The position numbers and the translations under genes are program-made. Shown here piece after piece: positions 1 to 64,000 of a DNA stretch of 64,000 nt (position 1 is its first letter; the number at the start of each line of letters is the position of its first letter). Source of the DNA: Pirellula sp. (GTDB lineage: Bacteria; Planctomycetota; Planctomycetia; Pirellulales; PNKZ01); NCBI GenBank assembly GCA_013822735.1, contig PNKZ01000001.1, positions 434,001 through 498,000 of the forward strand, read 5' to 3'. Below the pieces are notes generated by a model. That model saw only the letters and a program-made list of their open reading frames with translations. It had not been told where the DNA came from and searched no databases.

Positions 1-2
1 TC

Positions 3-905
3 AAGGAAGCGATCGCGGCGATCGATCTCCGTACGTTTCCCGTGATGGACGGCGCCACGCGTAGAGAGAATTCTCCGGCGGGTGCACACTTCTCCGTGCC
101 CAACGGAACCGTGGCGGACGCGACGGCATTTGCGCGCAGCAAACTCGAAGCTCTCGGTTGGAAAACTTCCGACGACCCGAAGTTGACGACCATCAACGAT
201 CAGGGTGCGCAGATGCTGTTCACCAAGAACGGTCAGCGTCTGTATGCGGCGATCGGCGTGAGCCCGGCCGATAAGAACTTGAACTTCGCGCTGTTTCACT
301 TAGGCAATACCGACGCTCGCAAGCTGCCGCACTTCGCCGGGGTCGAGTTTACCGATTCGATTCCCTCCCGCACGATTTGCACGACGTCTGCGAAACCCGA
401 CGACGTGCAAAAAGCGCTACGCCCGCTATTTGCCCCGCTCGGTTGGCGCGAATATCGAGACCCGCCGATCCGCGGGATGGAAGGTTACGTGCGTGAAGAT
501 CGTTCGCTCAAGTTTCTGCAGAACGGCACGGCGGTCGACATCATGATCATGCCCGTCAACGGCAAGACGAATATCTACACGACCGTGCGATTACTGAAAG
601 AACAGTGGCCGATCGAGCCGAGCGCCGCAACGATCGAGTTTCAAGAAGATCCTCTGTTCTTGTTTTATCCCACGAAGCTGTCGCTGGACGAAGCCGTGGC
701 CTTCCATCGTCGCGAGCTATCGGCGCTGGGCCTGCAAGAACGCAAAACCACCGGGGAGCCGAGCAAGACGAAGTTTAAAGCGACATTCGACGTACCCGAC
801 GGCAAGCCGATCAAGCTCGAAGTGGTGCGAAACCAAGACCTGACCTTCGTGATGTTGCGGCCTTGGACCGAGGACGATGACAAAGCCGACGGCGACAAGA
901 AGTAA
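3..905 (+). CDS. Hypothetical protein, 5' end outside window
   Basis: The frame is open from the first complete codon to a TAA, so the gene almost certainly starts upstream. An internal GTG at 42 is possible but the frame reads through it with residues that look coding. I recognise no family. The visible ~300 residues fall into three similar segments, each with a lysine- and proline-containing stretch followed by a short beta-rich part (roughly residues 20-110, 120-205 and 210-285 of the visible part). This hints at a repeated small domain. No signal peptide is visible because the N-terminus is missing. It converges on the minus-strand gene that ends 6 bases beyond its stop. Confidence 0.7.
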   Translation, partial: KEAIAAIDLRTFPVMDGATRRENSPAGAHFSVPNGTVADATAFARSKLEALGWKTSDDPKLTTINDQGAQMLFTKNGQRLYAAIGVSPADKNLNFALFHLGNTDARKLPHFAGVEFTDSIPSRTICTTSAKPDDVQKALRPLFAPLGWREYRDPPIRGMEGYVREDRSLKFLQNGTAVDIMIMPVNGKTNIYTTVRLLKEQWPIEPSAATIEFQEDPLFLFYPTKLSLDEAVAFHRRELSALGLQERKTTGEPSKTKFKATFDVPDGKPIKLEVVRNQDLTFVMLRPWTEDDDKADGDKK

Positions 906-911
906 GCGAGG

Positions 912-1283
912 TCAAATGCTGGGCGGTGAGGCGGGGACCGGTGCGGCCGCTTGCCGCAAACTGCGGTGGAGCAGCGGGATCGTGAGCCCCAGCACTCCGA
1001 ATACGGTGAACGCCGTGCCGAATCCGAGCAGCGCCGAAGCGATCACACGATAAATCTCATCGCGATCGCGCATCCGCGAGTCGGAGAGCGACGATTGGGA
1101 TTCGACGATCGCCATTCGCATCAGCTCGTTGAGGTGCGCAATGTTCTGCTCGTGCGCGCCGCCGCGCAACGCATGCTCCACGACCTGCATCGGGTTGGCG
1201 GGTTCCGGCGGCGCGATAGAAGTGCCGCCGACGATCATTCCCAGGCCGACGGCTGTGAGCAGCATGCAGAGGAAGCGTCGCAT
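912..1283 (-). CDS. Small membrane protein of unknown function
   Basis: A 123-residue protein. I start it at the ATG ending at 1283 because the residues upstream are arginine-rich shadow sequence. It has an N-terminal hydrophobic segment (about residues 4-24), which may be a signal peptide or anchor. A hydrophilic middle follows, then a second hydrophobic helix (about 84-106) and a proline/alanine-rich tail. No family is recognised. It lies 29 bases downstream of the SMP-30-like gene on the same strand and may be co-transcribed with it. The topology suggests an envelope protein; that is the only functional inference I can support. Confidence 0.6.
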   Translation of the reverse strand: MRRFLCMLLTAVGLGMIVGGTSIAPPEPANPMQVVEHALRGGAHEQNIAHLNELMRMAIVESQSSLSDSRMRDRDEIYRVIASALLGFGTAFTVFGVLGLTIPLLHRSLRQAAAPVPASPPSI

Positions 1284-1312
1284 GGGATTACTTTCCAGAA
1301 GAGGTATCGAAG

Positions 1313-2425
1313 CTACGCGATGTGTGCCCCGATCGCTTCGACGTACACGGCGTAAAGCGATTGCCCGGCCGTGATAAATAGCCGGTTGCGCTTGGGGCCG
1401 CCGAAGCAAACGTTGGAGCCGATTTCGGGCAGCCGGATCTGGCCGATGCGCACGCCGTCGGGCGCGAAGACGTGCACGCCGTCGTAACCGTCGCCGACCC
1501 AACCGGCCGAGGCCCAAATATTGCCGTCGGTGTCGCAACGGATGCCGTCGGCGAAGCCGGCCTTGCCGTCGAGTTCCATCGAGGCGAACTCCTTGCCGTC
1601 GGCCAGCGACTTATCGTCCTGAATGTCCCAGACTTTGATGTTTCGGGGAGCTTCCTTGTAGTGGCTTGCGCCGGTGTCGGCGACATACAGCTTCTTGTAG
1701 TCGGGCGAGAAGCAGAGGCCGTTGGGCTTAAAAAGTTCGTCGGTAAGTTTCGTGATCCGGCCGCTCTTGCCGTCGATGCGATAGACGGCCTCCTTTAGCT
1801 CGAGCTCCCCCTTGTTGCCTTCGTAGTGCATCAGGCTTCCGTAGCCGGGATCGGTGAACCAGATATCGCCGCCCGGATGCACGACCGCGTCGTTCGGCGC
1901 ATTGAATCGCTTCCCTTCGAACTTCTCGGCGAGAATCGTCTTGGTGCCGTCGTACTCGTAGCGCACGACTTTCCGCGAACCGTGCTCGCAGGAGATCTGT
2001 CGACCTTGATAGTCGAACGTGTTGCCGTTGGAGTGCCCGGCGCGATTGCGCATCGTGCTTACGTGGCCGTCTTCGTTGAGCCAACGCAGTTGCACGTCGT
2101 TTGGGATGTCGCTCCAGACGAGATAACGGCCGACGCCGTTCCAGGCCGGACCTTCGGCCCAGAGGCAGCCCGTGTGTAAGCGCCGGATCGGGGTGTTGCC
2201 GATCTTGTACTTGGCAAAGCGCTCGTCGATCACGACGATGTCGGGATCAGGGTAACGGACCGGCTCGGCATTGGGGCCAAAGTCGCGGGCCGACAGAGCA
2301 CGGCCGTTCGAGAAAACCGTCCCTGTTGCGGCGGCTGCGGCAGCGGCAAAAGTACCGGCGAGGAACGAGCGGCGCGAGGGTTGCGGGGCGGGCGATGAAT
2401 CATTCGTCACGTTGTAAAACTCCAC
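1313..2425 (-). CDS. SMP-30/gluconolactonase-like secreted protein
   Basis: A 370-residue protein of the SMP-30/gluconolactonase/LRE-like family, six-bladed propellers that usually hydrolyse sugar lactones using a bound divalent metal. The N-terminus has a twin-arginine signal (SRRSFLAGTF, about residues 18-27) followed by an alanine-rich hydrophobic stretch, so it is probably exported folded by Tat. Family features seen are EGPAWNG near residue 90, NAPNDAVVHPGGDIWFTDP near 175-195, and KPNGLCFSPD near 235, which cover the usual metal-ligand positions Glu, Asn and Asp. It lies 27 bases downstream of the DUF1080/lactonase fusion on the same strand, so the two may act on related sugar lactones. 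The substrate is unknown. Confidence 0.88.
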   Translation of the reverse strand: MEFYNVTNDSSPAPQPSRRSFLAGTFAAAAAAATGTVFSNGRALSARDFGPNAEPVRYPDPDIVVIDERFAKYKIGNTPIRRLHTGCLWAEGPAWNGVGRYLVWSDIPNDVQLRWLNEDGHVSTMRNRAGHSNGNTFDYQGRQISCEHGSRKVVRYEYDGTKTILAEKFEGKRFNAPNDAVVHPGGDIWFTDPGYGSLMHYEGNKGELELKEAVYRIDGKSGRITKLTDELFKPNGLCFSPDYKKLYVADTGASHYKEAPRNIKVWDIQDDKSLADGKEFASMELDGKAGFADGIRCDTDGNIWASAGWVGDGYDGVHVFAPDGVRIGQIRLPEIGSNVCFGGPKRNRLFITAGQSLYAVYVEAIGAHIA

Positions 2426-2452
2426 GATGTCATACGATGCGGCGGGATGCGA

Positions 2453-4576
2453 TTACTTTTGTTCGGGAATCGGCACGAACTTGACGCAGACGGGCGCGAA
2501 GACTTCGATCGTGCTGACGGCCTTGTCGAGCGCGCCGGTTTGCGCATTGACGGGAAACGAAATGACCGTGTCGCCCGCTTGGTTGCAGACGATCGCAAAT
2601 TTGCCGGTCGGGTCGATGCCGAAATTGCGAGGGACTTTCACCCCTTCGCTTTGATGGCCGACTAGCGTGAGCTTGCCGGTGGCGGCGTCGACTTGGAAAG
2701 CCGCGATGGAGTCTTGCGTGCGGTTGGAGCCGTAGACGAAGCGCCCGCTCGGGTGAACTTGCACTTCGGCCGTGCTGAACTTCGGCACTACTTGCACGCC
2801 CGCCGGCAAGGTCGACACGGTTTGAATCGTTTCCAGCGATCCTTTCGCGGCGTCGTAGGCAAACGCGGTAATCGTGCAATCGATTTCGTTGATCACGTAG
2901 GCAAACTTGCCGCTCGGGTGAAAGGCGAAGTGGCGAGGGCCTGCCCGACGGGCCGTGGCTGCGAAGGCCGGGTCGTTGGCGGTGAGCGTGCCGACGTCGG
3001 CGTCGTAGCGATAGATGAGCACCTTATCGAGCCCGAGATCGGCGCAGAAGGCAAACTTGCCGGCCGCGTCCAGATTGATCGAGTGACCGTGCGGACCGCC
3101 TTGCCGTTTCGCGTCGGCGACTTCGCCCGAGTGCTTCACGTAGCAACTCATTTCGGCGAGGCTGCCGTCGGCCTTGATCGGGAGCACGCCGCAGCTTCCT
3201 GCGCCGTAGTTGGCGATGAGCACGTTCTTGCCGGCGGCATCGATCGTGATGTGGCAAGGGCCTGCGCCGCCGGACGATTGCTCGTTGAGCAGCGTGAGAT
3301 TGCCGGTCTTCTCATCGACGGCAAAAGCACTCACCGCACCGGAGGCCGTCTTCTCGCCTTTTACGCTTCCGCCCGCTTCACCGACGGCGTACACGAACTT
3401 GCGATTGGGGTGCACGACTAAGAACGAAGGGCTCTTCGTCGCCACGGCCAACTCCGGCGGGCTCAGTTTGCCGGTGGCGATATCTAGCTCGGAGCGGTAG
3501 ATGCCTTGGCTCTTGCCGTCGCGCGTGTAGGTGCCGAAGTAGAGGCGGAACTTTTTGACGTTGCCGAGCCCTGCGCAGCAAGGGGGCGTGAACTCAAAAG
3601 GAATCGCACGCCCGTCGTCGACTTCCGCCGGCTTGTCGCCTGCGGCGATGGTCAGGGTACCGGCATTCAGCGTGATGCCGCCGGACGTGTAGGTATTGGT
3701 GCCGGAAAGGATGAGTGTTCCTCCGCCGCCCGTCTTGGTGAGCGTGAGCGTGCCGCCGGTGATTGTCGTCGACCCGGTGTACGTGCCCCCCTCGATTTGA
3801 ATCGCGGCCGTAGTCGTCAGTTTGTCTTCCGGAAACGTCTCCAGTACCAAATTCTTGAAGCGCACTTCTTGCGGTACTTTGTTGGAATGGAGCTGCAAGC
3901 CGATCGGCGCTTCCTTGATGCGGTCGGGCTCCGGCTCGCGCCAGTCGCTCACGAGGGTGCCGTTCAATACGAAGCGAATCCGATTCCCCTGCGCGAGGAT
4001 CTCCATCCGGTTCCAATCGTGCTGCTTATTAAGCGGCGCGGCCTTCGCGTTGTTGCGGTGAATTGCCGTGCGCCCGTAGAGATCGTAGAACCCGTAGCCG
4101 GAGGGAAACATCACGAGGTGCCCGGCATACGTAAATGGGTCGCCACGCTCGGGCGCAACGCGTCCCCACATCGCGATGCCGGAGTGCATCTCCGATTGCG
4201 CCAGTTTGAAATCGAAGGTGAGGCGGAAGTCGCTGAACTTACGCTCCGTGAGCAGATAGGTGCTTACCGGAATCTCGTCCTTGTTGCGGCCGACGATCTC
4301 TTCGCCTTCGACCGTCCAATATTTGTCTTTGTGCCCGCCCCAGCCGGCGAGGTCTTTGCCGTTGAAGAGGTAGAGAGTCTCGCGCTTCCCTTCGCGCGGC
4401 GGCAGCTTGGGTGCCGTATCCTGAGCTGCGTCAGTCGGCAGCGGGCCGGCGGGCTTTTTGACGGCTGTAGGCGGCGCCTTCTCCGCGGGTTTCGCAGGAT
4501 CGGCTGCGAAGGCGGGGGTCGACACGCAGTACGCGGCGACTAACGCGAGGAGCGAACTTAAGATAGAGCGATGCAT
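2453..4576 (-). CDS. DUF1080 - autotransporter repeat - lactonase fusion
   Basis: A 707-residue secreted protein. I place the start at the ATG ending at 4576 because it opens a clean signal peptide (MHRSILSSLLALVAAYC...AFA, cut near residue 24). Residues 30-60 are a proline/alanine linker. Residues about 66-249 match the DUF1080/3-keto-disaccharide hydrolase jelly-roll (LYLFNGKDLAGW, HSGIAMWG). Residues about 262-313 look like one autotransporter-associated beta-strand repeat (GSTTITGGTLTL, SGTNTYTSGGITLNAGTL). Residues about 343-700 match the seven-bladed lactonase family (6-phosphogluconolactonase type; LYFGTYTRDG, HPNRKFVYAVGE, GPCHITIDAAGK, PRHFAFHPSGKFAYV). The DUF1080 half would bind or cleave sugar and the propeller would open a lactone; this joint role is inferred. 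The frame is continuous with no sign of frameshift. It sits between the DUF1501 and SMP-30 genes on the same strand. Confidence 0.85.
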   Translation of the reverse strand: MHRSILSSLLALVAAYCVSTPAFAADPAKPAEKAPPTAVKKPAGPLPTDAAQDTAPKLPPREGKRETLYLFNGKDLAGWGGHKDKYWTVEGEEIVGRNKDEIPVSTYLLTERKFSDFRLTFDFKLAQSEMHSGIAMWGRVAPERGDPFTYAGHLVMFPSGYGFYDLYGRTAIHRNNAKAAPLNKQHDWNRMEILAQGNRIRFVLNGTLVSDWREPEPDRIKEAPIGLQLHSNKVPQEVRFKNLVLETFPEDKLTTTAAIQIEGGTYTGSTTITGGTLTLTKTGGGGTLILSGTNTYTSGGITLNAGTLTIAAGDKPAEVDDGRAIPFEFTPPCCAGLGNVKKFRLYFGTYTRDGKSQGIYRSELDIATGKLSPPELAVATKSPSFLVVHPNRKFVYAVGEAGGSVKGEKTASGAVSAFAVDEKTGNLTLLNEQSSGGAGPCHITIDAAGKNVLIANYGAGSCGVLPIKADGSLAEMSCYVKHSGEVADAKRQGGPHGHSINLDAAGKFAFCADLGLDKVLIYRYDADVGTLTANDPAFAATARRAGPRHFAFHPSGKFAYVINEIDCTITAFAYDAAKGSLETIQTVSTLPAGVQVVPKFSTAEVQVHPSGRFVYGSNRTQDSIAAFQVDAATGKLTLVGHQSEGVKVPRNFGIDPTGKFAIVCNQAGDTVISFPVNAQTGALDKAVSTIEVFAPVCVKFVPIPEQK

Positions 4577-4752
4577 GCGGATGTCTCCGAAACAAAACGC
4601 GGAGGTGCGATTACAAAACATACGGTAGCGCGGAGCGAGTCTGGTGATGCGGCGATTATAGCCTGCCGCAGGACGACAAGCATCCAAAGGCCGGGCCGAA
4701 ATGGAAGGTCGAGCCGTCTCGGGGGATCGTCGCCCGGCAGTTCGGCGGCCGC

Positions 4753-6918
4753 TTAGCTGACCACGTCCTCTTCGCGTTTACGCGGATCAAATTGCAAGCT
4801 GACGCTGCGAACGAGCAATTGAGCGGTGCCGATCCCCACGTCGACCGAGCGAAGCGGCCCAGGCGACGATCTCTCGACGATGACGGCCACGCCCAATCCG
4901 TTGCCGATGGCGAAGTTTCCCCCGGGCACGGTCGAACCGAGAAACGCCGAGATCGTGCACGATCGCGGCTTGGCGAGTTCGTCGGCCGTCGGCGAAAACG
5001 TCTCGCTTGCCAGCACTTGCACGTTGCCGGGGTCCTTGGCCGCCGTTGCAAAGCGGGAGAGCGTCAGTCGGCAAGTGAACTCTCGCGCGAACGTTCGCAC
5101 GAAGAACTCCGGCGTGCTGCTGGTGCCCGCGAGTTCGATTGTGAACGTGTACCGGCCGCCGCGCGCATTGCGAATCTCTTGAGCCAGTAGCGCCCGAGCC
5201 CCGACGGGAATTTCCGCCTTCTCATCGCACAGCGCTAGCTCGAACGCCGCAGCAGGCTCCGCTCCGGCGATGCGACTCACCTGCAACAACGCTTTCGACG
5301 ACTCACCGACCGGCGCCGACGCTCGCCAACCTTTCTCGCGCGTCTCGACGCCTGCCGGCAGAAACCTCTGCACCGAGCGAAAGTCGGTATCGACCAACAA
5401 GCTTGCATCGTACGGCGGCACGAAGTTCAGATCACCTTCCGGTTCGCGTCGAGCCTTCGTCGCCGGACCGTTGCCGAGCAATCGCGCGAGCGTCGTGCCC
5501 TTCGTCAGCGGATGCGGACGATCCGATGCGTCGCGAAACATTCCGCCGGGATCGATCCCCAGCAAATGGAAAATCGTCGCCGTCAGGTCGTGCGGTCGAA
5601 TCGGATCGACGGTCGGGTAGCCGCCGTTGCGATCGCTGGCTCCGAAAACCTGTCCGCCCCGAATGCCCGCTCCCGCCATTGCGAAGCTGAAGACGTTCCC
5701 CCAATGGTCGCGTCCCGCGGCCTTGTTGATCTTCGGCGTCCGTCCGAATTCGCCGATCGCCACGACCAACGTTTCGTCCAATAGCCCGCGCTGTTCGAGA
5801 TCGTCGACCAGCGCGGTAAAGCTCACGTCGAATTGCGGGCAAAGAAAATCCTGCAACCGATCGGCATTCTTGGAATGCGTGTCCCAAAGCGGATTGTCGA
5901 CGGCGTTGTCTCCCGGCTCGCGCGGCCAATTTACATGGACGAGCCTCACGCCGGCCTCGACCAAGCGCCGCGCCAAGAGCAACGATTGTCCCCAGCTATG
6001 TCTGCCGTACCGCTCGCGCACCGCTGCAGGCTCGCGGTCGACCGCAAAGGCTTCTCGAGCCCGACCCGATGTGATGAGATCGAACGCTTGTTGCGAGAGC
6101 TTGCTATAGGTGCCGACGGCGCCGCTCCGTTCGACGGTGCGAAACTCGCGCTCGAACTCTCGCAGCAGATCGCGCCGACGATCCACGCGCAAGTGCGAGA
6201 TGTCGTCCGGCGGCGCGAGTCCTTCCACGTGATAATCCGGCGCCGCGGGGTCGCCGACGAATCGTTCCGGCTCCCACTGCTTGCCTAGAAAGCCGGCGGT
6301 CTGCCCGGCCGGCGTCACGTTCTCGTTGAGCCGCATCATGTCCGGCAGCCACACGCTCGAAAGCGCGGGCAGCGTCTCGCTCGGCTTCAGCATCTTCACG
6401 AGCGAACCGAAGTACGGCCAATCGGTCGGCTTGATCTGGCGCGCGCTGCCGGGCCCGTAAGGGTAGCCGGTCAGCACCCAATAGCCGCTCACATCATGGT
6501 TATTATCGTTCGTGTGCAGCGACCGGACGATCGCCAACTTATCGGCGATGCGCGCCGTGCGCGGGAGCAGCTCGCAGAAGTTGATTCCGGGCACGTTCGT
6601 GGCGATCGGTCGGAACGGGCCGCGGATTTCGGCCGGAGCGTCGGGCTTCGGATCAAACGTTTCGTGCTGCGGCGGGCCACCTTGAAGCCAGAGATAGATG
6701 ACGTTCTTCGCCCGGCCGAACGTCGTGCCTGCCAGCCCGCGCGCCAGCGGCGACGCGCCGTTCATCGCCGCACTGTTTGGCGCGGGCCCGCGGCTTTGCT
6801 CGGCCGCGGTCAAGAGTTGCGGCAAAGTCAGACCCAGCGTGCCGAGGCCGCCGATGCGCAGCCATTCGCGCCGCGTCGCTCGTCCGCTCGAAAGAACGTC
6901 TTCGCCCAACGAAAGCAT
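4753..6918 (-). CDS. DUF1501 family Tat-exported protein
   Basis: A 721-residue DUF1501 protein of the alkaline-phosphatase-like fold common in planctomycetes. The start chosen is the ATG ending at 6918, which gives a short N-terminus with a twin-arginine motif (ATRREWLRIGGLG) and a hydrophobic stretch. Family hallmarks seen are VIYLWLQGGPPQHETFDPKPD near residue 80 and downstream, RSLHTNDNNHDVSGY near 150, GEFGRTPKINKAAGRDHW in the second half, and HLLGIDP further on. The usual family ends soon after that point. Here about 230 extra residues follow, with no domain I recognise. It is followed by the DUF1080 fusion and preceded by a sulfatase on the same strand. Substrate unknown. Confidence 0.88.
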   Translation of the reverse strand: MLSLGEDVLSSGRATRREWLRIGGLGTLGLTLPQLLTAAEQSRGPAPNSAAMNGASPLARGLAGTTFGRAKNVIYLWLQGGPPQHETFDPKPDAPAEIRGPFRPIATNVPGINFCELLPRTARIADKLAIVRSLHTNDNNHDVSGYWVLTGYPYGPGSARQIKPTDWPYFGSLVKMLKPSETLPALSSVWLPDMMRLNENVTPAGQTAGFLGKQWEPERFVGDPAAPDYHVEGLAPPDDISHLRVDRRRDLLREFEREFRTVERSGAVGTYSKLSQQAFDLITSGRAREAFAVDREPAAVRERYGRHSWGQSLLLARRLVEAGVRLVHVNWPREPGDNAVDNPLWDTHSKNADRLQDFLCPQFDVSFTALVDDLEQRGLLDETLVVAIGEFGRTPKINKAAGRDHWGNVFSFAMAGAGIRGGQVFGASDRNGGYPTVDPIRPHDLTATIFHLLGIDPGGMFRDASDRPHPLTKGTTLARLLGNGPATKARREPEGDLNFVPPYDASLLVDTDFRSVQRFLPAGVETREKGWRASAPVGESSKALLQVSRIAGAEPAAAFELALCDEKAEIPVGARALLAQEIRNARGGRYTFTIELAGTSSTPEFFVRTFAREFTCRLTLSRFATAAKDPGNVQVLASETFSPTADELAKPRSCTISAFLGSTVPGGNFAIGNGLGVAVIVERSSPGPLRSVDVGIGTAQLLVRSVSLQFDPRKREEDVVS

Positions 6919-7067
6919 GCCGCCACCTACGACTGTCGACGTCGAGACTCTTAACGCATCCGATATTATGGATGCGTCGAAGAGTCGGTAGCAAGCGAAG
7001 TTTCTCGCTCGTCGCGCACTTGAGCGACGCGCCACGGTTGGACGCTTGTCGATGTGTGCGTCGTCGC

Positions 7068-8807
7068 TTACTGCGCGGCTGCTTTTTTGCCGGCTTTCTT
7101 ACCGCCGCCCGGCTTCTTGTTCGGCGGTTCGGGCGCCGGAGCGGTTTTCGAAAGCGCGGCAAACTCGTCGTGCTTCCGTTGCCACAATGCTTCCAGTTCC
7201 CGAACCTTGTCCGGCATCGATGCGGCCAAGTTGCGCGACTCCGCGCGATCCCCCTTCAAGTCGTAGAGCTCCCAGGGTTCCTTCTCGGAAGCGACGAGCT
7301 TCCAATCGCCGACTCGAATCGCCCGATTCCCTTCGTGCAACCACCAAACTGCGTCACGTTCGACGCTGCCCGTGCCCGTCAGCGCCGGCACCAAACTCTT
7401 GCCGTGCAGCGGCGGCACGTCGAATCCCTCGCGCGACTTCGGCGGCGCGACGCCCGCCAATTCCAACGCCGTCGGGACAAAGTCGATCACGTGGCTCGGG
7501 TCGCCGCGAAATTCGCCAGGGGCCTTGATCCCCTTGGGCCAGTGTGCGATGAGCGGCGTGCTGATGCCCCCTTCGTGCACCCAGGTCTTGTGCCGTCGGT
7601 GCGGCGTGTTGGCGGCGGTCGACCAGCCGGGCCCGAGACAGAGAAACGTGGCGGCCGAGCCGGGCGAGGCGCTTTGGTCGTGACCGTCGCCCCGCACCAT
7701 GAGCTCGGCGCTCGCGCCATTGTCGCTGGCGAAGAGAATGAGCGTATTGTCGAGCGCGTTCATCTCGTTGAGCTGCGCGAGGATGCGGCCGATCTCGCGA
7801 TCCATCACGTCGATCATCGCCGCATGCACGGCCATCTTGTCGGCTTGGAATGCTTGCTGCTCCGCGGAAAGCGAATCCCACGGCAGCGGACGATTCACTT
7901 CGCCGGGGCCGAGCTTGGCGATGTCTTGGGGAAAAGGGTAGGGGGGGCCGAGGTCACGTTCCGGCTCCGATAACTCGCTCGACGTGAGTCCGTCACGCTT
8001 CATTCGTACGTAGCGGGCCGCGCGAATCTTTTCCCATCCTTGCTTGTAACGTTCGCGATAGCTGGCGACGACGTCGGCCGGCGCCTGTAGCGGAAAATGG
8101 GGCGCTGTGAAGGCCACGTAGCTGAAGAACGGCGCGTCGGCATGCATCTTGGCATGCTCCTGCAAATGACGAATCGCGTAGTCGGCGATCGTCGTCGTCG
8201 CATACTTCGGTTGATCCTTGGGCGTCGGCGGCAGCTGTTTATCGTCTTCCGCATGTTGTTGCGGCGCGAAGAAGTGGTTGTGATCGTTGAGCGAATAGGA
8301 GTGCTCAAACCCGGTCGGGAGTACGTCGCCGACCAGATGCCACTTGCCGCTGTGGTAAGAATGGTATCCGGCCGGCTTGAGCAGCTCGGGCAATAGCCCG
8401 ACCCAACGCGGCCGCATCCCGCGCCCGGTGCCGCCGAGCGACTGATCGCTCCGGGTCGCTTGAGCATAGTATCCGCTCAAGAGCGCGTTACGCGTCGGCC
8501 AGCACCGGGCCGTATTATAAAACTGCGTGAAGCGGAGCCCGTCTTTCGCGAGCCGATCCAAATTCGGCGTCGCGATCTCGCTTCCGTAACAGCCCAAGTC
8601 GCTGTAGCCCAGGTCATCCGCGAGAATGAACACGATGTTCGGTTTGCTCTCCGTCTTGCCGAGGTCTGCGGCAAAAACGGGGCGCAACCCTTGTCCGCAG
8701 ACCGCGACGACGCAGATCGCTAGGGCACCGAGGAGCTTAGCTGATGAGTAACGTGAATGACCTTGAACGGTTGGGCCCGTTCGACCGGTTTCAACATGCG
8801 TTGCCAT
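7068..8807 (-). CDS. Secreted sulfatase (arylsulfatase type)
   Basis: A 579-residue type I sulfatase. After a hydrophobic signal segment (about residues 23-47) come the metal-binding motif NIVFILADDLGYSDLGCYG (57-75) and the formylglycine motif C-W-P-T-R with Cys102. Conversion to formylglycine would need an activating enzyme not found in this window. LASDNGA-type residues (LFASDNGASAEL) mark the second metal and substrate site, and the C-terminal subdomain contains WKLVASEKEPWELYDLKGD. The C-terminus ends in a lysine-rich tail, unusual for an exported enzyme. It probably removes sulfate from a polysaccharide outside the cytoplasm. It is the most upstream of the minus-strand secreted-protein block. 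Confidence 0.93.
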   Translation of the reverse strand: MATHVETGRTGPTVQGHSRYSSAKLLGALAICVVAVCGQGLRPVFAADLGKTESKPNIVFILADDLGYSDLGCYGSEIATPNLDRLAKDGLRFTQFYNTARCWPTRNALLSGYYAQATRSDQSLGGTGRGMRPRWVGLLPELLKPAGYHSYHSGKWHLVGDVLPTGFEHSYSLNDHNHFFAPQQHAEDDKQLPPTPKDQPKYATTTIADYAIRHLQEHAKMHADAPFFSYVAFTAPHFPLQAPADVVASYRERYKQGWEKIRAARYVRMKRDGLTSSELSEPERDLGPPYPFPQDIAKLGPGEVNRPLPWDSLSAEQQAFQADKMAVHAAMIDVMDREIGRILAQLNEMNALDNTLILFASDNGASAELMVRGDGHDQSASPGSAATFLCLGPGWSTAANTPHRRHKTWVHEGGISTPLIAHWPKGIKAPGEFRGDPSHVIDFVPTALELAGVAPPKSREGFDVPPLHGKSLVPALTGTGSVERDAVWWLHEGNRAIRVGDWKLVASEKEPWELYDLKGDRAESRNLAASMPDKVRELEALWQRKHDEFAALSKTAPAPEPPNKKPGGGKKAGKKAAAQ

Positions 8808-8954
8808 GACGATCTCGCGACTTGGAAGGAAGGCGTCCGGTGTTCAGGACGCGCAACAAGCCTCGAATATCGGCCGGCGAAAGCTACCGGTCAACGAAGG
8901 AGGGGAATCGTACGAGTACGAGAGCGATGCCGAGCCGAACACGCGACGGCGGAT

Positions 8955-9707
8955 TCAGCCTTGAAGCCCCATTTCCCGCCGCTGTTCTCGTGCCGACGCC
9001 TGGTATCGCGCGTAATCGGCTTCATCTCGGCGGCAGGACGCACCTTTGAAAACCATCGCGAACGACCGACGATGTCGGTCTGCGGATAGATTGGCGTCGG
9101 CGCGGTGAATCGTCATGCCGTGATGGACGACCGCATCCCCGGGCTGAAGCGGCACGGCGACTTCCCCCAAGAAGTCGTCGGCCGAGTAGTCGGTGATCCC
9201 TTGCGAGAATCCCAGGATCTTCGACCTTGCGTGGTTTCGGTAGCCGCGCTGATGTGAGCCGGCGACGTATCGCAAACAGCCGTTCTCCGCATCCACGGCG
9301 TCTAGCGCCAACCAGATCGTGGCGACGTTTGCCGGCCGGAGACAGAAGTAATAATTGTCTTGGTGCGGAGGAGTCACATGATTCGTGGCGGGCGGCTTGT
9401 TAAACCATTCTGTCACACCCGGCTGAACAGGCTCCCCCACCAGGGCTTGTGCCAAAGCCGTCCATGTCGGATGCATTGCGTAGTCGCGGAAAAACGGATC
9501 CCCTTCCATTCGCTGCAATTGCTTCAGAGTCTCCGGCCGGCTGCGATCATGGTAGAAGGCGTCGGCATCCGCAAGCGTCGGCACGACCTCGCGAATGTAT
9601 CGGTCTAAGTTGTAGCGCAGTTCCGCAAAATCGGTTGCGCTTAAAAACTGCCGAACGACTACGAAGCCGTGTTGATCGTAGGCCTGCTTTTCGTAAGTAA
9701 AGGACAC
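8955..9707 (-). CDS. Phytanoyl-CoA dioxygenase family (PhyH) protein
   Basis: A 250-residue Fe(II)/2-oxoglutarate-dependent dioxygenase of the PhyH family, cytoplasmic. I choose a GTG start ending at 9707 because an AAGGAG Shine-Dalgarno lies 7 bases upstream (9715-9720) and the protein then begins at the conserved FTYEKQAYDQHGFVVVR. A longer frame reaching 9824 lacks support. The iron triad is visible as H115-x-D117 (TPPHQDNYY) and the distal His near 201 (HHGMTIHRADAN), with an Arg for 2-oxoglutarate shortly after (RHRRS). Family members hydroxylate small acyl or alkyl substrates; the substrate here cannot be told. It is divergent from the giant gene across ~490 bases. Confidence 0.88.
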   Translation of the reverse strand: MSFTYEKQAYDQHGFVVVRQFLSATDFAELRYNLDRYIREVVPTLADADAFYHDRSRPETLKQLQRMEGDPFFRDYAMHPTWTALAQALVGEPVQPGVTEWFNKPPATNHVTPPHQDNYYFCLRPANVATIWLALDAVDAENGCLRYVAGSHQRGYRNHARSKILGFSQGITDYSADDFLGEVAVPLQPGDAVVHHGMTIHRADANLSADRHRRSFAMVFKGASCRRDEADYARYQASAREQRREMGLQG

Positions 9708-10200
9708 CGAATTTCTCCTTGACTTCAACAACAACCGGCCTGATTTACAAATTGCCTGTGAACATACCGTAGGTACGGGGCGGCGTTCTTGGCAATCGCG
9801 CACGGCACTGCGTCTTACGTGCACGGTACTGCGGCGTTCAAGCTTCGGCCGGTTTTTAGGGATGCGATCTTAGGTCATGGCACTTCCGCTGCATCGGTCC
9901 AAGAGCTTTTGGTCCCTCCCCGCATGCGGCTCAGCAGTCTCTCGGGCAAACACCCTACGATCCGCGACATAATGACGTCGCTATCTGGACATTCGCACCC
10001 TCCTTTCCAGGGCACGAGTGTCGAAGCTCGGTGCGAAAACGACCGGGAATTCGGCCTAAATTGCCGCCTTTAGAAAACGGGGAACATTCCGTTGCCTGCC
10101 TAGCTAGGGGGTGTTAACCTGAACCCCCACATCAGGGGCATTTTGCAGAGCATTGGCCGGCCGCTCCTGTGTCAACCTACGAGACTGCAAAGGGCCGTGG
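9708..10200. other. Intergenic region upstream of the giant gene
   Basis: About 490 bases between two divergent genes. No convincing gene or tRNA is seen; the short open frames in it are not protein-like. It must hold the promoters of both neighbours, but I cannot assign planctomycete promoter boxes with confidence. Near its end is a G/C-run hairpin (10107-10128), listed separately. A TTG at 10153 is in frame with the giant gene but has no good ribosome-binding site. Confidence 0.6.
10107..10138 (+). promoter_or_regulatory. Hairpin(s) in the leader of the giant gene
   Basis: A run GGGGGT (10107-10112) can pair with ACCCCC (10123-10128) around a 10-base loop containing GTTAAC. The same C-run can instead pair with GGGG at 10135-10138. 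The two stems exclude each other and lie 63-94 bases before the chosen ATG. There is no T-run, so it is not a standard terminator. A regulatory role is speculation. Confidence 0.25.
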
Positions 10201-13200
10201 ATGAGGATTCAGTTTGCTCATTGGTGGGCTCTTTGGCGTCTTCGGATTCGAACCTGGCGACGACGCGTCAAGGTGGACGCACTTCAGCGACGAATGCCGG
10301 GGCGGCGACGCTTTCAATCGTTGGGCGTCGAAGCGTTGGAAGCCCGACAGGTGCTCGCGGCGAACTTTGCAGATGTCATTTCCGACCGGTGGATCGACGA
10401 TGAGTCGTCCACCGTGGTCTCGTTTCAAATTGTCGACTCCACCGTTCCGGCGAGTGCGTTAACCGTCACGGCGACGAGTAATAACGGCTTCGTCATCGGC
10501 GATGACGCGCTGGAGCTGTCGAATCTTGGCGACAACCGCTGGCTCTTGTTCGCCGCGCCGACTTTGCATCAATTCGGCACCGCGAAGATCACGCTCAGCA
10601 TCTTCGGCGACGGTTCGCCGGTCTCGGCGTCGTTTGACTTGCATGTCAGCGATCTGGGGTCCGGCTACGGAATCGTTTCGAGCGAATGGTTTGGGGCCTT
10701 CTCGACCGTTACCGGCTCCAGCGCCGGCCTGACGATTGAATCAACGGGCACCGATGCCGACCACACAAGTTCGAGCACCGTCGCCGGGCCCGAGGATACG
10801 GCTTCCGAATGGATCGTTCGCCTCACGGAGGAAGCGCTGGCCCACGTGCCGACGCTGCAAGAAGCGGCCGATTTCCTCACCGTGCCGGAAATCGGCATGA
10901 CCGTCGTCGCCGGCTTGGGCCTGCCGGGACAAATGCTCGTTCGCGCGACCGGCGCGCTGGCCGACGTACAAGACTATTTCCGTTCGAACACGGCTTTGCG
11001 GTATTTCGAACTCAATACCGTAATTTCGTCGCAGGCGGTTCCGAACGATCCGTCGTATGCAAGCCTCTACGGCCTGCACAACACCGGACAAACCGGCGGC
11101 GTGATCGATGCCGATATCGATGCGCCGGAAGCGTGGAATATCACTACCGGGAGCCGATCGATCGTCGTCGGCATCATTGATACTGGCATCGACTACAACC
11201 ATCTCGACCTCGCCGCCAACGTCTGGACCAACCCCGGGGAAATTGCCGGCAACTCGATCGACGACGACCAAAACGGCTTCATCGACGACATTCACGGCTT
11301 CGACTTCGTGAATAACGACGGCGACCCGATGGACGATCATTACCACGGCACGCACGTGGCGGGCACCATCGGCGCCGTGGGAAACAATTCTCTCGGCGTG
11401 GTCGGGGTCAATTGGCAAACGTCGATGATGGGCCTGAAGTTTCTGGATGCGGGCGGGCGCGGCACGACCGCCAATGCGATTCGGGCGGTGAACTACGCCA
11501 CGGTGATGAAGTCGACCTACGGCGTGAACATCCGTTTGACGAACAATAGTTGGGGCGGAGGAAGCTTCGATCAAGGATTGCTCGACGCGATTAACGCCGG
11601 CGGCGCGCAGGATATTCTCTTTATCGCCGCGGCGGGTAATGACGGCTTGAATATCGAGGCGGATCCTCACTATCCGGCGTCGTACAACTCGCAGTACATC
11701 GTGAGCGTGGCCGCAACGGATGCGAGCGATACCCTGGCGTACTTCAGCAACTACGGCGCAACGCAGGTTGACCTCGCGGCGCCGGGCGTGAGCACCTACA
11801 GCACCGCCCCTAACAACTCTTATCAGTCGCTCAGCGGTACGAGCATGGCGACGCCGCACGTGTCGGGGGTCGCAGCCCTGGCACTGAGCGTCAACCCGAG
11901 CCTGACGGCCGCGCAATTGAAGGCGGCGCTGTTAAACAACGTCGACGTCGTCCCCGCCTTGGTCGGGAAAACGCTCACCGGCGGTCGACTCAACGCCCAA
12001 AGGGTGTTGGAAGCGATGGGCCTGAGCGTCACGGCGACCTCTCCCGCCGCGGGCTCCGTGGTGCAAAGCAAGCCCACCTCGTTCACGGTCGACTTCAGTG
12101 CGAGCTACGACGGCGCGTCGATCGCCGCGAGCGATTTTCAAGTCAACGGAATCGCGGCGAGTTCGTTTACCTTGACGGATGCGAACACCGTCACGTTCAC
12201 GTTTAGCACCAGCCCGGTCACGGCTCCCGGCCTGCAAACGATGACGATGGCGGCGGGAGCCGTGTCGCGATTGAGCGACGGCGGCGCTCTCGCCGCATAC
12301 AGCGGCTCGTTCCGTTACGACGACGTCGTTCTCGCGCCGATTTCCACCACTCCCGCCACGGGCTCCATCGTGGCGCTGCCGTTCACGACGCTCGATGTGC
12401 AGTTCAACGAAGCGTTCGACCTGGCCAGCATCGGCGCCGCCGATCTGACGCTATCGCAAGGAACCGTGATCGCGGCGACCGCGCTGAACGCAACGACGGT
12501 GCGCTACACGCTTGCCGGCATCACCTCGGAAGGAACGCTCACCTATGCGTTCGCCGCCGGCGCGCTGATCGACGTCTTCGGAAGCCCGTCCGCCGCGTAC
12601 GGCGGAAGTTTTACGATCGATATCGGAACGGTCGCGCTGCCGACTCCGTCGCCGGTCGGCCTCTTGGGCAGCTTGGTCTATCAGACTTCGAGTTCCGGCA
12701 CGATCACCGGCAGCGGCGATATCGATGCCTTCACGCTCAACGTCGAGGCGGGACAAATCATCTCCGCTGTGGCTCATCCCAATGCCGTCGGTCTCCGGCC
12801 GTCGCTCGAGTTGCGTTCGCCGGCCGGAGTCGTCCTTGCGACGGCAACGGCCTCCGCCGCCGGCAAGGACGTCGGATTGGAAGGGATCGTCGCCGCGACC
12901 ACGGGTGCGTATACCTTCCATGTCTCGGGCGCAGCCGGCACCAGTGGTGCGCTAACGATTCAGGTCACGCTCAATGCCGCGCAAGAGGCGGAAAGAACCG
13001 GCGGCGCAACGAACGACACGCTCGCAACCGCGCAGAGTCTCGACGGAACGTTCACCTCCCTCGGCTCCAACGTTTCGCGCGCGGCGGTAATGGGCACGGT
13101 CACGGCAGGGAGCGTGACGGTCGCCTCCGAAGGATTCGAGAACGGATTTCCGGGCACCGCGTGGACGACGTACTCTTCCACCGCCAACGGGCGCATTCAA

Positions 13201-16200
13201 GTCGCTAGCGTCTACGGCGTTCACGGCGGCGCGAACGCGCTCTATATGGACACCTCATCCGGCTCAACGCTGAACGAGGCCGTTTGGACGGTCAACCTCG
13301 CCGGCCGCACGCAGGCGACGCTGAGCTTCTGGCATTCGGAGCAGGGGGACGAAGAAACCGCGTTCAGCGGCAATTTCACCGGCCACTACAACGCCGACGG
13401 CGTCGCCATCAGTGCCGACGGAGTTACCTGGATACCGCTTTGGAACGCCGCCACGCAATCGACGGGCGCCTGGACGCAATATTCGTTTGACCTCGCCGCC
13501 GCCGCTGCCGCCGCAGGTATTTCGCTGACGGCCAACTTCAAGATCAAGTTCCAACAGTACGACGACAATCCGTTGCCGACCGACGGGCGCGCCTGGGACG
13601 ATATCAGCATTACCGTCCCCGCGCCGACGGATGTCGACTGGTACAAGTTCACTTTGGCGGCCGGAGAGTCGGCCTCTCTCGTATTGAAGGGGCTTCCTTC
13701 CGCCAACGTCGTGGTGCGCCTTTACGATACGAACGGGAATCTGATCGCCAATGATGTTCCCAATACGATCGATTCGACGCGCGAGGTTTTGAACTATGAA
13801 GCGCCCGCGGCCGGCGCCTACTACGCTGCGGTTACGACGACGACCGAGAGCGACTACCAATTGTCCGTGTTGCGTAACGCGCAGTTCGAAAGTCGCAGCG
13901 GTTCGACGATCGCCTCGGCACAACCGCTGGGGGCCGCTTCCGGCGCGGTACTCGGCTACTTACCGCCATCGGGAGGACTCGGGCGTCTGTATGCCTTTGA
14001 TTCGTCCGCCTCGATGATTCGAGAGATCCATCCGACGACGGGAGCGATACTCAACAGTTTTGCGACGCCCGTAAGCGCAACGACGGCGCCGGACTTCGGA
14101 CTTGCGACGACCCCGACGAGCCTGCTTGCCGCGGGCATTTCGACGTCGCCGATTTACGAATTGAATCCTTCGACCGGCGCCGTGATCCGCACGATCGCCA
14201 ATCCCGGTATTAGTGTGAGCGGATTGGCCTATAGCAACGGCGAAATTTTCGTCCGCTCGGACGACACAAGCACGATTACCGTGCTCAACTATTCGACCGG
14301 CGCCGTCGTCCGAACGTTTACCGCGTCCGGCAACGAAGCGCTTGCCGCGGGTACCGACTACCTCTATTCCACATCAGGCTCGACGCTCTACACGCTCAAT
14401 TTGCAGACGGGGGCGCTCGTCAGCACCCGAACCTTATCCGCCAGCAGCAGCGTGGAAGGGCTCGGCGTCATCGGCGATGAACTGTACGTCTCCGATTTCA
14501 ACTTTATCACGGTCTACAACCGCCAGACGCTCGCCGTCGTAAGAACGATTACCGGCCTTAACGATCTGGAGGCGGTCGGCGCCGACGGAGGCGACGTCGT
14601 TCGCGGCGATTACTACTCGCTCACGTTGAACGCCGGTTCCGTACTCCAACTTTTAACATCGACCCCCGGCGATGCTCCTGGGGAATTTTCCAACTGGCTG
14701 GATCCGCTGGTGGAAGTTTACGATTCCCTCGGCGCGCTCGTAGCCTCGAACGACAACGGCGCCGGCGACGCACGGAACGCGTCGCTCTCTTACACGGCAA
14801 TCGCCGCCGGAACCTACTACGTTCGCGTGATCGCGTCGTCGGCCGCGGCGGGCACTAGCGCGATTGCCGGGGAATACCTACTCTCGTATTCCGGCGCGGC
14901 CGGTAACGTCGCGAGCTTTAGCGTCGCTTCCACGACGCCTGCCGCCGGCACGAAAGTGGTCGGCTTGTTGAACTCGCTCACGGTGAAATTTAGCGACGCC
15001 GTCGACCTCACGTCGCTGGCCGCTGCGGATCTCACAATCAACGGCGTCGCCGCGACCGGGGTGACGATCTCCGGAACCGACGGCGCCGTATTCACCTTCG
15101 CCGAGCCCCCGCGCGGCATGGTCACGTTTGCGTTGGCGGCAGGTTCCATCGTCGACTTGCAACAGACGCCGCTTGCCGCGTTTTCCGGACAGGTGAACTA
15201 CCAACTCAATTCGGCTCCGGTGCTCACGGCGACCCCTGCGCCGACGTTTACGTCGATTGTGGAAGACGGCAGCGGGCAGAGCGGAATGCTCGTCTCCGAA
15301 CTCCTGGCGACCGGTGCGGGAGGCAACCCTATTGCCGACGTCGACGTCGGCGACGGGCCGGGCATCGCCGTCGTCGCATCCGACACGACCAAAGGAACGT
15401 GGGAATACTCGCTCAACAACGGCGGAACCTGGACCGCGCTGGGAACCGTTTCGTCGACCGCCGCGCGATTGTTGGCTGCCGATGCGCAAACGCGGATTCG
15501 TTTCACCCCGACGGCGAATGCTTTCGGGACGGTGACTACCGCGTTGACGTTCCGCGCCTGGGATCAATCAACGGGCGCCAACGGCGCGACGGCCGACGTC
15601 GGTGCCGGAGGCGGGATCTCCGCATTCAGTACCGCAACGGCGGCGGCGGCTCTCACCGTGGTCGCCGTCAACGACGCCCCTTCGTTCACCAAGGGGGCGA
15701 ACATCAGCATTTCGTCCGACGGTTCCGCCAAAACATACACGAGTTGGGCGACGAGCATTTCGCAGGGTCCGAGCGAAACGGGGCAGACGCTGACGTTCCT
15801 CGTCACCAACGATAATAACGCATTGTTTTCGGTCCAGCCGACGATTAGTTCGACCGGGACATTGACCTTTACGCCTATTCTCAATGCTTCCGGCACCGCA
15901 ACCGTAAGCGTGCGCCTTCAAGACAACGGCGGCACGGCGAACGGGGGCGTCGATACGTCGGCCGTGCAAACCTTCACGATTACGCTCAACGCGCCGCCGA
16001 CATCAACGGTGATCGGCAGTCAAACGATCAACGAAGACGGCACGACCGGCATATTGACGTTCACCGTCAGCGACCCCGATACGCCGTTGACGTCGCTGAC
16101 CGTCTCGACGACGTCGACCAATACGACGTTGGTACCCACGTCAAGCCGCGTCCTCACCAACTTGGGCAACGGCAACTATCAGCTCGTCATTACGCCGGCC

Positions 16201-19200
16201 GCCAATCAAAGCGGCGCCGCGACGATCGGCTATTCCGTCTACGACGGCTTCTTAACGGTGAATCGCACTTTCGTGTTGACGGTCAACGCCGTCAACGATG
16301 CCCCTTCGTTCGTGAAGGGGGCCGACGTAACGGTGGCGCCGAACTCGGGTACGCAGACCATTAGCGGTTGGGCGACGAGCATTTCGCAAGGCGCGAGCGA
16401 GACCGGGCAAACACTCACGTTCCAGGTAACCACCGACAATCCGTCGCTATTCTCCGGTCAGCCCGCGATTAATTCATCAGGCACTCTGACGTTCGTGCCC
16501 AACGCGACGCTCGGCACCGCGACGGTGTCGGTCGTACTGAAAGACAATGGCGGCACGGCCAACGGCGGCGGCGACACTTCGGCGATCCAAACCTTCAAGA
16601 TCACCGTCGCCAATCCGCCGCGGATCATCAGCTCTTCGCTCCAACAAGGGGACGTTAGCTCGCCTGGAGCGCTTTCCGTCGTCATCGGCTTTGATCAACC
16701 GATGCTCGCCGCCAACTTGGATGTCTTTGATTTCACGCTGCAAGGGCTCGACCGCGGCACCACTTATAGCCCGATTTCTTACACGTACGACGCAGGCGCA
16801 ACCGCCGTCACGGTTAACTTCGTCAACCTTCCGGAGGATCGTTACACCCTGACGCTATTGAGCGGCAACGGGCAGTTTGAAAGTGCCGGCGGCCTGGACC
16901 TCGATGGCGAAGCGGTCAGTTGGCCGATACCGTCCAACGTCTCGGGCAACGGTGCGCCGGGGGGCAATTTCGTCGTGCCGTTTACCATCGACGTCGGCAC
17001 AACGAACTTCACGACGCCGTTGGTCGCCCAATCGCCGTTAGGGAGCCTCGTTTACGGAGGCGCCGTTTCCGGCGACATCACCGCCGCCGGAGATACCGAC
17101 ACCTATACGATTACGCTCGACGCAGGCCAGACGATTACCCTCACGGCGACCCCCAACGCCGGATCGGGGTTGCAGCCGACGCTCGTGCTCAAGTCGCCGT
17201 CAGGAACGGTACTCGCGACGCAAACCGCGAGTGCGGCCGGCAAGTCCGCGATCCTCTCGTCGATTTCCGTCGCCGTCGCGGGCACGTACTCCATCGAGCT
17301 GAGCGGCGCCGCTTCCACCACCGGCCTGGTCGATCTTCGCGTCTGGTTGAATGCCGGCGTCGAAAGCGAGAATCTCGGCGGCCCGACCAACGATAGCCTC
17401 GCTACGGCGCAAAACATTGACGCACAGATCTTATCCGTTTCGGGCGGAGCGTCGCGCGGCGCGATCATCGGCAGCGTTACGGGAAGTGCGGCGGGAAGTA
17501 CGACGCTCTCCGCGATTGATTCCGGCTGGTGGAACAGTCTCGGTTCCCACACCAGCAGCAACAACAACTATGTCGTGGGGTACGGGTCGTCGGAAAGCGC
17601 CGACAGGCGCAACTTCTTCGTCTTCGATCTTGCATCGGTCTCGCAAAGTATCCTCACGGCTCAGCTGCGACTTCAGAATCCGTCTTCCGGATATACTAGC
17701 TCGGATGCTTCCGAATCGTACGCTCTCTTCGACGTGTCGACGGCACTCGCCGCACTTCAAGGCAGCGGTTCCGGTCAGACCGCAATCTACACCGATCTCG
17801 GTACCGGCGTGACTTACGGCGGACAAACCGTCACCAGCGCGAGCAACGGTCAAATCGTCCTCGTCGACCTCAACGCGGCAGGTTTGAGCTATCTGAATTC
17901 CGTCCGCGGTTCAAAAGGCGTAATCGGCGGCGCCATCACGACCATTGTCGGGACCGCCGATCAGTTTGTGTTCGGATACACGGCCGGGACGGAGACTCGG
18001 CAACTTGTTTTGACGTACGCTGCGATCAATGCGGTCGACTACTACGCCTTTACCCTTGCTGCCGGCGAGCGCGCGACGATCGGCTTGAAACAACTCACCG
18101 GCTTAGGCACGACGATTTCCTTGCTCGACGCCGGAGGTGCGACGCTCGCTTCCGGCGCCGCGGGCGCATCGTTCGATCAGGCGATCTCAGATTTCGTCGC
18201 ACCGGCCGCAGGTACGTACTATATCGCGGTGAACAATGCGACGAATTCGTCGACGTACAATCTCGTCGTTGCGAAGAACGCCGCCTTCGACAACGGCGCG
18301 AACAATTCGGTAGCAACCGCGCAGAATATCACGGCGACGCCGACGGCTCTCGGCTACGTAAATGCGACCTCGGATTACTACTCGATTCAAATCGCGGGCG
18401 CCTCGCTGCTGACCATTTCCACGACGACGCCGGGAGACGGGCCGGGGCAGTTCGTCAATAATCTCAATCCCGCCGTCGATCTCTATGATTCCACGGGCAA
18501 GCTTTTGGCGTCGAACGACGACGGCGCCGCCGACGGTCGTAATGCGACGTTAAATTACATCGCATCCGGCGGTACTTACACGATTCGAGTAAGAGCGACG
18601 AGTGGTTCCGGCGAGTACGTGCTCGGAATAGCCCAAAGTTCCCCCGGAGCGCCGCCGACGATCTCGCCGATCGCCGACGTCTCAATCGCCGAAGATGCGA
18701 CGGCCGTAATTGATTTCACGGTGACCGACTCGGATACGCCGCTCAATCAGCTCGTCGTGTCCGTATCGAGCAGTGATTCGACCCTGCTGCCGGCCTCCGG
18801 AGTAACACTTACGGATCTTGGCGGCGGCGCGTGGCGGCTGAGCGCAGCGCCCGCCGCAAATCAATACGGACCGGTCACCGTGACCGTGGCGATCAGCAAC
18901 AGCGAAGCCCCCGTCACGCAATCGTTTGTTCTGAACGTTCGGCCTGTAAATGATGCCCCTTCGTTTACGAAAGGCGCCGACCTGAGCGTTCCGGGGCTCG
19001 CGGGGGCCCAGTCCGTCGCAGGCTGGGCGACCAATCTCTCCACGGGTGCAAACGATGCGGGCCAAACGCTTGATTTCATCGTCAGCAACGACAACAACGG
19101 CCTCTTTAGCGTCCAGCCGACGATCACCCCGGCCGGTACGCTTCAGTACACGCTCTCCGGACTCTTGGGCACCGCCGTCGTTTCTGTCCGCTTGCACGAT

Positions 19201-22200
19201 GACGGAGGATCGGCCGATGGAGGCGTCGACACTTCGACCGTACAGACTTTCACGATCGAAGTTTCGCCGCCGCCGCAAATCGTCGGCTCATCCCTCCAGC
19301 AAGGCGCCGTCGTTTCGGTCGGAGCGTTGTCGTACGTCGTAACGTTTAGCGGTGCGATGAAAGCGTCGAACCTCGACGCTACCGACTTCAAACTTCACGG
19401 CAATCTTCGCAACGTCGATTACGTGCCGACCGGTTTCAGCTACAACCCCGGCGCGACGAGTGTGACGCTCGACTTCGCAAGCCTACCGGAAGACTCCTAC
19501 ACTCTCACGCTGCTGAGCGGCGACGGGCGTTTTGAGAACGTGGCAGGCCGCGACCTCGACGGCGAACCTCTGGCCTGGCCGATCCCCGGCAATGTATCGG
19601 GCGACGGTATCGACGGCGGCAATTTCAGCGTCAATTTCAGCGTCGACGGCGGGGCCGTCGCTATCCCTTCGGCTTTCACCGCCGATCCGCTCCCCGGCAG
19701 CACGGTCTATAGGTCGGGATCCGCCGCCGTCTATATCGCCGACGTCGCCGATACCGACGACGTCACCGTCAATCTCGATGCCGGTCAGTCGTTCTCCGCT
19801 TTGATCACCTCGTCTGCCGGGCTGCAGGCGGCCGTGTCCGTCTACGCTCCCGGCGGCCAGTTGCTCGGCACGTATTCGGCAGCCGCGGTCGGCGGCGCGC
19901 TCGGCGTACAATCCATTGCCGCTGTGGATGCCGGTGTATATACGCTCCGCATTACCGGAGTGGGCGGTACACTCGGTTCCGCCTCCGTGGTGCTGACGCT
20001 CAATGCGGCGCTCGAAACGGAAAGTGTCGCGGGACCGGCCAACTCCAATGACTCGCGCGCGACGGCTCAGAACCTCGATGGCGCGTTTACCGATCTCGGC
20101 GGCGGCGCAGCACGCGCCGCGGTGACGGGAGCCGGCGGCACACGGGTTCTTCCGTCGGAAAACTTTGAATCCGGCTTGCTTGGCGCCGCTTGGAGCACTT
20201 ACTCTTCGTTGACCGGAACAAACATTCGGCTCGGCAATGCCAACGGCGTTCACGGCGGCTCCTATGCTTTGTATATGGATGCCGCCACCTCGAGCTACAC
20301 GCTCAATGAGGCGGTATGGTCCGCGAATCTCGCAGATCTGACCAATGCGACCTTGACGTTCTGGCATGCGGAATTTAACGACGAAGAGAATCCTCTCGCT
20401 GCCGTCTTTACCGGCCACGCCAACGGCGACGGGGTCGCCATCAGCGCCGACGGCAATACTTGGTACCGCCTTTGGGACCCCGTTACCCAAAACTCCGGCG
20501 TCTGGACGCAATACTCTTTTGATCTCGTTGCAGCAGCCGCGACGGCCGGCATTTCTCTCAATTCCGACTTCAAGATCAAGTTCCAGCAATACGACGACTT
20601 CGCGATGACGACCGACGGTCGTGCCTGGGACGACATCACGCTCACGACCACGAATTCCGACGCCGATTACTACTCGCTGACGCTTGCGGCGGGCGAGAGT
20701 CTCTCCGTCGCACTGAAGAAGCAATCCGGCGTCGGCGCCCCGCAAGTCATGTTGCAAGACGGCGCCGGCACGGTGGTCGCTTCCGGTACGACCGGTGGTG
20801 GAATCGACAGCGCCATTCACAACTTTGTCGCCCCGACCGCAGGAACCTACTACTTGGCGGTCGCCGGCTCATTGATCTCCCCGTATACAGTTGCCGTAAC
20901 GCGTAATGCCGCCTTCGACGGCGGCGCGAACGCGAACCTGGCGACGGCCCAGAATATCGGCGCGCTGCGCACCGTCGTCGGTTATGCCGACGCGAGTTCT
21001 GATTTCTACTCCGTCCATCTCAGTTACGACACTACGCTCACGCTCGCCACGAGTCTGCCCGGCGCGGGAACAAGTGCGTTCGACAATACGCTGTTCCCCG
21101 GAGTCGAACTCTTCGACTCCGCCGGCAACTCGCTCGGCTCCAATGCCGGCGGCGCCGCCGACGGTCGCAACGCCTTGCTGACGCGAATCGTTGCGGCGGG
21201 CGATTACAAATTGCGCGTCTACGCCGCAAGTAACGCCGGAGAGTATGTCCTCCGAGTTTCCGAAGGCCCGGCTTCGGCATCGCCCACGGTGTCGGGCCTG
21301 ACCGATGTGACGATCAACGAGGACGGGGTCGCCACACTGGACTTCTCCGTTTCCGACGTCGACACGCCCTCGACGAAATTCGTCGTCGGCGCTTTCAGCG
21401 GCGACGCGACATTGCTCCCCGCCGGCAATCTGGCGGTCACCGATCTCGGCGGCGGAAACTATCGCTTGGTGGCCGCACCGGCCGCCAATCGCTACGGTAC
21501 CGTCAACATCAGCGTATCGGTTTCCGACGGCAGCCCGCCGATCGTTACCACGTTCGCGCTGCATGTCGCCGCGGTCAATGACGCTCCCTCATTTAGCAAG
21601 GGAGCCGACCAAACGTCGCGCAGCAGCGGCGCCGTTTCCATTCCGGGCTGGGCGACCGCGATCTCGCAAGGCGCCCTCGAAAGCGGACAAGCGCTGACGT
21701 TCCAACTCACGGTCGACAATCCGGCGTTCTTCGCCGTTGCCCCCGCCATCACGCCCGACGGCACGCTCACCTACACTCCGTCGGGAATGCTCGGCACCGC
21801 CCTCATCACAGTCGTGCTTAAAGACGACGCCGGCACGGCCTCGGGCGGCGCCGACACGAGCGCTCCGCAATCGTTTACCGTCACGTTCATCGCGGCGCCG
21901 ACGATTTCCTCCGTCGCCGATCAAACCGTCTTGGAAGACGGCGAATTTACCGTCGACTTCCGCGTCGACGACTTAGATACGTCGCTCACCTCCTTAGTCG
22001 TCGGCGCGACGAGCGCCGATCAAACCCTGCTTCCCAACGCCGGTCTCACCCTCACGGATCTCGGCGGCGGCAACTTCCGCCTCTCGGGACGGCCTGCCGC
22101 CGATCGCAACGGCGCGACGACGATCTCTCTTACCGCTTCCGACGGCTTCGGTGCGCCGACCGTAAGAACCTTTGCACTGAACGTCACCGCCGTCAACGAC

Positions 22201-25200
22201 GCCCCGTCGTTCAATCTTGGAGCCAATCAAACGATCGGCTATTACGCCGGAGCGCAGGCGATCACTAATTTCGCGTCGAGCGTTTCCGCCGGACCGTTCG
22301 AAACCGGACAGGTGCTCACGTTCGAAGTCACGACCGACAACCCCAGCCTGTTCACCGTCGCTCCCGCCATTACCGGCTCGACCCTGACCTACACGCCGTC
22401 GGGCATCTTGGGAAGCGCGAACGTCACCGTGCGTCTGCACGACAACGCGGGCACCGCCGACGGAGGCCAGGACACTTCGGTCGTCAAAACATTCAAGATC
22501 GATATCGTCGCGGGCGGCATCGCAGGCGCGCTCGACACGTCCTTCGACGGCGACGGCATCCTCATGATTCCTTCCAGTTTAGGAAGCTTCGACCAGGGAC
22601 GCGCGGTTGCGCGGCAGGCGGACGGAAAGCTTATCGTCGTCGGGAACAGTCTGTTCAGTTCCTCATCGAATAACTATTCGACCATCGTGCGCTACAACGT
22701 CGACGGAACGCTCGACACCTCGTTTGGAGCCGAAGGCGCGTACGTCACCGCGACCGGAATCCGCCTGACGGCCGTCAAACTCACGGCGGACGGAAGGATT
22801 CTGTTGGCAGGCGAGCAAAATACGAGCACATACGTAACACGACTGACGGCGGCCGGCACGCTGGATACATCTTTCGGTCTCAACGGCGTGAGAACCGTCA
22901 GCACCGGCAACACCGCGATCAATGCAAGCTTCAACACCTCCCTGGCCATCGCCGGCGACGGGAGCATCGCCGTCGCCAAATACAGTTCCACCGCCGGAGC
23001 ATACAAGGCTGCCGTGGTTCGTCTGACGGCGGGAGGCAGCCTCGATACTTCTTTCGGCGGCGGCCCGGGATACGTCCTCGTCAGCTTCTTAGGATCGTTG
23101 GATACACCGTCCGATCTGGCGTTCCAGGCCGACGGCAAGATTGTCGTCGTCGGGACGACGAATAGCGGACAAGGTAGTACGAATGACTATTTCGTTGCGC
23201 GGCTGACCTCGAACGGAGCCCTAGATACGACGTTCAACGTCACGGGATTCACGAGAGTAAACGTCGGAACCTCGACGACGAGCGCCGATACTGCGTCGCG
23301 TGTCGCAATTCAAACCGACGGCAAGATCGTGGTCTCCGGGTCGTCATCGGCCGACTTCAGCCTCATTCGTCTCAATTCCAACGGTACGCTCGATACGACG
23401 TTCGACGCCGACGGCAAGGTTACGACCAATATCAGCGGCACCGACGCCGGCGCGGCGCTGGCCTTGCAAGCCGACGGTAAGATCGTCGTCGGTGGCTCCG
23501 CCGCCTCCGGCACGGATCTTGCGATTGCCCGCTATACTTCTGCAGGCGCGCTCGACACGACTTTCGGGACTGCGGGGAAAGCGACCTATTCCATTTCGAC
23601 GGGCCTCGCCGAGTCGATCAGCGCAATGCTGCTCGATGGTTCGGGAAACATCGTCGGCGTCGGCAATAGCGCCGACGGTACGAATTCCGGCGATATTCTC
23701 GTCGCGCGCTGGGACGCGACCGGTCTATTAGATAAAACCTTCAACGACAAGGGCTGGAACGCCTACAACTTCGGCATCGGGCACTCGCGCGCTACGGCGA
23801 CACTTGCGTTGTCTGACGGGCGCATCCTGCTTGCCGGAATACTGGTTGAGTCTGGGACCTCGACGTCTTCGGGACGTGCCGTCGTGTGGATGCTCCGTCC
23901 GGACGGATCGCTCGATACGTCTTTCGGAGTCGGCGGATACTACCGTTCCCCCTCGGGCGTCTCAAGCATCACGGCCGTGACCGTTCAAAGCGACGGCAAG
24001 ATTTTATTTACCGACTCCTCCCAGAATCGTGTAACGCGCCTGACCGCCTCCGGAACGCTCGACACGACATTTGGAGTCTCCGGAAGTCTGTTCTTTTCCC
24101 AACTCCTCGCGGCGTCGACCGGCATTGCCGTTCTCCCGGATGATTCTTTGTTGATTTCGGGTCAAAGATTCAATTCGACGACGTCGCAATACGAGTTTGC
24201 GATCTACCGTTTCACGGCTTCCGGTGCCGTTGACACGACATTCGGCGGCGGCGGGCTCGCGGCGATCGACGTCGGTTCCGGCGACGACTTCACGGCGGCA
24301 ATCGCGCTACAAAGCGACGGCAAGATCATCATCGCCGGCTATTCCACACAAACGACCGATGACTTCTCCGTCGTGCGACTTAACGCGGACGGCTCGCTCG
24401 ATACCTCCTTCGCGGGCACGGGCAAACTGATCATACCTGTCAGTACGAGCACGGATCGCGTGCGCTCCATCTTGGTACAGAACGACGGCAAGATCGTGCT
24501 TGCCGGCCAGACCTCGGGCGACATCGCGCTCGTTCGACTACTCACGGACGGCACTCTCGATCCGACTTTCGGTTCGGGCGGCATCGTCGTTTCGGCTTGG
24601 AGCACCAGCACGGACGACGTAACTTCCATCCGGCAATCTGCCGATGGAAAATTACTGGGCGTCGGGTGGGGGCTTATTGGTACGTCAACGAAAGTGATCG
24701 TGGCTCGCTACAATACCGACGGCGCGCTCGACTCGATGTTTGGCGTCGGCGGTTTGTTGAAGACGCCGCTCGGTCCCGGTTTGTCGCAAGCATATGCCGC
24801 CGATCTGCAAACCGACGGCAAGTTGCTGATCGCCGGGTACGCGTACCAGGGACTTCGCAACGACGCGCTCGTCGCGCGCTACTGGTTGGGGGGCACCGCC
24901 GGCGATGCGCCCGCCATTGCTCCGCTCGGCCCGCAAAACGTCAACGAAAACGGCGTCAGCGCGCCGATTGACGTCTATGTCTCGCATCCGTCGCTGCCCG
25001 CCGATTCGCTCACGCTCACAGCGAGCGGCGGCGCCTGGGTGCCTCCTTCAGGCTTCACGTGGACGAACCTCGGCAACGGGCACTGGCAAGTTACGATCGC
25101 ACCTGTTGCGAACACCGCGGGCGACGCACTCATCACGCTGACGACGTCGGACGGAACGCTTTCTTACGCTTCTACGTTTAACCTGCACATTAACGCCTTA

Positions 25201-28200
25201 CCCGTCGTCGACCTCAACGGCCCTGCGGCGGGAGTCGATTTCGCGACGACGTTTATCGAAGATGCGTCGTCGCAGCCGATTTCATCGCCGGACTTGGCGC
25301 TCGGTGATTCCGACGGGACGACGCTTACATCGGCGCTCGTCACCATTACGAACCTCTTGGACGGCGATGCGGAATCACTGTCGGCGGCCGTCGGCGGCAC
25401 GGGCATCACGGCAAGCTATGCGGCAGGAGTCCTTTCGCTGAACGGCACGGCAAGCCTGGCCGACTATCGGCAAGTGCTCGGCACCGTTTCGTACCGCAAC
25501 ACTTCTCAATCTCCGACTGCCGCAACACGCCTGTTGACTTTCGTCGTGAGCGATGGGTCGGCAACTAGCCGCACGGCGACGAGCGCCGTCACCGTCACGC
25601 CGGTGAATGACGCACCGACCACGGTCGCGAATCTCGGCCTGACCTTGGCCGAAGGGGGCACTGCGGTAGTCGGCGGAAGCGCGCTGAGGACCGAAGATGT
25701 CGACAACACTGCGGCGCAGTTGGTCTACACCGTGACCAGTTTGCCGAGCCACGGCTCTTTGAACTTGAGCGGGGTCGCGCTCGGCGCGAACGGCACCTTC
25801 ACGCAAGCCGATCTCGACGCCGGCCGCGTCAGTTACACGCACGACTCTTCGGAGGACTCCGCCGACAACTTCACGTTTACGGTGAACGACGGCGGATTCA
25901 CGCTTGCTTCCGCAATGTTCTCGATCACGATCACTCCGGTGAATGACGCACCGACGCCCGGCGCGAACCTCGGTCTGACGTTGGCTGAAGGGGGCACTGC
26001 GGTAGTCGGCGGTAGTGCGCTGATGACGAACGACGTCGATAACGCAGCGGCGCAGTTGATCTACACCGTGACCAACCTACCGAGCCACGGTTCTTTGAAC
26101 TTGAGCGGAGTCGCGCTCGGCGCGAACGGCGCCTTCACACAGGCCGATCTCGACGCCGGCCGCGTCTCGTACACGCACGACTCTTCGGAGATCTTCACCG
26201 ACAATTTCACGTTCACGGTCAGCGACGGCGAGTTCCCGCTCTCTTCCGCGACGTTTGCGCTCACGATCACGCCGGTGAACGATGCACCGACGGCCGGCGC
26301 AAACCTCGGACTGACGTTGCCCGAAGGGGGCACGGTTGTCCTGGACGGCGCACAACTCAAGACGAACGACGTCGACACCGCGGCTACCCAACTGGTCTAC
26401 ACCGTGAGCAACCTGCCGAGCCACGGCACGCTCCATCTGAACGGCGCGGCCCTCGCGACCAACGGCGTCTTCACGCAAGCCGATCTCGATGCCGGCCGGG
26501 TCGGCTACACGCACGACTCTTCGGAGAATTTTGCCGACGCGTTCGATTTTACCGTGACCGACGGCGAGTTCCCGCTCTCTTCCGCGACGTTCGCCTTCAC
26601 GATCACGCCGGTCAACGACGCTCCGGTGATCGCGCCGCAGAACTTCATTCTCTACAACAAGGCGGTCGCCGGAACCGTCGTCGGCACGGTCTTGGCCTCC
26701 GATCGCGACGCCGGACAGCAGCGCAGCTTCGCGCTGCTAGGCGGCAACGGCGCCTTGACGATCAACGCCGCCACCGGCGTCCTGACCGTCGTCAACTCCA
26801 AGCTGCTCATCGGCACGGTCCTCGACTTCGTCGTCCGCGTTACGGACAACGGCGCTCCCGCGCTGGCGACCGACGCGGCGATCTCCGTCAGCCTGCGGGC
26901 CGCCGATGCCCCGCCGACGTTCGCCGTCGTCGACGGCGCCGCGACGCCGCTCGCCGTCGTCAGGAATCAAGTCAAGCTCCTGCTCGACGAACGGACCGAC
27001 GTCACCGGCACGCGCAATGGTCTGGTGATCGCCGGCCTAGCCGCGGCCGACGTCGACGAGCCGGGGGTCGGCTTCCCGCTGACCATGACCGACAGGTCCG
27101 GCGCCTTCGCGTTCGACGCCGCCACCGGCCGACTCTCGATTCGCGACGAGGCCAAGCTCGATTACGAGAAGACCCGCAGCTTCACTCTCACCTTCACGGC
27201 GACCGACCACGGCCTCGTCGGCCTTCCCAAGCCGACGACGGCGACGTTGACGATGACGGTGCAATTGGTCGACCGCAACGATACCCCCACGGTCACCTCC
27301 GCGGCGACGTTCAAGCTCAAGGAGAACAACAGGGCCAACGCCGCGGTCGGCACGATCAAAGCCGTCGACGCCGACGGCGCCGCCCCATTCAAGAATCTCC
27401 AATACGGCCTCGTCAGCCAGCGCGACGCCGCCGGCAACGACGTCGCGATCTTTACGATCGATGCGGCCCGCGGCACGTTAAAAATCGCCGCCGCCAATGC
27501 GTTGAACTACGAAGCCCAACCGCAGTACACGGTCGTCGTGAGGGCTCGCGACGCCGGGGGGCTCTTCACCGATCAAACCGTCACCGTGCAAGTTATCGAC
27601 GTCAACGAAGCGGTCGTGCTCACGCTGCTCGACGCTGCACAGACCCCGACGACCGGTCTAACGGTCCCGGAAAACACGGCCAACGGCACGCTCGTCGGCT
27701 ACCTCCGCATCGACAACCCGGACGAAGCGCGCCCCGAGACGTTCAAGATCACCGTCGGCGACAACCTCGGGAAGGCCTTCGCCGTCGGTGCGTTCGATGT
27801 CGCTACGCACTTGGCGCCGATCACCGTCCTCAACGCCGCGAAGCTCAATTACGAAGCCGTCAAGAACGGCCAGTTCAGCCTCAGCTTCTCCGTCGGCGAT
27901 TCCGGCTTCATCAACAACGACGGTTCCAGGCTCGGCGGTGTTTCGGTTACCAAGACCTACAAATCGCTCGTCGCCGACGTCAACGAAGCGCCCGCTTCGA
28001 TCACCTGGAAGACCGCGGGACTGCCGGGGGGCTCCGCTCCCATTCCCGCCGGCACCCTCTTCGGCACCGCGCTTGCCGTCGATCCCGACAAAACCCCGCA
28101 AGCCTTCAACTACTCCCTCACCCCGGCCGCTCTTCACAACGACCTCTTCACCATCGACCCGCTCACAGGACAACTAAGAGCAAGCCTCGCCCTGGCTCGA

Positions 28201-28281
28201 AGGGGCGTCTTCAACGTGTCGATTCGCGTCCTCGACTCCGGCGGACTCATCATGGATCAAATCTTCACGATCAAGACCTGA
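10201..28281 (+). CDS. Giant secreted subtilisin-like modular adhesin/protease
   Basis: About 6026 residues from the ATG at 10201, preceded by AAAGGG six bases upstream. An in-frame TTG at 10153 would add 16 residues. Residues ~42-54 hold LEARQVLAA, a variant of the planctomycete LEPRxLL export motif, after a basic arginine-rich segment. Residues ~200-605 are a prodomain and an S8 peptidase with Asp327 (IIDTGID), His382 (HGTHVAG), oxyanion Asn480 (AAAGND) and Ser548 (GTSMATPHVSG), all intact. Then come Ig-like domains; three supermodules built from PPC-like, jelly-roll or RNFFVFDL-type, and cadherin-like domains; 14 delta-60 motifs (~4106-4897); three 112-residue CSPG-like repeats (~5135-5470); and cadherin-like repeats to the end. 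There is no dockerin, PEP-CTERM or membrane anchor. It is probably extracellular or cell-surface, with protease and adhesion roles inferred from the domains. Confidence 0.92.
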   Translation: MRIQFAHWWALWRLRIRTWRRRVKVDALQRRMPGRRRFQSLGVEALEARQVLAANFADVISDRWIDDESSTVVSFQIVDSTVPASALTVTATSNNGFVIGDDALELSNLGDNRWLLFAAPTLHQFGTAKITLSIFGDGSPVSASFDLHVSDLGSGYGIVSSEWFGAFSTVTGSSAGLTIESTGTDADHTSSSTVAGPEDTASEWIVRLTEEALAHVPTLQEAADFLTVPEIGMTVVAGLGLPGQMLVRATGALADVQDYFRSNTALRYFELNTVISSQAVPNDPSYASLYGLHNTGQTGGVIDADIDAPEAWNITTGSRSIVVGIIDTGIDYNHLDLAANVWTNPGEIAGNSIDDDQNGFIDDIHGFDFVNNDGDPMDDHYHGTHVAGTIGAVGNNSLGVVGVNWQTSMMGLKFLDAGGRGTTANAIRAVNYATVMKSTYGVNIRLTNNSWGGGSFDQGLLDAINAGGAQDILFIAAAGNDGLNIEADPHYPASYNSQYIVSVAATDASDTLAYFSNYGATQVDLAAPGVSTYSTAPNNSYQSLSGTSMATPHVSGVAALALSVNPSLTAAQLKAALLNNVDVVPALVGKTLTGGRLNAQRVLEAMGLSVTATSPAAGSVVQSKPTSFTVDFSASYDGASIAASDFQVNGIAASSFTLTDANTVTFTFSTSPVTAPGLQTMTMAAGAVSRLSDGGALAAYSGSFRYDDVVLAPISTTPATGSIVALPFTTLDVQFNEAFDLASIGAADLTLSQGTVIAATALNATTVRYTLAGITSEGTLTYAFAAGALIDVFGSPSAAYGGSFTIDIGTVALPTPSPVGLLGSLVYQTSSSGTITGSGDIDAFTLNVEAGQIISAVAHPNAVGLRPSLELRSPAGVVLATATASAAGKDVGLEGIVAATTGAYTFHVSGAAGTSGALTIQVTLNAAQEAERTGGATNDTLATAQSLDGTFTSLGSNVSRAAVMGTVTAGSVTVASEGFENGFPGTAWTTYSSTANGRIQVASVYGVHGGANALYMDTSSGSTLNEAVWTVNLAGRTQATLSFWHSEQGDEETAFSGNFTGHYNADGVAISADGVTWIPLWNAATQSTGAWTQYSFDLAAAAAAAGISLTANFKIKFQQYDDNPLPTDGRAWDDISITVPAPTDVDWYKFTLAAGESASLVLKGLPSANVVVRLYDTNGNLIANDVPNTIDSTREVLNYEAPAAGAYYAAVTTTTESDYQLSVLRNAQFESRSGSTIASAQPLGAASGAVLGYLPPSGGLGRLYAFDSSASMIREIHPTTGAILNSFATPVSATTAPDFGLATTPTSLLAAGISTSPIYELNPSTGAVIRTIANPGISVSGLAYSNGEIFVRSDDTSTITVLNYSTGAVVRTFTASGNEALAAGTDYLYSTSGSTLYTLNLQTGALVSTRTLSASSSVEGLGVIGDELYVSDFNFITVYNRQTLAVVRTITGLNDLEAVGADGGDVVRGDYYSLTLNAGSVLQLLTSTPGDAPGEFSNWLDPLVEVYDSLGALVASNDNGAGDARNASLSYTAIAAGTYYVRVIASSAAAGTSAIAGEYLLSYSGAAGNVASFSVASTTPAAGTKVVGLLNSLTVKFSDAVDLTSLAAADLTINGVAATGVTISGTDGAVFTFAEPPRGMVTFALAAGSIVDLQQTPLAAFSGQVNYQLNSAPVLTATPAPTFTSIVEDGSGQSGMLVSELLATGAGGNPIADVDVGDGPGIAVVASDTTKGTWEYSLNNGGTWTALGTVSSTAARLLAADAQTRIRFTPTANAFGTVTTALTFRAWDQSTGANGATADVGAGGGISAFSTATAAAALTVVAVNDAPSFTKGANISISSDGSAKTYTSWATSISQGPSETGQTLTFLVTNDNNALFSVQPTISSTGTLTFTPILNASGTATVSVRLQDNGGTANGGVDTSAVQTFTITLNAPPTSTVIGSQTINEDGTTGILTFTVSDPDTPLTSLTVSTTSTNTTLVPTSSRVLTNLGNGNYQLVITPAANQSGAATIGYSVYDGFLTVNRTFVLTVNAVNDAPSFVKGADVTVAPNSGTQTISGWATSISQGASETGQTLTFQVTTDNPSLFSGQPAINSSGTLTFVPNATLGTATVSVVLKDNGGTANGGGDTSAIQTFKITVANPPRIISSSLQQGDVSSPGALSVVIGFDQPMLAANLDVFDFTLQGLDRGTTYSPISYTYDAGATAVTVNFVNLPEDRYTLTLLSGNGQFESAGGLDLDGEAVSWPIPSNVSGNGAPGGNFVVPFTIDVGTTNFTTPLVAQSPLGSLVYGGAVSGDITAAGDTDTYTITLDAGQTITLTATPNAGSGLQPTLVLKSPSGTVLATQTASAAGKSAILSSISVAVAGTYSIELSGAASTTGLVDLRVWLNAGVESENLGGPTNDSLATAQNIDAQILSVSGGASRGAIIGSVTGSAAGSTTLSAIDSGWWNSLGSHTSSNNNYVVGYGSSESADRRNFFVFDLASVSQSILTAQLRLQNPSSGYTSSDASESYALFDVSTALAALQGSGSGQTAIYTDLGTGVTYGGQTVTSASNGQIVLVDLNAAGLSYLNSVRGSKGVIGGAITTIVGTADQFVFGYTAGTETRQLVLTYAAINAVDYYAFTLAAGERATIGLKQLTGLGTTISLLDAGGATLASGAAGASFDQAISDFVAPAAGTYYIAVNNATNSSTYNLVVAKNAAFDNGANNSVATAQNITATPTALGYVNATSDYYSIQIAGASLLTISTTTPGDGPGQFVNNLNPAVDLYDSTGKLLASNDDGAADGRNATLNYIASGGTYTIRVRATSGSGEYVLGIAQSSPGAPPTISPIADVSIAEDATAVIDFTVTDSDTPLNQLVVSVSSSDSTLLPASGVTLTDLGGGAWRLSAAPAANQYGPVTVTVAISNSEAPVTQSFVLNVRPVNDAPSFTKGADLSVPGLAGAQSVAGWATNLSTGANDAGQTLDFIVSNDNNGLFSVQPTITPAGTLQYTLSGLLGTAVVSVRLHDDGGSADGGVDTSTVQTFTIEVSPPPQIVGSSLQQGAVVSVGALSYVVTFSGAMKASNLDATDFKLHGNLRNVDYVPTGFSYNPGATSVTLDFASLPEDSYTLTLLSGDGRFENVAGRDLDGEPLAWPIPGNVSGDGIDGGNFSVNFSVDGGAVAIPSAFTADPLPGSTVYRSGSAAVYIADVADTDDVTVNLDAGQSFSALITSSAGLQAAVSVYAPGGQLLGTYSAAAVGGALGVQSIAAVDAGVYTLRITGVGGTLGSASVVLTLNAALETESVAGPANSNDSRATAQNLDGAFTDLGGGAARAAVTGAGGTRVLPSENFESGLLGAAWSTYSSLTGTNIRLGNANGVHGGSYALYMDAATSSYTLNEAVWSANLADLTNATLTFWHAEFNDEENPLAAVFTGHANGDGVAISADGNTWYRLWDPVTQNSGVWTQYSFDLVAAAATAGISLNSDFKIKFQQYDDFAMTTDGRAWDDITLTTTNSDADYYSLTLAAGESLSVALKKQSGVGAPQVMLQDGAGTVVASGTTGGGIDSAIHNFVAPTAGTYYLAVAGSLISPYTVAVTRNAAFDGGANANLATAQNIGALRTVVGYADASSDFYSVHLSYDTTLTLATSLPGAGTSAFDNTLFPGVELFDSAGNSLGSNAGGAADGRNALLTRIVAAGDYKLRVYAASNAGEYVLRVSEGPASASPTVSGLTDVTINEDGVATLDFSVSDVDTPSTKFVVGAFSGDATLLPAGNLAVTDLGGGNYRLVAAPAANRYGTVNISVSVSDGSPPIVTTFALHVAAVNDAPSFSKGADQTSRSSGAVSIPGWATAISQGALESGQALTFQLTVDNPAFFAVAPAITPDGTLTYTPSGMLGTALITVVLKDDAGTASGGADTSAPQSFTVTFIAAPTISSVADQTVLEDGEFTVDFRVDDLDTSLTSLVVGATSADQTLLPNAGLTLTDLGGGNFRLSGRPAADRNGATTISLTASDGFGAPTVRTFALNVTAVNDAPSFNLGANQTIGYYAGAQAITNFASSVSAGPFETGQVLTFEVTTDNPSLFTVAPAITGSTLTYTPSGILGSANVTVRLHDNAGTADGGQDTSVVKTFKIDIVAGGIAGALDTSFDGDGILMIPSSLGSFDQGRAVARQADGKLIVVGNSLFSSSSNNYSTIVRYNVDGTLDTSFGAEGAYVTATGIRLTAVKLTADGRILLAGEQNTSTYVTRLTAAGTLDTSFGLNGVRTVSTGNTAINASFNTSLAIAGDGSIAVAKYSSTAGAYKAAVVRLTAGGSLDTSFGGGPGYVLVSFLGSLDTPSDLAFQADGKIVVVGTTNSGQGSTNDYFVARLTSNGALDTTFNVTGFTRVNVGTSTTSADTASRVAIQTDGKIVVSGSSSADFSLIRLNSNGTLDTTFDADGKVTTNISGTDAGAALALQADGKIVVGGSAASGTDLAIARYTSAGALDTTFGTAGKATYSISTGLAESISAMLLDGSGNIVGVGNSADGTNSGDILVARWDATGLLDKTFNDKGWNAYNFGIGHSRATATLALSDGRILLAGILVESGTSTSSGRAVVWMLRPDGSLDTSFGVGGYYRSPSGVSSITAVTVQSDGKILFTDSSQNRVTRLTASGTLDTTFGVSGSLFFSQLLAASTGIAVLPDDSLLISGQRFNSTTSQYEFAIYRFTASGAVDTTFGGGGLAAIDVGSGDDFTAAIALQSDGKIIIAGYSTQTTDDFSVVRLNADGSLDTSFAGTGKLIIPVSTSTDRVRSILVQNDGKIVLAGQTSGDIALVRLLTDGTLDPTFGSGGIVVSAWSTSTDDVTSIRQSADGKLLGVGWGLIGTSTKVIVARYNTDGALDSMFGVGGLLKTPLGPGLSQAYAADLQTDGKLLIAGYAYQGLRNDALVARYWLGGTAGDAPAIAPLGPQNVNENGVSAPIDVYVSHPSLPADSLTLTASGGAWVPPSGFTWTNLGNGHWQVTIAPVANTAGDALITLTTSDGTLSYASTFNLHINALPVVDLNGPAAGVDFATTFIEDASSQPISSPDLALGDSDGTTLTSALVTITNLLDGDAESLSAAVGGTGITASYAAGVLSLNGTASLADYRQVLGTVSYRNTSQSPTAATRLLTFVVSDGSATSRTATSAVTVTPVNDAPTTVANLGLTLAEGGTAVVGGSALRTEDVDNTAAQLVYTVTSLPSHGSLNLSGVALGANGTFTQADLDAGRVSYTHDSSEDSADNFTFTVNDGGFTLASAMFSITITPVNDAPTPGANLGLTLAEGGTAVVGGSALMTNDVDNAAAQLIYTVTNLPSHGSLNLSGVALGANGAFTQADLDAGRVSYTHDSSEIFTDNFTFTVSDGEFPLSSATFALTITPVNDAPTAGANLGLTLPEGGTVVLDGAQLKTNDVDTAATQLVYTVSNLPSHGTLHLNGAALATNGVFTQADLDAGRVGYTHDSSENFADAFDFTVTDGEFPLSSATFAFTITPVNDAPVIAPQNFILYNKAVAGTVVGTVLASDRDAGQQRSFALLGGNGALTINAATGVLTVVNSKLLIGTVLDFVVRVTDNGAPALATDAAISVSLRAADAPPTFAVVDGAATPLAVVRNQVKLLLDERTDVTGTRNGLVIAGLAAADVDEPGVGFPLTMTDRSGAFAFDAATGRLSIRDEAKLDYEKTRSFTLTFTATDHGLVGLPKPTTATLTMTVQLVDRNDTPTVTSAATFKLKENNRANAAVGTIKAVDADGAAPFKNLQYGLVSQRDAAGNDVAIFTIDAARGTLKIAAANALNYEAQPQYTVVVRARDAGGLFTDQTVTVQVIDVNEAVVLTLLDAAQTPTTGLTVPENTANGTLVGYLRIDNPDEARPETFKITVGDNLGKAFAVGAFDVATHLAPITVLNAAKLNYEAVKNGQFSLSFSVGDSGFINNDGSRLGGVSVTKTYKSLVADVNEAPASITWKTAGLPGGSAPIPAGTLFGTALAVDPDKTPQAFNYSLTPAALHNDLFTIDPLTGQLRASLALARRGVFNVSIRVLDSGGLIMDQIFTIKT
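12640..22510 (+). repeat. Three ~3-kb supermodules in the giant gene
   Basis: Three copies of the same domain order can be followed: PPC-like 1, an exchangeable domain, PPC-like 2, PPC-like 3, then cadherin-like plus NDAPSF-type domains. Copy A spans about 12640-16600, B 16620-19260 and C 19270-22510. B and C both open with an Ig-like domain starting at the shared string SSLQQG. The exchangeable slot holds a jelly-roll in A and C (GVHGG, LNEAVW, KIKFQQYDD) but a different sandwich in B (RNFFVFDL). In A, PPC 3 is split by about 215 residues of propeller-like sequence (13960-14600). The NDAPSF-type domain occurs five times, near 15667, 16288, 18948, 21577 and 22192. Confidence 0.8.
22525..24890 (+). 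repeat. 14 delta-60-type repeats in the giant gene
   Basis: The translated segment contains 14 occurrences of the pattern G-x-L-D-x-[ST]-F followed by glycines, usually after a strand with DGKI[VL][VL]xG. Spacing is roughly 50-60 residues. This matches the delta-60 repeat family found in large bacterial surface proteins and predicts one or two beta-propellers. It occupies about 790 residues between the last supermodule and the CSPG-like repeats. Confidence 0.82.
25603..26610 (+). repeat. Three exact-period 336-bp tandem repeats (CSPG-like)
   Basis: The junction sequence for VNDAP recurs at 25603, 25939, 26275 and 26611, so three units of exactly 336 bp (112 residues) lie head to tail. Each encodes NLGLTL.EGG, LPSHGSL.L.G, FTQADLDAGRV.YTHDSSE and a DGEF-type strand, typical of chondroitin-sulfate-proteoglycan (cadherin-like) repeats. 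Units 1 and 2 are closest at base level, which points to recent duplication. Confidence 0.9.
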
Positions 28282-28321
28282 TTCCAGGAGTAGCAAACAT
28301 CGGAGAGCAGGCCGGTTCCCA

Positions 28322-30106
28322 TTACTCTTCGCCGAGTTCTTCTTGGAGCCGGACCCAATGTTCTTCCGCCGCGGCGAGCTGCGTCGTGAGTTCGGCGACT
28401 TCGTTGTGCAACTTTAAAGCCTCCTTCGGGTCCGTGGCTTGCATTAATTGTGCGTTCGACTTTTTCTTCTGGTCGTCCAGCTTGGCGATGTTTCGTTCAA
28501 GCGTGGAGATTTCCTTGCGGACTTCGCGCTCGTTGCGGCGGGGTGCGGCGGCAACCTTTCTCGGTTTCACGACGTCGACCGGAGCCTTCGACATTCGGGT
28601 CGCCTGCTCGCGCTCCCCCTCTTCGATCTCTTTATTCACGGAATAGAGGTAAGCATCGTAGTCGCCGCGGTAGTTCGTCACGTGGCCGTCGCGCACTTCG
28701 ATAATGCACGTCGCCACGCGCTTCATGAAATGCCGGTCGTGGCTCGTGAAAATCAATGTTCCCTTGTACGCAAGCAGCGCGTCGGCCAGCGCTTCCACGG
28801 TATCGACGTCGAGATGGTTTCCCGGTTCGTCGAGGATCAAGATATTGAACTTGCTGAGCAGCAGGCTTGCCAAGCACAGCCGCGCCCGCTCACCGCCGGA
28901 AAGCACCGAAATGCGCTTCTGCACGGCGTCGCCGCGGAAGAGCAGGGCGCCCGCCATGTCGAGAATCTCTTGCGACTTCGTCCCGGTCGGTGCGTGGTAC
29001 TCTAAGTACTCGAGCACTGTTTGCTTGTCGGGCAGGCTTGTGTAAACGTGCTGTGCATAAATGCCCGTCTGGCAACCATGTCCCCAACGCACTTCGCCGG
29101 CAAGCGGTTCGAGCGAATCGACGATCGTTCGCAAAAACGTCGTTTTTCCCTGGCCGTTGTCGCCGACGATCGCGGCGCGCGAGCCGTGTTCGATCTCTAA
29201 GTTAATGTCGTCGGCAATACGGCGTTCGGCGTAACCGATGGCCAGGTCGCGGCAACGGAGCGCAGGACCTTTGCGAGGTTCAACCTGGGGCGCGCGAATG
29301 CGGGCCGTGGCTTCATCCGCAGCGATCTCGATCAACTCCAGCCGATCGAGCTGCTTACTCTTCGAACGAGCCCGCGTGGCCGTGCTGGCCCGGGCCTTGT
29401 TCTTAGCGATAAACTCTTCGAGGTGCTTGCGCTTCGCCAAGACACCGGCGTTCGCACGTTCTTCGTGTTCGCGCTGCGAACGTTGATATTCCAAGAACGC
29501 GTCGATCTTGCCCGGATACATCGTGAGCTTGCCGCGGGAGAGATCGAGCGTGTGGTCGCAGGTCGCCCCAAGGAAGGCCCGATCGTGCGAAACGATCAGG
29601 CAGGCTTCGCGATAGTGCCGAAGGAAATGCTCCAGCAGAATCTGCGTGCGCAAGTCCAAGAAGTTCGTCGGTTCGTCCAAGAGCAGCAGGTTGGGCTCGT
29701 GCAACAGCAGCGACGCGAGCTTCACGCGCGTTTGCCAACCGCCGGAAAGCTTCGCGACCGGGCCGTCGAGATAGGCGCCCTTCAGCTCGAATTCGCCCGC
29801 CACTTCACCGCACTTCCAATCGGGCCGGCCGGAATCGCGCATCAGATACTCTAGCGCGGTCTCGCCCGGTAGAAAGGGATCGTGTTGCCGCAGGTATCCG
29901 ACCTGCAGTTTCGAGCTCCGAGTCACTTCCCCTTTATCGAGTTCCTCCTCGCCAAGCAGCACGCGCAGCAGCGTACTCTTACCGGCGCCGTTGCGGCCGA
30001 CGAACCCGACTTTGACGTCGTCGCTAATCGTCGCCTCGGCAGAATCGAGCAATACCTGATCGCCGTAACTTTTGGAGGCGTTTTTAATTTGCAAGAGCAC
30101 GGCCAT
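28322..30106 (-). CDS. ABC-F family ATPase
   Basis: A 594-residue soluble protein with two ABC ATPase domains and no membrane segments, the hallmark of the ABC-F family of ribosome-associated factors. Start is the ATG ending at 30106; an upstream in-frame TTG is less likely. Domain 1 has Walker A GRNGAGKST (37-45), signature LSGGWQTR and Walker B LLLLDEPTNFLD. A charged inter-domain linker follows (about 215-265). Domain 2 has GDNGQGKTT, LSGGERAR and LILDEPGNHLD, where Gly replaces the usual Thr. The C-terminus (about 520-594) is a predicted coiled coil. It is convergent with the giant gene and divergent from the ABM gene. The subfamily cannot be fixed; YheS-like is possible. Confidence 0.9.
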   Translation of the reverse strand: MAVLLQIKNASKSYGDQVLLDSAEATISDDVKVGFVGRNGAGKSTLLRVLLGEEELDKGEVTRSSKLQVGYLRQHDPFLPGETALEYLMRDSGRPDWKCGEVAGEFELKGAYLDGPVAKLSGGWQTRVKLASLLLHEPNLLLLDEPTNFLDLRTQILLEHFLRHYREACLIVSHDRAFLGATCDHTLDLSRGKLTMYPGKIDAFLEYQRSQREHEERANAGVLAKRKHLEEFIAKNKARASTATRARSKSKQLDRLELIEIAADEATARIRAPQVEPRKGPALRCRDLAIGYAERRIADDINLEIEHGSRAAIVGDNGQGKTTFLRTIVDSLEPLAGEVRWGHGCQTGIYAQHVYTSLPDKQTVLEYLEYHAPTGTKSQEILDMAGALLFRGDAVQKRISVLSGGERARLCLASLLLSKFNILILDEPGNHLDVDTVEALADALLAYKGTLIFTSHDRHFMKRVATCIIEVRDGHVTNYRGDYDAYLYSVNKEIEEGEREQATRMSKAPVDVVKPRKVAAAPRRNEREVRKEISTLERNIAKLDDQKKKSNAQLMQATDPKEALKLHNEVAELTTQLAAAEEHWVRLQEELGEE

Positions 30107-30345
30107 CGGCAACCAAGTCCTTCAAGGAGCGGAGCAAAATAGTTTCAAATCGTTCGTTCTACGAATCGTAACAAACCGAGCCTATTGCGGTGTAGGCGAG
30201 GTCATGCGTATGAGCACAATCTCATCAAGAAAACGGGCATGTACCCGCTCATTCGCCGGCGATGAAAGTGTTAGACTGATCCGTTCGTTTCACCATGAAG
30301 TGAATGTTTCCTCGCGCCAGCCCTTTTCGAACCAAGGACGCCAGC

Positions 30346-30630
30346 ATGATTACCGTCGGCATGAACTATCACGTGATCCCCGGCAAGCAACAAGACTTTG
30401 AAGATAAGTTCGCGGCAGTGATGGGAGCCCTGCGCGCCGCGGAGGGACACACCAGCAGCACGCTGTGGAAAGACGTCGCTGACGATGCTTCGTACCTCAT
30501 CACCAGCGAGTGGTCCGACGAACAGGCGTTCCGCGATTTCATTCAGAGCCAAGCCTTCCGCGACGTAACCACGTGGGGCAAAGAGCAGATCCTTTCCGGT
30601 CGACCGCAGCACAAGGTTTACAAACACTAA
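30346..30630 (+). CDS. Antibiotic biosynthesis monooxygenase (ABM) domain protein
   Basis: A 94-residue protein matching the dimeric alpha-beta-barrel ABM fold (MITVGMNYHVIPGKQQDFE, then LWKDVADDASYLITSEW, then FRDFIQSQAFRDV). I start at the ATG at 30346, behind an AAGGA site, because the fold begins there. Family members include small cofactor-free monooxygenases and haem-degrading enzymes, but many are uncharacterised and no catalytic claim can be made. It is a lone plus-strand gene between two minus-strand ABC-F genes and converges on uup with a 13-base gap. Confidence 0.82.
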   Translation: MITVGMNYHVIPGKQQDFEDKFAAVMGALRAAEGHTSSTLWKDVADDASYLITSEWSDEQAFRDFIQSQAFRDVTTWGKEQILSGRPQHKVYKH

Positions 30631-30643
30631 ACGAGTTCGCCGA

Positions 30644-32443
30644 CTACTCGGCGAGTTGCGAGAGCTCTTCCCATCGCTCCATGCTCGCGGTGAGTTGATC
30701 TTCTAAAGCCTTCAAACGCGCTTGCTCGCGGGCAATCTGCTCGCCCGGCTGTTGATAAAACTCCGGGCGGGCAAATTCCACGTGCAACGCGGCAATCTGA
30801 CGCTCGAGTTCGTCGATGTCGGGCAGGAGCTTTTGGAGTTCTTGATTCTCTTTGTAGGTCAGGCGCCGCTTGCGGTTGTCCGGTTCTTTCGTCGCCCGTG
30901 ATGCAGGTGCCGGGCTTTCGGCAGCAGGTGTTTCCGCGACCGGCGCCGGGCGTTGACGAAGCCAATCGTCGTAGCCGCCGTCGTATTCTTTGACGCCGTC
31001 GGCTTCGAACACGATGGTGCTGCCGACGACGTTGTTCAAGAACGTCCGGTCGTGGCTCACGAGCAGCACCGTGCCTTCGAACTGGACGAGCCGGTCTTCG
31101 AGCAGTTCCAACGTCTCGGCATCGAGGTCGTTCGTCGGTTCGTCGAGCACCACGACGTTGGCCGGCTTGGCAAATAGCTTGGCCAGCAACACGCGATTGC
31201 GTTCGCCGCCGGAAAGGAAGCGGACCGGCGTGCGCGCCCGTTCGGCGCTGAAGAGGAAGTCTTGGAGGTAGCCGACGATGTGACGGGCCTTGCCGTCGAT
31301 CATCACGGCGTCGGAGCCGTCGCCGACGTTTTCCAGCACCGAAGCTTCTTCGTTGAGCTGTTGTCGGAGTTGATCGAAATACGCGATCTGTAGATTGGTG
31401 CCGAGGCGCACGGTGCCCGACTGCGGGGCAAGTTGCCCGAGCAGCACGCGCAGTAGCGTCGTCTTGCCCGCGCCGTTGCGACCGATGATGCCGACCTTAT
31501 CGCCGCGCATGAGCATGGTCGAGAAGTTGCGCATGATCGGCCGGTCGGCGTAGGCGTACGTTACTTCCTTGGCTTCTGCCACCAACGTGCCGCTGCGGCC
31601 GGAGTTTTGAATCGCCATCTTTACGGGCCCGCCGATCTCGCGCCGGTTGCTCCGCATGCGCCGCATTTCTTCCAAGGCGCGCACGCGACCTTCGTTGCGC
31701 GTGCGGCGAGCTTTCACCCCTTGGCGAATCCACACCTCTTCTTCGGCCAGGCGCTTGTCGAAGAGGGCGTTTTGCTTCTCTTCGGCGGCGAGAGCCTCTT
31801 CTTTGCGACGGAGGAACGTATCGTAATCGCACGACCAATCGAAGAGCCGGCCCCGATCGATTTCCAGAATCCGGCTCGCGAGCTTCCGCAGAAACATTCG
31901 ATCGTGGGTGACGAAAATCAACGTGACGCTCGAACGCGCGAGAAACGCTTCGAGCCAGGTGATCGAATCGACGTCGAGATGGTTCGTCGGTTCGTCGAGC
32001 AGCAGCACGTCGGGCTCGGAAGCCAATGCACGCCCCAGCAGCACGCGCCGCTTCATGCCGGAGGAGAGCGTAGCGAACTCCGTTTCGGCGGGCAACTCCA
32101 TGCGCGCGAGCACTTGCTCGACCCGCTGCGTGGCACGCCAAGCGGAGGATTCGCCGTCGTCGAGATGCACGGCGCCCGTGGCGACGACGTCGCGCACGAG
32201 CCCCGTGATGTCGCGCGGCACGTCCTGTTGGAGCAGGGCGAGCCGAGTTCCCGGCGCAAACGTGATCTCGCCGCGGTCCGGATCGACTTCGCCGCTGAGC
32301 ATTCTCAGCAGCGTCGTCTTGCCGGAGCCGTTGCGTCCGAGCAGGCCGATCCGCTGGCCGGGCTCGATGATGCACGAGACGCCGTCTAACAACGGAGGCC
32401 CGCGGAATCCGATCGTGAGGTCACGAATGGTGATCAGCGGCAT
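30644..32443 (-). CDS. uup: ABC-F ATPase, Uup type
   Basis: A 599-residue ABC-F protein. Domain 1 has Walker A GRNGSGKTT (36-44), a degenerate signature LSSGMKRR and Walker B LLLLDEPTNHLD. The inter-domain linker WIRQGVKARRTRNEGR followed by LEEMRR is characteristic of Uup. Domain 2 has GRNGAGKTT, LSGGERNR and VVLDEPTNDLD. A Pro/Ala linker leads to a C-terminal coiled coil (about 530-599), as in Uup, where it binds branched DNA. The start ATG ends at 32443, 7 bases after the stop of the DEAD-box helicase gene, so the two are probably one operon. The predicted role is in ribosome assembly, translation or replication-intermediate processing. Confidence 0.9.
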   Translation of the reverse strand: MPLITIRDLTIGFRGPPLLDGVSCIIEPGQRIGLLGRNGSGKTTLLRMLSGEVDPDRGEITFAPGTRLALLQQDVPRDITGLVRDVVATGAVHLDDGESSAWRATQRVEQVLARMELPAETEFATLSSGMKRRVLLGRALASEPDVLLLDEPTNHLDVDSITWLEAFLARSSVTLIFVTHDRMFLRKLASRILEIDRGRLFDWSCDYDTFLRRKEEALAAEEKQNALFDKRLAEEEVWIRQGVKARRTRNEGRVRALEEMRRMRSNRREIGGPVKMAIQNSGRSGTLVAEAKEVTYAYADRPIMRNFSTMLMRGDKVGIIGRNGAGKTTLLRVLLGQLAPQSGTVRLGTNLQIAYFDQLRQQLNEEASVLENVGDGSDAVMIDGKARHIVGYLQDFLFSAERARTPVRFLSGGERNRVLLAKLFAKPANVVVLDEPTNDLDAETLELLEDRLVQFEGTVLLVSHDRTFLNNVVGSTIVFEADGVKEYDGGYDDWLRQRPAPVAETPAAESPAPASRATKEPDNRKRRLTYKENQELQKLLPDIDELERQIAALHVEFARPEFYQQPGEQIAREQARLKALEDQLTASMERWEELSQLAE

Positions 32444-32450
32444 AACGTCG

Positions 32451-34307
32451 TTACGACTTGGCCGTCGCGCGTTTCGGCTTCTTGAACTTGCCGGCCGGTT
32501 TGCCGTCCCCCTTGTCGAAGCCTGCCTTGTCGGCAAACTTCGGGGCGAACTTCTTCTTTGGACGCGCTTCGCCGGCCGGAGCGTTCTGCCCCAGTCGCGA
32601 AATGCTCAGCGGCCGACCGGCGACCATCGTTTGTTGCAACGCTTCAAACGTGGCTTGCGGCATACCGACGAGCAAATCGACCGTGCTGTAGTCGTCGAAG
32701 ATTTCGATGCGTCCGATGCCGGAGCTATCGAGACAGGCTTCGTTCGCGATGGCGCCGACGATGTTGCCCGGCTTCACTTGATGGGTACGACCGACTTCGA
32801 TGCGGAACGTCTCCATTGGCGCCGAACGATCGGCGCCGGGACCACGCTCACGACGAGGTCCGCGATCTCCACGGTCGTTGCTACGTTCGCCGCGACGATC
32901 GTCTTCGAAGCGTCGCACGCCGCCGGCATCGCGCATGCTCTTCGGCTCGCGGAAATCGGGCACTTGCAGCTCTTCGGTCAGCAGGAGCGGCTTGTCGCCC
33001 GCGGCCATGGCGACGAGCGCCGCGGCAATTTGCTCGATCGGCGTTTGCGTGGCGTTGCGATATTGCTCAATGATCGACGTGAACGTGCCGATTTCTTTGT
33101 GCGCCATGTTGGCGGTGATCTGCTCGTGGAATCGAGCGACCCGGCGCTGATTGATGGCGCGCTTGGTGGGGAGCTCCATCGGTTCCATTTGCTGACGCGT
33201 GGCGTTTTCGATGCGTCGCACCAAATGACGCTCGCGCGTGTTGAGGAACAGAATGGCGTTTCCTTCACGCCCGGCGCGACCGGTGCGGCCGATGCGATGG
33301 ACGTAGCTTTCGCTATCGAACGGGAAATCGTAGTTGATCACGTGGCTGATGCGCGGAACATCGAGTCCGCGCGCCGCGACGTCGGTGGCGACGATCACGT
33401 CGATCCGGCCGGCCTTGAGCGCTTCGACGATCCGTTCTCGCTGTTTCTGCACGACGTCGCTGCTCAAAGCGGCGACGCGATGCCCTTGCGTCGAGAGATA
33501 TTCGGCCAAGTATTCCGTCGTGCTCTTGGTCTTCACGAACACGATGGCGCCGTCGATCGCTTCCGCTTCCAGCACGCGCGAAAGCGCGAGTTGCTTCTGC
33601 GGCGGTGCGACGACGAGGAAACGTTGTCGCACGGTTTCGGCGGCCGAAGCGCCGCGCTTGATCGTGATTTCAATCGGGTTGCGGAGATGCCGCTGGGCGA
33701 TTTGGCGAATTGAGTCGGGCATCGTCGCCGAGAAGAGCGCGATCTGCCGTTCCGCCGGCGCTTGGGTCAGCACCCAATCGACGTCTTCGGCGAAACCCAT
33801 CTGCAGCATTTCATCCGCTTCGTCCAAGACGATGGCTTGCAGCGTATCGAGCTTGAGCGAGCCGCGGCGCATGTGATCCATCACGCGACCCGGCGTGCCG
33901 ACGACCACTTGCACGCCGCGATCGAGTTCGCGGAACTGCACTTGGTAGTCCTGACCGCCGTAGATGGCGGCGACGCGGACGCCCGGCAAGTTCGCGGCGT
34001 AGGTTTCGAACGACTTGGCGACTTGGATGGCGAGCTCGCGCGTCGGTGCGAGTACGAGAATTTGCGGCGTACGCTTGGCCGGGTCGAGGCGATGCAAGAG
34101 CGGCAGCGCAAAGGCGGCCGTTTTACCGGTGCCGGTTTGCGCTTGGCCGAGCACGTCGCGACCGTCGAGCAACGGCGGAATCGTGCGGGCCTGAATCGGC
34201 GTGGCCGACGTGTAACCCTTGGTCTCCAGCGCTGCGAGCAACGGCGCGCTGAGGTTCAACTCTTGAAACGTCGTACCGGAATCTTGCTCGGAAATGGAAT
34301 CAGACAT
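32451..34307 (-). CDS. DEAD-box RNA helicase (CsdA/DeaD-like)
   Basis: A 618-residue ATP-dependent RNA helicase. I start at the ATG ending at 34307; an in-frame TTG two codons upstream is less likely. Motifs are the Q-motif region (FQELNLS, ATPIQ, 14-40), motif I AQTGTGKT (56-63), APTREL (88-92), DEAD (162-165), SAT (193-195), ARGLD, and HRIGRTGRAGR. An arginine/aspartate-rich linker (about 455-485) leads to a DbpA/CsdA-like RNA-binding domain (about 490-565) and a lysine-rich tail. CsdA/DeaD enzymes act in ribosome biogenesis, mRNA decay and cold adaptation. It lies directly upstream of uup. A ~395-base gene-free stretch precedes it. Confidence 0.93.
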   Translation of the reverse strand: MSDSISEQDSGTTFQELNLSAPLLAALETKGYTSATPIQARTIPPLLDGRDVLGQAQTGTGKTAAFALPLLHRLDPAKRTPQILVLAPTRELAIQVAKSFETYAANLPGVRVAAIYGGQDYQVQFRELDRGVQVVVGTPGRVMDHMRRGSLKLDTLQAIVLDEADEMLQMGFAEDVDWVLTQAPAERQIALFSATMPDSIRQIAQRHLRNPIEITIKRGASAAETVRQRFLVVAPPQKQLALSRVLEAEAIDGAIVFVKTKSTTEYLAEYLSTQGHRVAALSSDVVQKQRERIVEALKAGRIDVIVATDVAARGLDVPRISHVINYDFPFDSESYVHRIGRTGRAGREGNAILFLNTRERHLVRRIENATRQQMEPMELPTKRAINQRRVARFHEQITANMAHKEIGTFTSIIEQYRNATQTPIEQIAAALVAMAAGDKPLLLTEELQVPDFREPKSMRDAGGVRRFEDDRRGERSNDRGDRGPRRERGPGADRSAPMETFRIEVGRTHQVKPGNIVGAIANEACLDSSGIGRIEIFDDYSTVDLLVGMPQATFEALQQTMVAGRPLSISRLGQNAPAGEARPKKKFAPKFADKAGFDKGDGKPAGKFKKPKRATAKS

Positions 34308-34702
34308 TCGCAATGCACCCTAAGATCGGAAAAATAAACAGTATGCCGCCATGCAATGGACGACCGGGGACGCCGCGAGGGCGACCTACGGTCAAACAAC
34401 GCCGTCCGCACTTTGCGCTGCTTTCGGCAGCGACGTCGGCGGACTCCACGCACAGGTTGATCGAACGCGTCAGGTACTGTTCAGAAACTTTCCGCACCGC
34501 TTAGAAGCGATGCTGCGGAAAGCGATCAACGTGCGGCCCGAAAAGTGGGGCAATCTGAAACCGGCCCGAGAGCATTCATCGAGGAACGCTTAAGAATACG
34601 GGTTTTGGCTCGAAAACAAAAGGGCTGAAAGCGCCGTAATAGCGCGCGAATATTGCATTTTGCCCCGCTTTTGGGGGCGAATTCGCTGTGGCGCTCGACG
34701 AC
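34308..34702. other. Gene-free stretch upstream of the DEAD-box gene
   Basis: About 395 bases between two genes on the minus strand. Short open frames here are not protein-like. A short G/C hairpin (GCCCC/GGGGC type, 34662-34679) lies just past the end of the DUF1361 gene, but no T-run follows in the right direction, so I do not call it a terminator. The rest may be a long 5' leader for the DEAD-box gene, as cold-shock helicases often have. I see no further structure. Confidence 0.5.
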
Positions 34703-35455
34703 TTAGCGGGAGCCTGACGCTTCCCAGTCGTCATCGGCGTCGCGATCGTCGTAATCACGCGGCAGGCGGATCGGCGCTTTCCAAGCGCGCAGCTCTTCGC
34801 GCGACCAGTGGGCGTGCCGTAGTTCCAGGAACATGTAATAGAGCGAGGCGAGCACCAGCATAAAGAGGATGCTGAAACCGACGGGCCCCATATGATTGGG
34901 ATGCTCGCGGAAGGCCTTCTCCACGTCGGCCAGAACTTGGCCGGGTTGTGTGAACAAGTCCCAAGTGTTCAGGCGCAGGAATCGGCCGAGGTAGACGCCG
35001 AGACCGCTGAGGCCGATTGCCGCCGCCGCGACGACGTTGCCGAGCGTGCGCGATAGTCGTACGTTTACGAGCGTTTGGACCAAGTAGAGCGACACGGCCG
35101 CCAGCGACAACCCGCACAGGGAGAACGCCGTCATCATGACGACGCTGTACCATAGCTCGTTCGTCCAGCCGGGGAGATAACGCCAGTCGGTGATGAGATA
35201 GGGGGCGTTCGGGTAGAAGAAAAACCAAGCGACGAACATCAGCTTGAAGAGCCACGGCGAATTCGGCCGCCGCTGCTGCACGCGCACGGCCGCGAGCGCA
35301 ATGAGGTAGGGCACCCAAGCGAGAAACAAATTGAGGTGTAGCCGCGGGCCGGTCCAAGGGCCGATGAGCTCGCGCCATGCGCCGTAGAGCAACATGGCGA
35401 CCGCGCTCATCGCCGCCAGCGGAAAGAAAAATCGCGAACTAAGCCAGTGAACCAT
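34703..35455 (-). CDS. DUF1361 multi-pass membrane protein
   Basis: A 250-residue integral membrane protein of the DUF1361 family. I use the ATG ending at 35455; a TTG 11 codons earlier is possible. Six or so hydrophobic helices can be picked out, and the family signature FFYPNAPYLITDW lies near residue 85. The C-terminus is a charged, aspartate-rich cytoplasmic tail. Function is unknown in this family. It is the last gene of the minus-strand run headed by the ECF42 sigma factor, but about 90 bases separate it from the next gene upstream, so membership in that operon is uncertain. Confidence 0.85.
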   Translation of the reverse strand: MVHWLSSRFFFPLAAMSAVAMLLYGAWRELIGPWTGPRLHLNLFLAWVPYLIALAAVRVQQRRPNSPWLFKLMFVAWFFFYPNAPYLITDWRYLPGWTNELWYSVVMMTAFSLCGLSLAAVSLYLVQTLVNVRLSRTLGNVVAAAAIGLSGLGVYLGRFLRLNTWDLFTQPGQVLADVEKAFREHPNHMGPVGFSILFMLVLASLYYMFLELRHAHWSREELRAWKAPIRLPRDYDDRDADDDWEASGSR

Positions 35456-35545
35456 GACGGAGTTGATCTCGCGGGGTGATGGACGCAATCGTCGCCTATC
35501 CCGCGTCGAACTGCAACCGCCGTCACTCGGTTGCGCATCGGTAGA

Positions 35546-35737
35546 TTACGCCACCAGCGGAATCCAAATCTCGATACCTCCTCGCTCCGCCGGATCGAAA
35601 TCGGCTGCATAATGCTCGACACACGGCGCATGTGCGATCTTGAGCCCGCACTCCGGCACCGTGGGCGTTTGAAACCCGGTCGGCGCCGCGGCATCGGCTT
35701 TCAGTGCGACCCCCGACCGATGTTGCTCGCCGATCAC
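35546..35737 (-). CDS. 63-residue GyrI/AraC effector-binding-like remnant
   Basis: A short protein starting at GTG (ends 35737). A strong Shine-Dalgarno GGAGG sits 8 bases upstream inside the last codons of the DUF899 gene, whose stop overlaps this leader, so the two are probably translationally coupled. The C-terminus (EHYAADFDPAERGGIEIWIP) resembles the last strand of GyrI-like/AraC effector-binding domains. The first part (VALKADAAAPTGFQT) resembles an earlier strand of the same fold. The full fold is about 150 residues, so the middle seems deleted. It may be a decaying gene or a genuine small protein. The good translation signal argues for expression. Confidence 0.5.
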   Translation of the reverse strand: MIGEQHRSGVALKADAAAPTGFQTPTVPECGLKIAHAPCVEHYAADFDPAERGGIEIWIPLVA

Positions 35738-35741
35738 TACT

Positions 35742-36473
35742 TCAACCTCCGTAGGTCGGTCGTTGAGGCCAGCCCGGCGGCGAGACTTCGAAGTCTTCCT
35801 GTCGACCGAAAGGTGTGCAGTCGAGCAGCCGGTATGAATCCGTCAGGCTTTCGCAACCTCGGCCATAAGTCGAATAGGTATGGAATATGTCGTCTTCCAG
35901 CCGAAAGAAGACGCTCAGGCCGTGCGACTCTCCCTTGAGAAACCACGGCTCGGTTCCCTTTCTCGCTTGCAACTCCGCTTGATCGCGATAGTTGTATTCC
36001 GGCGGCGCCTTCTCGGGGTCGAGCGTGACGTGAAAGTCGTAGTTGAAGTCGCTACCGAACGACGAAACCCAGGTGCGATTCCAACCGCGCTCTTGCTTGT
36101 ATTTCTCGAGCTTTTCCAGCGGTGCGCGCGAGACGAGCACAAACTCCGTGCCGCGCTTGCCGAGCATCGAAAGGTCGCCGAGCGAGTCGACGAAGCCGGT
36201 GCAGCCGGGGCACCCTTTGTCCCACTCCGGATCGAACATGAAGTGATAGACGACCAGCTGCCGCTTGCCGGCGAATAGGTCGAGCAAGCTTACGGGGCCT
36301 TTGACTCCGGTGAATGAATACTGCTTATCAATCCGCACCATCGGCAACCGGCGCCGCACGGCGTTCACCTCGTCGTAATGCTTGGTCAACGCCTTTTCGG
36401 CGGCCAGCAACTTCTTTCGTTCCGCAAGCCACTCGGCTTGTGAAACAATCGGCGGATGGGGAACGACGCTCAT
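35742..36473 (-). CDS. DUF899 thioredoxin-like protein
   Basis: A 243-residue DUF899 protein, a family with a thioredoxin-like fold and no signal peptide, therefore cytoplasmic. Recognised segments are the N-terminal helical region ([21 protein letters not shown]), [10 protein letters not shown], the redox-like CPGC ([11 protein letters not shown], near residue 90), [14 protein letters not shown] and [13 protein letters not shown]. Family function is unproven; the CxxC suggests redox activity. It sits 37 bases downstream of the small CPAC membrane protein gene in the ECF42 cluster and overlaps the leader of the 63-residue gene after it. Confidence 0.9.
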
Positions 36474-36510
36474 CTGACAGACTCCAAAATCCGAACGACG
36501 TACGCGTGAG

Positions 36511-36789
36511 TTAAGAGTAGCGGTGCCCGAGCCGTCGCCAAACGCTTCGCCCGGCCATCGTTACGAGCAAACCGATGCACAGCGAAATCAGTAGCGTTCG
36601 GGTATAGCTCGCCGTCGAGAGCGAGATTCCTAGACCGGTCGCCATCGCGAAGTACGCCGCCAAGCACGCCGGGCACTTCGGCATCAGCACCAAGGCAGCG
36701 CTGGGGATGAACCAACCCGCGGCTCGAATCAACGGTCGCGCGGCCGAAGCCGAACTTGTTTCATCGCGGTGACAACAAATAGCGCCCAT
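36511..36789 (-). CDS. Small membrane protein with CPAC motif
   Basis: A 92-residue protein with two predicted membrane helices (about 23-50 and 60-80). The motif [11 protein letters not shown] lies at the first helix, and a CCHRDE stretch with two more cysteines sits at the N-terminus. The paired cysteines could bind a metal or haem, or act in redox; MerC-like transport is a loose comparison only. The C-terminus is basic (WRRLGHRYS). It lies 59 bases downstream of the YCII gene and 37 upstream of DUF899, all on the minus strand, consistent with one transcription unit. Confidence 0.7.
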
Positions 36790-36848
36790 GACAGATACCT
36801 CGTTTACGCTCGAACCTGCACTACGTCAGCTCGTTACTCGGCCGAAGG

Positions 36849-37214
36849 TCATTTCCCGGCCGGCTGCGGCAGGCCCGCGAGTTCGAATACCGGACGAATC
36901 TCCACGGTCCCTTTCGTCGCCGCGGGAATACGCCCGGCAATCGCAATGGCCTCGTCGAGGTTTGCCACGTCGATCAAAAAGTAGCCGCCGAGTTGCTCCG
37001 TCGTTTCCGCGAACGGTCCGTCGGTCGTGAGTCGCGTGCCGCGGCGCACGCGCACGAGCGTTGCCGTCGACACCGGATGCAACGGCGACGCACCGAGAAA
37101 CTTTCCTTGTTCCGCCAACTCATGGCAGAGCTCCGTCGACTCCTCCATGCACTCGGCGCGCTCTTGTTCCGTCCAAGCATCTTCGGCGCCGTAAACCAGC
37201 AACATGTATTTCAT
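36849..37214 (-). CDS. YCII-related (DGPF domain) protein
   Basis: A 121-residue YCII-related protein with the diagnostic DGPFAETTEQLGGYFLID motif (about residues 65-82). The N-terminal strand MKYMLLVYG and C-terminal VEIRPVFEL complete the ferredoxin-like fold. Proteins of this type are repeatedly encoded next to ECF42 sigma factors and are thought to be in their regulon; such a sigma factor lies two genes upstream here. No enzymatic role is established. Spacing to DUF1579 upstream is 49 bases. Confidence 0.92.
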   Translation of the reverse strand: MKYMLLVYGAEDAWTEQERAECMEESTELCHELAEQGKFLGASPLHPVSTATLVRVRRGTRLTTDGPFAETTEQLGGYFLIDVANLDEAIAIAGRIPAATKGTVEIRPVFELAGLPQPAGK

Positions 37215-37263
37215 CTTCTTCTCGCTTACACTGAGGAGTTGTTTTGTTATTTTCCGAAGCGAT

Positions 37264-37743
37264 TTACTTCACGCGCGTATTCGTCGCAGTCATAAACTTC
37301 ACCCAATGCCCGTCGTCGCCGAGAAATTGCGAGCGCAAGATCCAAGTATCCTTGTCGACGAACTCGACGGTGTCCTGATATTGCGTCATGCCCGTGCCGT
37401 CGAACTTCGGGCCGGTCGTGTCGAGCACGATGCGTCGCTTGTCGTCGCTGAGCGTGCCGCTGTAGATCCACATGTGCGACATCATCGAGCCGACAAACGT
37501 GCCGGGGAACTTGCCCGTCGCGGCGTCGTAGCCGAGCGTCATGAGCATGGTAGTCTTCCCATTCTGAGGACATTCGCTGCACATTTCCGAAACGATCCAC
37601 ATGCCCTCCAACGAGCGGGTCGTTACGCGCGACTGCGACTTTTCCACCGGTTGATCGGGGCCCATGACGCATTCGGAATCCATAACCCATTCGCCCACGA
37701 GTTGTTCCAGCATTCGGTGTTCTTCTTGCGGCTTCGCAAACAT
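37264..37743 (-). CDS. DUF1579 family protein
   Basis: A 159-residue cytoplasmic protein of the DUF1579 family, a lipocalin-like barrel. Typical parts are the N-terminal EEHRMLEQLVGEWVMDSE, the RSLEGMWIVSEM strand, MTLGYDAATGKFPGTFVGSM and a C-terminal strand ending TATNTRVK. Family members are uncharacterised but often sit with YCII and DUF899 genes and are placed among stress-related functions. It is the first gene after the sigma factor on the minus strand, 87 bases away. Confidence 0.88.
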   Translation of the reverse strand: MFAKPQEEHRMLEQLVGEWVMDSECVMGPDQPVEKSQSRVTTRSLEGMWIVSEMCSECPQNGKTTMLMTLGYDAATGKFPGTFVGSMMSHMWIYSGTLSDDKRRIVLDTTGPKFDGTGMTQYQDTVEFVDKDTWILRSQFLGDDGHWVKFMTATNTRVK

Positions 37744-37830
37744 GTCAGCTACTCCTCACCTGAGAATTTGTCGTCAACACCCTTTAGTCGAACGCCCGCC
37801 GGCCGAATCGACGGCGTCCTCGAAAAATCT

Positions 37831-39081
37831 TCAAACTACTTCCGCGAGCCTTTTTTTGAGGAAACGGCGCTCCGGTTCCTGCTGAGCCAGCTCCAAGGCC
37901 CGCTCATAAGCGGCCTGCGCATCGGTGGTTCGTCCCAGCCGCCGGCAAAGGTCGGCTCGGGCCGCATGGGCCAAGTGATAGCCGGCCAGATCGCCGCGCT
38001 CCAGAATATTGTCGACCAGCGACAGGCCCGCGGCCGGGCCGTCGCGCATGGCCACGGCCACCGCGCGATTGAGCTCCACGACCGGCGAAGGGGCCGACCG
38101 CAGCAAAATGTCGTACAGCGCGACGATCTGTCCCCAGTCGGTCGCCGCCGTGCCGGGCGCATCCGCATGCACGGCCGAGATCGCCGCTTGAATCGTATAG
38201 ACGCCGAAGCGGCGCGACGCGAGCGCGCGTTCGACGAGTTCCTTCCCTTCTTGAATCTGCGTCCGATTCCAACGCCTCCGATCCTGATCTTCCAAGAGCA
38301 CGATGTCTCCCTCGGGCGTCGCACGCGCGGCACGGCGCGATTCGTGCAACAGCATCAATGCCAACAGGCCGAGCACCTCCGGATCGGGCAGCAATTCCAT
38401 CACCAGTCGCCCGAGGCGAATGGCCTCGCTCGACAGATCGGCGCGCGTCAACGATTCCCCCGACGACGCGGAGTAGCCCTCGTTAAACACGAGGTAAATC
38501 ACCGACAGCACGGATTCCAGTCGCTGCGGAAACTCCTGCACCGACGGAACGTCGAACGGGATCTTAGCGTCGCGAATCTTCGATTTCGCGCGCACGATAC
38601 GCTGCGCAATGGTGGCGGGCGCCGATAGGAACGCGACCGCAATTTGCTCGGTGCTCAAGCCGCAAACTTCGCGCAAGGTCATCGCCACCTGCGCCTCGGA
38701 GGAAAGCGCCGGGTGACAGCATGTGAACACGAGCCGCAACCGATCGTCTTCGATCTCGCGCGCGGCTCGTTCCGCATTGACTTGCGAGAGTTCGTCGAGG
38801 CGCTTCGACACTTGCTCGCGCACGTCTTGCGAATGCACGCGGCGTCGCAATGCGTCGATCGCCTTGAATCGCCCGGTCGAGACCAGCCAAGCACGCGGAT
38901 TGTCGGGCACACCGTAATGTTGCCATTGCTCGACGGCGACGGCGAATGCCTCGTGCAGCGCTTCTTCGGCGAGATCGAAATCCCCCAGCAAGCGCACGAG
39001 CGTCGAAAACACGCGTCGCGAATCGCGTGCGTAGATTTCGCTCACCAAGTCATGGACGTCCATCCGCGGTTTCTCGGTCAT
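37831..39081 (-). CDS. ECF sigma factor, ECF42 type
   Basis: A 416-residue RNA polymerase sigma factor. Region 2 is near residues 15-85 (VLARLL/DFDLAEEALHEAF type, then NPRAWLVSTGRFKAIDALRR) and region 4 near 125-180 (LTLREVCGLSTEQIAVAF, RIVRAKSKIRDAK). The C-terminal ~220 residues are a helical DUF6596/TPR-like extension (YLVFNEGYSASSGE; VELNRAVAVAM; YHLAHAARADLCRRLGR), which defines the ECF42 group. No anti-sigma gene is adjacent, as expected for this group, where the extension is thought to control activity. It heads the cluster with DUF1579, YCII and DUF899 genes and probably directs its transcription. Confidence 0.92.
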   Translation of the reverse strand: MTEKPRMDVHDLVSEIYARDSRRVFSTLVRLLGDFDLAEEALHEAFAVAVEQWQHYGVPDNPRAWLVSTGRFKAIDALRRRVHSQDVREQVSKRLDELSQVNAERAAREIEDDRLRLVFTCCHPALSSEAQVAMTLREVCGLSTEQIAVAFLSAPATIAQRIVRAKSKIRDAKIPFDVPSVQEFPQRLESVLSVIYLVFNEGYSASSGESLTRADLSSEAIRLGRLVMELLPDPEVLGLLALMLLHESRRAARATPEGDIVLLEDQDRRRWNRTQIQEGKELVERALASRRFGVYTIQAAISAVHADAPGTAATDWGQIVALYDILLRSAPSPVVELNRAVAVAMRDGPAAGLSLVDNILERGDLAGYHLAHAARADLCRRLGRTTDAQAAYERALELAQQEPERRFLKKRLAEVV

Positions 39082-39370
39082 GCCGGCATTCCTAGCTGTC
39101 GTCTCCCCATTCGGCGCTTCACCGCACGAGCCCGTAGTGTCGTCGCCCCGCCGATGCCCTGCAATTGGTCGAATAGCCTACACGTGCGTTCCCTAACTCA
39201 CGCCGGCACCGCCTGCGCCGTCGGCGACTTTGCCGGAAATAACGATTATAGGGGCCTCGATCTGTCGATGTTGGTGGAGACGCCCCGGTCTCGCCGCCGC
39301 CTTGTGCGATGGCGGCGGTCTGCGTCAGATTTTGTTGTCGCCGTGTATCGTTCTTGCGCGGAGTTCATTC

Positions 39371-41140
39371 ATGCTGCGGAAGTGGTTCCTCAGCCGACAC
39401 GTCGACCGCTCGACGCGTCCGGCTCGATCCGCGTTCCGCCGACGGCTTTCCGGCCGAGGCCTCATCGTTCTGTTCGTCTGCTTAGCGACGGCGCATGCCG
39501 AGCTCGGCCTTGCACAAGCTCCGCAATTCTTTGCGCCCGATCCGCTACCGCTGACGCCGGAATACACGGCACCGCAATATCCGGTGTCGGTCGCATACGG
39601 CGCCGAGCCGTTCGTGCCCGAGCTACCCGGGCAGCAGCTTCATGGAATGGCGCCCCTCACATCGCCGTGGTTCGTCGAGCAAGCGTCGTACGCCGACACC
39701 GCCGCCCGGAACGCCGCGACGGCGACGCCCGGCACCGATGCCGCACTCGCCGAACTTCGCATGCGACTTACCGACGTTGAAGGGCAACTCAAGAAGCGCG
39801 ACGCGGCCGATAAAAAAGCCGCCGACAAGAAAGCGGCCGAAGAGTTCCCGTCGCACAAGATCACCGGTTTCACGCAGCTCGATACCGGCTTCTTTTCACA
39901 AGACCCGCGCAACATCGCGACGGTCGGCGACATGCAAAACGGCACCGGCTTCCGTCGGGCGCGCCTCGCCGTCACCGGCAAGGTTCGCGAGTTTACCGCC
40001 TATCAAATCGAAGTCGATTTTGCGACCGCCGGCCGACCCAGCTTCTTCGACGTGTGGGTCGAGCAGAGCAACCTTCCCTGGCTGCAGACGCTTAAGATCG
40101 GACAGTTCTGCCAGCCGTTCAGCGTCGACTCGCTCACCGGCTTTCGCAATCTCACCTTCCTCGAACGCTCGTTGCCCTTCTTGGCAATGGTGCCGTTCCG
40201 CCGCGTCGGTATTCAGTCGGCCAACTTGTCCGAAGATGAAATGACGCAGTGGACGTACAGCATCTTTCGCACCGGCGGCTTCAGCAATGCGCCGTTCGGC
40301 GACGATCGCTTCGCCACCGATATCGGCGACGTCGGCGGCGTGTCGTTCTCGGCCCGTGCAACCCATCTGCTGCAATACGAAGAGGGTGTCGACGACCGCT
40401 ACCTGTGGCACGTCGGCGGCGGCTACAACTTCGGGTTGCTCGGCGCGAACGATGCCGTCGGCAGCGGTACGCCCGGAAATACCGGGAGCCCGCGGCCGTA
40501 TTATCAGGCGCGCACCTCGCCGGAGTTCGGCGTCTTGGGCTACCCGGAATTTCCTTCGACGTTCGGCCCCGGCGGCGCCGCCAACGGTACCCCGACGTTT
40601 GTCGACACCGGCCGCTACTTGGCCGACTACTTTCAACTATTCGGCTGCGAGACCGTCTTTCAACACGGCCCGTGGGGCATCCAGGCCGAATACATGGGCA
40701 CCGTCGTGCAAAGCGCCGTCGGCCCCATTTTCTACAACGGCGCTTATGGTCAGGTCGCGTATCGCCTCACCGGTGAAAACCGCCTCTACGATAAGAAATC
40801 GGCGGTGTTGACGAAACTCACGCCGTACACCGACTTCTTCTCGCTGAAAGACGGTATCTGCGGCTGGGGCGCGTGGGAAGTGGCGGCTCGCTATTCGTTC
40901 GTCGACCTGCGCAATCCCGCCTCGCTCAACGGCAACTACTACGTAAGCGCCACGAACACGTTCAACGGCACCGCCTCGCAAGGCAACGGCATGTTGCAAG
41001 ACGTGACCCTGGGGTTCACCTGGTTCTGGAACGTGCACACGAAGATGCAGTTCAATTGGATCCACGCGATGCTCGACAACACGACCACCGGCAACAGCAC
41101 GGCGGATTTGTTCGTCTCGCGCGTGCAGGTCGACTTCTAG
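39371..41140 (+). CDS. OprP/OprO-like outer-membrane porin
   Basis: A 589-residue protein. The start ATG at 39371 has GGAG 7 bases upstream. A long basic N-terminus leads into a hydrophobic signal segment (LIVLFVCLATAHA, near 32-45). A proline-rich stretch and a short coiled coil with KKRDAADKKAADKKAAEE (about 135-160) precede the barrel. The rest matches the phosphate-selective porin O/P family (KITGFTQLDTGFFSQD, RRARLAVTGKVREFTAYQIEVDF, KIGQFCQPFSVD, FLERSLPF) and ends in the aromatic RVQVDF expected for outer-membrane insertion. Substrate is not deducible. Its 3' end faces pdeM with a 10-base gap. Confidence 0.88.
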   Translation: MLRKWFLSRHVDRSTRPARSAFRRRLSGRGLIVLFVCLATAHAELGLAQAPQFFAPDPLPLTPEYTAPQYPVSVAYGAEPFVPELPGQQLHGMAPLTSPWFVEQASYADTAARNAATATPGTDAALAELRMRLTDVEGQLKKRDAADKKAADKKAAEEFPSHKITGFTQLDTGFFSQDPRNIATVGDMQNGTGFRRARLAVTGKVREFTAYQIEVDFATAGRPSFFDVWVEQSNLPWLQTLKIGQFCQPFSVDSLTGFRNLTFLERSLPFLAMVPFRRVGIQSANLSEDEMTQWTYSIFRTGGFSNAPFGDDRFATDIGDVGGVSFSARATHLLQYEEGVDDRYLWHVGGGYNFGLLGANDAVGSGTPGNTGSPRPYYQARTSPEFGVLGYPEFPSTFGPGGAANGTPTFVDTGRYLADYFQLFGCETVFQHGPWGIQAEYMGTVVQSAVGPIFYNGAYGQVAYRLTGENRLYDKKSAVLTKLTPYTDFFSLKDGICGWGAWEVAARYSFVDLRNPASLNGNYYVSATNTFNGTASQGNGMLQDVTLGFTWFWNVHTKMQFNWIHAMLDNTTTGNSTADLFVSRVQVDF

Positions 41141-41150
41141 CGCAGTTCGC

Positions 41151-41807
41151 TTAGTGCGTCGTTGCGAGTTGCACGATCTCGTCGCGCTCGACCACGAATA
41201 CGCCGTCGCCCGAGGCGGGGCGCACGATCGAGGTTCCCGTGAAGCGCCCGAAGGCCGGCAACACCGCGACCTCGCGACCAAACCAAAAGCAGGCCGCTTT
41301 CATGCGCGCCTTGCCCACGCCCCGAAGTTCGACCGCGGGATGAAGATGCCCGGCCACGACGTAGCCGCCGGCGTCGGGTTCCGGATGGTGCTTAAACACG
41401 AACGGCCCGACCTTCCATCGATCTCCGGCCGGCGCGACGCTCCAGACTGCCGGCAGATTCCCGGCCTTGCGATCGTGATTGCCGGTCACGCAGAGCCAAT
41501 CGAGTTCGCCGTGCCGCATGCGCCAGGCGGCGATCTGGGCGACGGTTTCCTCCGTGAGACCGCGACGATCGTGCACGAGATCGCCGACAATTAGCAGTGT
41601 CGTCGGGCGCAGTTTTTCCACCAGCGCCGTAAGTCGGGCGAGATCCGTGCGCGTCGTGCCGTGTGGAATAGGAACGCCGGCATTGCGAAACGAGGCCGCC
41701 TTGCCGAGGTGTACGTCGGCGGCGATAAGCGTACGCCGTGCCGGCCACCACATGGCTCGCTCCGCGGATAGGTACAGCGTTTCGCCGGCGACCTCATGTC
41801 GCAACAT
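41151..41807 (-). CDS. pdeM: Ligase-associated metallophosphoesterase PdeM
   Basis: A 218-residue calcineurin-like phosphoesterase of the ligase-associated DNA damage response family. Metal ligands are seen in DVHLGK (D31, H33), GDLVHD, GNHD and GHLHP. The start ATG ending at 41807 has GAGGG upstream and lies 14 bases inside the end of the helicase gene. A longer version reaching 41843 would translate part of the palindromic element and is less likely. It is the last gene of the four-gene ligase operon and probably removes end blocks or phosphates from damaged DNA. Confidence 0.92.
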   Translation of the reverse strand: MLRHEVAGETLYLSAERAMWWPARRTLIAADVHLGKAASFRNAGVPIPHGTTRTDLARLTALVEKLRPTTLLIVGDLVHDRRGLTEETVAQIAAWRMRHGELDWLCVTGNHDRKAGNLPAVWSVAPAGDRWKVGPFVFKHHPEPDAGGYVVAGHLHPAVELRGVGKARMKAACFWFGREVAVLPAFGRFTGTSIVRPASGDGVFVVERDEIVQLATTH

Positions 41808-44505
41808 GCGTCCCTCGCTGCTTGATTTGTGAGTCTGTCGCATTCTTCCCCTCGCCCCTTGCGGGAGAAGAGCCAGGGGTGAGGGGTAAGGGGTGATTAG
41901 TAGTCGGCGCCACTTCCACGGGCACCGACCCGGTCTGCTTCCGCTTCGTCGTGCGCGTCGCTTCCCGCTCCAGTTGCACCACCATGCGCTCCACCCGTTT
42001 GCTCCACTTCTCGCTGGAGACTTGCGTCTTCTGAATTCTTGCCGCCCACAGGGGAAACGCCAGGGGCGTCAGTCGGGCGATCGGTCGCATGACGATGGTT
42101 CCGGCCGCCGCACGCTCCAGGGCTTCCGTGAGTCGACGCGTTTCTAATTGTTGTTCCAATACTTCGCGTCGCGCTTGTTCCAAGAGCATGTTCTCCGGAT
42201 CGTACTCCCGGAAGACGTCGAAGATCAGCCCGCTCGAGGCTTGCAGTTGTCGTGCGGCCGTCGGGGCGCCGGGGTACCCGGAGAAAATCAGCCCCGCGAC
42301 ACGGGCGATATCACGAAACCGACGCCGCGCCATTTCCGTCGAGTTGACGCACGCGGCCAAGTCGTCGAGGAGATGCTCCGTCGTGAGCAGCCGTCGCCAC
42401 GCCTCTTCCGATAGATCAAACGGCTGCGGCGACAAGAGCTCGAAGCCGTAATCGTTGGAAGTGATCGAAATGCTGCGCGGTCCGGCCTGCGCAAGGCGAT
42501 GGGCCACGAGCGTCGCCAAGCCCTCGTTGACGAGCACCCCTTCAAACGGATACACGAACGCTTGATGGCCCCGCTGCACGTGGGCCGTTTCAATGAGCAG
42601 CTGCCCTGCCGCAGGCACGGCCGACCAGGCCGCTTGAATGTCCAAAATGCTCCGGGCCTTTTCCGTTTCAGGGCCGACATAGCTGCCCGCCGCGATTTCG
42701 CCGAGCTTTGCCCGAACCGCGCCCGCGAGCTCGGTCGAGAGCGGCAGTCGGCCCCCTTCCCAACGCGGCACGGTCCCCGACTTCTTGGTCGATTTGCGAA
42801 CGTAGGCCTTCAGATCGCGAAATCGCACGAACTCCAGCGTCTTGCCCGCAAAGATGAATTGATCCCCGGGCTTCAAACGTGCGACGAACGATTCTTCGAT
42901 CGTGCCGAGCCGGGGGCCTTTGAGATATTGCACCGCGACCGAAGCGTCCGACGTAATGGTGCCGATCGACATGCGATGCAGTCGCGCCGTTTGCGGCGAA
43001 CGAATGACCAGTCGCCCGCCGTCGTCGGGCACGAGCTTGGAGTATTGCGGATAGGCATGCAGCGCCGGGCCGCCGCGTTGGACGAAGTCGAGCGTCCAGC
43101 GCCATTGCTCGGGGGTGAGCCGTCGAAAGGCGTATGTCGTGCGGACTTCGTTGTAGAGCGCGTCGGCATCGACCCCCTCGCCGAGCGCGAGCGTTACGAC
43201 GTGCTGCGCCAACAAATCGAGCGGAAGATCCAACGGTCGACGTCCTTCCAAACGCCGCGCCTCCGCCGCCTCCCGGGCCGCCGCGTATTCCACAAGTTCG
43301 AATGCATGCGTCGGCACGCAAAGGATACGGCTCACGGCGCCCGGCCGATGACCGCTACGCCCGGCCCTTTGCAAAAGGCGAGCGATTCCCTTCGGACTGC
43401 CGATTTGAATCACCTGATCGACCGGAGCGAAGTCGACTCCCAAATCCAAGCTCGATGTGCAGACGACGCACCGCATCGCGCCGCCGCGCGTGCGACCTTC
43501 GACATACGCGCGAACTCCGCGGTCGAGCGAACCGTGATGCAGCGCAATCTCGGCGGCCCATTGGGGCTTGGCGTGGAGGATTTCGCGAAACCAAATCTCG
43601 GCCTGCGACCGCGTGTTGGTGAACACGAGCGTGCTTTTAGCCTTCTCGATCGCCTCGACGACTTGCGGCAGCATTCGCTTGCCGAGATGGCCCGACCAAG
43701 GAAAGCGTTCCATCGTCGCAGGCAGCAAGGTTTCGACGCGCGTTTCCTTCGGCGCGGCGCCGCGGATGAGTACGCCGGAATCTGCGACGTCGCCGAGCAA
43801 CACATCGCGTGCTTCTTCGAGATTGCCGAGCGTCGCCGAAAGGCCCCAAGTGCGCAGCGTCGGGCGCCATTGTCGCAAGCGGGCGAGCCCGAGCTCGGTT
43901 TGTACGCCGCGTTTCGTGCCCAAGAGTTCGTGCCATTCATCGACGACCACGCAGCGCAACGATTGAAATCGCTCGCGTGCGTCGGGATAGGAGAGTAGCA
44001 ACGAGAGGCTTTCCGGCGTGGTGACGAGCGCCGTCGGCATGCGTGCCTTCTGGCGACGACGATCGGCCGCACTTGCGTCTCCCGTGCGAAGGCCGATCGT
44101 CCACGGCAGGCCAAGCTCGGCGATCGGCCGCTCCAAAGCGACGGCGATATCGTTCGCGAGCGCCCGCATGGGAGTGATCCAAAGCACGCGCAACGCATCG
44201 GCCTGCGCAGGCTCCGACTTCTTCTTCCTCCCCTCGCCCCTTGCGGGAGAGGGGCCGGGGGGGAGGGGTAAGCACTGCAGTTGCCGCTCGCGCAGCGCCT
44301 CCTCCAGCAACCCGAGCCAAACGGAGTACGACTTTCCGGTACCCGTCGAGGCATGCACCAAGCCGCTTCGGCCGGCGAGATAGGCACGCCATGTCTCGCG
44401 TTGAAAATCAAACGCTTGCCAACCTTGCTTGGCGAGCCAGGAGTCGATGAGGAACTCCGGTGCGGCAACGTTCGACTCGGCAACTTCGGCATGACGACGG
44501 ATCAT
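41794..44505 (-). CDS. Ligase-associated DEXH helicase (Lhr-like)
   Basis: A 903-residue SF2 helicase of the Lhr-like, ligase-associated family. Motifs are STGTGKS (Walker A, near 53-59), TPMRALA, TTPESL, VVDEWHEL (DEXH variant), SATLGNLEEA, TNTRSQAE and QRAGRSGH. A winged-helix and Lhr core C-terminal region follows. The protein carries two in-frame insertions encoded by a palindromic DNA element, PSPARGEG near residue 87 between motif I and Ia, and SSPARGEG near the C-terminus. Its start overlaps the ligase stop by 4 bases (ATGA) and its stop overlaps pdeM. It would unwind or remodel damaged duplexes for ligation. Confidence 0.93.
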   Translation of the reverse strand: MIRRHAEVAESNVAAPEFLIDSWLAKQGWQAFDFQRETWRAYLAGRSGLVHASTGTGKSYSVWLGLLEEALRERQLQCLPLPPGPSPARGEGRKKKSEPAQADALRVLWITPMRALANDIAVALERPIAELGLPWTIGLRTGDASAADRRRQKARMPTALVTTPESLSLLLSYPDARERFQSLRCVVVDEWHELLGTKRGVQTELGLARLRQWRPTLRTWGLSATLGNLEEARDVLLGDVADSGVLIRGAAPKETRVETLLPATMERFPWSGHLGKRMLPQVVEAIEKAKSTLVFTNTRSQAEIWFREILHAKPQWAAEIALHHGSLDRGVRAYVEGRTRGGAMRCVVCTSSLDLGVDFAPVDQVIQIGSPKGIARLLQRAGRSGHRPGAVSRILCVPTHAFELVEYAAAREAAEARRLEGRRPLDLPLDLLAQHVVTLALGEGVDADALYNEVRTTYAFRRLTPEQWRWTLDFVQRGGPALHAYPQYSKLVPDDGGRLVIRSPQTARLHRMSIGTITSDASVAVQYLKGPRLGTIEESFVARLKPGDQFIFAGKTLEFVRFRDLKAYVRKSTKKSGTVPRWEGGRLPLSTELAGAVRAKLGEIAAGSYVGPETEKARSILDIQAAWSAVPAAGQLLIETAHVQRGHQAFVYPFEGVLVNEGLATLVAHRLAQAGPRSISITSNDYGFELLSPQPFDLSEEAWRRLLTTEHLLDDLAACVNSTEMARRRFRDIARVAGLIFSGYPGAPTAARQLQASSGLIFDVFREYDPENMLLEQARREVLEQQLETRRLTEALERAAAGTIVMRPIARLTPLAFPLWAARIQKTQVSSEKWSKRVERMVVQLEREATRTTKRKQTGSVPVEVAPTTNHPLPLTPGSSPARGEGKNATDSQIKQRGTHVAT
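41847..41890. repeat. Palindromic element copy A (in helicase 3' end)
   Basis: A 44-bp C/G-rich imperfect palindrome containing CTCGCCCCTTGCGGGAG. It is 40/44 identical to copy B at 44229-44272 in the same orientation. Both copies are in the same reading frame of the helicase. This copy encodes PLTPGSSPARGEG close to the C-terminus, just before the pdeM start. Confidence 0.8.
44229..44272. repeat. Palindromic element copy B (inside helicase motor domain)
   Basis: Second copy of the 44-bp element, encoding PLPPGPSPARGEG in the loop between helicase motifs I and Ia. The flanks are normal helicase sequence and the frame is kept, so the insertion looks tolerated rather than inactivating. It is probably a REP-like, non-autonomous repeat; no REP transposase gene is seen in this window. 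Confidence 0.8.
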
Positions 44506-46217
44506 GAGCGGGGCGCCTCGGCTTCCTGATCGAGTGAGTCAGCGGCCGTGCCGGTCGGCCCGTCGTCGAGATCCCCGCCAAGATCGAACAGCATGGCCTG
44601 CCGCGAGATGCGCGGATGCAACTGTTCGCGGTGAAGCCCCGCCAGGGAGACGAGCGTTTCGAGCGAGTCGGCCTCGGCCGGCGGCTTGTCGCGCCGCCAA
44701 CGATGCATTCGCGGAAACCGTACGGCGATGCCGGCCTTATGACGGGACGAGACTTGAATTCCCTCGAAGTGCAGCTCGAAGACCAGCCGCGGCTCCACTT
44801 CGCGCACCGGGCCGAACTTGTCGAGGGTGTGCGCGCGAATGAAGGCGTCGACCTCGCGAATCTCTTCGTCCGTGAGACCGGAGTACGCTTTTGCGACCGG
44901 CACCAAGCGACGCATGTCCCAGACGCCGAACGTGTAGTCGGTGTAGAGGCCCGCTCGTTTGCCGTGGCCTGATTGTGCGTAGAGGAGCACTGCGTCGATC
45001 GAGTACGGCTCCGCTTTCCACTTCCACCACGGTCCGCGGCGGCGACCGACGCCGTACGGCGCGTCGCGTTGCTTCAGCATCAAGCCTTCCACTTGTTCCG
45101 CGCGGGCTCGCGCGTATTGCTGTTCGAGTTCGTCCCACGAGCCGAACGGTACGATGGGCGATAATCGTAGCCGAGGTTGCGCGACTTGAGCGACGATTTG
45201 CTCCAGCAAGGCCCGGCGTTCCACCAGCGGACGCTCGCGCTGGTCGATTCCTTCGTATTCGAGCACGTCGTACGATTGGAACGCCGTTGGCGCTTCCTTG
45301 AGAATGCGCGGCGTCACGGTTTTGCGACCGATCCGCTTCTGCAAGGCGGCAAACGGCAACGGCCGGTCGTCGCGCCAGGCCAAGATCTCGCCGTCGAGCA
45401 CCGTGCCGGAGGGAAGGGCATCGAGAACCGGTTGCAACTCGGGGAAGCGTTCGGTGACGAGCTCTTCGCCGCGCGACCAGAGGGCCGTCGTCTCGCCGCG
45501 GCGAAGAGCTTGGCCGCGGATGCCGTCCCATTTCCATTCGGCTTGCCACTCGTGCGGCTCGCCGAGCGTGCGGCAAGGCTCCTCCAGCGCGTAGGCCAGG
45601 AAAAACGGATACGGTCGGGCCGGGTCGTCGGCCGCGGCGTCGCCGGCGACGAGCCGTTCATACATTTCGGCCGTCGGTTGCCAATCGCCCGCAAGGCGGT
45701 GGGCCATTGTCGGCGCGGGCACGCCCACCGCTTCGGCCAACGCACGGACGACGAGCGTTTGTGCTACGCCGACGCGAAACTCTCCGGCGATCAGCTTGTG
45801 AAAAACCAGCCGTTCGTATTCCCCGAACACACGCCACGCCTCGCGCACGATTCTCGCCTGTTGCGCGGGCGAGGCTTCGGCGAGCGGCTGGATACGTTGC
45901 TCGATGACCGCCGCGAGTGATTGATCGACCGCGCTTTCCGGCGGCGGCAAGATCCAGGCCAGCGTCTCGCCCAGATCGCCGACGGCCTCGTAGCTGCGCT
46001 CGAGCAGCCAGAGCGGCACGCCGGCCGTTTCCGCGGCCCATTCGCGCAGAGCCCGCGTCTTGATGAGCCGCTTCAGTTTGCGACCGGTTAAAAGATACAG
46101 CGCCCAAGCGGCGTCGGCAGGAGCCGCTTCGCCGAAGTAACGGACAAGATGCGCGGTCTTCTCACTAGTGCGGGTCGTCCGGTCGAGGTCGCGAAAAAGC
46201 TGTGCGAAGCGTCGCAT
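44502..46217 (-). CDS. ATP-dependent DNA ligase, ligase-associated operon type
   Basis: A 571-residue ATP-dependent DNA ligase (PP_1105-like family). Residues 1-200 are the helical DNA-binding domain. Motif I is EWKWDGIR with the AMP-accepting Lys229. Further motifs seen are SRGEEL, LDGEILAW, EGLMLKQRDAPY and WWKWKAEP, then an OB-fold domain and an acidic tail. No NTase-Ku type extra domains are present. The start overlaps the exonuclease stop by one base (TGATG) and the stop overlaps the helicase start (ATGA). It seals nicks or breaks, probably in a radiation- or crosslink-response pathway. Confidence 0.94.
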   Translation of the reverse strand: MRRFAQLFRDLDRTTRTSEKTAHLVRYFGEAAPADAAWALYLLTGRKLKRLIKTRALREWAAETAGVPLWLLERSYEAVGDLGETLAWILPPPESAVDQSLAAVIEQRIQPLAEASPAQQARIVREAWRVFGEYERLVFHKLIAGEFRVGVAQTLVVRALAEAVGVPAPTMAHRLAGDWQPTAEMYERLVAGDAAADDPARPYPFFLAYALEEPCRTLGEPHEWQAEWKWDGIRGQALRRGETTALWSRGEELVTERFPELQPVLDALPSGTVLDGEILAWRDDRPLPFAALQKRIGRKTVTPRILKEAPTAFQSYDVLEYEGIDQRERPLVERRALLEQIVAQVAQPRLRLSPIVPFGSWDELEQQYARARAEQVEGLMLKQRDAPYGVGRRRGPWWKWKAEPYSIDAVLLYAQSGHGKRAGLYTDYTFGVWDMRRLVPVAKAYSGLTDEEIREVDAFIRAHTLDKFGPVREVEPRLVFELHFEGIQVSSRHKAGIAVRFPRMHRWRRDKPPAEADSLETLVSLAGLHREQLHPRISRQAMLFDLGGDLDDGPTGTAADSLDQEAEAPRS

Positions 46218-47278
46218 CAGGGCACCTCACCGGCGGCGACTTCCGCGGGGACGACGTCGGTCGCGTCCTCGGCTTCCGTTGCGGCTTCGTCGGCCGTTTC
46301 CCCGGTGAAGCGCGTTTCGATCGGTACGGCGTTGAGCCGGCGTTCTTCCGACAGGTAGCGGGCAAACGGTTCCGTGTAGCCGTGCGTGACCCACACTTCT
46401 TCTGCGCCCGTGGCGGCGACCGATTCGCACAGCCCGGGCCAGTCGGCATGGTCGGAAAGAATGAAACCGCGATCGACTCCACGCCTGCGGCGCGTACCGC
46501 GAACGCGCATCCATCCGGAGCAAAGTGCCGTCGACACGGGTCCGAACTTTCGCAGCCACGCAGAGCCCAATACCGACGGCGGCGCGATGACGAGCGCCTT
46601 GCCGCCGGCGGCGCGCACGCTCAGGGCCGAGGCATGTGCGGTCGTCGGTAATCGAACGCCCGCCGCTTCATAGAGTGGAAGAATGCGCTGCAGCGCGCCG
46701 TGTACTAAGATGGGCCCATGCTCGGCGGCGAGCTCGGCCAGCACGCGCTGCGCCTTGCCGAGCGCGTAGGCGCAGACGACGCTCGTGCGTCCTTCCGCGG
46801 CGTTGGCCTGCCACCAAGTATCGAAATCCTGCATCACGTCGGCAGTGCGCGGCCAGCGGTAGATCGGTAGCGCGAACGTCGCCTCGGTGATGAAGTGATG
46901 ACAGCGAACGGCTTCAAACGACGCACAGGTCGGGTCGGGCTGCGTCTTGTAATCGCCGCTGACGACGCAAACCTCGCCGCCTCGCTCGATACGCACTTGC
47001 GCCGAGCCGAGCACATGGCCTGCCGGATGAAACGATACTTGCACGCCGCCGACGGTTTGCGACTCGCCGTAGGGCAACCCTTCGACGTCGACCGGTCCGA
47101 CGCGGGCCCTGAGCACCGGCACGTTCGGCGCCGCCGTGAGATATCGCTTCGAACCCCAGCGAAGATGGTCGCTATGCGAGTGGGTGATCAATGCGCGGTC
47201 GACCGGCGACCAGGGGTCGACGTAGAAATCTCCCGCGCGGCAGTAGAGTCCTCGTTCGGTGGTTTCCACCAGCGGCAT
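46217..47278 (-). CDS. Ligase-associated MBL-fold exonuclease
   Basis: A 353-residue metallo-beta-lactamase-fold nuclease of the ligase-associated (SNM1/CPSF-like) type. The metal motif is HSHSDH (33-38). Further ligands are the His in PAGHVLGSAQ, the Asp in VSGDYK and the His in LSDHADW. TEATFALPIYRWP and ILVHGALQR are family segments. It is the first gene of the operon. A Glu/Ala-rich tail of ~30 residues is not part of the fold. It would trim DNA ends before ligation. Confidence 0.93.
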   Translation of the reverse strand: MPLVETTERGLYCRAGDFYVDPWSPVDRALITHSHSDHLRWGSKRYLTAAPNVPVLRARVGPVDVEGLPYGESQTVGGVQVSFHPAGHVLGSAQVRIERGGEVCVVSGDYKTQPDPTCASFEAVRCHHFITEATFALPIYRWPRTADVMQDFDTWWQANAAEGRTSVVCAYALGKAQRVLAELAAEHGPILVHGALQRILPLYEAAGVRLPTTAHASALSVRAAGGKALVIAPPSVLGSAWLRKFGPVSTALCSGWMRVRGTRRRRGVDRGFILSDHADWPGLCESVAATGAEEVWVTHGYTEPFARYLSEERRLNAVPIETRFTGETADEAATEAEDATDVVPAEVAAGEVP

Positions 47279-47466
47279 GCGATCCCCTTCCGGCCCGCGT
47301 AAAGTGCGTCGGCAAAGCGTATTCTAGCGCGGCACTTCGCCGCGGCCGGCAGCGACGTGAAAGCGGCAAAAATGGGCCGCCCACGCGCACGAGCGAAGGG
47401 GACTCTTCAGCAGTTTGCATGCCGACGCAATCCCGTACAGAATGCCGCTTCCCGCCCTTACGAGCG

Positions 47467-47541
47467 GCGAGCGTCGAAGCTTCGGCCCGACGTGTTCGCC
47501 CGCCCGTCCTAGACACGTCGGCCTTACGGCTCGACGCTCGC
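47467..47541. repeat. Imperfect inverted repeat before the glycosidase-like gene
   Basis: The left arm (47467-47495) begins GCGAGCGTCGA and ends CCGACGTGT. The right arm (47512-47541) is its near reverse complement, ending TCGACGCTCGC. The middle of each arm differs. It lies just upstream of the ribosome-binding site of the gene at 47562. The right arm recurs alone at 49497-49526 with 29/30 identity. Confidence 0.7.
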
Positions 47542-47561
47542 CTCAGAATTCGGAGACTTCC

Positions 47562-49382
47562 ATGCACCGAACCCGTTTTGCATTGCTGCTTGTTGCGATG
47601 CTGGCCACCCGTGCCGACATCGTGCTTAGCGCTGAATCTCCGAGTTCCGTAAGTTTGCTTCCGGACGATTCTCGCCGTTGGTCGCAAGCGGATCAGGCCG
47701 TGCTGCTCACGGATCTCTCCAAAGCCGAGCCTGCCGCGGCGCTTACCTCGGGCCGGCGCGAAAAAGGAAAATGGAAAACGATTCCGTACGCCGTCGAGGC
47801 TTGGGAAGGGGTTGCCCTTTCGACGTTGCGCGATACCGGCGCGGCGAAAGTGCGCTTGCCGCTCGGCGTGAAAGGCCCGCATGCCGTGTACGTCGGCGTC
47901 TGCACGACTTCGGGCGGGCTCGACAACGCGGATGAAAACTCGGTGCAGGTGAAGCTCAGCGGCGAGGCGGTATATAGCCGCGTCTCTTGCACGTTGCCGC
48001 TCTTGAAACCGCGCCGCGATCAGATCGAAGAAGTCTTCGTTACGGCGGCCGATCTCGCCGGGCAGGGGCTCGATATCAGCCCGCAGCCTTTCATGCCCAG
48101 CACGCTCTGCTACGTGAAACTCGTGCCGCTCACTGCTGCGGAGTTTGCCGCTTGGAGCAAGCCGTTGCCGAAGGAGAATCGCACGGCCATTGCTACGTTC
48201 GACGGCCATAGCTGGATCTGGCCGTTTCAACCGCGCACCGCCGACGATCTACGCATCACGTTCAAAGGGCTCGAGCGGAGCGACGTCGGCAAATGGTGGT
48301 TTCAAGTGCTCGGGGCCGACATCGTTTGTTATCCGTCGGAGATCGGCACGATCTCCGGCGAAGGGACGCAGGACTTCTGCCGCTGGGAATACAAGGAGTA
48401 CACGGAGTCGCTCAAGGCGCTTTTCAAGGCCGGCGTGAATCCGCTGCAGGTCGCGCGCGAGGAAGCTGCCAAGCAGGGGGCGGAGTTCCACGTGATGATT
48501 CGGCCGGCCGGCTGGGGCGCTTCGTATCCTTGGGATGAAATCTTTCGGAGCAAGTTTTTCGTCGATCATCCCGAATGGCGCTGCATCGACCGCGACGGGA
48601 CGCCGACGCTGTTCATGAGCTACGCCTATCCGGAAGTCCGCAAGCGCGTCATCGACGTGCTTGCCGAGACGTTGAAGTTGCAGCCCGACGGCGTCGGGTT
48701 CTTGTTCCATCGCGGCATGCCGATGATGCTTTGGGAGCAACCGTTTTGCGATGCGTTTCAAACGAAGTACGGCGCCGACGCGCGCACCGTGCCGGAAGAC
48801 GATCCCCGCATCTTAGAGCTGCGGGCCGAGATGATGACGACCGTGCTTCGCGAATGGCGAACGATGCTCGACGAAACGGCGAAGAAGCAAGGCCGGACGA
48901 AGCCGTACAAGATTACGCTCGCCACGTTCAGCAAAGAGGCCGACAACCGGAAGTTCGGCTTCGATATCGGTCGCTGGGCGCGCGAAGGGTTGGTCGATGA
49001 ACTGGGCCCGGCGTTCTTTGCGCACCACACTTCATTTGTGCAGCCCGACATGAAGTACTACACGGGTGCGATCGCCGGAACGCCGGTGAAACTATATCCG
49101 CTGGTGATCGCTTGGCACTCGGGCGCCCCGAAACAATTTTGCACGCGCGTCGACGGCTTCTATCGCGCCGGGGCCGACGGCATTTGCTGCTGGGACCCCG
49201 CGGTCGAGAAGGGGTATCGCGATAAGTCGCCGGGGCACGTGTTCGACGTCGTCCGCATGCTCGGGCATCGCGACGTGATGGCCGAGTGGGCGAAGAACGG
49301 CGTACCGCTGCCGCTGATTACGCCGCTCAAACGCATGGGCGAGAATCATTACAGCCGCTGGTTTCCGAATACGGGATATTAG
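47562..49382 (+). CDS. Secreted glycosidase-like (TIM-barrel) protein
   Basis: A 606-residue protein starting at ATG 47562 with GGAG 7 bases upstream. It has a cleavable-looking signal (MHRTRFALLLVAMLATRADIV, cut near 24). Residues ~30-230 look like a beta-rich N-terminal domain. Residues ~260-590 resemble glycoside-hydrolase-like barrels: HVMIRPAGWGASYPW, then FVDHPEWRCIDRDG, YAYPEVRKRVIDVLAE and DGVGFLFHRG. The exact family and catalytic acids cannot be assigned. It probably acts outside the cytoplasm on sugars. It is monocistronic, ending just before an intrinsic terminator. Confidence 0.7.
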   Translation: MHRTRFALLLVAMLATRADIVLSAESPSSVSLLPDDSRRWSQADQAVLLTDLSKAEPAAALTSGRREKGKWKTIPYAVEAWEGVALSTLRDTGAAKVRLPLGVKGPHAVYVGVCTTSGGLDNADENSVQVKLSGEAVYSRVSCTLPLLKPRRDQIEEVFVTAADLAGQGLDISPQPFMPSTLCYVKLVPLTAAEFAAWSKPLPKENRTAIATFDGHSWIWPFQPRTADDLRITFKGLERSDVGKWWFQVLGADIVCYPSEIGTISGEGTQDFCRWEYKEYTESLKALFKAGVNPLQVAREEAAKQGAEFHVMIRPAGWGASYPWDEIFRSKFFVDHPEWRCIDRDGTPTLFMSYAYPEVRKRVIDVLAETLKLQPDGVGFLFHRGMPMMLWEQPFCDAFQTKYGADARTVPEDDPRILELRAEMMTTVLREWRTMLDETAKKQGRTKPYKITLATFSKEADNRKFGFDIGRWAREGLVDELGPAFFAHHTSFVQPDMKYYTGAIAGTPVKLYPLVIAWHSGAPKQFCTRVDGFYRAGADGICCWDPAVEKGYRDKSPGHVFDVVRMLGHRDVMAEWAKNGVPLPLITPLKRMGENHYSRWFPNTGY

Positions 49383-49429
49383 GAAATGCCGAGTGCTGAA
49401 TACGGCATGCTGAACGGCAGCCAATGCAG

Positions 49430-49485
49430 ATCGCTTGCGTGTTCGCGGGAGTCGGCCCTGTGAGCCCGCAAGCGATTTTGTTTTG
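49430..49485 (+). terminator. Intrinsic terminator after the glycosidase-like gene
   Basis: A 10-base perfect stem, ATCGCTTGCG (49430-49439) with CGCAAGCGAT (49467-49476), extended by further G/C pairs in the loop, is followed at once by TTTTGTTTT (49477-49485). It lies 47 bases after the plus-strand stop at 49382 and is correctly oriented for that gene. Confidence 0.82.
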
Positions 49486-49496
49486 ACTAAGACACG

Positions 49497-49526
49497 GACA
49501 CGTCGGCCTGACGGCTCGACGCTCGC
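49497..49526. repeat. Second copy of the 30-bp GACACGTCGGCC repeat
   Basis: 29 of 30 bases match the right arm at 47512-47541, same orientation. The two copies bracket the glycosidase-like gene. No left arm is present here. Confidence 0.75.
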
Positions 49527-49532
49527 TTTAGC

Positions 49533-49898
49533 TTAGAACCGGTGGTGACCGTGACCGTGGCCGTGGTGACCGCCGTTGAACGACGGTTGGAACTGAGGCC
49601 GGACCGGCGGGTAGTTGTTGTACGTGGGATACGGCTTCGGAGCGGTGAGGCGTCCGGCGAGGAAGCCTGCGCCTAAGAGAGCGCCGCCGATCAGTACCTT
49701 CTGCAATACCGGATTATTGGCGAGGCCCGTCGGCTGGCCGGGATAGCCGCCGTAGCTTCCCACGGGAGCGTACGTCTGGCCATAACCGTAGCCGCCGTAA
49801 GGCTGGCCGAAACCTTGAGCGCCCGCCGGTTGCACGGCGCTCGCGAGTAAGCCCATCATCGTCAAACCCAACACGCCCGACTTTATAATCCGTAACAT
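49533..49898 (-). CDS. Secreted Gly/Tyr-rich protein with His-rich tail
   Basis: A 121-residue protein, started at the ATG ending at 49898 because GGGAG lies upstream and a good signal peptide follows (MLRIIKSGVLGLTMMGLLASAVQ, cut near AGA at 26). The mature part is rich in Gly, Tyr, Gln and Pro (repeats of YGGYG type), has one hydrophobic glycine-zipper-like helix (VLIGGALLGAGFLAG) and ends in HHGHGHGHHRF. The tail could bind Ni, Zn or Cu. No family is recognised. It lies alone, flanked by repeats on both sides. Confidence 0.65.
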   Translation of the reverse strand: MLRIIKSGVLGLTMMGLLASAVQPAGAQGFGQPYGGYGYGQTYAPVGSYGGYPGQPTGLANNPVLQKVLIGGALLGAGFLAGRLTAPKPYPTYNNYPPVRPQFQPSFNGGHHGHGHGHHRF

Positions 49899-50235
49899 GG
49901 CCCGTCTCCCTTCGTAGCTTGGTGCGGCCTCGTTCACGCGATCGCTCGGCGTCGATCGTCGGAGGCCGCTACGGCGAGAGTGGAAACGCGAACTACGTGC
50001 CAATGATCAAAAGCTACGCGTTTCCACGTGTTTTGGCTCATGCAACGCGGTGCGTCGCGAAGCGTGCGACGCGATAGCGTCGTCAAACCTATGACGAGCG
50101 TCGTCGCTTCGATGACAATTCAACGAGCGCCTAGCGAGCGGCGGGATTTATTCCCGCCGTCTGAGAATTGGCGTTGCAACAAAGACGGCGGGGATAAACC
50201 CCGCCGCTCGCTGGAGCGCAAGCGCCGATCCAGCG
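49899..50235. other. Gene-free stretch with a large inverted repeat
   Basis: About 337 bases with no protein-like frame. The notable content is the 78-bp inverted repeat at 50134-50211, listed separately. The rest shows nothing further. Confidence 0.6.
50134..50211. repeat. 78-bp inverted repeat with nested hairpins
   Basis: Two 29-base arms (50134-50162 and 50183-50211) are near-perfect reverse complements with about three mismatches, around a 20-base spacer. Each arm is itself a hairpin: GCGGGA-TTTAT-TCCCGC in the left arm and GCGGGG-ATAAA-CCCCGC in the right. This is the layout of a REP/BIME-like element. It lies just beyond the stop of the CBM9-like gene and could also stall transcription from it. 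Confidence 0.8.
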
Positions 50236-50895
50236 TTACGCCGGCTTGGTCAGTTCCAGCGTCGCCCACAAGCTCGGATCTTCGTGGTACGGAAACTCCG
50301 GGCCGCACGAAAAGGTTTGCGTCCCGATCTCACGGTCGATTACGGCGTAGGTGAACCCGAGCTTCGGGTTTTCCACGGGGTCCCAACCGGTGAGAGCCTG
50401 CGGCGTCACGAGGCAATCGAGCACGTAGCCGTCGGGCTTCTTGTCGCGGCGCACCTTCAGCAGGTTCGAGCGCACCGGTTTGGGGTTCTCACGGGCCCGC
50501 GAGATGAAGAGTTGCTCGCCGTATGGTTCGTCGAGATTGCGCCCGGAGCCGGACGGCATGAAGATGAACTGGTGACAGAACCGGCTCGCGCGATGGATGT
50601 TGTGCGTATCGCGCGTGTCGATCCAAACGCGCAGGCCGTCGCTTTCGTCGGGCCGGCTATCGCGACACCAGGGCAACTGCTTCTTCCCTTCGACGCGGCA
50701 ACTAAACGCTACCCCTTCCTCGCTCCACGCAGCCCGCACTTCGGCATAGTTGCGCGAGCCCTCAAGTTCGGCGAGCTTCGGCAGCCGGCATTCGTCGGGC
50801 AGCGATAGGCCGGATTCTTTCCAAAGCGGCTTGCGATACGGGCAAGTGAAGCTGAAGCGGAAGAGGAAGCGCGGCGGCAGTAGTGGCGTACTCAT
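50236..50895 (-). CDS. CBM9-like (DOMON-fold) protein
   Basis: A 219-residue protein with no signal peptide. It resembles carbohydrate-binding family 9-like/DOMON domains: AEVRAAWSEEGVAFSCRVEG, then the strand DGLRVWIDTRDTHNIHRAS, then GYVLDCLVTPQALTGWDP and LGFTYAVIDRE. Planctomycete relatives are usually annotated as hypothetical. A sugar-binding role is plausible but the lack of an export signal is odd. Downstream lies the 78-bp inverted repeat, and upstream the AT-rich inverted repeat near 51000. Confidence 0.65.
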   Translation of the reverse strand: MSTPLLPPRFLFRFSFTCPYRKPLWKESGLSLPDECRLPKLAELEGSRNYAEVRAAWSEEGVAFSCRVEGKKQLPWCRDSRPDESDGLRVWIDTRDTHNIHRASRFCHQFIFMPSGSGRNLDEPYGEQLFISRARENPKPVRSNLLKVRRDKKPDGYVLDCLVTPQALTGWDPVENPKLGFTYAVIDREIGTQTFSCGPEFPYHEDPSLWATLELTKPA

Positions 50896-50926
50896 GGATG
50901 ATTACTCGATGCACATAGCGGAGGTG

Positions 50927-51025
50927 CGATTGCAAATTGAGAATTGCAAAATGCAAATCGCAAATTGGCGAAGGGCACGGTCTTCATTTTGCAATTTGCG
51001 ATTTTCAATTCTCAATTTGCAATCG
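50927..51025. repeat. 99-bp AT-rich element with 20-bp terminal inverted repeats
   Basis: The outer 20 bases at each end (from 50927, beginning CGATTGCAAATT, and to 51025) are perfect reverse complements. The interior is built of shuffled copies of GCAAAT/ATTTGC. Its AT-rich composition is strikingly unlike the GC-rich surroundings. It fits a MITE-like or other non-autonomous palindromic element between the CBM9-like and uvrA genes. Confidence 0.8.
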
Positions 51026-51055
51026 ACTACGGATGGCTGGCAGGAACAATGTCAA

Positions 51056-54000
51056 TCATTTTTCAACCGCGGCTTCGGCGTGTTCGTTGAGGAAGTCGCT
51101 CAGCGCTTCGTCGGTAACTTGATCGACGGCATCAAACTGTAGACGGACGACGTCGCGGTCGGCGCGGTCTTTGTCCATGGCCGGCGTGAGCCCGAAGCTG
51201 GCGACGCGGCCGAGGGCGAACTTGTTCTTCGGGCCATTGAGATGCAACTCGACGGCGTGCGGCTTCTTCGTGAGCACCGTGGCCCACGGCTCGCTGCGTC
51301 CCTTGAGACAATAGTGGATGAGCTGCTGGTTGTTCCAGAGGAACTGCCCTTCGGCGGTATCGCTCAGAAGCTCGCAAAGTTCTTCGAGCACTTCGCTATC
51401 CCACGACACCTTCTTGCCGGGCGGGAAGCCCTTGCGGGCGAAGTGCCATTTTTGCCCCAGCACCTTCCAGGGCATAATGTTTTCGGGATTGAGCGCCGCC
51501 TTATCGGCGAACTTTTGGAAGCCCCGGACCGATGCTTCGACGAATTGCCAAAACGCCGGCGTGTTGATTTCGTCCCACGCGTGAACTTGGATCTGCACTT
51601 CTTGCCACGGTCCGCGAAGGTTTTTGCACTTCACGCGCGGCTCAGTACCGTAGACCGGCAGGTCGGGCATTTCGTTGAGCGGCTTGAGGTTCAGCTGTTC
51701 GACGACTTCATCGCGCTTGAAGGTGCTCTTGGCCGTGCGGAACTTGAGCTTGAGCAACCACTCTTCGCCCGTGGAGGCGTGGAAGAACCAGCCGTCGCTT
51801 TTCTTTTCGCCGGTGATTTCGACGATCGTCCGGCTGTTGAAATTGGTCGGCGCGAAGTCGCCGAGCTCTTGGATCTTGTCGACAACAGTGGATAGGATGC
51901 GCCCGTCCCAGCGGCAGGGCTTGCCGTTGCGCGCCACACGATCGGCGATATGCCAACGCCGGCCGTCGACTTCCCACGGCATCTTCGCTTCTTCTCCGAC
52001 GGCATCGAGATCGACGTCGTCTTCGCGCGGCTTCTCGATAACCGTCGGGTCGAACGGCTTCCGCTCGGCGTAGGGGCCTGCGGCGAGAATCGGCTCGAGC
52101 ATTTCGCCGGTGTAGCTGCGGAGCAATTCTTGCGATGCCTTGGCGCGGCCCGCTGGCTTTTTCGTTTGTGCTTGATACGCCAAGGCGTGCGTTACGAGTT
52201 GTTCCGGCGTGCCTGCGGCGACAACGTAGCCGCCTCCCTCGCCGGCCTCGGGGCCCATGTCGATGAGCCAGTCGGCCGTTTTGATGACGTCGAGATTGTG
52301 CTCGATCACGACGATGCTGTTACCGAGATCGACCAAACGGTGCAAGACTTCGAGCAGCTTGGCTAAGTCGTCAAAGTGCAAACCGGTCGTCGGCTCGTCG
52401 AGCAAGTACAGCGTGCGGCCGGTGTCGGGCCGCGCGAGTTCCGCGGCGAGCTTCACGCGCTGGGCTTCGCCGCCCGAGAGCGTCGGCGCGGGCTGTCCGA
52501 GCGTGACGTAGTCGAGCCCGACGTCGCAGAGCGTTTGCAGGATCTTGCGGATCTGCGGGATGTTTTGAAACACGTCGAGGGCTTTGCCCACCGGCATGTC
52601 GAGCACGTCGGCAATGGAGCAGCCGCGGAATTGCACGGCGAGCGTTTCGGGGTTGTAACGCTTGCCGCGGCATTCGTCGCATTCGACCCACACGTCAGGT
52701 AGGAAGTGCATCTCGATGCGCAGCTGACCGTTCCCTTCACACTTCTCGCAGCGCCCGCCGGGAACATTGAAGCTGAAACGGCGCGGCGTGTAACCGCGCA
52801 GCTTCGACTCGGGCAAGTTCGCAAAAAGGGTGCGGACCTGATCGAACACGCCGGTGTAAGTTGCCGGGTTCGAGGTCGGTGTCTGGCCGAGCGGCATCTG
52901 ATCGACGCGAATCACTTTATTGATTTGGTCGACGCCGCGCAAAGCATCGTGCTTGCCGGGGAACGTGCGGGCCCGGTGCAATGTGCGGGCCAAGCTGTTG
53001 TAGAGCACATCTTCGACCAGCGAGCTCTTCCCGGAACCGCTCACGCCGGTGACGACGGTAAACGTGCCGAGCGGGATCTGCACGTTGACGTGATGCAGAT
53101 TGTTGTGCGAGGCGCCGCGGATTTCGAGGATCGGCCCGGGGAACGTCGTGCGGCCTTCGCTTTCGACGACGGCCTCGGCTTTGTCGGCCGGCTTCTTCTT
53201 GGTCTTCGTCGCAGCAGCCGAGGCCTTGGATGCCGCAGACTTTATCGGAGCCGCCTTTGCTTCCGGCTTCCCGGCTCCCCCTTCGACCCGAACTCGTCGG
53301 TTCGTCGGGATCGCGATTCCCTTGGCGCCCGAGAGGTACGGGCCCGTCACCGAATTCTTCTGTTTGCCGACTTCTTCCGGCGTGCCGCGCGCGACGACTT
53401 CGCCGCCGTGAACACCGGCGCGAGGACCGAAGTCGAGCAACTGATCGGCGCCGGCGATCACGTCTTTATCGTGCTCGACCATGAGCAGCGTGTTGCCGAG
53501 GTCGCGCAGCTTGAAGAGCGCGTTGATTAATCGCAAATTGTCGCGCGGGTGCAGGCCGATCGTCGGTTCGTCGAGTACGTAGAGCACGCCGGTGAGACCG
53601 CTGCCGACTTGGCTCGCCAAGCGAATACGTTGCGATTCGCCGCCGGAGAGAGTCGGCGCGCTGCGGCCGATCGTTAAATACTCCAGGCCGACGTCGACCA
53701 GGAACCGAAGCCGATTGCTGATTTCGCGCCACAGTTCGCCCGCAACCTTGCGGTCGCTGCCGGTGAGTTTTTGGCTCTCGACCCATTCAAGCAACGAACC
53801 GAGCGGCGTGCGGCAGATTTCGTCGATCGTGCGATCGCGGAACCGCATGGCGGCCGCGTCGTCGCGCAGGCGTGCGCCGCCGCAGATCGAGCATTCCACT
53901 TCGTCGACCAAGTGATCGAGCTTACCGCGGAGGGCAGGGGAGAGCCGTGCCGCTTCTTCGAGCGCGGGGTAGAGGCCCTTGTATTGAAAACGGAACGCCG

Positions 54001-57000
54001 GACCGGCGGCGCTCGCGGCGACTTCGACCCAATCTTCGCCGCGACCATGGAAAATGGCTCGCCGTGCTTTGGCGCCGAGTTGTTCAAACGGCACGTCGGT
54101 CGGCACGCCCAGATGCACGCCCAAGGCCTGCAACATCGGCTTGAAGAGCGGATGCTTGGCGTCGGGCCAGAGCGCGATCGCCCCTTGTGCGAGGGTGAAT
54201 TTCGGATCGTTCAGCAGCGCCGCGGGGTTGGCGCCCGTTTGAATGCCGAGCCCTTCGCAACTGCCGCACCAGCCCAAGGCGCTGTTGAACGAGAAGTTAT
54301 GCGGCGAGAGGGGCTCGAAGCTCCGTCCGCACTTGTTGCACGACATGTGGCGGCTATGCACTTCGACGCGCCACTTCTCTTCCGGCATGTTGTCGTCGAC
54401 ATAGGCCGCGTGAATCACGCCGCGACCCAGATCGAGCGCACTTTCGATGCTGTCGGCGATGCGCGAGCGCGCTCCGCTGCGAATCACCGAGCGATCGACG
54501 ACCACTTCGACCAAGTGTTTGCGGCGGCGATCGATCGTCGGCGGCTCTTCGACGGGGTACGTCTTGCCGTCGATCCGCACGCGCTGGTATCCGCGGGCTC
54601 GCATGTCTTCAAAGAGCGTTTCGTACTTCTCGCCGACTTGCACGTCTTGCGGCGCCATGAGGTAGAGCTTCGTCCCCTCCGGCTCCTGCATCAGCTTGTC
54701 GACGATCTGGTCGACCGTTTGCGTGCCGATCGGGATATCGCAAGCCGGGCAATAAGGATTGCCGAGCCGCGCGAAGAGGATGCGGAGATAATCGTAGATC
54801 TCCGTCACGGTGCCGACCGTGCTGCGCGGCGTGTGGCCGAGATGCTTCTGCTCAATCGCGATGGCAGGCGAGAGCCCTTCGATATGCTCAAGCTGCGGCT
54901 TCTGCATTTGGCCGACGAACTGCCGCGCGTACGAGCTGAGGCTTTCGACGTACCGCCGCTGTCCTTCGGCGTAGATCGTGTCCATCGCCAGCGAGCTCTT
55001 GCCCGAACCGCTGGGGCCGCAGCAAACGGTGATCATGTCGCGCGGGATTTCGACGTCGACCGACTTCAAATTGTGCTGCCGAGCACCGCGCACTTTGATC
55101 GAGGTTGCTTCGGCCACACGCGGACGTTGCGGTCCGCGGGCCTTGGCGAGCGCTTGCTTGTGGCCGTCGCCGTAGAGGAATCGTTTCAAGGCCTGACCGG
55201 TGTGCGATTCCTCGACCGCGGCGACCTGCTCCGGCGTTCCTTGCGCAATGATGCGACCGCCGCCGGCGCCGCCGTCGGGGCCGAGGTCGATCACCCAGTC
55301 GGCCGTTTTGATGACGTCGAGATTGTGTTCGACGACGAGCACGGTATTGCCGGCGTTCGCAAAGTCGTGCAGCACCTTCAGCAGCAGGCTGATATCGGCG
55401 AAGTGCAAGCCGGTCGTCGGTTCGTCGAGCAGGTAGAGCGTGCGACCGGTGCTCTTCTTCACGAGTTCGCGTGCCAGCTTCACGCGCTGGGCCTCGCCGC
55501 CGGAAAGCGTCGGCGACGGTTGGCCGAGCTTCAGGTAGTCGAGCCCGACGTCGTGCAACGTTTGCAGCTTGTGGGCCACGTTTGGAATATTGGCGAAGTG
55601 CTCGAGGGCTTGCTGGATATCCATCTCCAACACTTCGGAGATGCTTTTTCCTTTGAAGCGCACCTGGAGCGTTTCGCGATTGAAACGGTGCCCATCGCAC
55701 ACCGGACACTTCACCCACACGTCGGCCAAGAAATCCATCTCGAGGCGCGTCGATCCGTTCCCTTCGCACGCCTCGCAGCGGCCCCCTTCGACATTGAAGC
55801 TGAAGCGGCCTTCTTGATAGCCGCGAGCCTTCGATTCCGGCAGCTGCGCGTAGAGCTTGCGGATATCGTCGAACACCTTGATGTAGGTCGACGGATTCGA
55901 GCGCGGCGTCCGACCGATGGGCGATTGGTCGATCGAGATCAGTTTGTCGAGCTGCTTGAGGCCGTCCATCCGCTCGAACGCGCCGGGGTTGCCGAGACCG
56001 CCGTTGAGATCGCGGTTGAGCGCTTCGACGAGGATGTCGTTCACCAGCGAACTCTTGCCTGAGCCCGAGGCGCCGGTGACGCAGACGAAGAGGCCGAGCG
56101 GAATCTCGACGTCGATGTTCTTGAGGTTGTTCGCGGCGGCGCCGACGATCGTGAGCTTATGCTCTTTCGGCGCGCGGCGCGAGGTCGGTACTTCGATCTT
56201 GCGTTCGCCGCAGAGAAACTGCCCGGTGAGGCTCCGCTTCTCCTTACAGACCGCTTCGTAGGTGCCGGCCACCACAACTTCGCCGCCGCGCACGCCGGGG
56301 CCCGGGCCGAAGTCGATCAGGTAGTCCGAGGCCCGCATCGTGTCTTCATCGTGCTCGACGACGACGACCGTGTTGCCCAAGTCGCGCAGTCGTTCGAGCG
56401 TGCCGAGCAGCCGATCGTTGTCGCGCGGATGCAGGCCGATCGACGGTTCGTCGAGAATGTAGAGCACGCCGACAAGGCCGCAGCCGATTTGGCCGGCCAA
56501 GCGAATGCGCTGTGACTCGCCGCCGCTCAAGGTCGGCGCCGTGCGGTCGAGCGTGAGGTATTCCAGGCCGACGTTCGTGAGAAAGCCGAGCCGGCCGCGG
56601 ATTTCTTTGAGCACTTCGGCGGCGATGGTTTGCCGCACGGTGTCGAGATCGAGCTCGCTGAAGAAATCGACGCAGTCGGAAACGCTCAAGGAGCAGATAT
56701 CGGGCAGGCCGAGGCCCGGACGATCGTGAAACCGCTCGTGCTTCGTCGTCATCCGCACGGCGCGGGCTTGCGGATTGAGTCGTGCGCCATGGCAGCTCGT
56801 ACAGCCTTGCGTGCGCATGTACTTCTCAAGCTGCCGTCGCTGCATCCCGCTTTCGGATTGCTTGTACTTGCTCGTCAGCTCGGGAATGATCCCTTCGTAC
56901 TTGCCGCCGTACTTGTGGCCCGACGGACCTTGCCGCCAGGTGTACGTGATGTGCAAGTCGCCGGTGCCGAAGAGCAGCTGCTGCTGAATCTCGGGCGCGA

Positions 57001-58228
57001 GTTCTTCCCAGGCCGTTTCGAGAATAACTCCTTCGTCGAGGCCGAGCTTGTGCTCCAGCGTATCGGCCACGCCTTGGAAGATGTGTCGCCGCCAACGACC
57101 GAGATCGGCCCAAGGTCCGATGGTTTCAATCGCCCCTTGCTTGAACGAGCGGCCCTTGTTGGGAATCATCAAATCCAAGTCGAAGCCGAACACCTCGCCG
57201 AGCCCGTCGCACTCGGGGCACATCCCTTGCGGGCTGTTGAAGCTGAAGAGTTGCGGCGTCGGCGGCTCGAAGCTCAGGCCGCACGGCGTGCAGGCATAAT
57301 GCGCCGAGAGATGAATGTCGTTGGGGTTGCGCGCTCCGCGAGCGGCCCCCTTCGCTTTACGGCCAGGCTTCTCGACGGCCGTTTCCTCGTCGCCATCGTT
57401 GTCATTGTCGTCGTCTTCATTCTCCGCATCTTCGTCGAACTCTTCCGGCGGCGGAGCGACGCGGGCCTTTCCCTTGAGCTCCTTCGCATCCTTCGCGTCG
57501 GCCGCTTCGGGCGGCTCCAGCGCCACGATCAAGTTGCCCTTGCCGATCTTCAGTGCAAGGTCAACCGCTTCGGCCAGCCGCGTGCGCAGGCCTGGCCCTG
57601 CAGCGAGTCGATCGACGACGACTTCAATGTTGTGCCGCATCTGCCGATCGAGCGACGGCGGCGAACTGAGCGACACAGTTTCGCCGTCGACCCGACCGCG
57701 CACGAAGCCTTGCTTGAGCAAGTCTTCGAACAGATCGCGATGCTCTCCCTTTTGAGCACGGATGATCGGCGCGAGAATCGAAAACTTCGTTCCTTCTTCG
57801 AGCACGCCGATCCGGTCGATGATTTGCTCGCGGGTCTGCGCAGTGATCGGTTTCCCGCACTGCGGACAGTGTCCCTGGCCGGTGCGGGCAAAAAGCACGC
57901 GCAGATAATCGTAGATCTCCGTGATCGTGCCGACCGTACTGCGCGGGTTCTGACCGCTAGTCTTTTGCGAAATCGAGATCGACGGGCTCAGGCCGGAGAT
58001 CAGGTCGACGTCGGGCTTCGGCATCTGCCCGAGGAATTGCCGGGCGAAGCTGGAAAGGCTCTCGACGTAACGCCGTTGCCCTTCGGCATACAGCGTATCG
58101 AAGGCCAGCGAGCTCTTTCCGGAGCCGCTCACGCCCGTCAAACAGATCAGTTTATTACGCGGCAGGGTCAGAGCCACGTCGCGCAGGTTATGCTCGCGGG
58201 CTCCCTTAATGACGATATCAGCAGCCAT
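51056..58228 (-). CDS. uvrA: Tandem double UvrA with C-terminal duplicated domain
   Basis: A 2390-residue protein, about 2.5 times the usual ~950 of UvrA. Copy 1 (1 to ~1035) and copy 2 (~1040 to ~2045) are each complete UvrAs. Four Walker A motifs are intact: GVSGSGKSS (32-40), GASGSGKSS (~720), GPSGSGKSS (~1068) and GVSGSGKSS (~1726). Signatures LSGGESQR or LSGGEAQR and DEP(S/T)xGLHPRDN or DEPTTGLHF follow in each, and zinc CxxC pairs are kept in both copies. Copy 1 has an Asp/Glu-rich insertion (~residues 260-290). The last ~310 residues are two related units, both starting MPW.V.G..WH.A (~2082 and ~2251), of no family I know. As nucleotide-excision-repair damage sensor it would act with UvrB and UvrC. 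Such fusion could replace the UvrA dimer within one chain; that is inference. Confidence 0.93.
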   Translation of the reverse strand: MAADIVIKGAREHNLRDVALTLPRNKLICLTGVSGSGKSSLAFDTLYAEGQRRYVESLSSFARQFLGQMPKPDVDLISGLSPSISISQKTSGQNPRSTVGTITEIYDYLRVLFARTGQGHCPQCGKPITAQTREQIIDRIGVLEEGTKFSILAPIIRAQKGEHRDLFEDLLKQGFVRGRVDGETVSLSSPPSLDRQMRHNIEVVVDRLAAGPGLRTRLAEAVDLALKIGKGNLIVALEPPEAADAKDAKELKGKARVAPPPEEFDEDAENEDDDNDNDGDEETAVEKPGRKAKGAARGARNPNDIHLSAHYACTPCGLSFEPPTPQLFSFNSPQGMCPECDGLGEVFGFDLDLMIPNKGRSFKQGAIETIGPWADLGRWRRHIFQGVADTLEHKLGLDEGVILETAWEELAPEIQQQLLFGTGDLHITYTWRQGPSGHKYGGKYEGIIPELTSKYKQSESGMQRRQLEKYMRTQGCTSCHGARLNPQARAVRMTTKHERFHDRPGLGLPDICSLSVSDCVDFFSELDLDTVRQTIAAEVLKEIRGRLGFLTNVGLEYLTLDRTAPTLSGGESQRIRLAGQIGCGLVGVLYILDEPSIGLHPRDNDRLLGTLERLRDLGNTVVVVEHDEDTMRASDYLIDFGPGPGVRGGEVVVAGTYEAVCKEKRSLTGQFLCGERKIEVPTSRRAPKEHKLTIVGAAANNLKNIDVEIPLGLFVCVTGASGSGKSSLVNDILVEALNRDLNGGLGNPGAFERMDGLKQLDKLISIDQSPIGRTPRSNPSTYIKVFDDIRKLYAQLPESKARGYQEGRFSFNVEGGRCEACEGNGSTRLEMDFLADVWVKCPVCDGHRFNRETLQVRFKGKSISEVLEMDIQQALEHFANIPNVAHKLQTLHDVGLDYLKLGQPSPTLSGGEAQRVKLARELVKKSTGRTLYLLDEPTTGLHFADISLLLKVLHDFANAGNTVLVVEHNLDVIKTADWVIDLGPDGGAGGGRIIAQGTPEQVAAVEESHTGQALKRFLYGDGHKQALAKARGPQRPRVAEATSIKVRGARQHNLKSVDVEIPRDMITVCCGPSGSGKSSLAMDTIYAEGQRRYVESLSSYARQFVGQMQKPQLEHIEGLSPAIAIEQKHLGHTPRSTVGTVTEIYDYLRILFARLGNPYCPACDIPIGTQTVDQIVDKLMQEPEGTKLYLMAPQDVQVGEKYETLFEDMRARGYQRVRIDGKTYPVEEPPTIDRRRKHLVEVVVDRSVIRSGARSRIADSIESALDLGRGVIHAAYVDDNMPEEKWRVEVHSRHMSCNKCGRSFEPLSPHNFSFNSALGWCGSCEGLGIQTGANPAALLNDPKFTLAQGAIALWPDAKHPLFKPMLQALGVHLGVPTDVPFEQLGAKARRAIFHGRGEDWVEVAASAAGPAFRFQYKGLYPALEEAARLSPALRGKLDHLVDEVECSICGGARLRDDAAAMRFRDRTIDEICRTPLGSLLEWVESQKLTGSDRKVAGELWREISNRLRFLVDVGLEYLTIGRSAPTLSGGESQRIRLASQVGSGLTGVLYVLDEPTIGLHPRDNLRLINALFKLRDLGNTLLMVEHDKDVIAGADQLLDFGPRAGVHGGEVVARGTPEEVGKQKNSVTGPYLSGAKGIAIPTNRRVRVEGGAGKPEAKAAPIKSAASKASAAATKTKKKPADKAEAVVESEGRTTFPGPILEIRGASHNNLHHVNVQIPLGTFTVVTGVSGSGKSSLVEDVLYNSLARTLHRARTFPGKHDALRGVDQINKVIRVDQMPLGQTPTSNPATYTGVFDQVRTLFANLPESKLRGYTPRRFSFNVPGGRCEKCEGNGQLRIEMHFLPDVWVECDECRGKRYNPETLAVQFRGCSIADVLDMPVGKALDVFQNIPQIRKILQTLCDVGLDYVTLGQPAPTLSGGEAQRVKLAAELARPDTGRTLYLLDEPTTGLHFDDLAKLLEVLHRLVDLGNSIVVIEHNLDVIKTADWLIDMGPEAGEGGGYVVAAGTPEQLVTHALAYQAQTKKPAGRAKASQELLRSYTGEMLEPILAAGPYAERKPFDPTVIEKPREDDVDLDAVGEEAKMPWEVDGRRWHIADRVARNGKPCRWDGRILSTVVDKIQELGDFAPTNFNSRTIVEITGEKKSDGWFFHASTGEEWLLKLKFRTAKSTFKRDEVVEQLNLKPLNEMPDLPVYGTEPRVKCKNLRGPWQEVQIQVHAWDEINTPAFWQFVEASVRGFQKFADKAALNPENIMPWKVLGQKWHFARKGFPPGKKVSWDSEVLEELCELLSDTAEGQFLWNNQQLIHYCLKGRSEPWATVLTKKPHAVELHLNGPKNKFALGRVASFGLTPAMDKDRADRDVVRLQFDAVDQVTDEALSDFLNEHAEAAVEK

Positions 58229-58439
58229 TCGCGTGTATTAACAATCCGTTACGCGGTTGCGGCGGTAGCAAGAATCCTAAATTGTAGGAGCGGGCCCTCT
58301 CCGGCGGCAAGCGGGCTGCGGAAAAGATTCCATCTACCGTAAACGGGGGACGTGCGAAAACGGCGGACGTTTTGGCGAAATGCGTTATGATAGTGCGCGA
58401 CGTCGTCGCCTCACGCGCCCCCTTTGCCGTGCCGTCGCC

Positions 58440-58934
58440 ATGAATGAATTGTCGAATCCGCCGGACGTCGCACCGCCGCGTCGATCTCTTTTGCCGTTTT
58501 TCTTCGCGAATCTTTTGGCGGTCTATTTGCCCGGTTTGTTGCCGACGTTGATGCCGGCAAACGAACAACCGGTCGAGTTTGATTTCAACGCCTTGCGGAT
58601 TCACGCCATAGAGTTTCTGAATGCGCCGTACGGCGTCGTGTCGCTCTTCACCGACGGCGGCATGATGATGCTGTCAACTCAACTCGGCGAGTTGGGTTCG
58701 TTCTATCTCTTCTTCTTCGGCCTTTGGCTGCTCGTGCTCGGCATCACTCTGCTGGGCCGCAACGAGAAGCGACGCTATTGGGTGACGTTTTTTCTCTTCG
58801 TGCTATTTAGCGCCCAGGCGATATTCATGACGCGGCAAGCGATCATCGATGGGCGGGCGCTCGAAGGCCGCCCCGCCGTGGAAGACGACGGCGAACCAAA
58901 GTTGCCCGCGGCACGCCCGGTCGAAGTTCCATAG
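58440..58934 (+). CDS. Small multi-pass membrane protein
   Basis: A 164-residue protein from the ATG at 58440; an in-frame start at 58380 exists but lacks support. Three hydrophobic helices are apparent (about 17-38, 82-106 and 112-133), with an acidic hydrophilic tail. No family is recognised. It is divergent from uvrA with ~210 bases between and converges on the AhpD-like gene, 7 bases away. A TATGAT-like sequence at 58385-58390 could be part of its promoter. Confidence 0.65.
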   Translation: MNELSNPPDVAPPRRSLLPFFFANLLAVYLPGLLPTLMPANEQPVEFDFNALRIHAIEFLNAPYGVVSLFTDGGMMMLSTQLGELGSFYLFFFGLWLLVLGITLLGRNEKRRYWVTFFLFVLFSAQAIFMTRQAIIDGRALEGRPAVEDDGEPKLPAARPVEVP

Positions 58935-58941
58935 TTCGCCG

Positions 58942-59373
58942 CTATTCCAGCGGCGGCAGCACGTCGGGTTCGATTTGGTAGCCGTCGGCGAGCGTGTTCG
59001 TCATGTTGAACAAGCTCGCAATGGCAAGCGCTTCGCCGAGTGCCGCCGTGGAAAGGCCGAGCTTCCGTAAGGCCGCGGTGTGGGAATTCACGCAATAGGC
59101 GCAGCCGTTCGTCGCCGAAACCACGAGCGCTATGAGCTCGCGCGTTTGCGGATCGAGCAGGCCTTTGCGACCTTCGGCTTCCGGATGCATCAGACTTTTG
59201 AGTGCGGTCCAGACCATCTCCAATTGCGGCGGATGGGCGGCGAGCGTGCGCCACATGGCCGGCACGAAGTCGATGTTCTTCGTTCGTTTGATGTCGGCAA
59301 AAATCTCCGCGACTCGGCCCGTGGCCTCGGATTCCGCGACGGGTCGAACCGTCGCCGGTCGTTCTTCGCTCAT
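58942..59373 (-). CDS. AhpD-like carboxymuconolactone decarboxylase family protein
   Basis: A 143-residue all-helical protein of the carboxymuconolactone decarboxylase/alkylhydroperoxidase AhpD superfamily. The redox motif is NGCAYCVNSH with Cys91, Cys94 and His98. AGGAG lies 7 bases before the second of two adjacent ATGs, so I use that one. Members reduce peroxides as thiol-dependent peroxidases. No AhpC partner is in the window. It converges on the small membrane protein gene and is divergent from the SGNH hydrolase gene. Confidence 0.88.
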   Translation of the reverse strand: MSEERPATVRPVAESEATGRVAEIFADIKRTKNIDFVPAMWRTLAAHPPQLEMVWTALKSLMHPEAEGRKGLLDPQTRELIALVVSATNGCAYCVNSHTAALRKLGLSTAALGEALAIASLFNMTNTLADGYQIEPDVLPPLE

Positions 59374-59490
59374 CATCCTGCTCCTGCAAGAGGTTTGCCG
59401 CTTTTCTTGTTGACGCAGTCGCGGCGCAGACCCATCCTAGTGACGCATCCTAATTCGTGCAGCCGCCTCTGACAAACCTGCGAGCCCGCC

Positions 59491-60480
59491 ATGCGCACTC
59501 TTATTCTCGCCGCCGCGTTCGCATTGCTTTTGCTTTCGCGGCCGACGCACGCCGCGGAGCCGACCGTGCGCGATAATCTCAACGGCGTCGCTCGCATACT
59601 CTTTCTCGGCGACAGCATCACGCATGCGGGGAAGTACGTCGCCTATGTGGAAACGTACACGCGGCTGCACGAACCGCAGCTCGCAATCGAGTTCGTCAAC
59701 TGCGGGCTCTCGAGCGAAACCGTCAGCGGACTTTCCGAAGAAGGCCATGCCGGCGGCAAGTTTCCGAGGCCCGATTTGCACGAACGACTCGATCGCGTAC
59801 TGGCCGAAGTGAAGCCCGATGTGGTCGTCGCCTGTTACGGGATGAACGACGGCATTTACTTTCCGCTCGCCGAAGAGCGATTCGCCAAATACCGCGACGG
59901 CATGGAGTTGTTACGTAAGAAATGCGACGCGGCGGGCGTAAGGCGCATTCTGCACGTAACGCCGCCGGTGTTCGATCCCCTGCCGATCAAGGCGCGCGTG
60001 CTCCCGGCAGGCCTCGACGCGTACCCGCAGCCTTATGAAGGGTACAACGAAGTGCTCGACGCTTACAGTGAATGGCTCGTCACAAAACGTGCCGCGAGTT
60101 GGGACGTCATCGATACGCACACGCCGATGAACGCCTTTATCGCCGAGAAGCGAAAGTCCGATCCGGCGTTCACGCTCGCCAAAGACGGCGTCCATCCCGG
60201 CAATCTCGGCCATTGGCTCATTGCCCGACCGATCCTCGCCAATTTCGGCGTTCCGTCGGAGGAACTACAATCCTTCGCCGACGGTGAAGCGGCCGTCGGC
60301 GCGAAGCCGAACGGATTGGAAGTGCTCAAACTCGTTGAACAACGCCTCGCGCTCATGCACGACGCCTACCTCACGGCGACCAAGCACAAACGTCCCGGCG
60401 TCAAAGAAGGACTCCCCCTCGACGAAGCGAAGGCAAAAGCAAAAGAGATCGAACAGAAGATCAAGACGCTGTTTCAGTGA
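59491..60480 (+). CDS. Secreted SGNH/GDSL hydrolase
   Basis: A 329-residue SGNH-family esterase with a signal peptide (MRTLILAAAFALLLLSRPTHA, cut near 21). Block I is GDSI with nucleophile Ser42, block II the Gly in NCGLSS, block III GMND (Asn119) and block V DGVHPG (Asp232, His235). The set is complete, so the enzyme should be active. Such proteins deacetylate polysaccharides in planctomycete sugar-degradation loci; the substrate here is unknown. A ~60-residue C-terminal helical region rich in lysine follows the catalytic fold. It converges on the thioredoxin-like gene, one base apart. Confidence 0.9.
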   Translation: MRTLILAAAFALLLLSRPTHAAEPTVRDNLNGVARILFLGDSITHAGKYVAYVETYTRLHEPQLAIEFVNCGLSSETVSGLSEEGHAGGKFPRPDLHERLDRVLAEVKPDVVVACYGMNDGIYFPLAEERFAKYRDGMELLRKKCDAAGVRRILHVTPPVFDPLPIKARVLPAGLDAYPQPYEGYNEVLDAYSEWLVTKRAASWDVIDTHTPMNAFIAEKRKSDPAFTLAKDGVHPGNLGHWLIARPILANFGVPSEELQSFADGEAAVGAKPNGLEVLKLVEQRLALMHDAYLTATKHKRPGVKEGLPLDEAKAKAKEIEQKIKTLFQ

Positions 60481-60481
60481 G

Positions 60482-61045
60482 CTAGTCGTTGTGCAGCTTC
60501 CGCAAGCGTCCGCTGGTGCGCAGGATCCATTGCACGCGTTCGAATTCGTTGAGCCAGTCTTGGACGACGCCGTCGACCTGCGATGCGCCCGGCAGCACGA
60601 TGCCCGTCGGGCAGCTCGGGCCGTCGACGATATCTGCGACGAGCGCGCGATACTTAGAAAGCGTACGGTCGCCGTACATGCCGACTTGGAAGTTGTCTTC
60701 GCTCACGAAGAGCACGACCGGAACCCGTGCCCCGCCGCACACGCTGAGCTTCTCTCCCAAGTCTGGATGGGCGTCGCGATCAAAGAATCGCAGCTTGATC
60801 GCGGGCGCGGCCTGGGCGAAATGATCGAAAATCGGGCACTGATTCACGCAATCGCCGCACCATGCGCCGGCGAGGCAAAACACTTTCATCTCGCGCGTGA
60901 ACGACTTGAGTAACTCTACTTGCGAAACCTTCAATTTCACGGCCGCGTGAAAGCTGCTCCAGCGCGATTGCTGATCGGCATTGCCGTACTTCGTGAGAAA
61001 ATCTGCGTACGACAAACCCTCGACAAACTTAGCCGCGAGATCCAT
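60482..61045 (-). CDS. Thioredoxin family protein
   Basis: A 187-residue cytoplasmic thioredoxin-like protein, started at the ATG ending at 61045. The active-site motif is CGDC (Cys63, Cys66; AWCGDCVNQCP), with GARVPVVLFVSED supplying the cis-proline. An N-terminal helical region of ~45 residues precedes the fold. It follows the AlkA-like gene by 23 bases on the same strand, so they may be co-transcribed. CGDC with extra nearby Cys70 resembles thioredoxins of unknown partner; a reducing role is inferred. Confidence 0.85.
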   Translation of the reverse strand: MDLAAKFVEGLSYADFLTKYGNADQQSRWSSFHAAVKLKVSQVELLKSFTREMKVFCLAGAWCGDCVNQCPIFDHFAQAAPAIKLRFFDRDAHPDLGEKLSVCGGARVPVVLFVSEDNFQVGMYGDRTLSKYRALVADIVDGPSCPTGIVLPGASQVDGVVQDWLNEFERVQWILRTSGRLRKLHND

Positions 61046-61068
61046 GACGAACCCTTTCGTGAGCGTTG

Positions 61069-61722
61069 CTAGCTCGGTTGTTTGTTCTTGTTCGCGCGAT
61101 GCAGTTCCACCGCGCGCCACATGTACCAGCTACCGACCGAGCGATAAGGTCGCCAACGTTCGGCATGTTCCTCGAGCGCAGCCGTTGTCGGCATCGTTTT
61201 CAATCCGTACGTATGCATGAAGCCTTGCCGCACGCCGAGGTCGGCCAGCGGCAGGATGTCGGGTCTGCCGAGCGTAAACATCAGAAGCATCTCGACCGTC
61301 CACACGCCGACGCCGCGCACTTGCGTCAAACGTTCCACGATCGCCGCGTCGTCCAACTTGCGCAACATGCGCAAGGTCGGCACGGTGCCGTCGAGCGTCT
61401 TCTGTGCCAGGTCGCGAATTGCCGCCAGCTTGTTTCGTGAGAGCCCGGCCGCACGGAGGGCGTCGTCTTCCAGTTGGTGCAAAAGTTCGGGAGTCGGCCG
61501 CTTGGCCGGGGCGTGCAGTGCGACGACGCGGCCGTGAATGGTCGCCGCGGCCTTGCCCGAAAGCTGCTGCCCGACGATGGCCCGAAGCAGCGCCTCGTAG
61601 GGCGTCGTCGCCCGACGCGGCTTCAAGGTAAACGGCCCCGCGCGGCGCATGACCTTTGCTAGTTGCCGATCGCGGCGCGCGAGGTGTTCGACGGCGGCGG
61701 TCGGGTCGTAGGTAAGCGTCAT
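61069..61722 (-). CDS. DNA-3-methyladenine glycosylase II (AlkA-like)
   Basis: A 217-residue HhH-GPD base-excision enzyme that removes alkylated purines. The helix-hairpin-helix is LTQVRGVGVWTVEMLL (132-147) and the catalytic Asp161 is in ILPLADLGVRQG. QQLSGKAAATI near 52 is the conserved entry helix. No Fe-S cysteines are present. I use the ATG ending at 61722 because the longer frame upstream is the antisense of the isomerase gene. It lacks the N-terminal TBP-like domain of E. coli AlkA. Divergent from the isomerase-like gene, with the thioredoxin gene downstream. Confidence 0.9.
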   Translation of the reverse strand: MTLTYDPTAAVEHLARRDRQLAKVMRRAGPFTLKPRRATTPYEALLRAIVGQQLSGKAAATIHGRVVALHAPAKRPTPELLHQLEDDALRAAGLSRNKLAAIRDLAQKTLDGTVPTLRMLRKLDDAAIVERLTQVRGVGVWTVEMLLMFTLGRPDILPLADLGVRQGFMHTYGLKTMPTTAALEEHAERWRPYRSVGSWYMWRAVELHRANKNKQPS

Positions 61723-61836
61723 CTGCGCAAGCGTTCTCAGTGCGGAAAACAGGCCGAGCGCCGCCGGCCGCAGGGTTGCGGCGCGCCGCGGTTTGCGTAT
61801 GTTAGCGGAAACACCGCACCGCAAGGAACCGGCCCG

Positions 61837-62661
61837 ATGAAATTCGCCATCTGCAACGAAACCTTCCAAGAGTGGCCGTTCGACAAGGCTTTCGCCTTCG
61901 CACGGGAGTGCGGCTACACAGGGATCGAAATCGCGCCGTTTACTATGGCGCTCGATGCCCGCGAGATCAGCGCGGCGCAACGTACGGAAGTGCGCCGCCA
62001 AGCGGAAGCCGCCGACCTCACGGTGATCGGCCTGCATTGGTTGCTCGCCAAGACGAAGGGTTATTACCTTACGACGCCCGACGCCGACGTGCGCCGCTCG
62101 ACCGGGGCGTACATGGAAGAGCTGGCCCGGCTTTGTCGCGACCTCGGCGGCTCGGTGATGGTGCTCGGTTCGCCGCTGCAGCGCAACCTGCTGCCGAACG
62201 TCACGATGGATCAAGCGATGGGCTACGCCGCCGAAGTGCTGGCCTCGACCATGCCGACGCTGGAGAAGCTCGACGTGACGCTGGCCGTCGAACCGCTCGG
62301 CCCCGCCGACGGTAACTTCCTCAACACCGCGGCCGACGGCGTGAATCTCTGCGAGATGGTCGGTTCGTCGCATTGCCGGCTGCATCTCGATTGCAAGGCG
62401 ATGTCGAGCGAGCCGACGCCGATTCCGGACCTGCTCAAGCAGTTCCGCCGTGAGATGGTGCACTTTCACGCCAACGATCCGAACCTGCGTGGGCCCGGCA
62501 TGGGAGAACTCGACTTCGTGCCGATCTTCCAAGCTCTCGGCGAGATCGACTACCGCGGTTGGGTCTCGGTCGAAGTGTTCGACTACACGCCCGGCGTCGA
62601 ACGGCTCGCGAAAGACAGCATCGACTACATGCTCGACGTCTGCGAGAAGATCGCGACCTAG
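61837..62661 (+). CDS. Sugar phosphate isomerase/epimerase-like protein
   Basis: A 274-residue AP-endonuclease-2-like TIM barrel of the xylose-isomerase superfamily. Start ATG 61837 has AAGGA upstream. Segments are MKFAICNETFQEW, CGYTGIEIAPF, LAVEPLGPADGNFLNT (metal-ligand Glu), CRLHLDCKAMSSE, MVHFHANDPNLRGPGMGELDF and WVSVEVFDYTPG (last metal Glu). No signal peptide. The actual sugar substrate cannot be told from sequence. Confidence 0.86.
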   Translation: MKFAICNETFQEWPFDKAFAFARECGYTGIEIAPFTMALDAREISAAQRTEVRRQAEAADLTVIGLHWLLAKTKGYYLTTPDADVRRSTGAYMEELARLCRDLGGSVMVLGSPLQRNLLPNVTMDQAMGYAAEVLASTMPTLEKLDVTLAVEPLGPADGNFLNTAADGVNLCEMVGSSHCRLHLDCKAMSSEPTPIPDLLKQFRREMVHFHANDPNLRGPGMGELDFVPIFQALGEIDYRGWVSVEVFDYTPGVERLAKDSIDYMLDVCEKIAT

Positions 62662-62692
62662 CTGCCGCGATCCTACTGCGCTGGGGCGGAAA

Positions 62693-63094
62693 CTACTTCG
62701 CCCCTTCGTTCGCCTTCATCTCGGCCAAGTGCTGAGCCACGCCGACCAACCGGTCCCAGTTGGCTTCCACATATTCCGGCGGGCCGCCGCTCATCGCCAC
62801 GGCCAGCGCCACCTTTTCCGTCGGCACCATTTCAATGGCGTCCCACGGGCAGACCGTCAGCTCGTACGGGTTCGTCTTCTTCTGCGGGATGTGAACGCAA
62901 ACCTCGCAGCCGACGCAACGTTCCAGATCGATCTGGCACCAGCTCTGCAAGTTGTGGAACTGGTCGTATTGCTGCAGCTTCACGATGCAGTCGACCGGGC
63001 AGACCTCGAGACACGACTCGCAGCCGGTGCAGTTGTCGGCATTGATGACGGCGAGTTCTTTCGGCAGCTTCTTACGAGGGCCTGCTTTGGCCAT
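62693..63094 (-). CDS. 4Fe-4S ferredoxin with unusual second cluster spacing
   Basis: A 133-residue ferredoxin-type protein. Cluster 1 is the usual Cx2Cx2Cx3CP (Cys22, 25, 28, 32). Cluster 2 has Cys60, Cys63 and Cys66, but the fourth ligand Cys82 follows 15 residues later (EVCVHIPQ...LTVCPWDAIEMV) instead of 3. Cys36 and Cys53 are extra. The C-terminal ~40 residues are helical. I use the ATG ending at 63094. It converges on the isomerase-like gene and is divergent from the ceramidase-like gene. It would carry electrons for an unknown partner. Confidence 0.85.
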   Translation of the reverse strand: MAKAGPRKKLPKELAVINADNCTGCESCLEVCPVDCIVKLQQYDQFHNLQSWCQIDLERCVGCEVCVHIPQKKTNPYELTVCPWDAIEMVPTEKVALAVAMSGGPPEYVEANWDRLVGVAQHLAEMKANEGAK

Positions 63095-63304
63095 CCGACG
63101 ATTCCTCTTCTGCAACAAGCGGCGGCGGTTCGTTGAGATACAAAATCATAGGAAGAAATCGGCCGAAGTCCAACTGCGGCCCACAGCGAATTTCTGCATT
63201 TTCAGATGAAAAATCGCTCAACATCGGGCAAAATGCGAATCCCGCCGCTCGCCACAGCCCATTCCCTTCGGCCCAATCCTCCGTTCATCGCCAAGGCATC
63301 CCTT

Positions 63305-64000
63305 ATGCGCAGTATCACGATTTGCGTTGTGCGTTCACTTTTGCTCGTTGCCGCCCTCAACGTGGCAGCAGTCTCTCTGACCGCCGAACCTGCGGCATCT
63401 CCCGCCGCGCCGGCGGCCCCCGCCTTGCTCAAGGTCGGCTTTGCCGAACGCGACATCACGCCGGAAGTCGGCATGGAACAGCCCGGCGGCTACGGTAAGT
63501 CGTACCACACCAAACTCCACGACCCCTGTAAGGTCCGCGCCTCGGTCTGGGACGACGGTACCACGCGGGCCGCCGTCGTCGGGATCGACGCCTTGCTCAT
63601 CCGTCGCGAAACCGTCGACGCCGTACGGCGCGGCATCCATCAGCGGTGCGGCATCCCCGCAACGCACATCCTCATCGGCGCGTCGCACTCGCATTCCTCC
63701 GGACCGGTCGGCATGGTCTTGCCCGGCGAATTCGACCACGCCTCCGCGCAGGTGCAAGACCTGGCCTACAAGCAGTCGTCATGTGCCGATCCCAAGTATC
63801 TCGCCCAGGTTGAAAAGCAACTCATCGAGGCCGTCGTCGCGGCCGACGCGGCGCGGCAGCCGGCGGCCGTCGGCGTAGGAAAGGGCATGGAAAACCAAGT
63901 CGCCTTCAACCGCCGCTTCCGCATGAAAAACGGCCTCACCGCCACCCACCCCCGGCAAGGCAACCCCGACATCGTCGAAGTCGCCGGCCCGACCGATCCC
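63305..64000 (+). CDS. Neutral ceramidase-like protein, 3' end outside window
   Basis: The first 232 residues of a secreted protein; the frame is open to the window end. A signal peptide (SLLLVAALNVAAVSLTA, cut near 27) is followed by VGFAERDITPEVG and PGGYGKSYH, the N-terminus of neutral/alkaline non-lysosomal ceramidase-like domains, and by ILIGASHSHSSGPVG with the Zn-binding His pair. Many planctomycete proteins with this domain are not tested; ceramide may not be the substrate. The leader contains a C-rich, G-poor stretch near 63250 but no clear promoter. Confidence 0.85.
   Translation, partial: MRSITICVVRSLLLVAALNVAAVSLTAEPAASPAAPAAPALLKVGFAERDITPEVGMEQPGGYGKSYHTKLHDPCKVRASVWDDGTTRAAVVGIDALLIRRETVDAVRRGIHQRCGIPATHILIGASHSHSSGPVGMVLPGEFDHASAQVQDLAYKQSSCADPKYLAQVEKQLIEAVVAADAARQPAAVGVGKGMENQVAFNRRFRMKNGLTATHPRQGNPDIVEVAGPTDP

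Follow-up and report, generated by a model that had tools for sequence, protein, structure and literature searches.

How a giant bacterial protein comes by its domains, and whether it can exchange them, is the question raised by a gene from Pirellula sp. that fills more than a quarter of the window, our term for the whole stretch of 64,000 nucleotides analyzed here (contig PNKZ01000001.1 of assembly GCA_013822735.1). In its product, a subtilisin-like protease is followed by three copies of one domain series, referred to as copies A, B and C, whose contents differ. A preceding sequence-only reading had explained this difference by cassette exchange inside a repeated scaffold. Based on the analysis of this protein and its relatives, we favor a more specific explanation: each copy would be a scaffold with two sockets, in which cargo domains come and go or are exchanged on an unchanged rod, in a protein that is probably secreted and in which the exchange is old. 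We consider this reading probable as a whole, and present its parts and the alternatives to it below.

Architecture of the giant protein

The gene is a single open frame without internal stops (Table 1). A TTG codon at position 10153 is also in frame and represents an alternative start to the ATG at 10201; residues are numbered here from this TTG (6042 residues). The protein is acidic (computed pI of 4.25) and contains two cysteines per 6042 residues. From the N- to the C-terminus, it consists of a basic stretch plus VEALEARQVLAA, a cadherin-like domain, the S8 subtilase, two Big_5-like Ig domains, the three copies of the PPC series, 14 delta-60 stretches, three Cadherin_3 repeats and further cadherins up to the end. 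The anatomy had been described correctly before, but the ∼1900 residues beyond copy C, which comprise the delta-60, Cadherin_3 and cadherin regions, had been left out.

The basic stretch is followed by a LEPR-XLL-like motif that is common to relatives. A pattern search for this kind of motif (LE-x-R-x-L-L after a basic N-terminus) picked out LEARQVLAA in the window protein and corresponding sequences in 26 other scaffold-bearing frames (our own count), together with two chance matches in helicase-like frames. The curated NCBIfam model for LEPR-XLL gave no match in this N-terminus at E values up to 1, and both the name of the motif and its role as an export signal are our assumption for this protein. 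The protein is probably secreted, and its export may proceed via this LEPR-XLL-like N-terminus.

Peptidase_S8 (PF00082) matches residues 335–597 with 195.6 bits (curated cut-off 21.8). In an alignment with 14 other S8 domains, the catalytic Asp, His and Ser and the oxyanion Asn are all kept, in agreement with the intact protease noted earlier. Likewise, Pfam and NCBIfam scans matched no anchor or sorting domain at the C-terminus, as had been noted. The type IX sorting model TIGR04183 gave no match at the C-terminus; it exceeds its cut-off of 23 at residues 1517–1562 and 3218–3273 (23.7 and 28.2 bits), both times inside PPC domains. Dockerin and cohesin domains, which would mark a cellulosome-type assembly, were absent from the Pfam matches of the full-length protein at E values up to 0.01.

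The three copies of one domain series are real. Self-matches within the protein lie far beyond chance, with E values of 5e-60 for the jelly rolls of copies A and C, 8e-48 for the end of one copy together with the Ig-like domain following it, and 2e-45 for the cadherin-like and NDAPSF segments of copies B and C. PPC domains (PF04151) were matched with 93.8 and 44.9 bits, compared with a cut-off of 25.9. As claimed in the sequence-only reading, the jelly rolls of copies A and C belong to one domain family (60% identical), and the sandwich in the same slot of copy B does not match this family (hhalign probability 0.2%), which rules out a single family for both. The PPC-based series itself also held, but three details had to be revised: a second insert in copy A had been overlooked (a propeller-like domain of 222 residues between PPC2 and PPC3, where copies B and C have five residues), copies A and C carry two NDAPSF segments and copy B one, and every copy is additionally preceded by an Ig-like domain of the Big_5 or BFL type.

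Table 1. Features of the giant gene, given in positions of the window.
Feature	Positions	Strand	Remarks
Whole coding sequence	10201..28281	+	6026 aa from ATG; TTG at 10153 in frame too
VEALEARQVLAAN, LEPR-XLL-like motif after basic stretch (possible export signal)	10327..10365	+	Found by pattern; no match to curated NCBIfam model
S8 subtilase catalytic domain	11155..11952	+	Asp/His/Asn/Ser kept
Two Big_5-like Ig domains	12022..12606	+	
Copy A: PPC1 and N-terminal half of PPC2	12607..13098	+	
Copy A, slot 1: jelly-roll cargo (MAM/gingipain-adhesin/CBM4-16-like)	13099..13611	+	
Copy A: PPC2 core and N-terminal half of PPC3	13612..13941	+	
Copy A, slot 2: propeller-like cargo (DUF6923/PQQ_2-like)	13942..14607	+	Absent from sequence-only reading
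Copy A: PPC3 core	14608..14907	+	
Copy A: Big_5-like Ig domain	14908..15246	+	Under Pfam cut-off
Copy A: NDAPSF / cadherin-like / NDAPSF	15652..16620	+	
Copy B: BFL Ig-like domain, PPC1, N-terminal half of PPC2	16621..17472	+	
Copy B, slot 1: RNFFVFDL cargo, chondroitin/alginate-binding CBM fold	17473..18027	+	
Copy B: PPC2 core, empty slot 2, PPC3	18028..18648	+	Slot 2 of 5 aa
Copy B: cadherin-like and NDAPSF	18649..19278	+	
Copy C: BFL, PPC1, N-terminal half of PPC2	19279..20130	+	
Copy C, slot 1: jelly-roll cargo	20131..20646	+	60% identical to A
Copy C: PPC2 core, empty slot 2, PPC3	20647..21270	+	Slot 2 of 5 aa
Copy C: two cadherin-like/NDAPSF pairs	21274..22512	+	
14 delta-60 stretches (TIGR02608/DUF5122, propeller type)	22513..24867	+	Outer limits approximate
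Three Cadherin_3 repeats, 336 nt apart	25589..26560	+	DNA identity to first: 86% and 74%
C-terminal cadherin-type repeats	26561..28278	+	No anchor matched; start approximate

Position of the slots relative to the PPC fold

In a scaffold unit, three PPC β-sandwiches in tandem come after an Ig-like domain. PPC2 and PPC3 harbor one socket each, the short turn between an N-terminal segment ND..ATAQ..GAVxG and the D-x-Y-x-F strand. According to a profile of PPC1 and the downstream sequence, the segments flanking slot 1 (NDTxATAQ...GAVxG before and DVDYYxFxL... after it) belong to one and the same PPC domain, and conserved flanks show that slot 2 occupies the same place in PPC3 as slot 1 does in PPC2. 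The PPC domain is uninterrupted at empty sockets and interrupted by cargo in slot 1 of all three copies and in slot 2 of copy A.

The same arrangement could result from ordinary domain accretion, with cargoes placed between successive PPC domains, none of them nested, and with the conserved pre-slot stretch serving as a linker. The Pfam PPC model indeed begins at the DVDYYSF strand (best match at residues 1160–1228, from model position 1), which would place the cargo between domains, and the structure models do not confidently position the N-terminal stretch. However, the pre-slot stretch is continuous with the core in the 27 units with an empty slot 1 (see below for the set of units): here, the sequence reads straight through the slot, and the resulting profile is one contiguous PPC domain. 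Solved collagenase PPC domains are continuous across this position as well, since the ColG PPC domain can be aligned straight through the slot to a profile built from nine empty sockets (GSLLG-DDSRDYYSF) and has a short turn at this place. Moreover, the pre-slot stretch is retained where a cargo is present. Using the empty-socket profile of 158 positions, we detected both halves of PPC2 in 32 of the 37 units with a filled slot 1, the first half ending at profile positions 52–63 and the second starting at 40–57; in three of these 32 units, the N-terminal half scores below 10 bits. Two of the remaining five units are without any N-terminal half, and in three its match overruns the filter limit. 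This junction test covered slot 1, while the nesting of slot 2 is deduced from its conserved flanks. Weighing both sides, we regard accretion without nesting as unlikely, though it is the alternative to be taken most seriously.

AlphaFold models of pieces of the protein give good support for both cargo folds and poor support for the N-terminal PPC half, with 10-residue confidence means of 28–71 over the first 40 residues of model A5 and of 27–34 in model A7. For the model of the B region, 10 of the 50 PDB rows listed span the insert (our own count), with 89–97 aligned residues compared with 81–86 for rows confined to the core. Structure therefore adds little to the question of nesting, which has to be judged mainly by sequence. 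The alignments indicate that both slots sit at one place inside the PPC fold, an assignment that is firm by sequence and weak by structure model.

Filling of the sockets in related genomes

If the slots are sockets of one scaffold, their filling can be compared between units. We parsed 64 scaffold units from 41 proteins of 33 genomes, which represent 31 genera and 12 families. These units stem from the fetched loci, that is, from the stronger profile matches and not from every match. Among 98 near-full-length matches to PPC1, 37 lie outside the 64 units (at contig ends, as matches that are in fact PPC2, or with extra PPC copies in between), and three parsed units have a PPC1 match that starts further in. 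Two of the proteins, L034 and L035, come from one genome and contain near-identical units, so the 64 units are not independent.

In both slots, filling is all-or-none. Slot 1 measures at most 10 residues in 27 of the 64 units and 116–814 residues in the other 37; slot 2 measures 5–30 residues in 18 units and 108–800 residues in 46. No slot of intermediate length was found. Twenty units have both sockets filled, 17 have a cargo in slot 1 alone, 26 in slot 2 alone, and one unit has none, so that at least one socket carries a cargo in 63 of 64 units. This joint filling departs from independence with a Fisher p of 1.6e-4 over all units; with one unit per protein, the median p is 0.007 (range 0.0004–0.13).

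The 83 cargoes fall into 23 clusters, eight of them singletons and 15 with two or more members. Pfam matches among the cargoes include FG-GAP_2 (11 members), NIDO (8), ThuA (4), PQQ_2 (4), Peptidase_S8 (3), InhA-like MAM (3) and Laminin_G_3 (2). Compared at the sequence level, the units show a fixed place of insertion, all-or-none filling and cargo families that are shared between units.

Exchange of the cargo domains

The proposed cassette exchange in a repeated scaffold was borne out insofar as the slot content differs and moves among the 64 units of 33 genomes. The exchanged unit, however, had been misidentified: not the supermodule but the cargo domain nested in the PPC loop moves, and each copy offers two sockets instead of one. 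The cargo differs between units in 11 of the 12 proteins with at least two parsed units, L036 being the exception.

The cargo of copy B illustrates this movement. Residing in slot 1, it is 62% and 57% identical to the slot 2 cargoes of L040 and L043 (genomes G072 and G097, which belong to another family, f17), and the scaffolds of these two units are 41–47% identical to copy B. The B cargo family has 19 matches in the order, 15 of which are found in frames of only 227–368 residues. We fetched nine of these 15 small frames (232–293 residues). By eye, all nine show a signal-like stretch, the domain, and then a PEP-hydrophobic-basic tail. The PEP-CTERM model TIGR02595 reaches its cut-off of 16 in three of the nine, stays below it in two and is absent in four, and the Pfam PEP-CTERM model remained under its cut-off in the three relatives scanned. 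These similarities show that one cargo family occurs in both sockets as well as in stand-alone frames. In L050, one cargo family even occupies both slots of the same protein.

A second example is the subtilase domain, which occurs as slot 2 cargo in L023, L041 and L044. In a quick tree of 14 of the 15 S8 rows, from which the short S8 domain of L093 was excluded, the N-terminal and slot 2 domains of L044 are sisters (SH-aLRT 95), whereas the cargoes of L023 and L041 form a separate clade (100). The slot 2 subtilase of L044 is thus grouped by the tree with the N-terminal subtilase of its own protein. The catalytic Ser is lost in the slot 2 domain of L041, and all four residues are kept in L023 and L044. 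The fervidolysin prodomain is matched in addition by the L023 and L041 inserts, but not by that of L044.

Exchange between the two sockets is not free. Only three of the 15 multi-member clusters occupy both sockets, and the others are restricted to one (e.g., 11/11, 9/9, 9/9 and 5/5 members), which argues against free interchange. The largest both-socket cluster, c0, is chained through long multi-domain inserts and is not to be taken as one family. On a tree of the scaffolds, at least 25 cargo changes are needed for slot 1 and 34 for slot 2, minima that may be inflated given the poor resolution of this tree, in which 11 of 61 branches are starred. Six two-row forks of the tree are starred. The cargo differs within three of them, namely L056/L057 and L044/L063 in slot 2 and L050/L093 in both slots; the three forks with the same cargo each join members of a single genome or genus.

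Differences of this kind could in principle arise by loss, if an ancestral unit had contained many cargoes and its descendants had kept different ones, by deletion and without any exchange. Empty sockets are common enough for this (27 and 18 of the 64 units for slots 1 and 2), and the counts on the tree do not separate gain from loss. Nevertheless, 23 cargo clusters are unlikely to have sat in two sockets at once, a single cargo family is present in different sockets, and the slot 2 protease of L044 is the sister of its own N-terminal protease. We therefore consider differential loss extremely improbable. Exchange of the nested cargoes probably proceeded via recombination between repeated scaffold copies or paralogous genes.

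Age of the exchange

The three scaffolds of the window are pairwise 41–47% identical, and because of this divergence the swap that made copy B differ must be old. The scaffold of copy B shows 46.7% identity to copy A and practically the same value, 46.6%, to L040.

One could still imagine recent shuffling within the gene, copy B having swapped its jelly roll for the RNFFVFDL domain by gene conversion or recombination among the copies. Between copies A and C, identity amounts to 60.6% for the jelly rolls and 41.4% for the scaffolds; the jelly-roll value is the highest of all 36 pairs compared and also shows the largest excess, 8 points or 2.2 standard deviations above the trend. Yet each of the 36 pairs has a higher identity in its jelly rolls than in its scaffolds, and both identities are correlated (Spearman rho 0.77). 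In addition, the scaffold copies are only 41–47% identical, and among the long repeats found in the gene, it is the C-terminal Cadherin_3 units (86%) and not the supermodules that resemble each other most. The distance between the copies and the way jelly-roll identity tracks scaffold identity largely refute recent shuffling in this gene, which we rate as highly improbable. The excess of the A–C pair would then hint mildly at intragenic copying or conversion, without pointing to a recent event. In L021 from the same-family relative G004, identity to the window protein is uneven (75% for the S8 domain, 52% for the jelly roll, 43% for the propeller and 34–49% for the PPC domains), a pattern that differing constraint could also produce. 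Taken together, cassette exchange is supported, but as an old process.

Distribution and genomic neighborhood

Of 296 genomes from the same order, at least 78 were matched at 1e-10 by a profile of the Ig-like domain and PPC1 (A1), a number that does not equal a count of scaffolds, as many weak matches span the Ig-like part only. At 1e-20, at least 37 of these genomes are matched (our own count). In a phylum-wide draw, the profile matched at least three of 392 genomes at 1e-20, one of them being the genome of the window itself. Both scans scored at most 6–8 candidates per genome.

Within the genus, none of three congeners showed a match to the scaffold, the jelly roll or the B domain at the thresholds used, which rules out a conserved gene of the genus. 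Next to the congener counterparts of the downstream gene (82–83% identical), no giant frame is present in the stretch examined in the three congeners. Two of these contigs end ∼6 and 7.5 kb from the counterpart and the upstream neighbors lie on other contigs, so the congener locus does not represent a clean empty site.

The adjacent downstream gene of the window encodes a two-domain ABC ATPase, which we take to be of the ABC-F type. The next but one upstream gene (7068–8807) encodes a sulfatase, which fits a role of the giant protein with sulfated glycans but does not show it.

Cargo folds and related structures

The model of the slot B cargo resembles 8wab, a chondroitin-sulfate-binding CBM (Z 15.6 over 165 residues, rmsd 3.6), and 7vbo, an alginate-binding CBM (Z 13.3), and is predicted to share their fold. 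This likeness is one of fold, without a sequence match to any solved chain at E values up to 1. The NCBIfam model DNRLRE matches four of the nine stand-alone relatives, always below its cut-off. The slot A model matches 4gwm (Z 14.6) and 4itc (Z 14.3), and the A/C cargo accordingly resembles MAM domains, gingipain cleaved adhesins and, with a Z of ∼12, CBM4/CBM16 domains in its predicted fold. InhA-like_MAM was matched by three of the 83 cargoes overall, and the jelly rolls of the window have no significant Pfam match. No convincing sequence relatives of the cargoes were found among solved structures.

The scaffold belongs to the PPC family (PF04151), which includes the collagen-binding domains of ColG and ColH, as judged by Pfam matches above the cut-off and by the ColG sequence match through the slot; fold matches of the models include 3jqw, 5sv5, 5iku and 3afg. 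The ColG PPC domain has a short turn at the slot, whereas the planctomycete scaffold accommodates domains of 108–814 residues at this place. Moreover, PPC serves as an internal repeated scaffold in the giant protein and not as a C-terminal add-on.

We also searched for calcium sites, using a pattern modeled on what we take to be the calcium ligands of ColG. An acidic calcium-type motif, E-x-E..N[DNH], is present in 47 of 64 PPC2 halves, and a looser pattern is found in PPC3 of 33 of 64 units and in none of the three PPC3 domains of the window; a universal calcium motif is ruled out by these numbers. The pre-slot segment corresponds to the linker of collagenase PPC domains, which is described as Ca2+-switched in the available text of PMC4356367. 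Because of this correspondence, cargo presentation could be gated by calcium, with the reservation that the acidic motif is not universal.

A model for the giant protein

We propose that the protein is a secreted display rod whose PPC loops expose interchangeable domains for binding and catalysis. A foreign domain would sit in the turn of PPC2 or PPC3 and leave the PPC fold intact, and cargoes would be acquired, dropped or substituted on a rod that itself remains unchanged. The rod of PPC and cadherin domains may be stiffened by calcium. Judging from their folds, a chondroitin/alginate-binding CBM fold in copy B and a MAM/CBM4-16 jelly-roll fold in copies A and C, the cargoes may be displayed laterally as binders of glycans or matrix. 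The putatively active N-terminal protease could trim the protein itself or digest the matrix.

For the order as a whole, the PPC sandwich may be a general two-port insertion scaffold, in which propellers, glycan binders, a subtilase with its prodomain and domains with stand-alone exported forms are exchanged between sockets, genes and families and both ports are almost never empty; our confidence in this generalization is evenly divided.

Parts of this system have been described before. Giant Planctomycetes proteins of more than 5000 amino acids likewise contain cadherin-like and tandem-95 domains and share predicted functions in adhesion and calcium binding (PMC7717043; survey PMC11573180), and 12 giant genes are reported for Stieleria varia (PMC7717043). 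In their available text, both sources treat domain content only, with no mention of sockets or cargo exchange. Polymorphic toxins, as outlined in the available text of PMC3482391, similarly pair a conserved carrier with modules that are exchanged and also occur as cassettes on their own. In the giant protein, however, the cargo is internal and nested, and the C-terminus is of the cadherin type. Scans of the protein and of the neighbors covered gave no match to a toxin domain or an immunity gene, and the cadherin-type C-terminus and the ABC ATPase as downstream neighbor argue against membership in this group. Searches of the open-licence literature on giant planctomycete proteins, PPC insertions and nested domains gave no paper on PPC sockets or cargo exchange among the matches listed. 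The parts are known, and the two-socket arrangement is a new variation on them.

Descriptions of bacterial giant proteins usually enumerate their domains. If the two-socket reading is true, it would provide a rule for their assembly and diversification: one tolerant turn per sandwich, filled in an all-or-none manner, with cargoes shared with free-standing genes as part of the rule. Such a rule would allow the location of new domains to be predicted in many planctomycete proteins that lack annotation, and the scaffold would offer a natural display frame for engineering arrays of enzymes or binders. Swappable parts on fixed insertion points suggest a general way of building giant surface proteins.

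Repeats in the giant protein and other genes of the window

The closest long repeats that we found within the giant gene are the three Cadherin_3 repeats, where the first shares 86% and 74% identity with the other two. The giant protein also carries a run of delta-60 stretches, an additional propeller-type block that the sequence-only reading did not include. Elsewhere in the window, the 2390-residue protein amounts to a double-length UvrA, in which the UvrA interaction and DNA-binding domains both occur as two stretches.

Features in the window and in locus L041 of another genome
Feature	Position	Strand	Remarks
SGL lactonase, lactonase + 3-keto-disaccharide hydrolase, DUF1501, sulfatase and PhyH genes	1313-9824	minus	immediately upstream of giant gene
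14 consecutive delta-60 stretches (TIGR02608)	22513-24867		inside giant protein, C-terminal to copy C
Three Cadherin_3 repeats	25589-26560		spacing 336 nt
2390-residue protein	51056-58228	minus	UvrA interaction domain x2, UvrA DNA-binding domain x2
Slot-2 subtilase of L041	residues 1504-1766 of frame 103-7794

Cargo and scaffold in other genomes

One slot-2 cargo cluster comprises 11 members of ∼400 residues each (L034, L035, L036, L064 and L066) and is repeated in consecutive units of one protein; its L034 member, the only one scanned individually, shows seven FG-GAP_2 stretches. In L041, slot 2 holds a subtilase with Leu at the catalytic Ser position of the S8 domain alignment, and because of this replacement it is perhaps a pseudo-protease serving as binding cargo.

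Locus L093, from a distant genome of the same phylum (G454), shows the order S8-Big5-Big5-PPC1-jelly roll-PPC2-PPC3, and its jelly roll is 53% identical to that of copy A in the window. This architecture would be either ancient or transferred.
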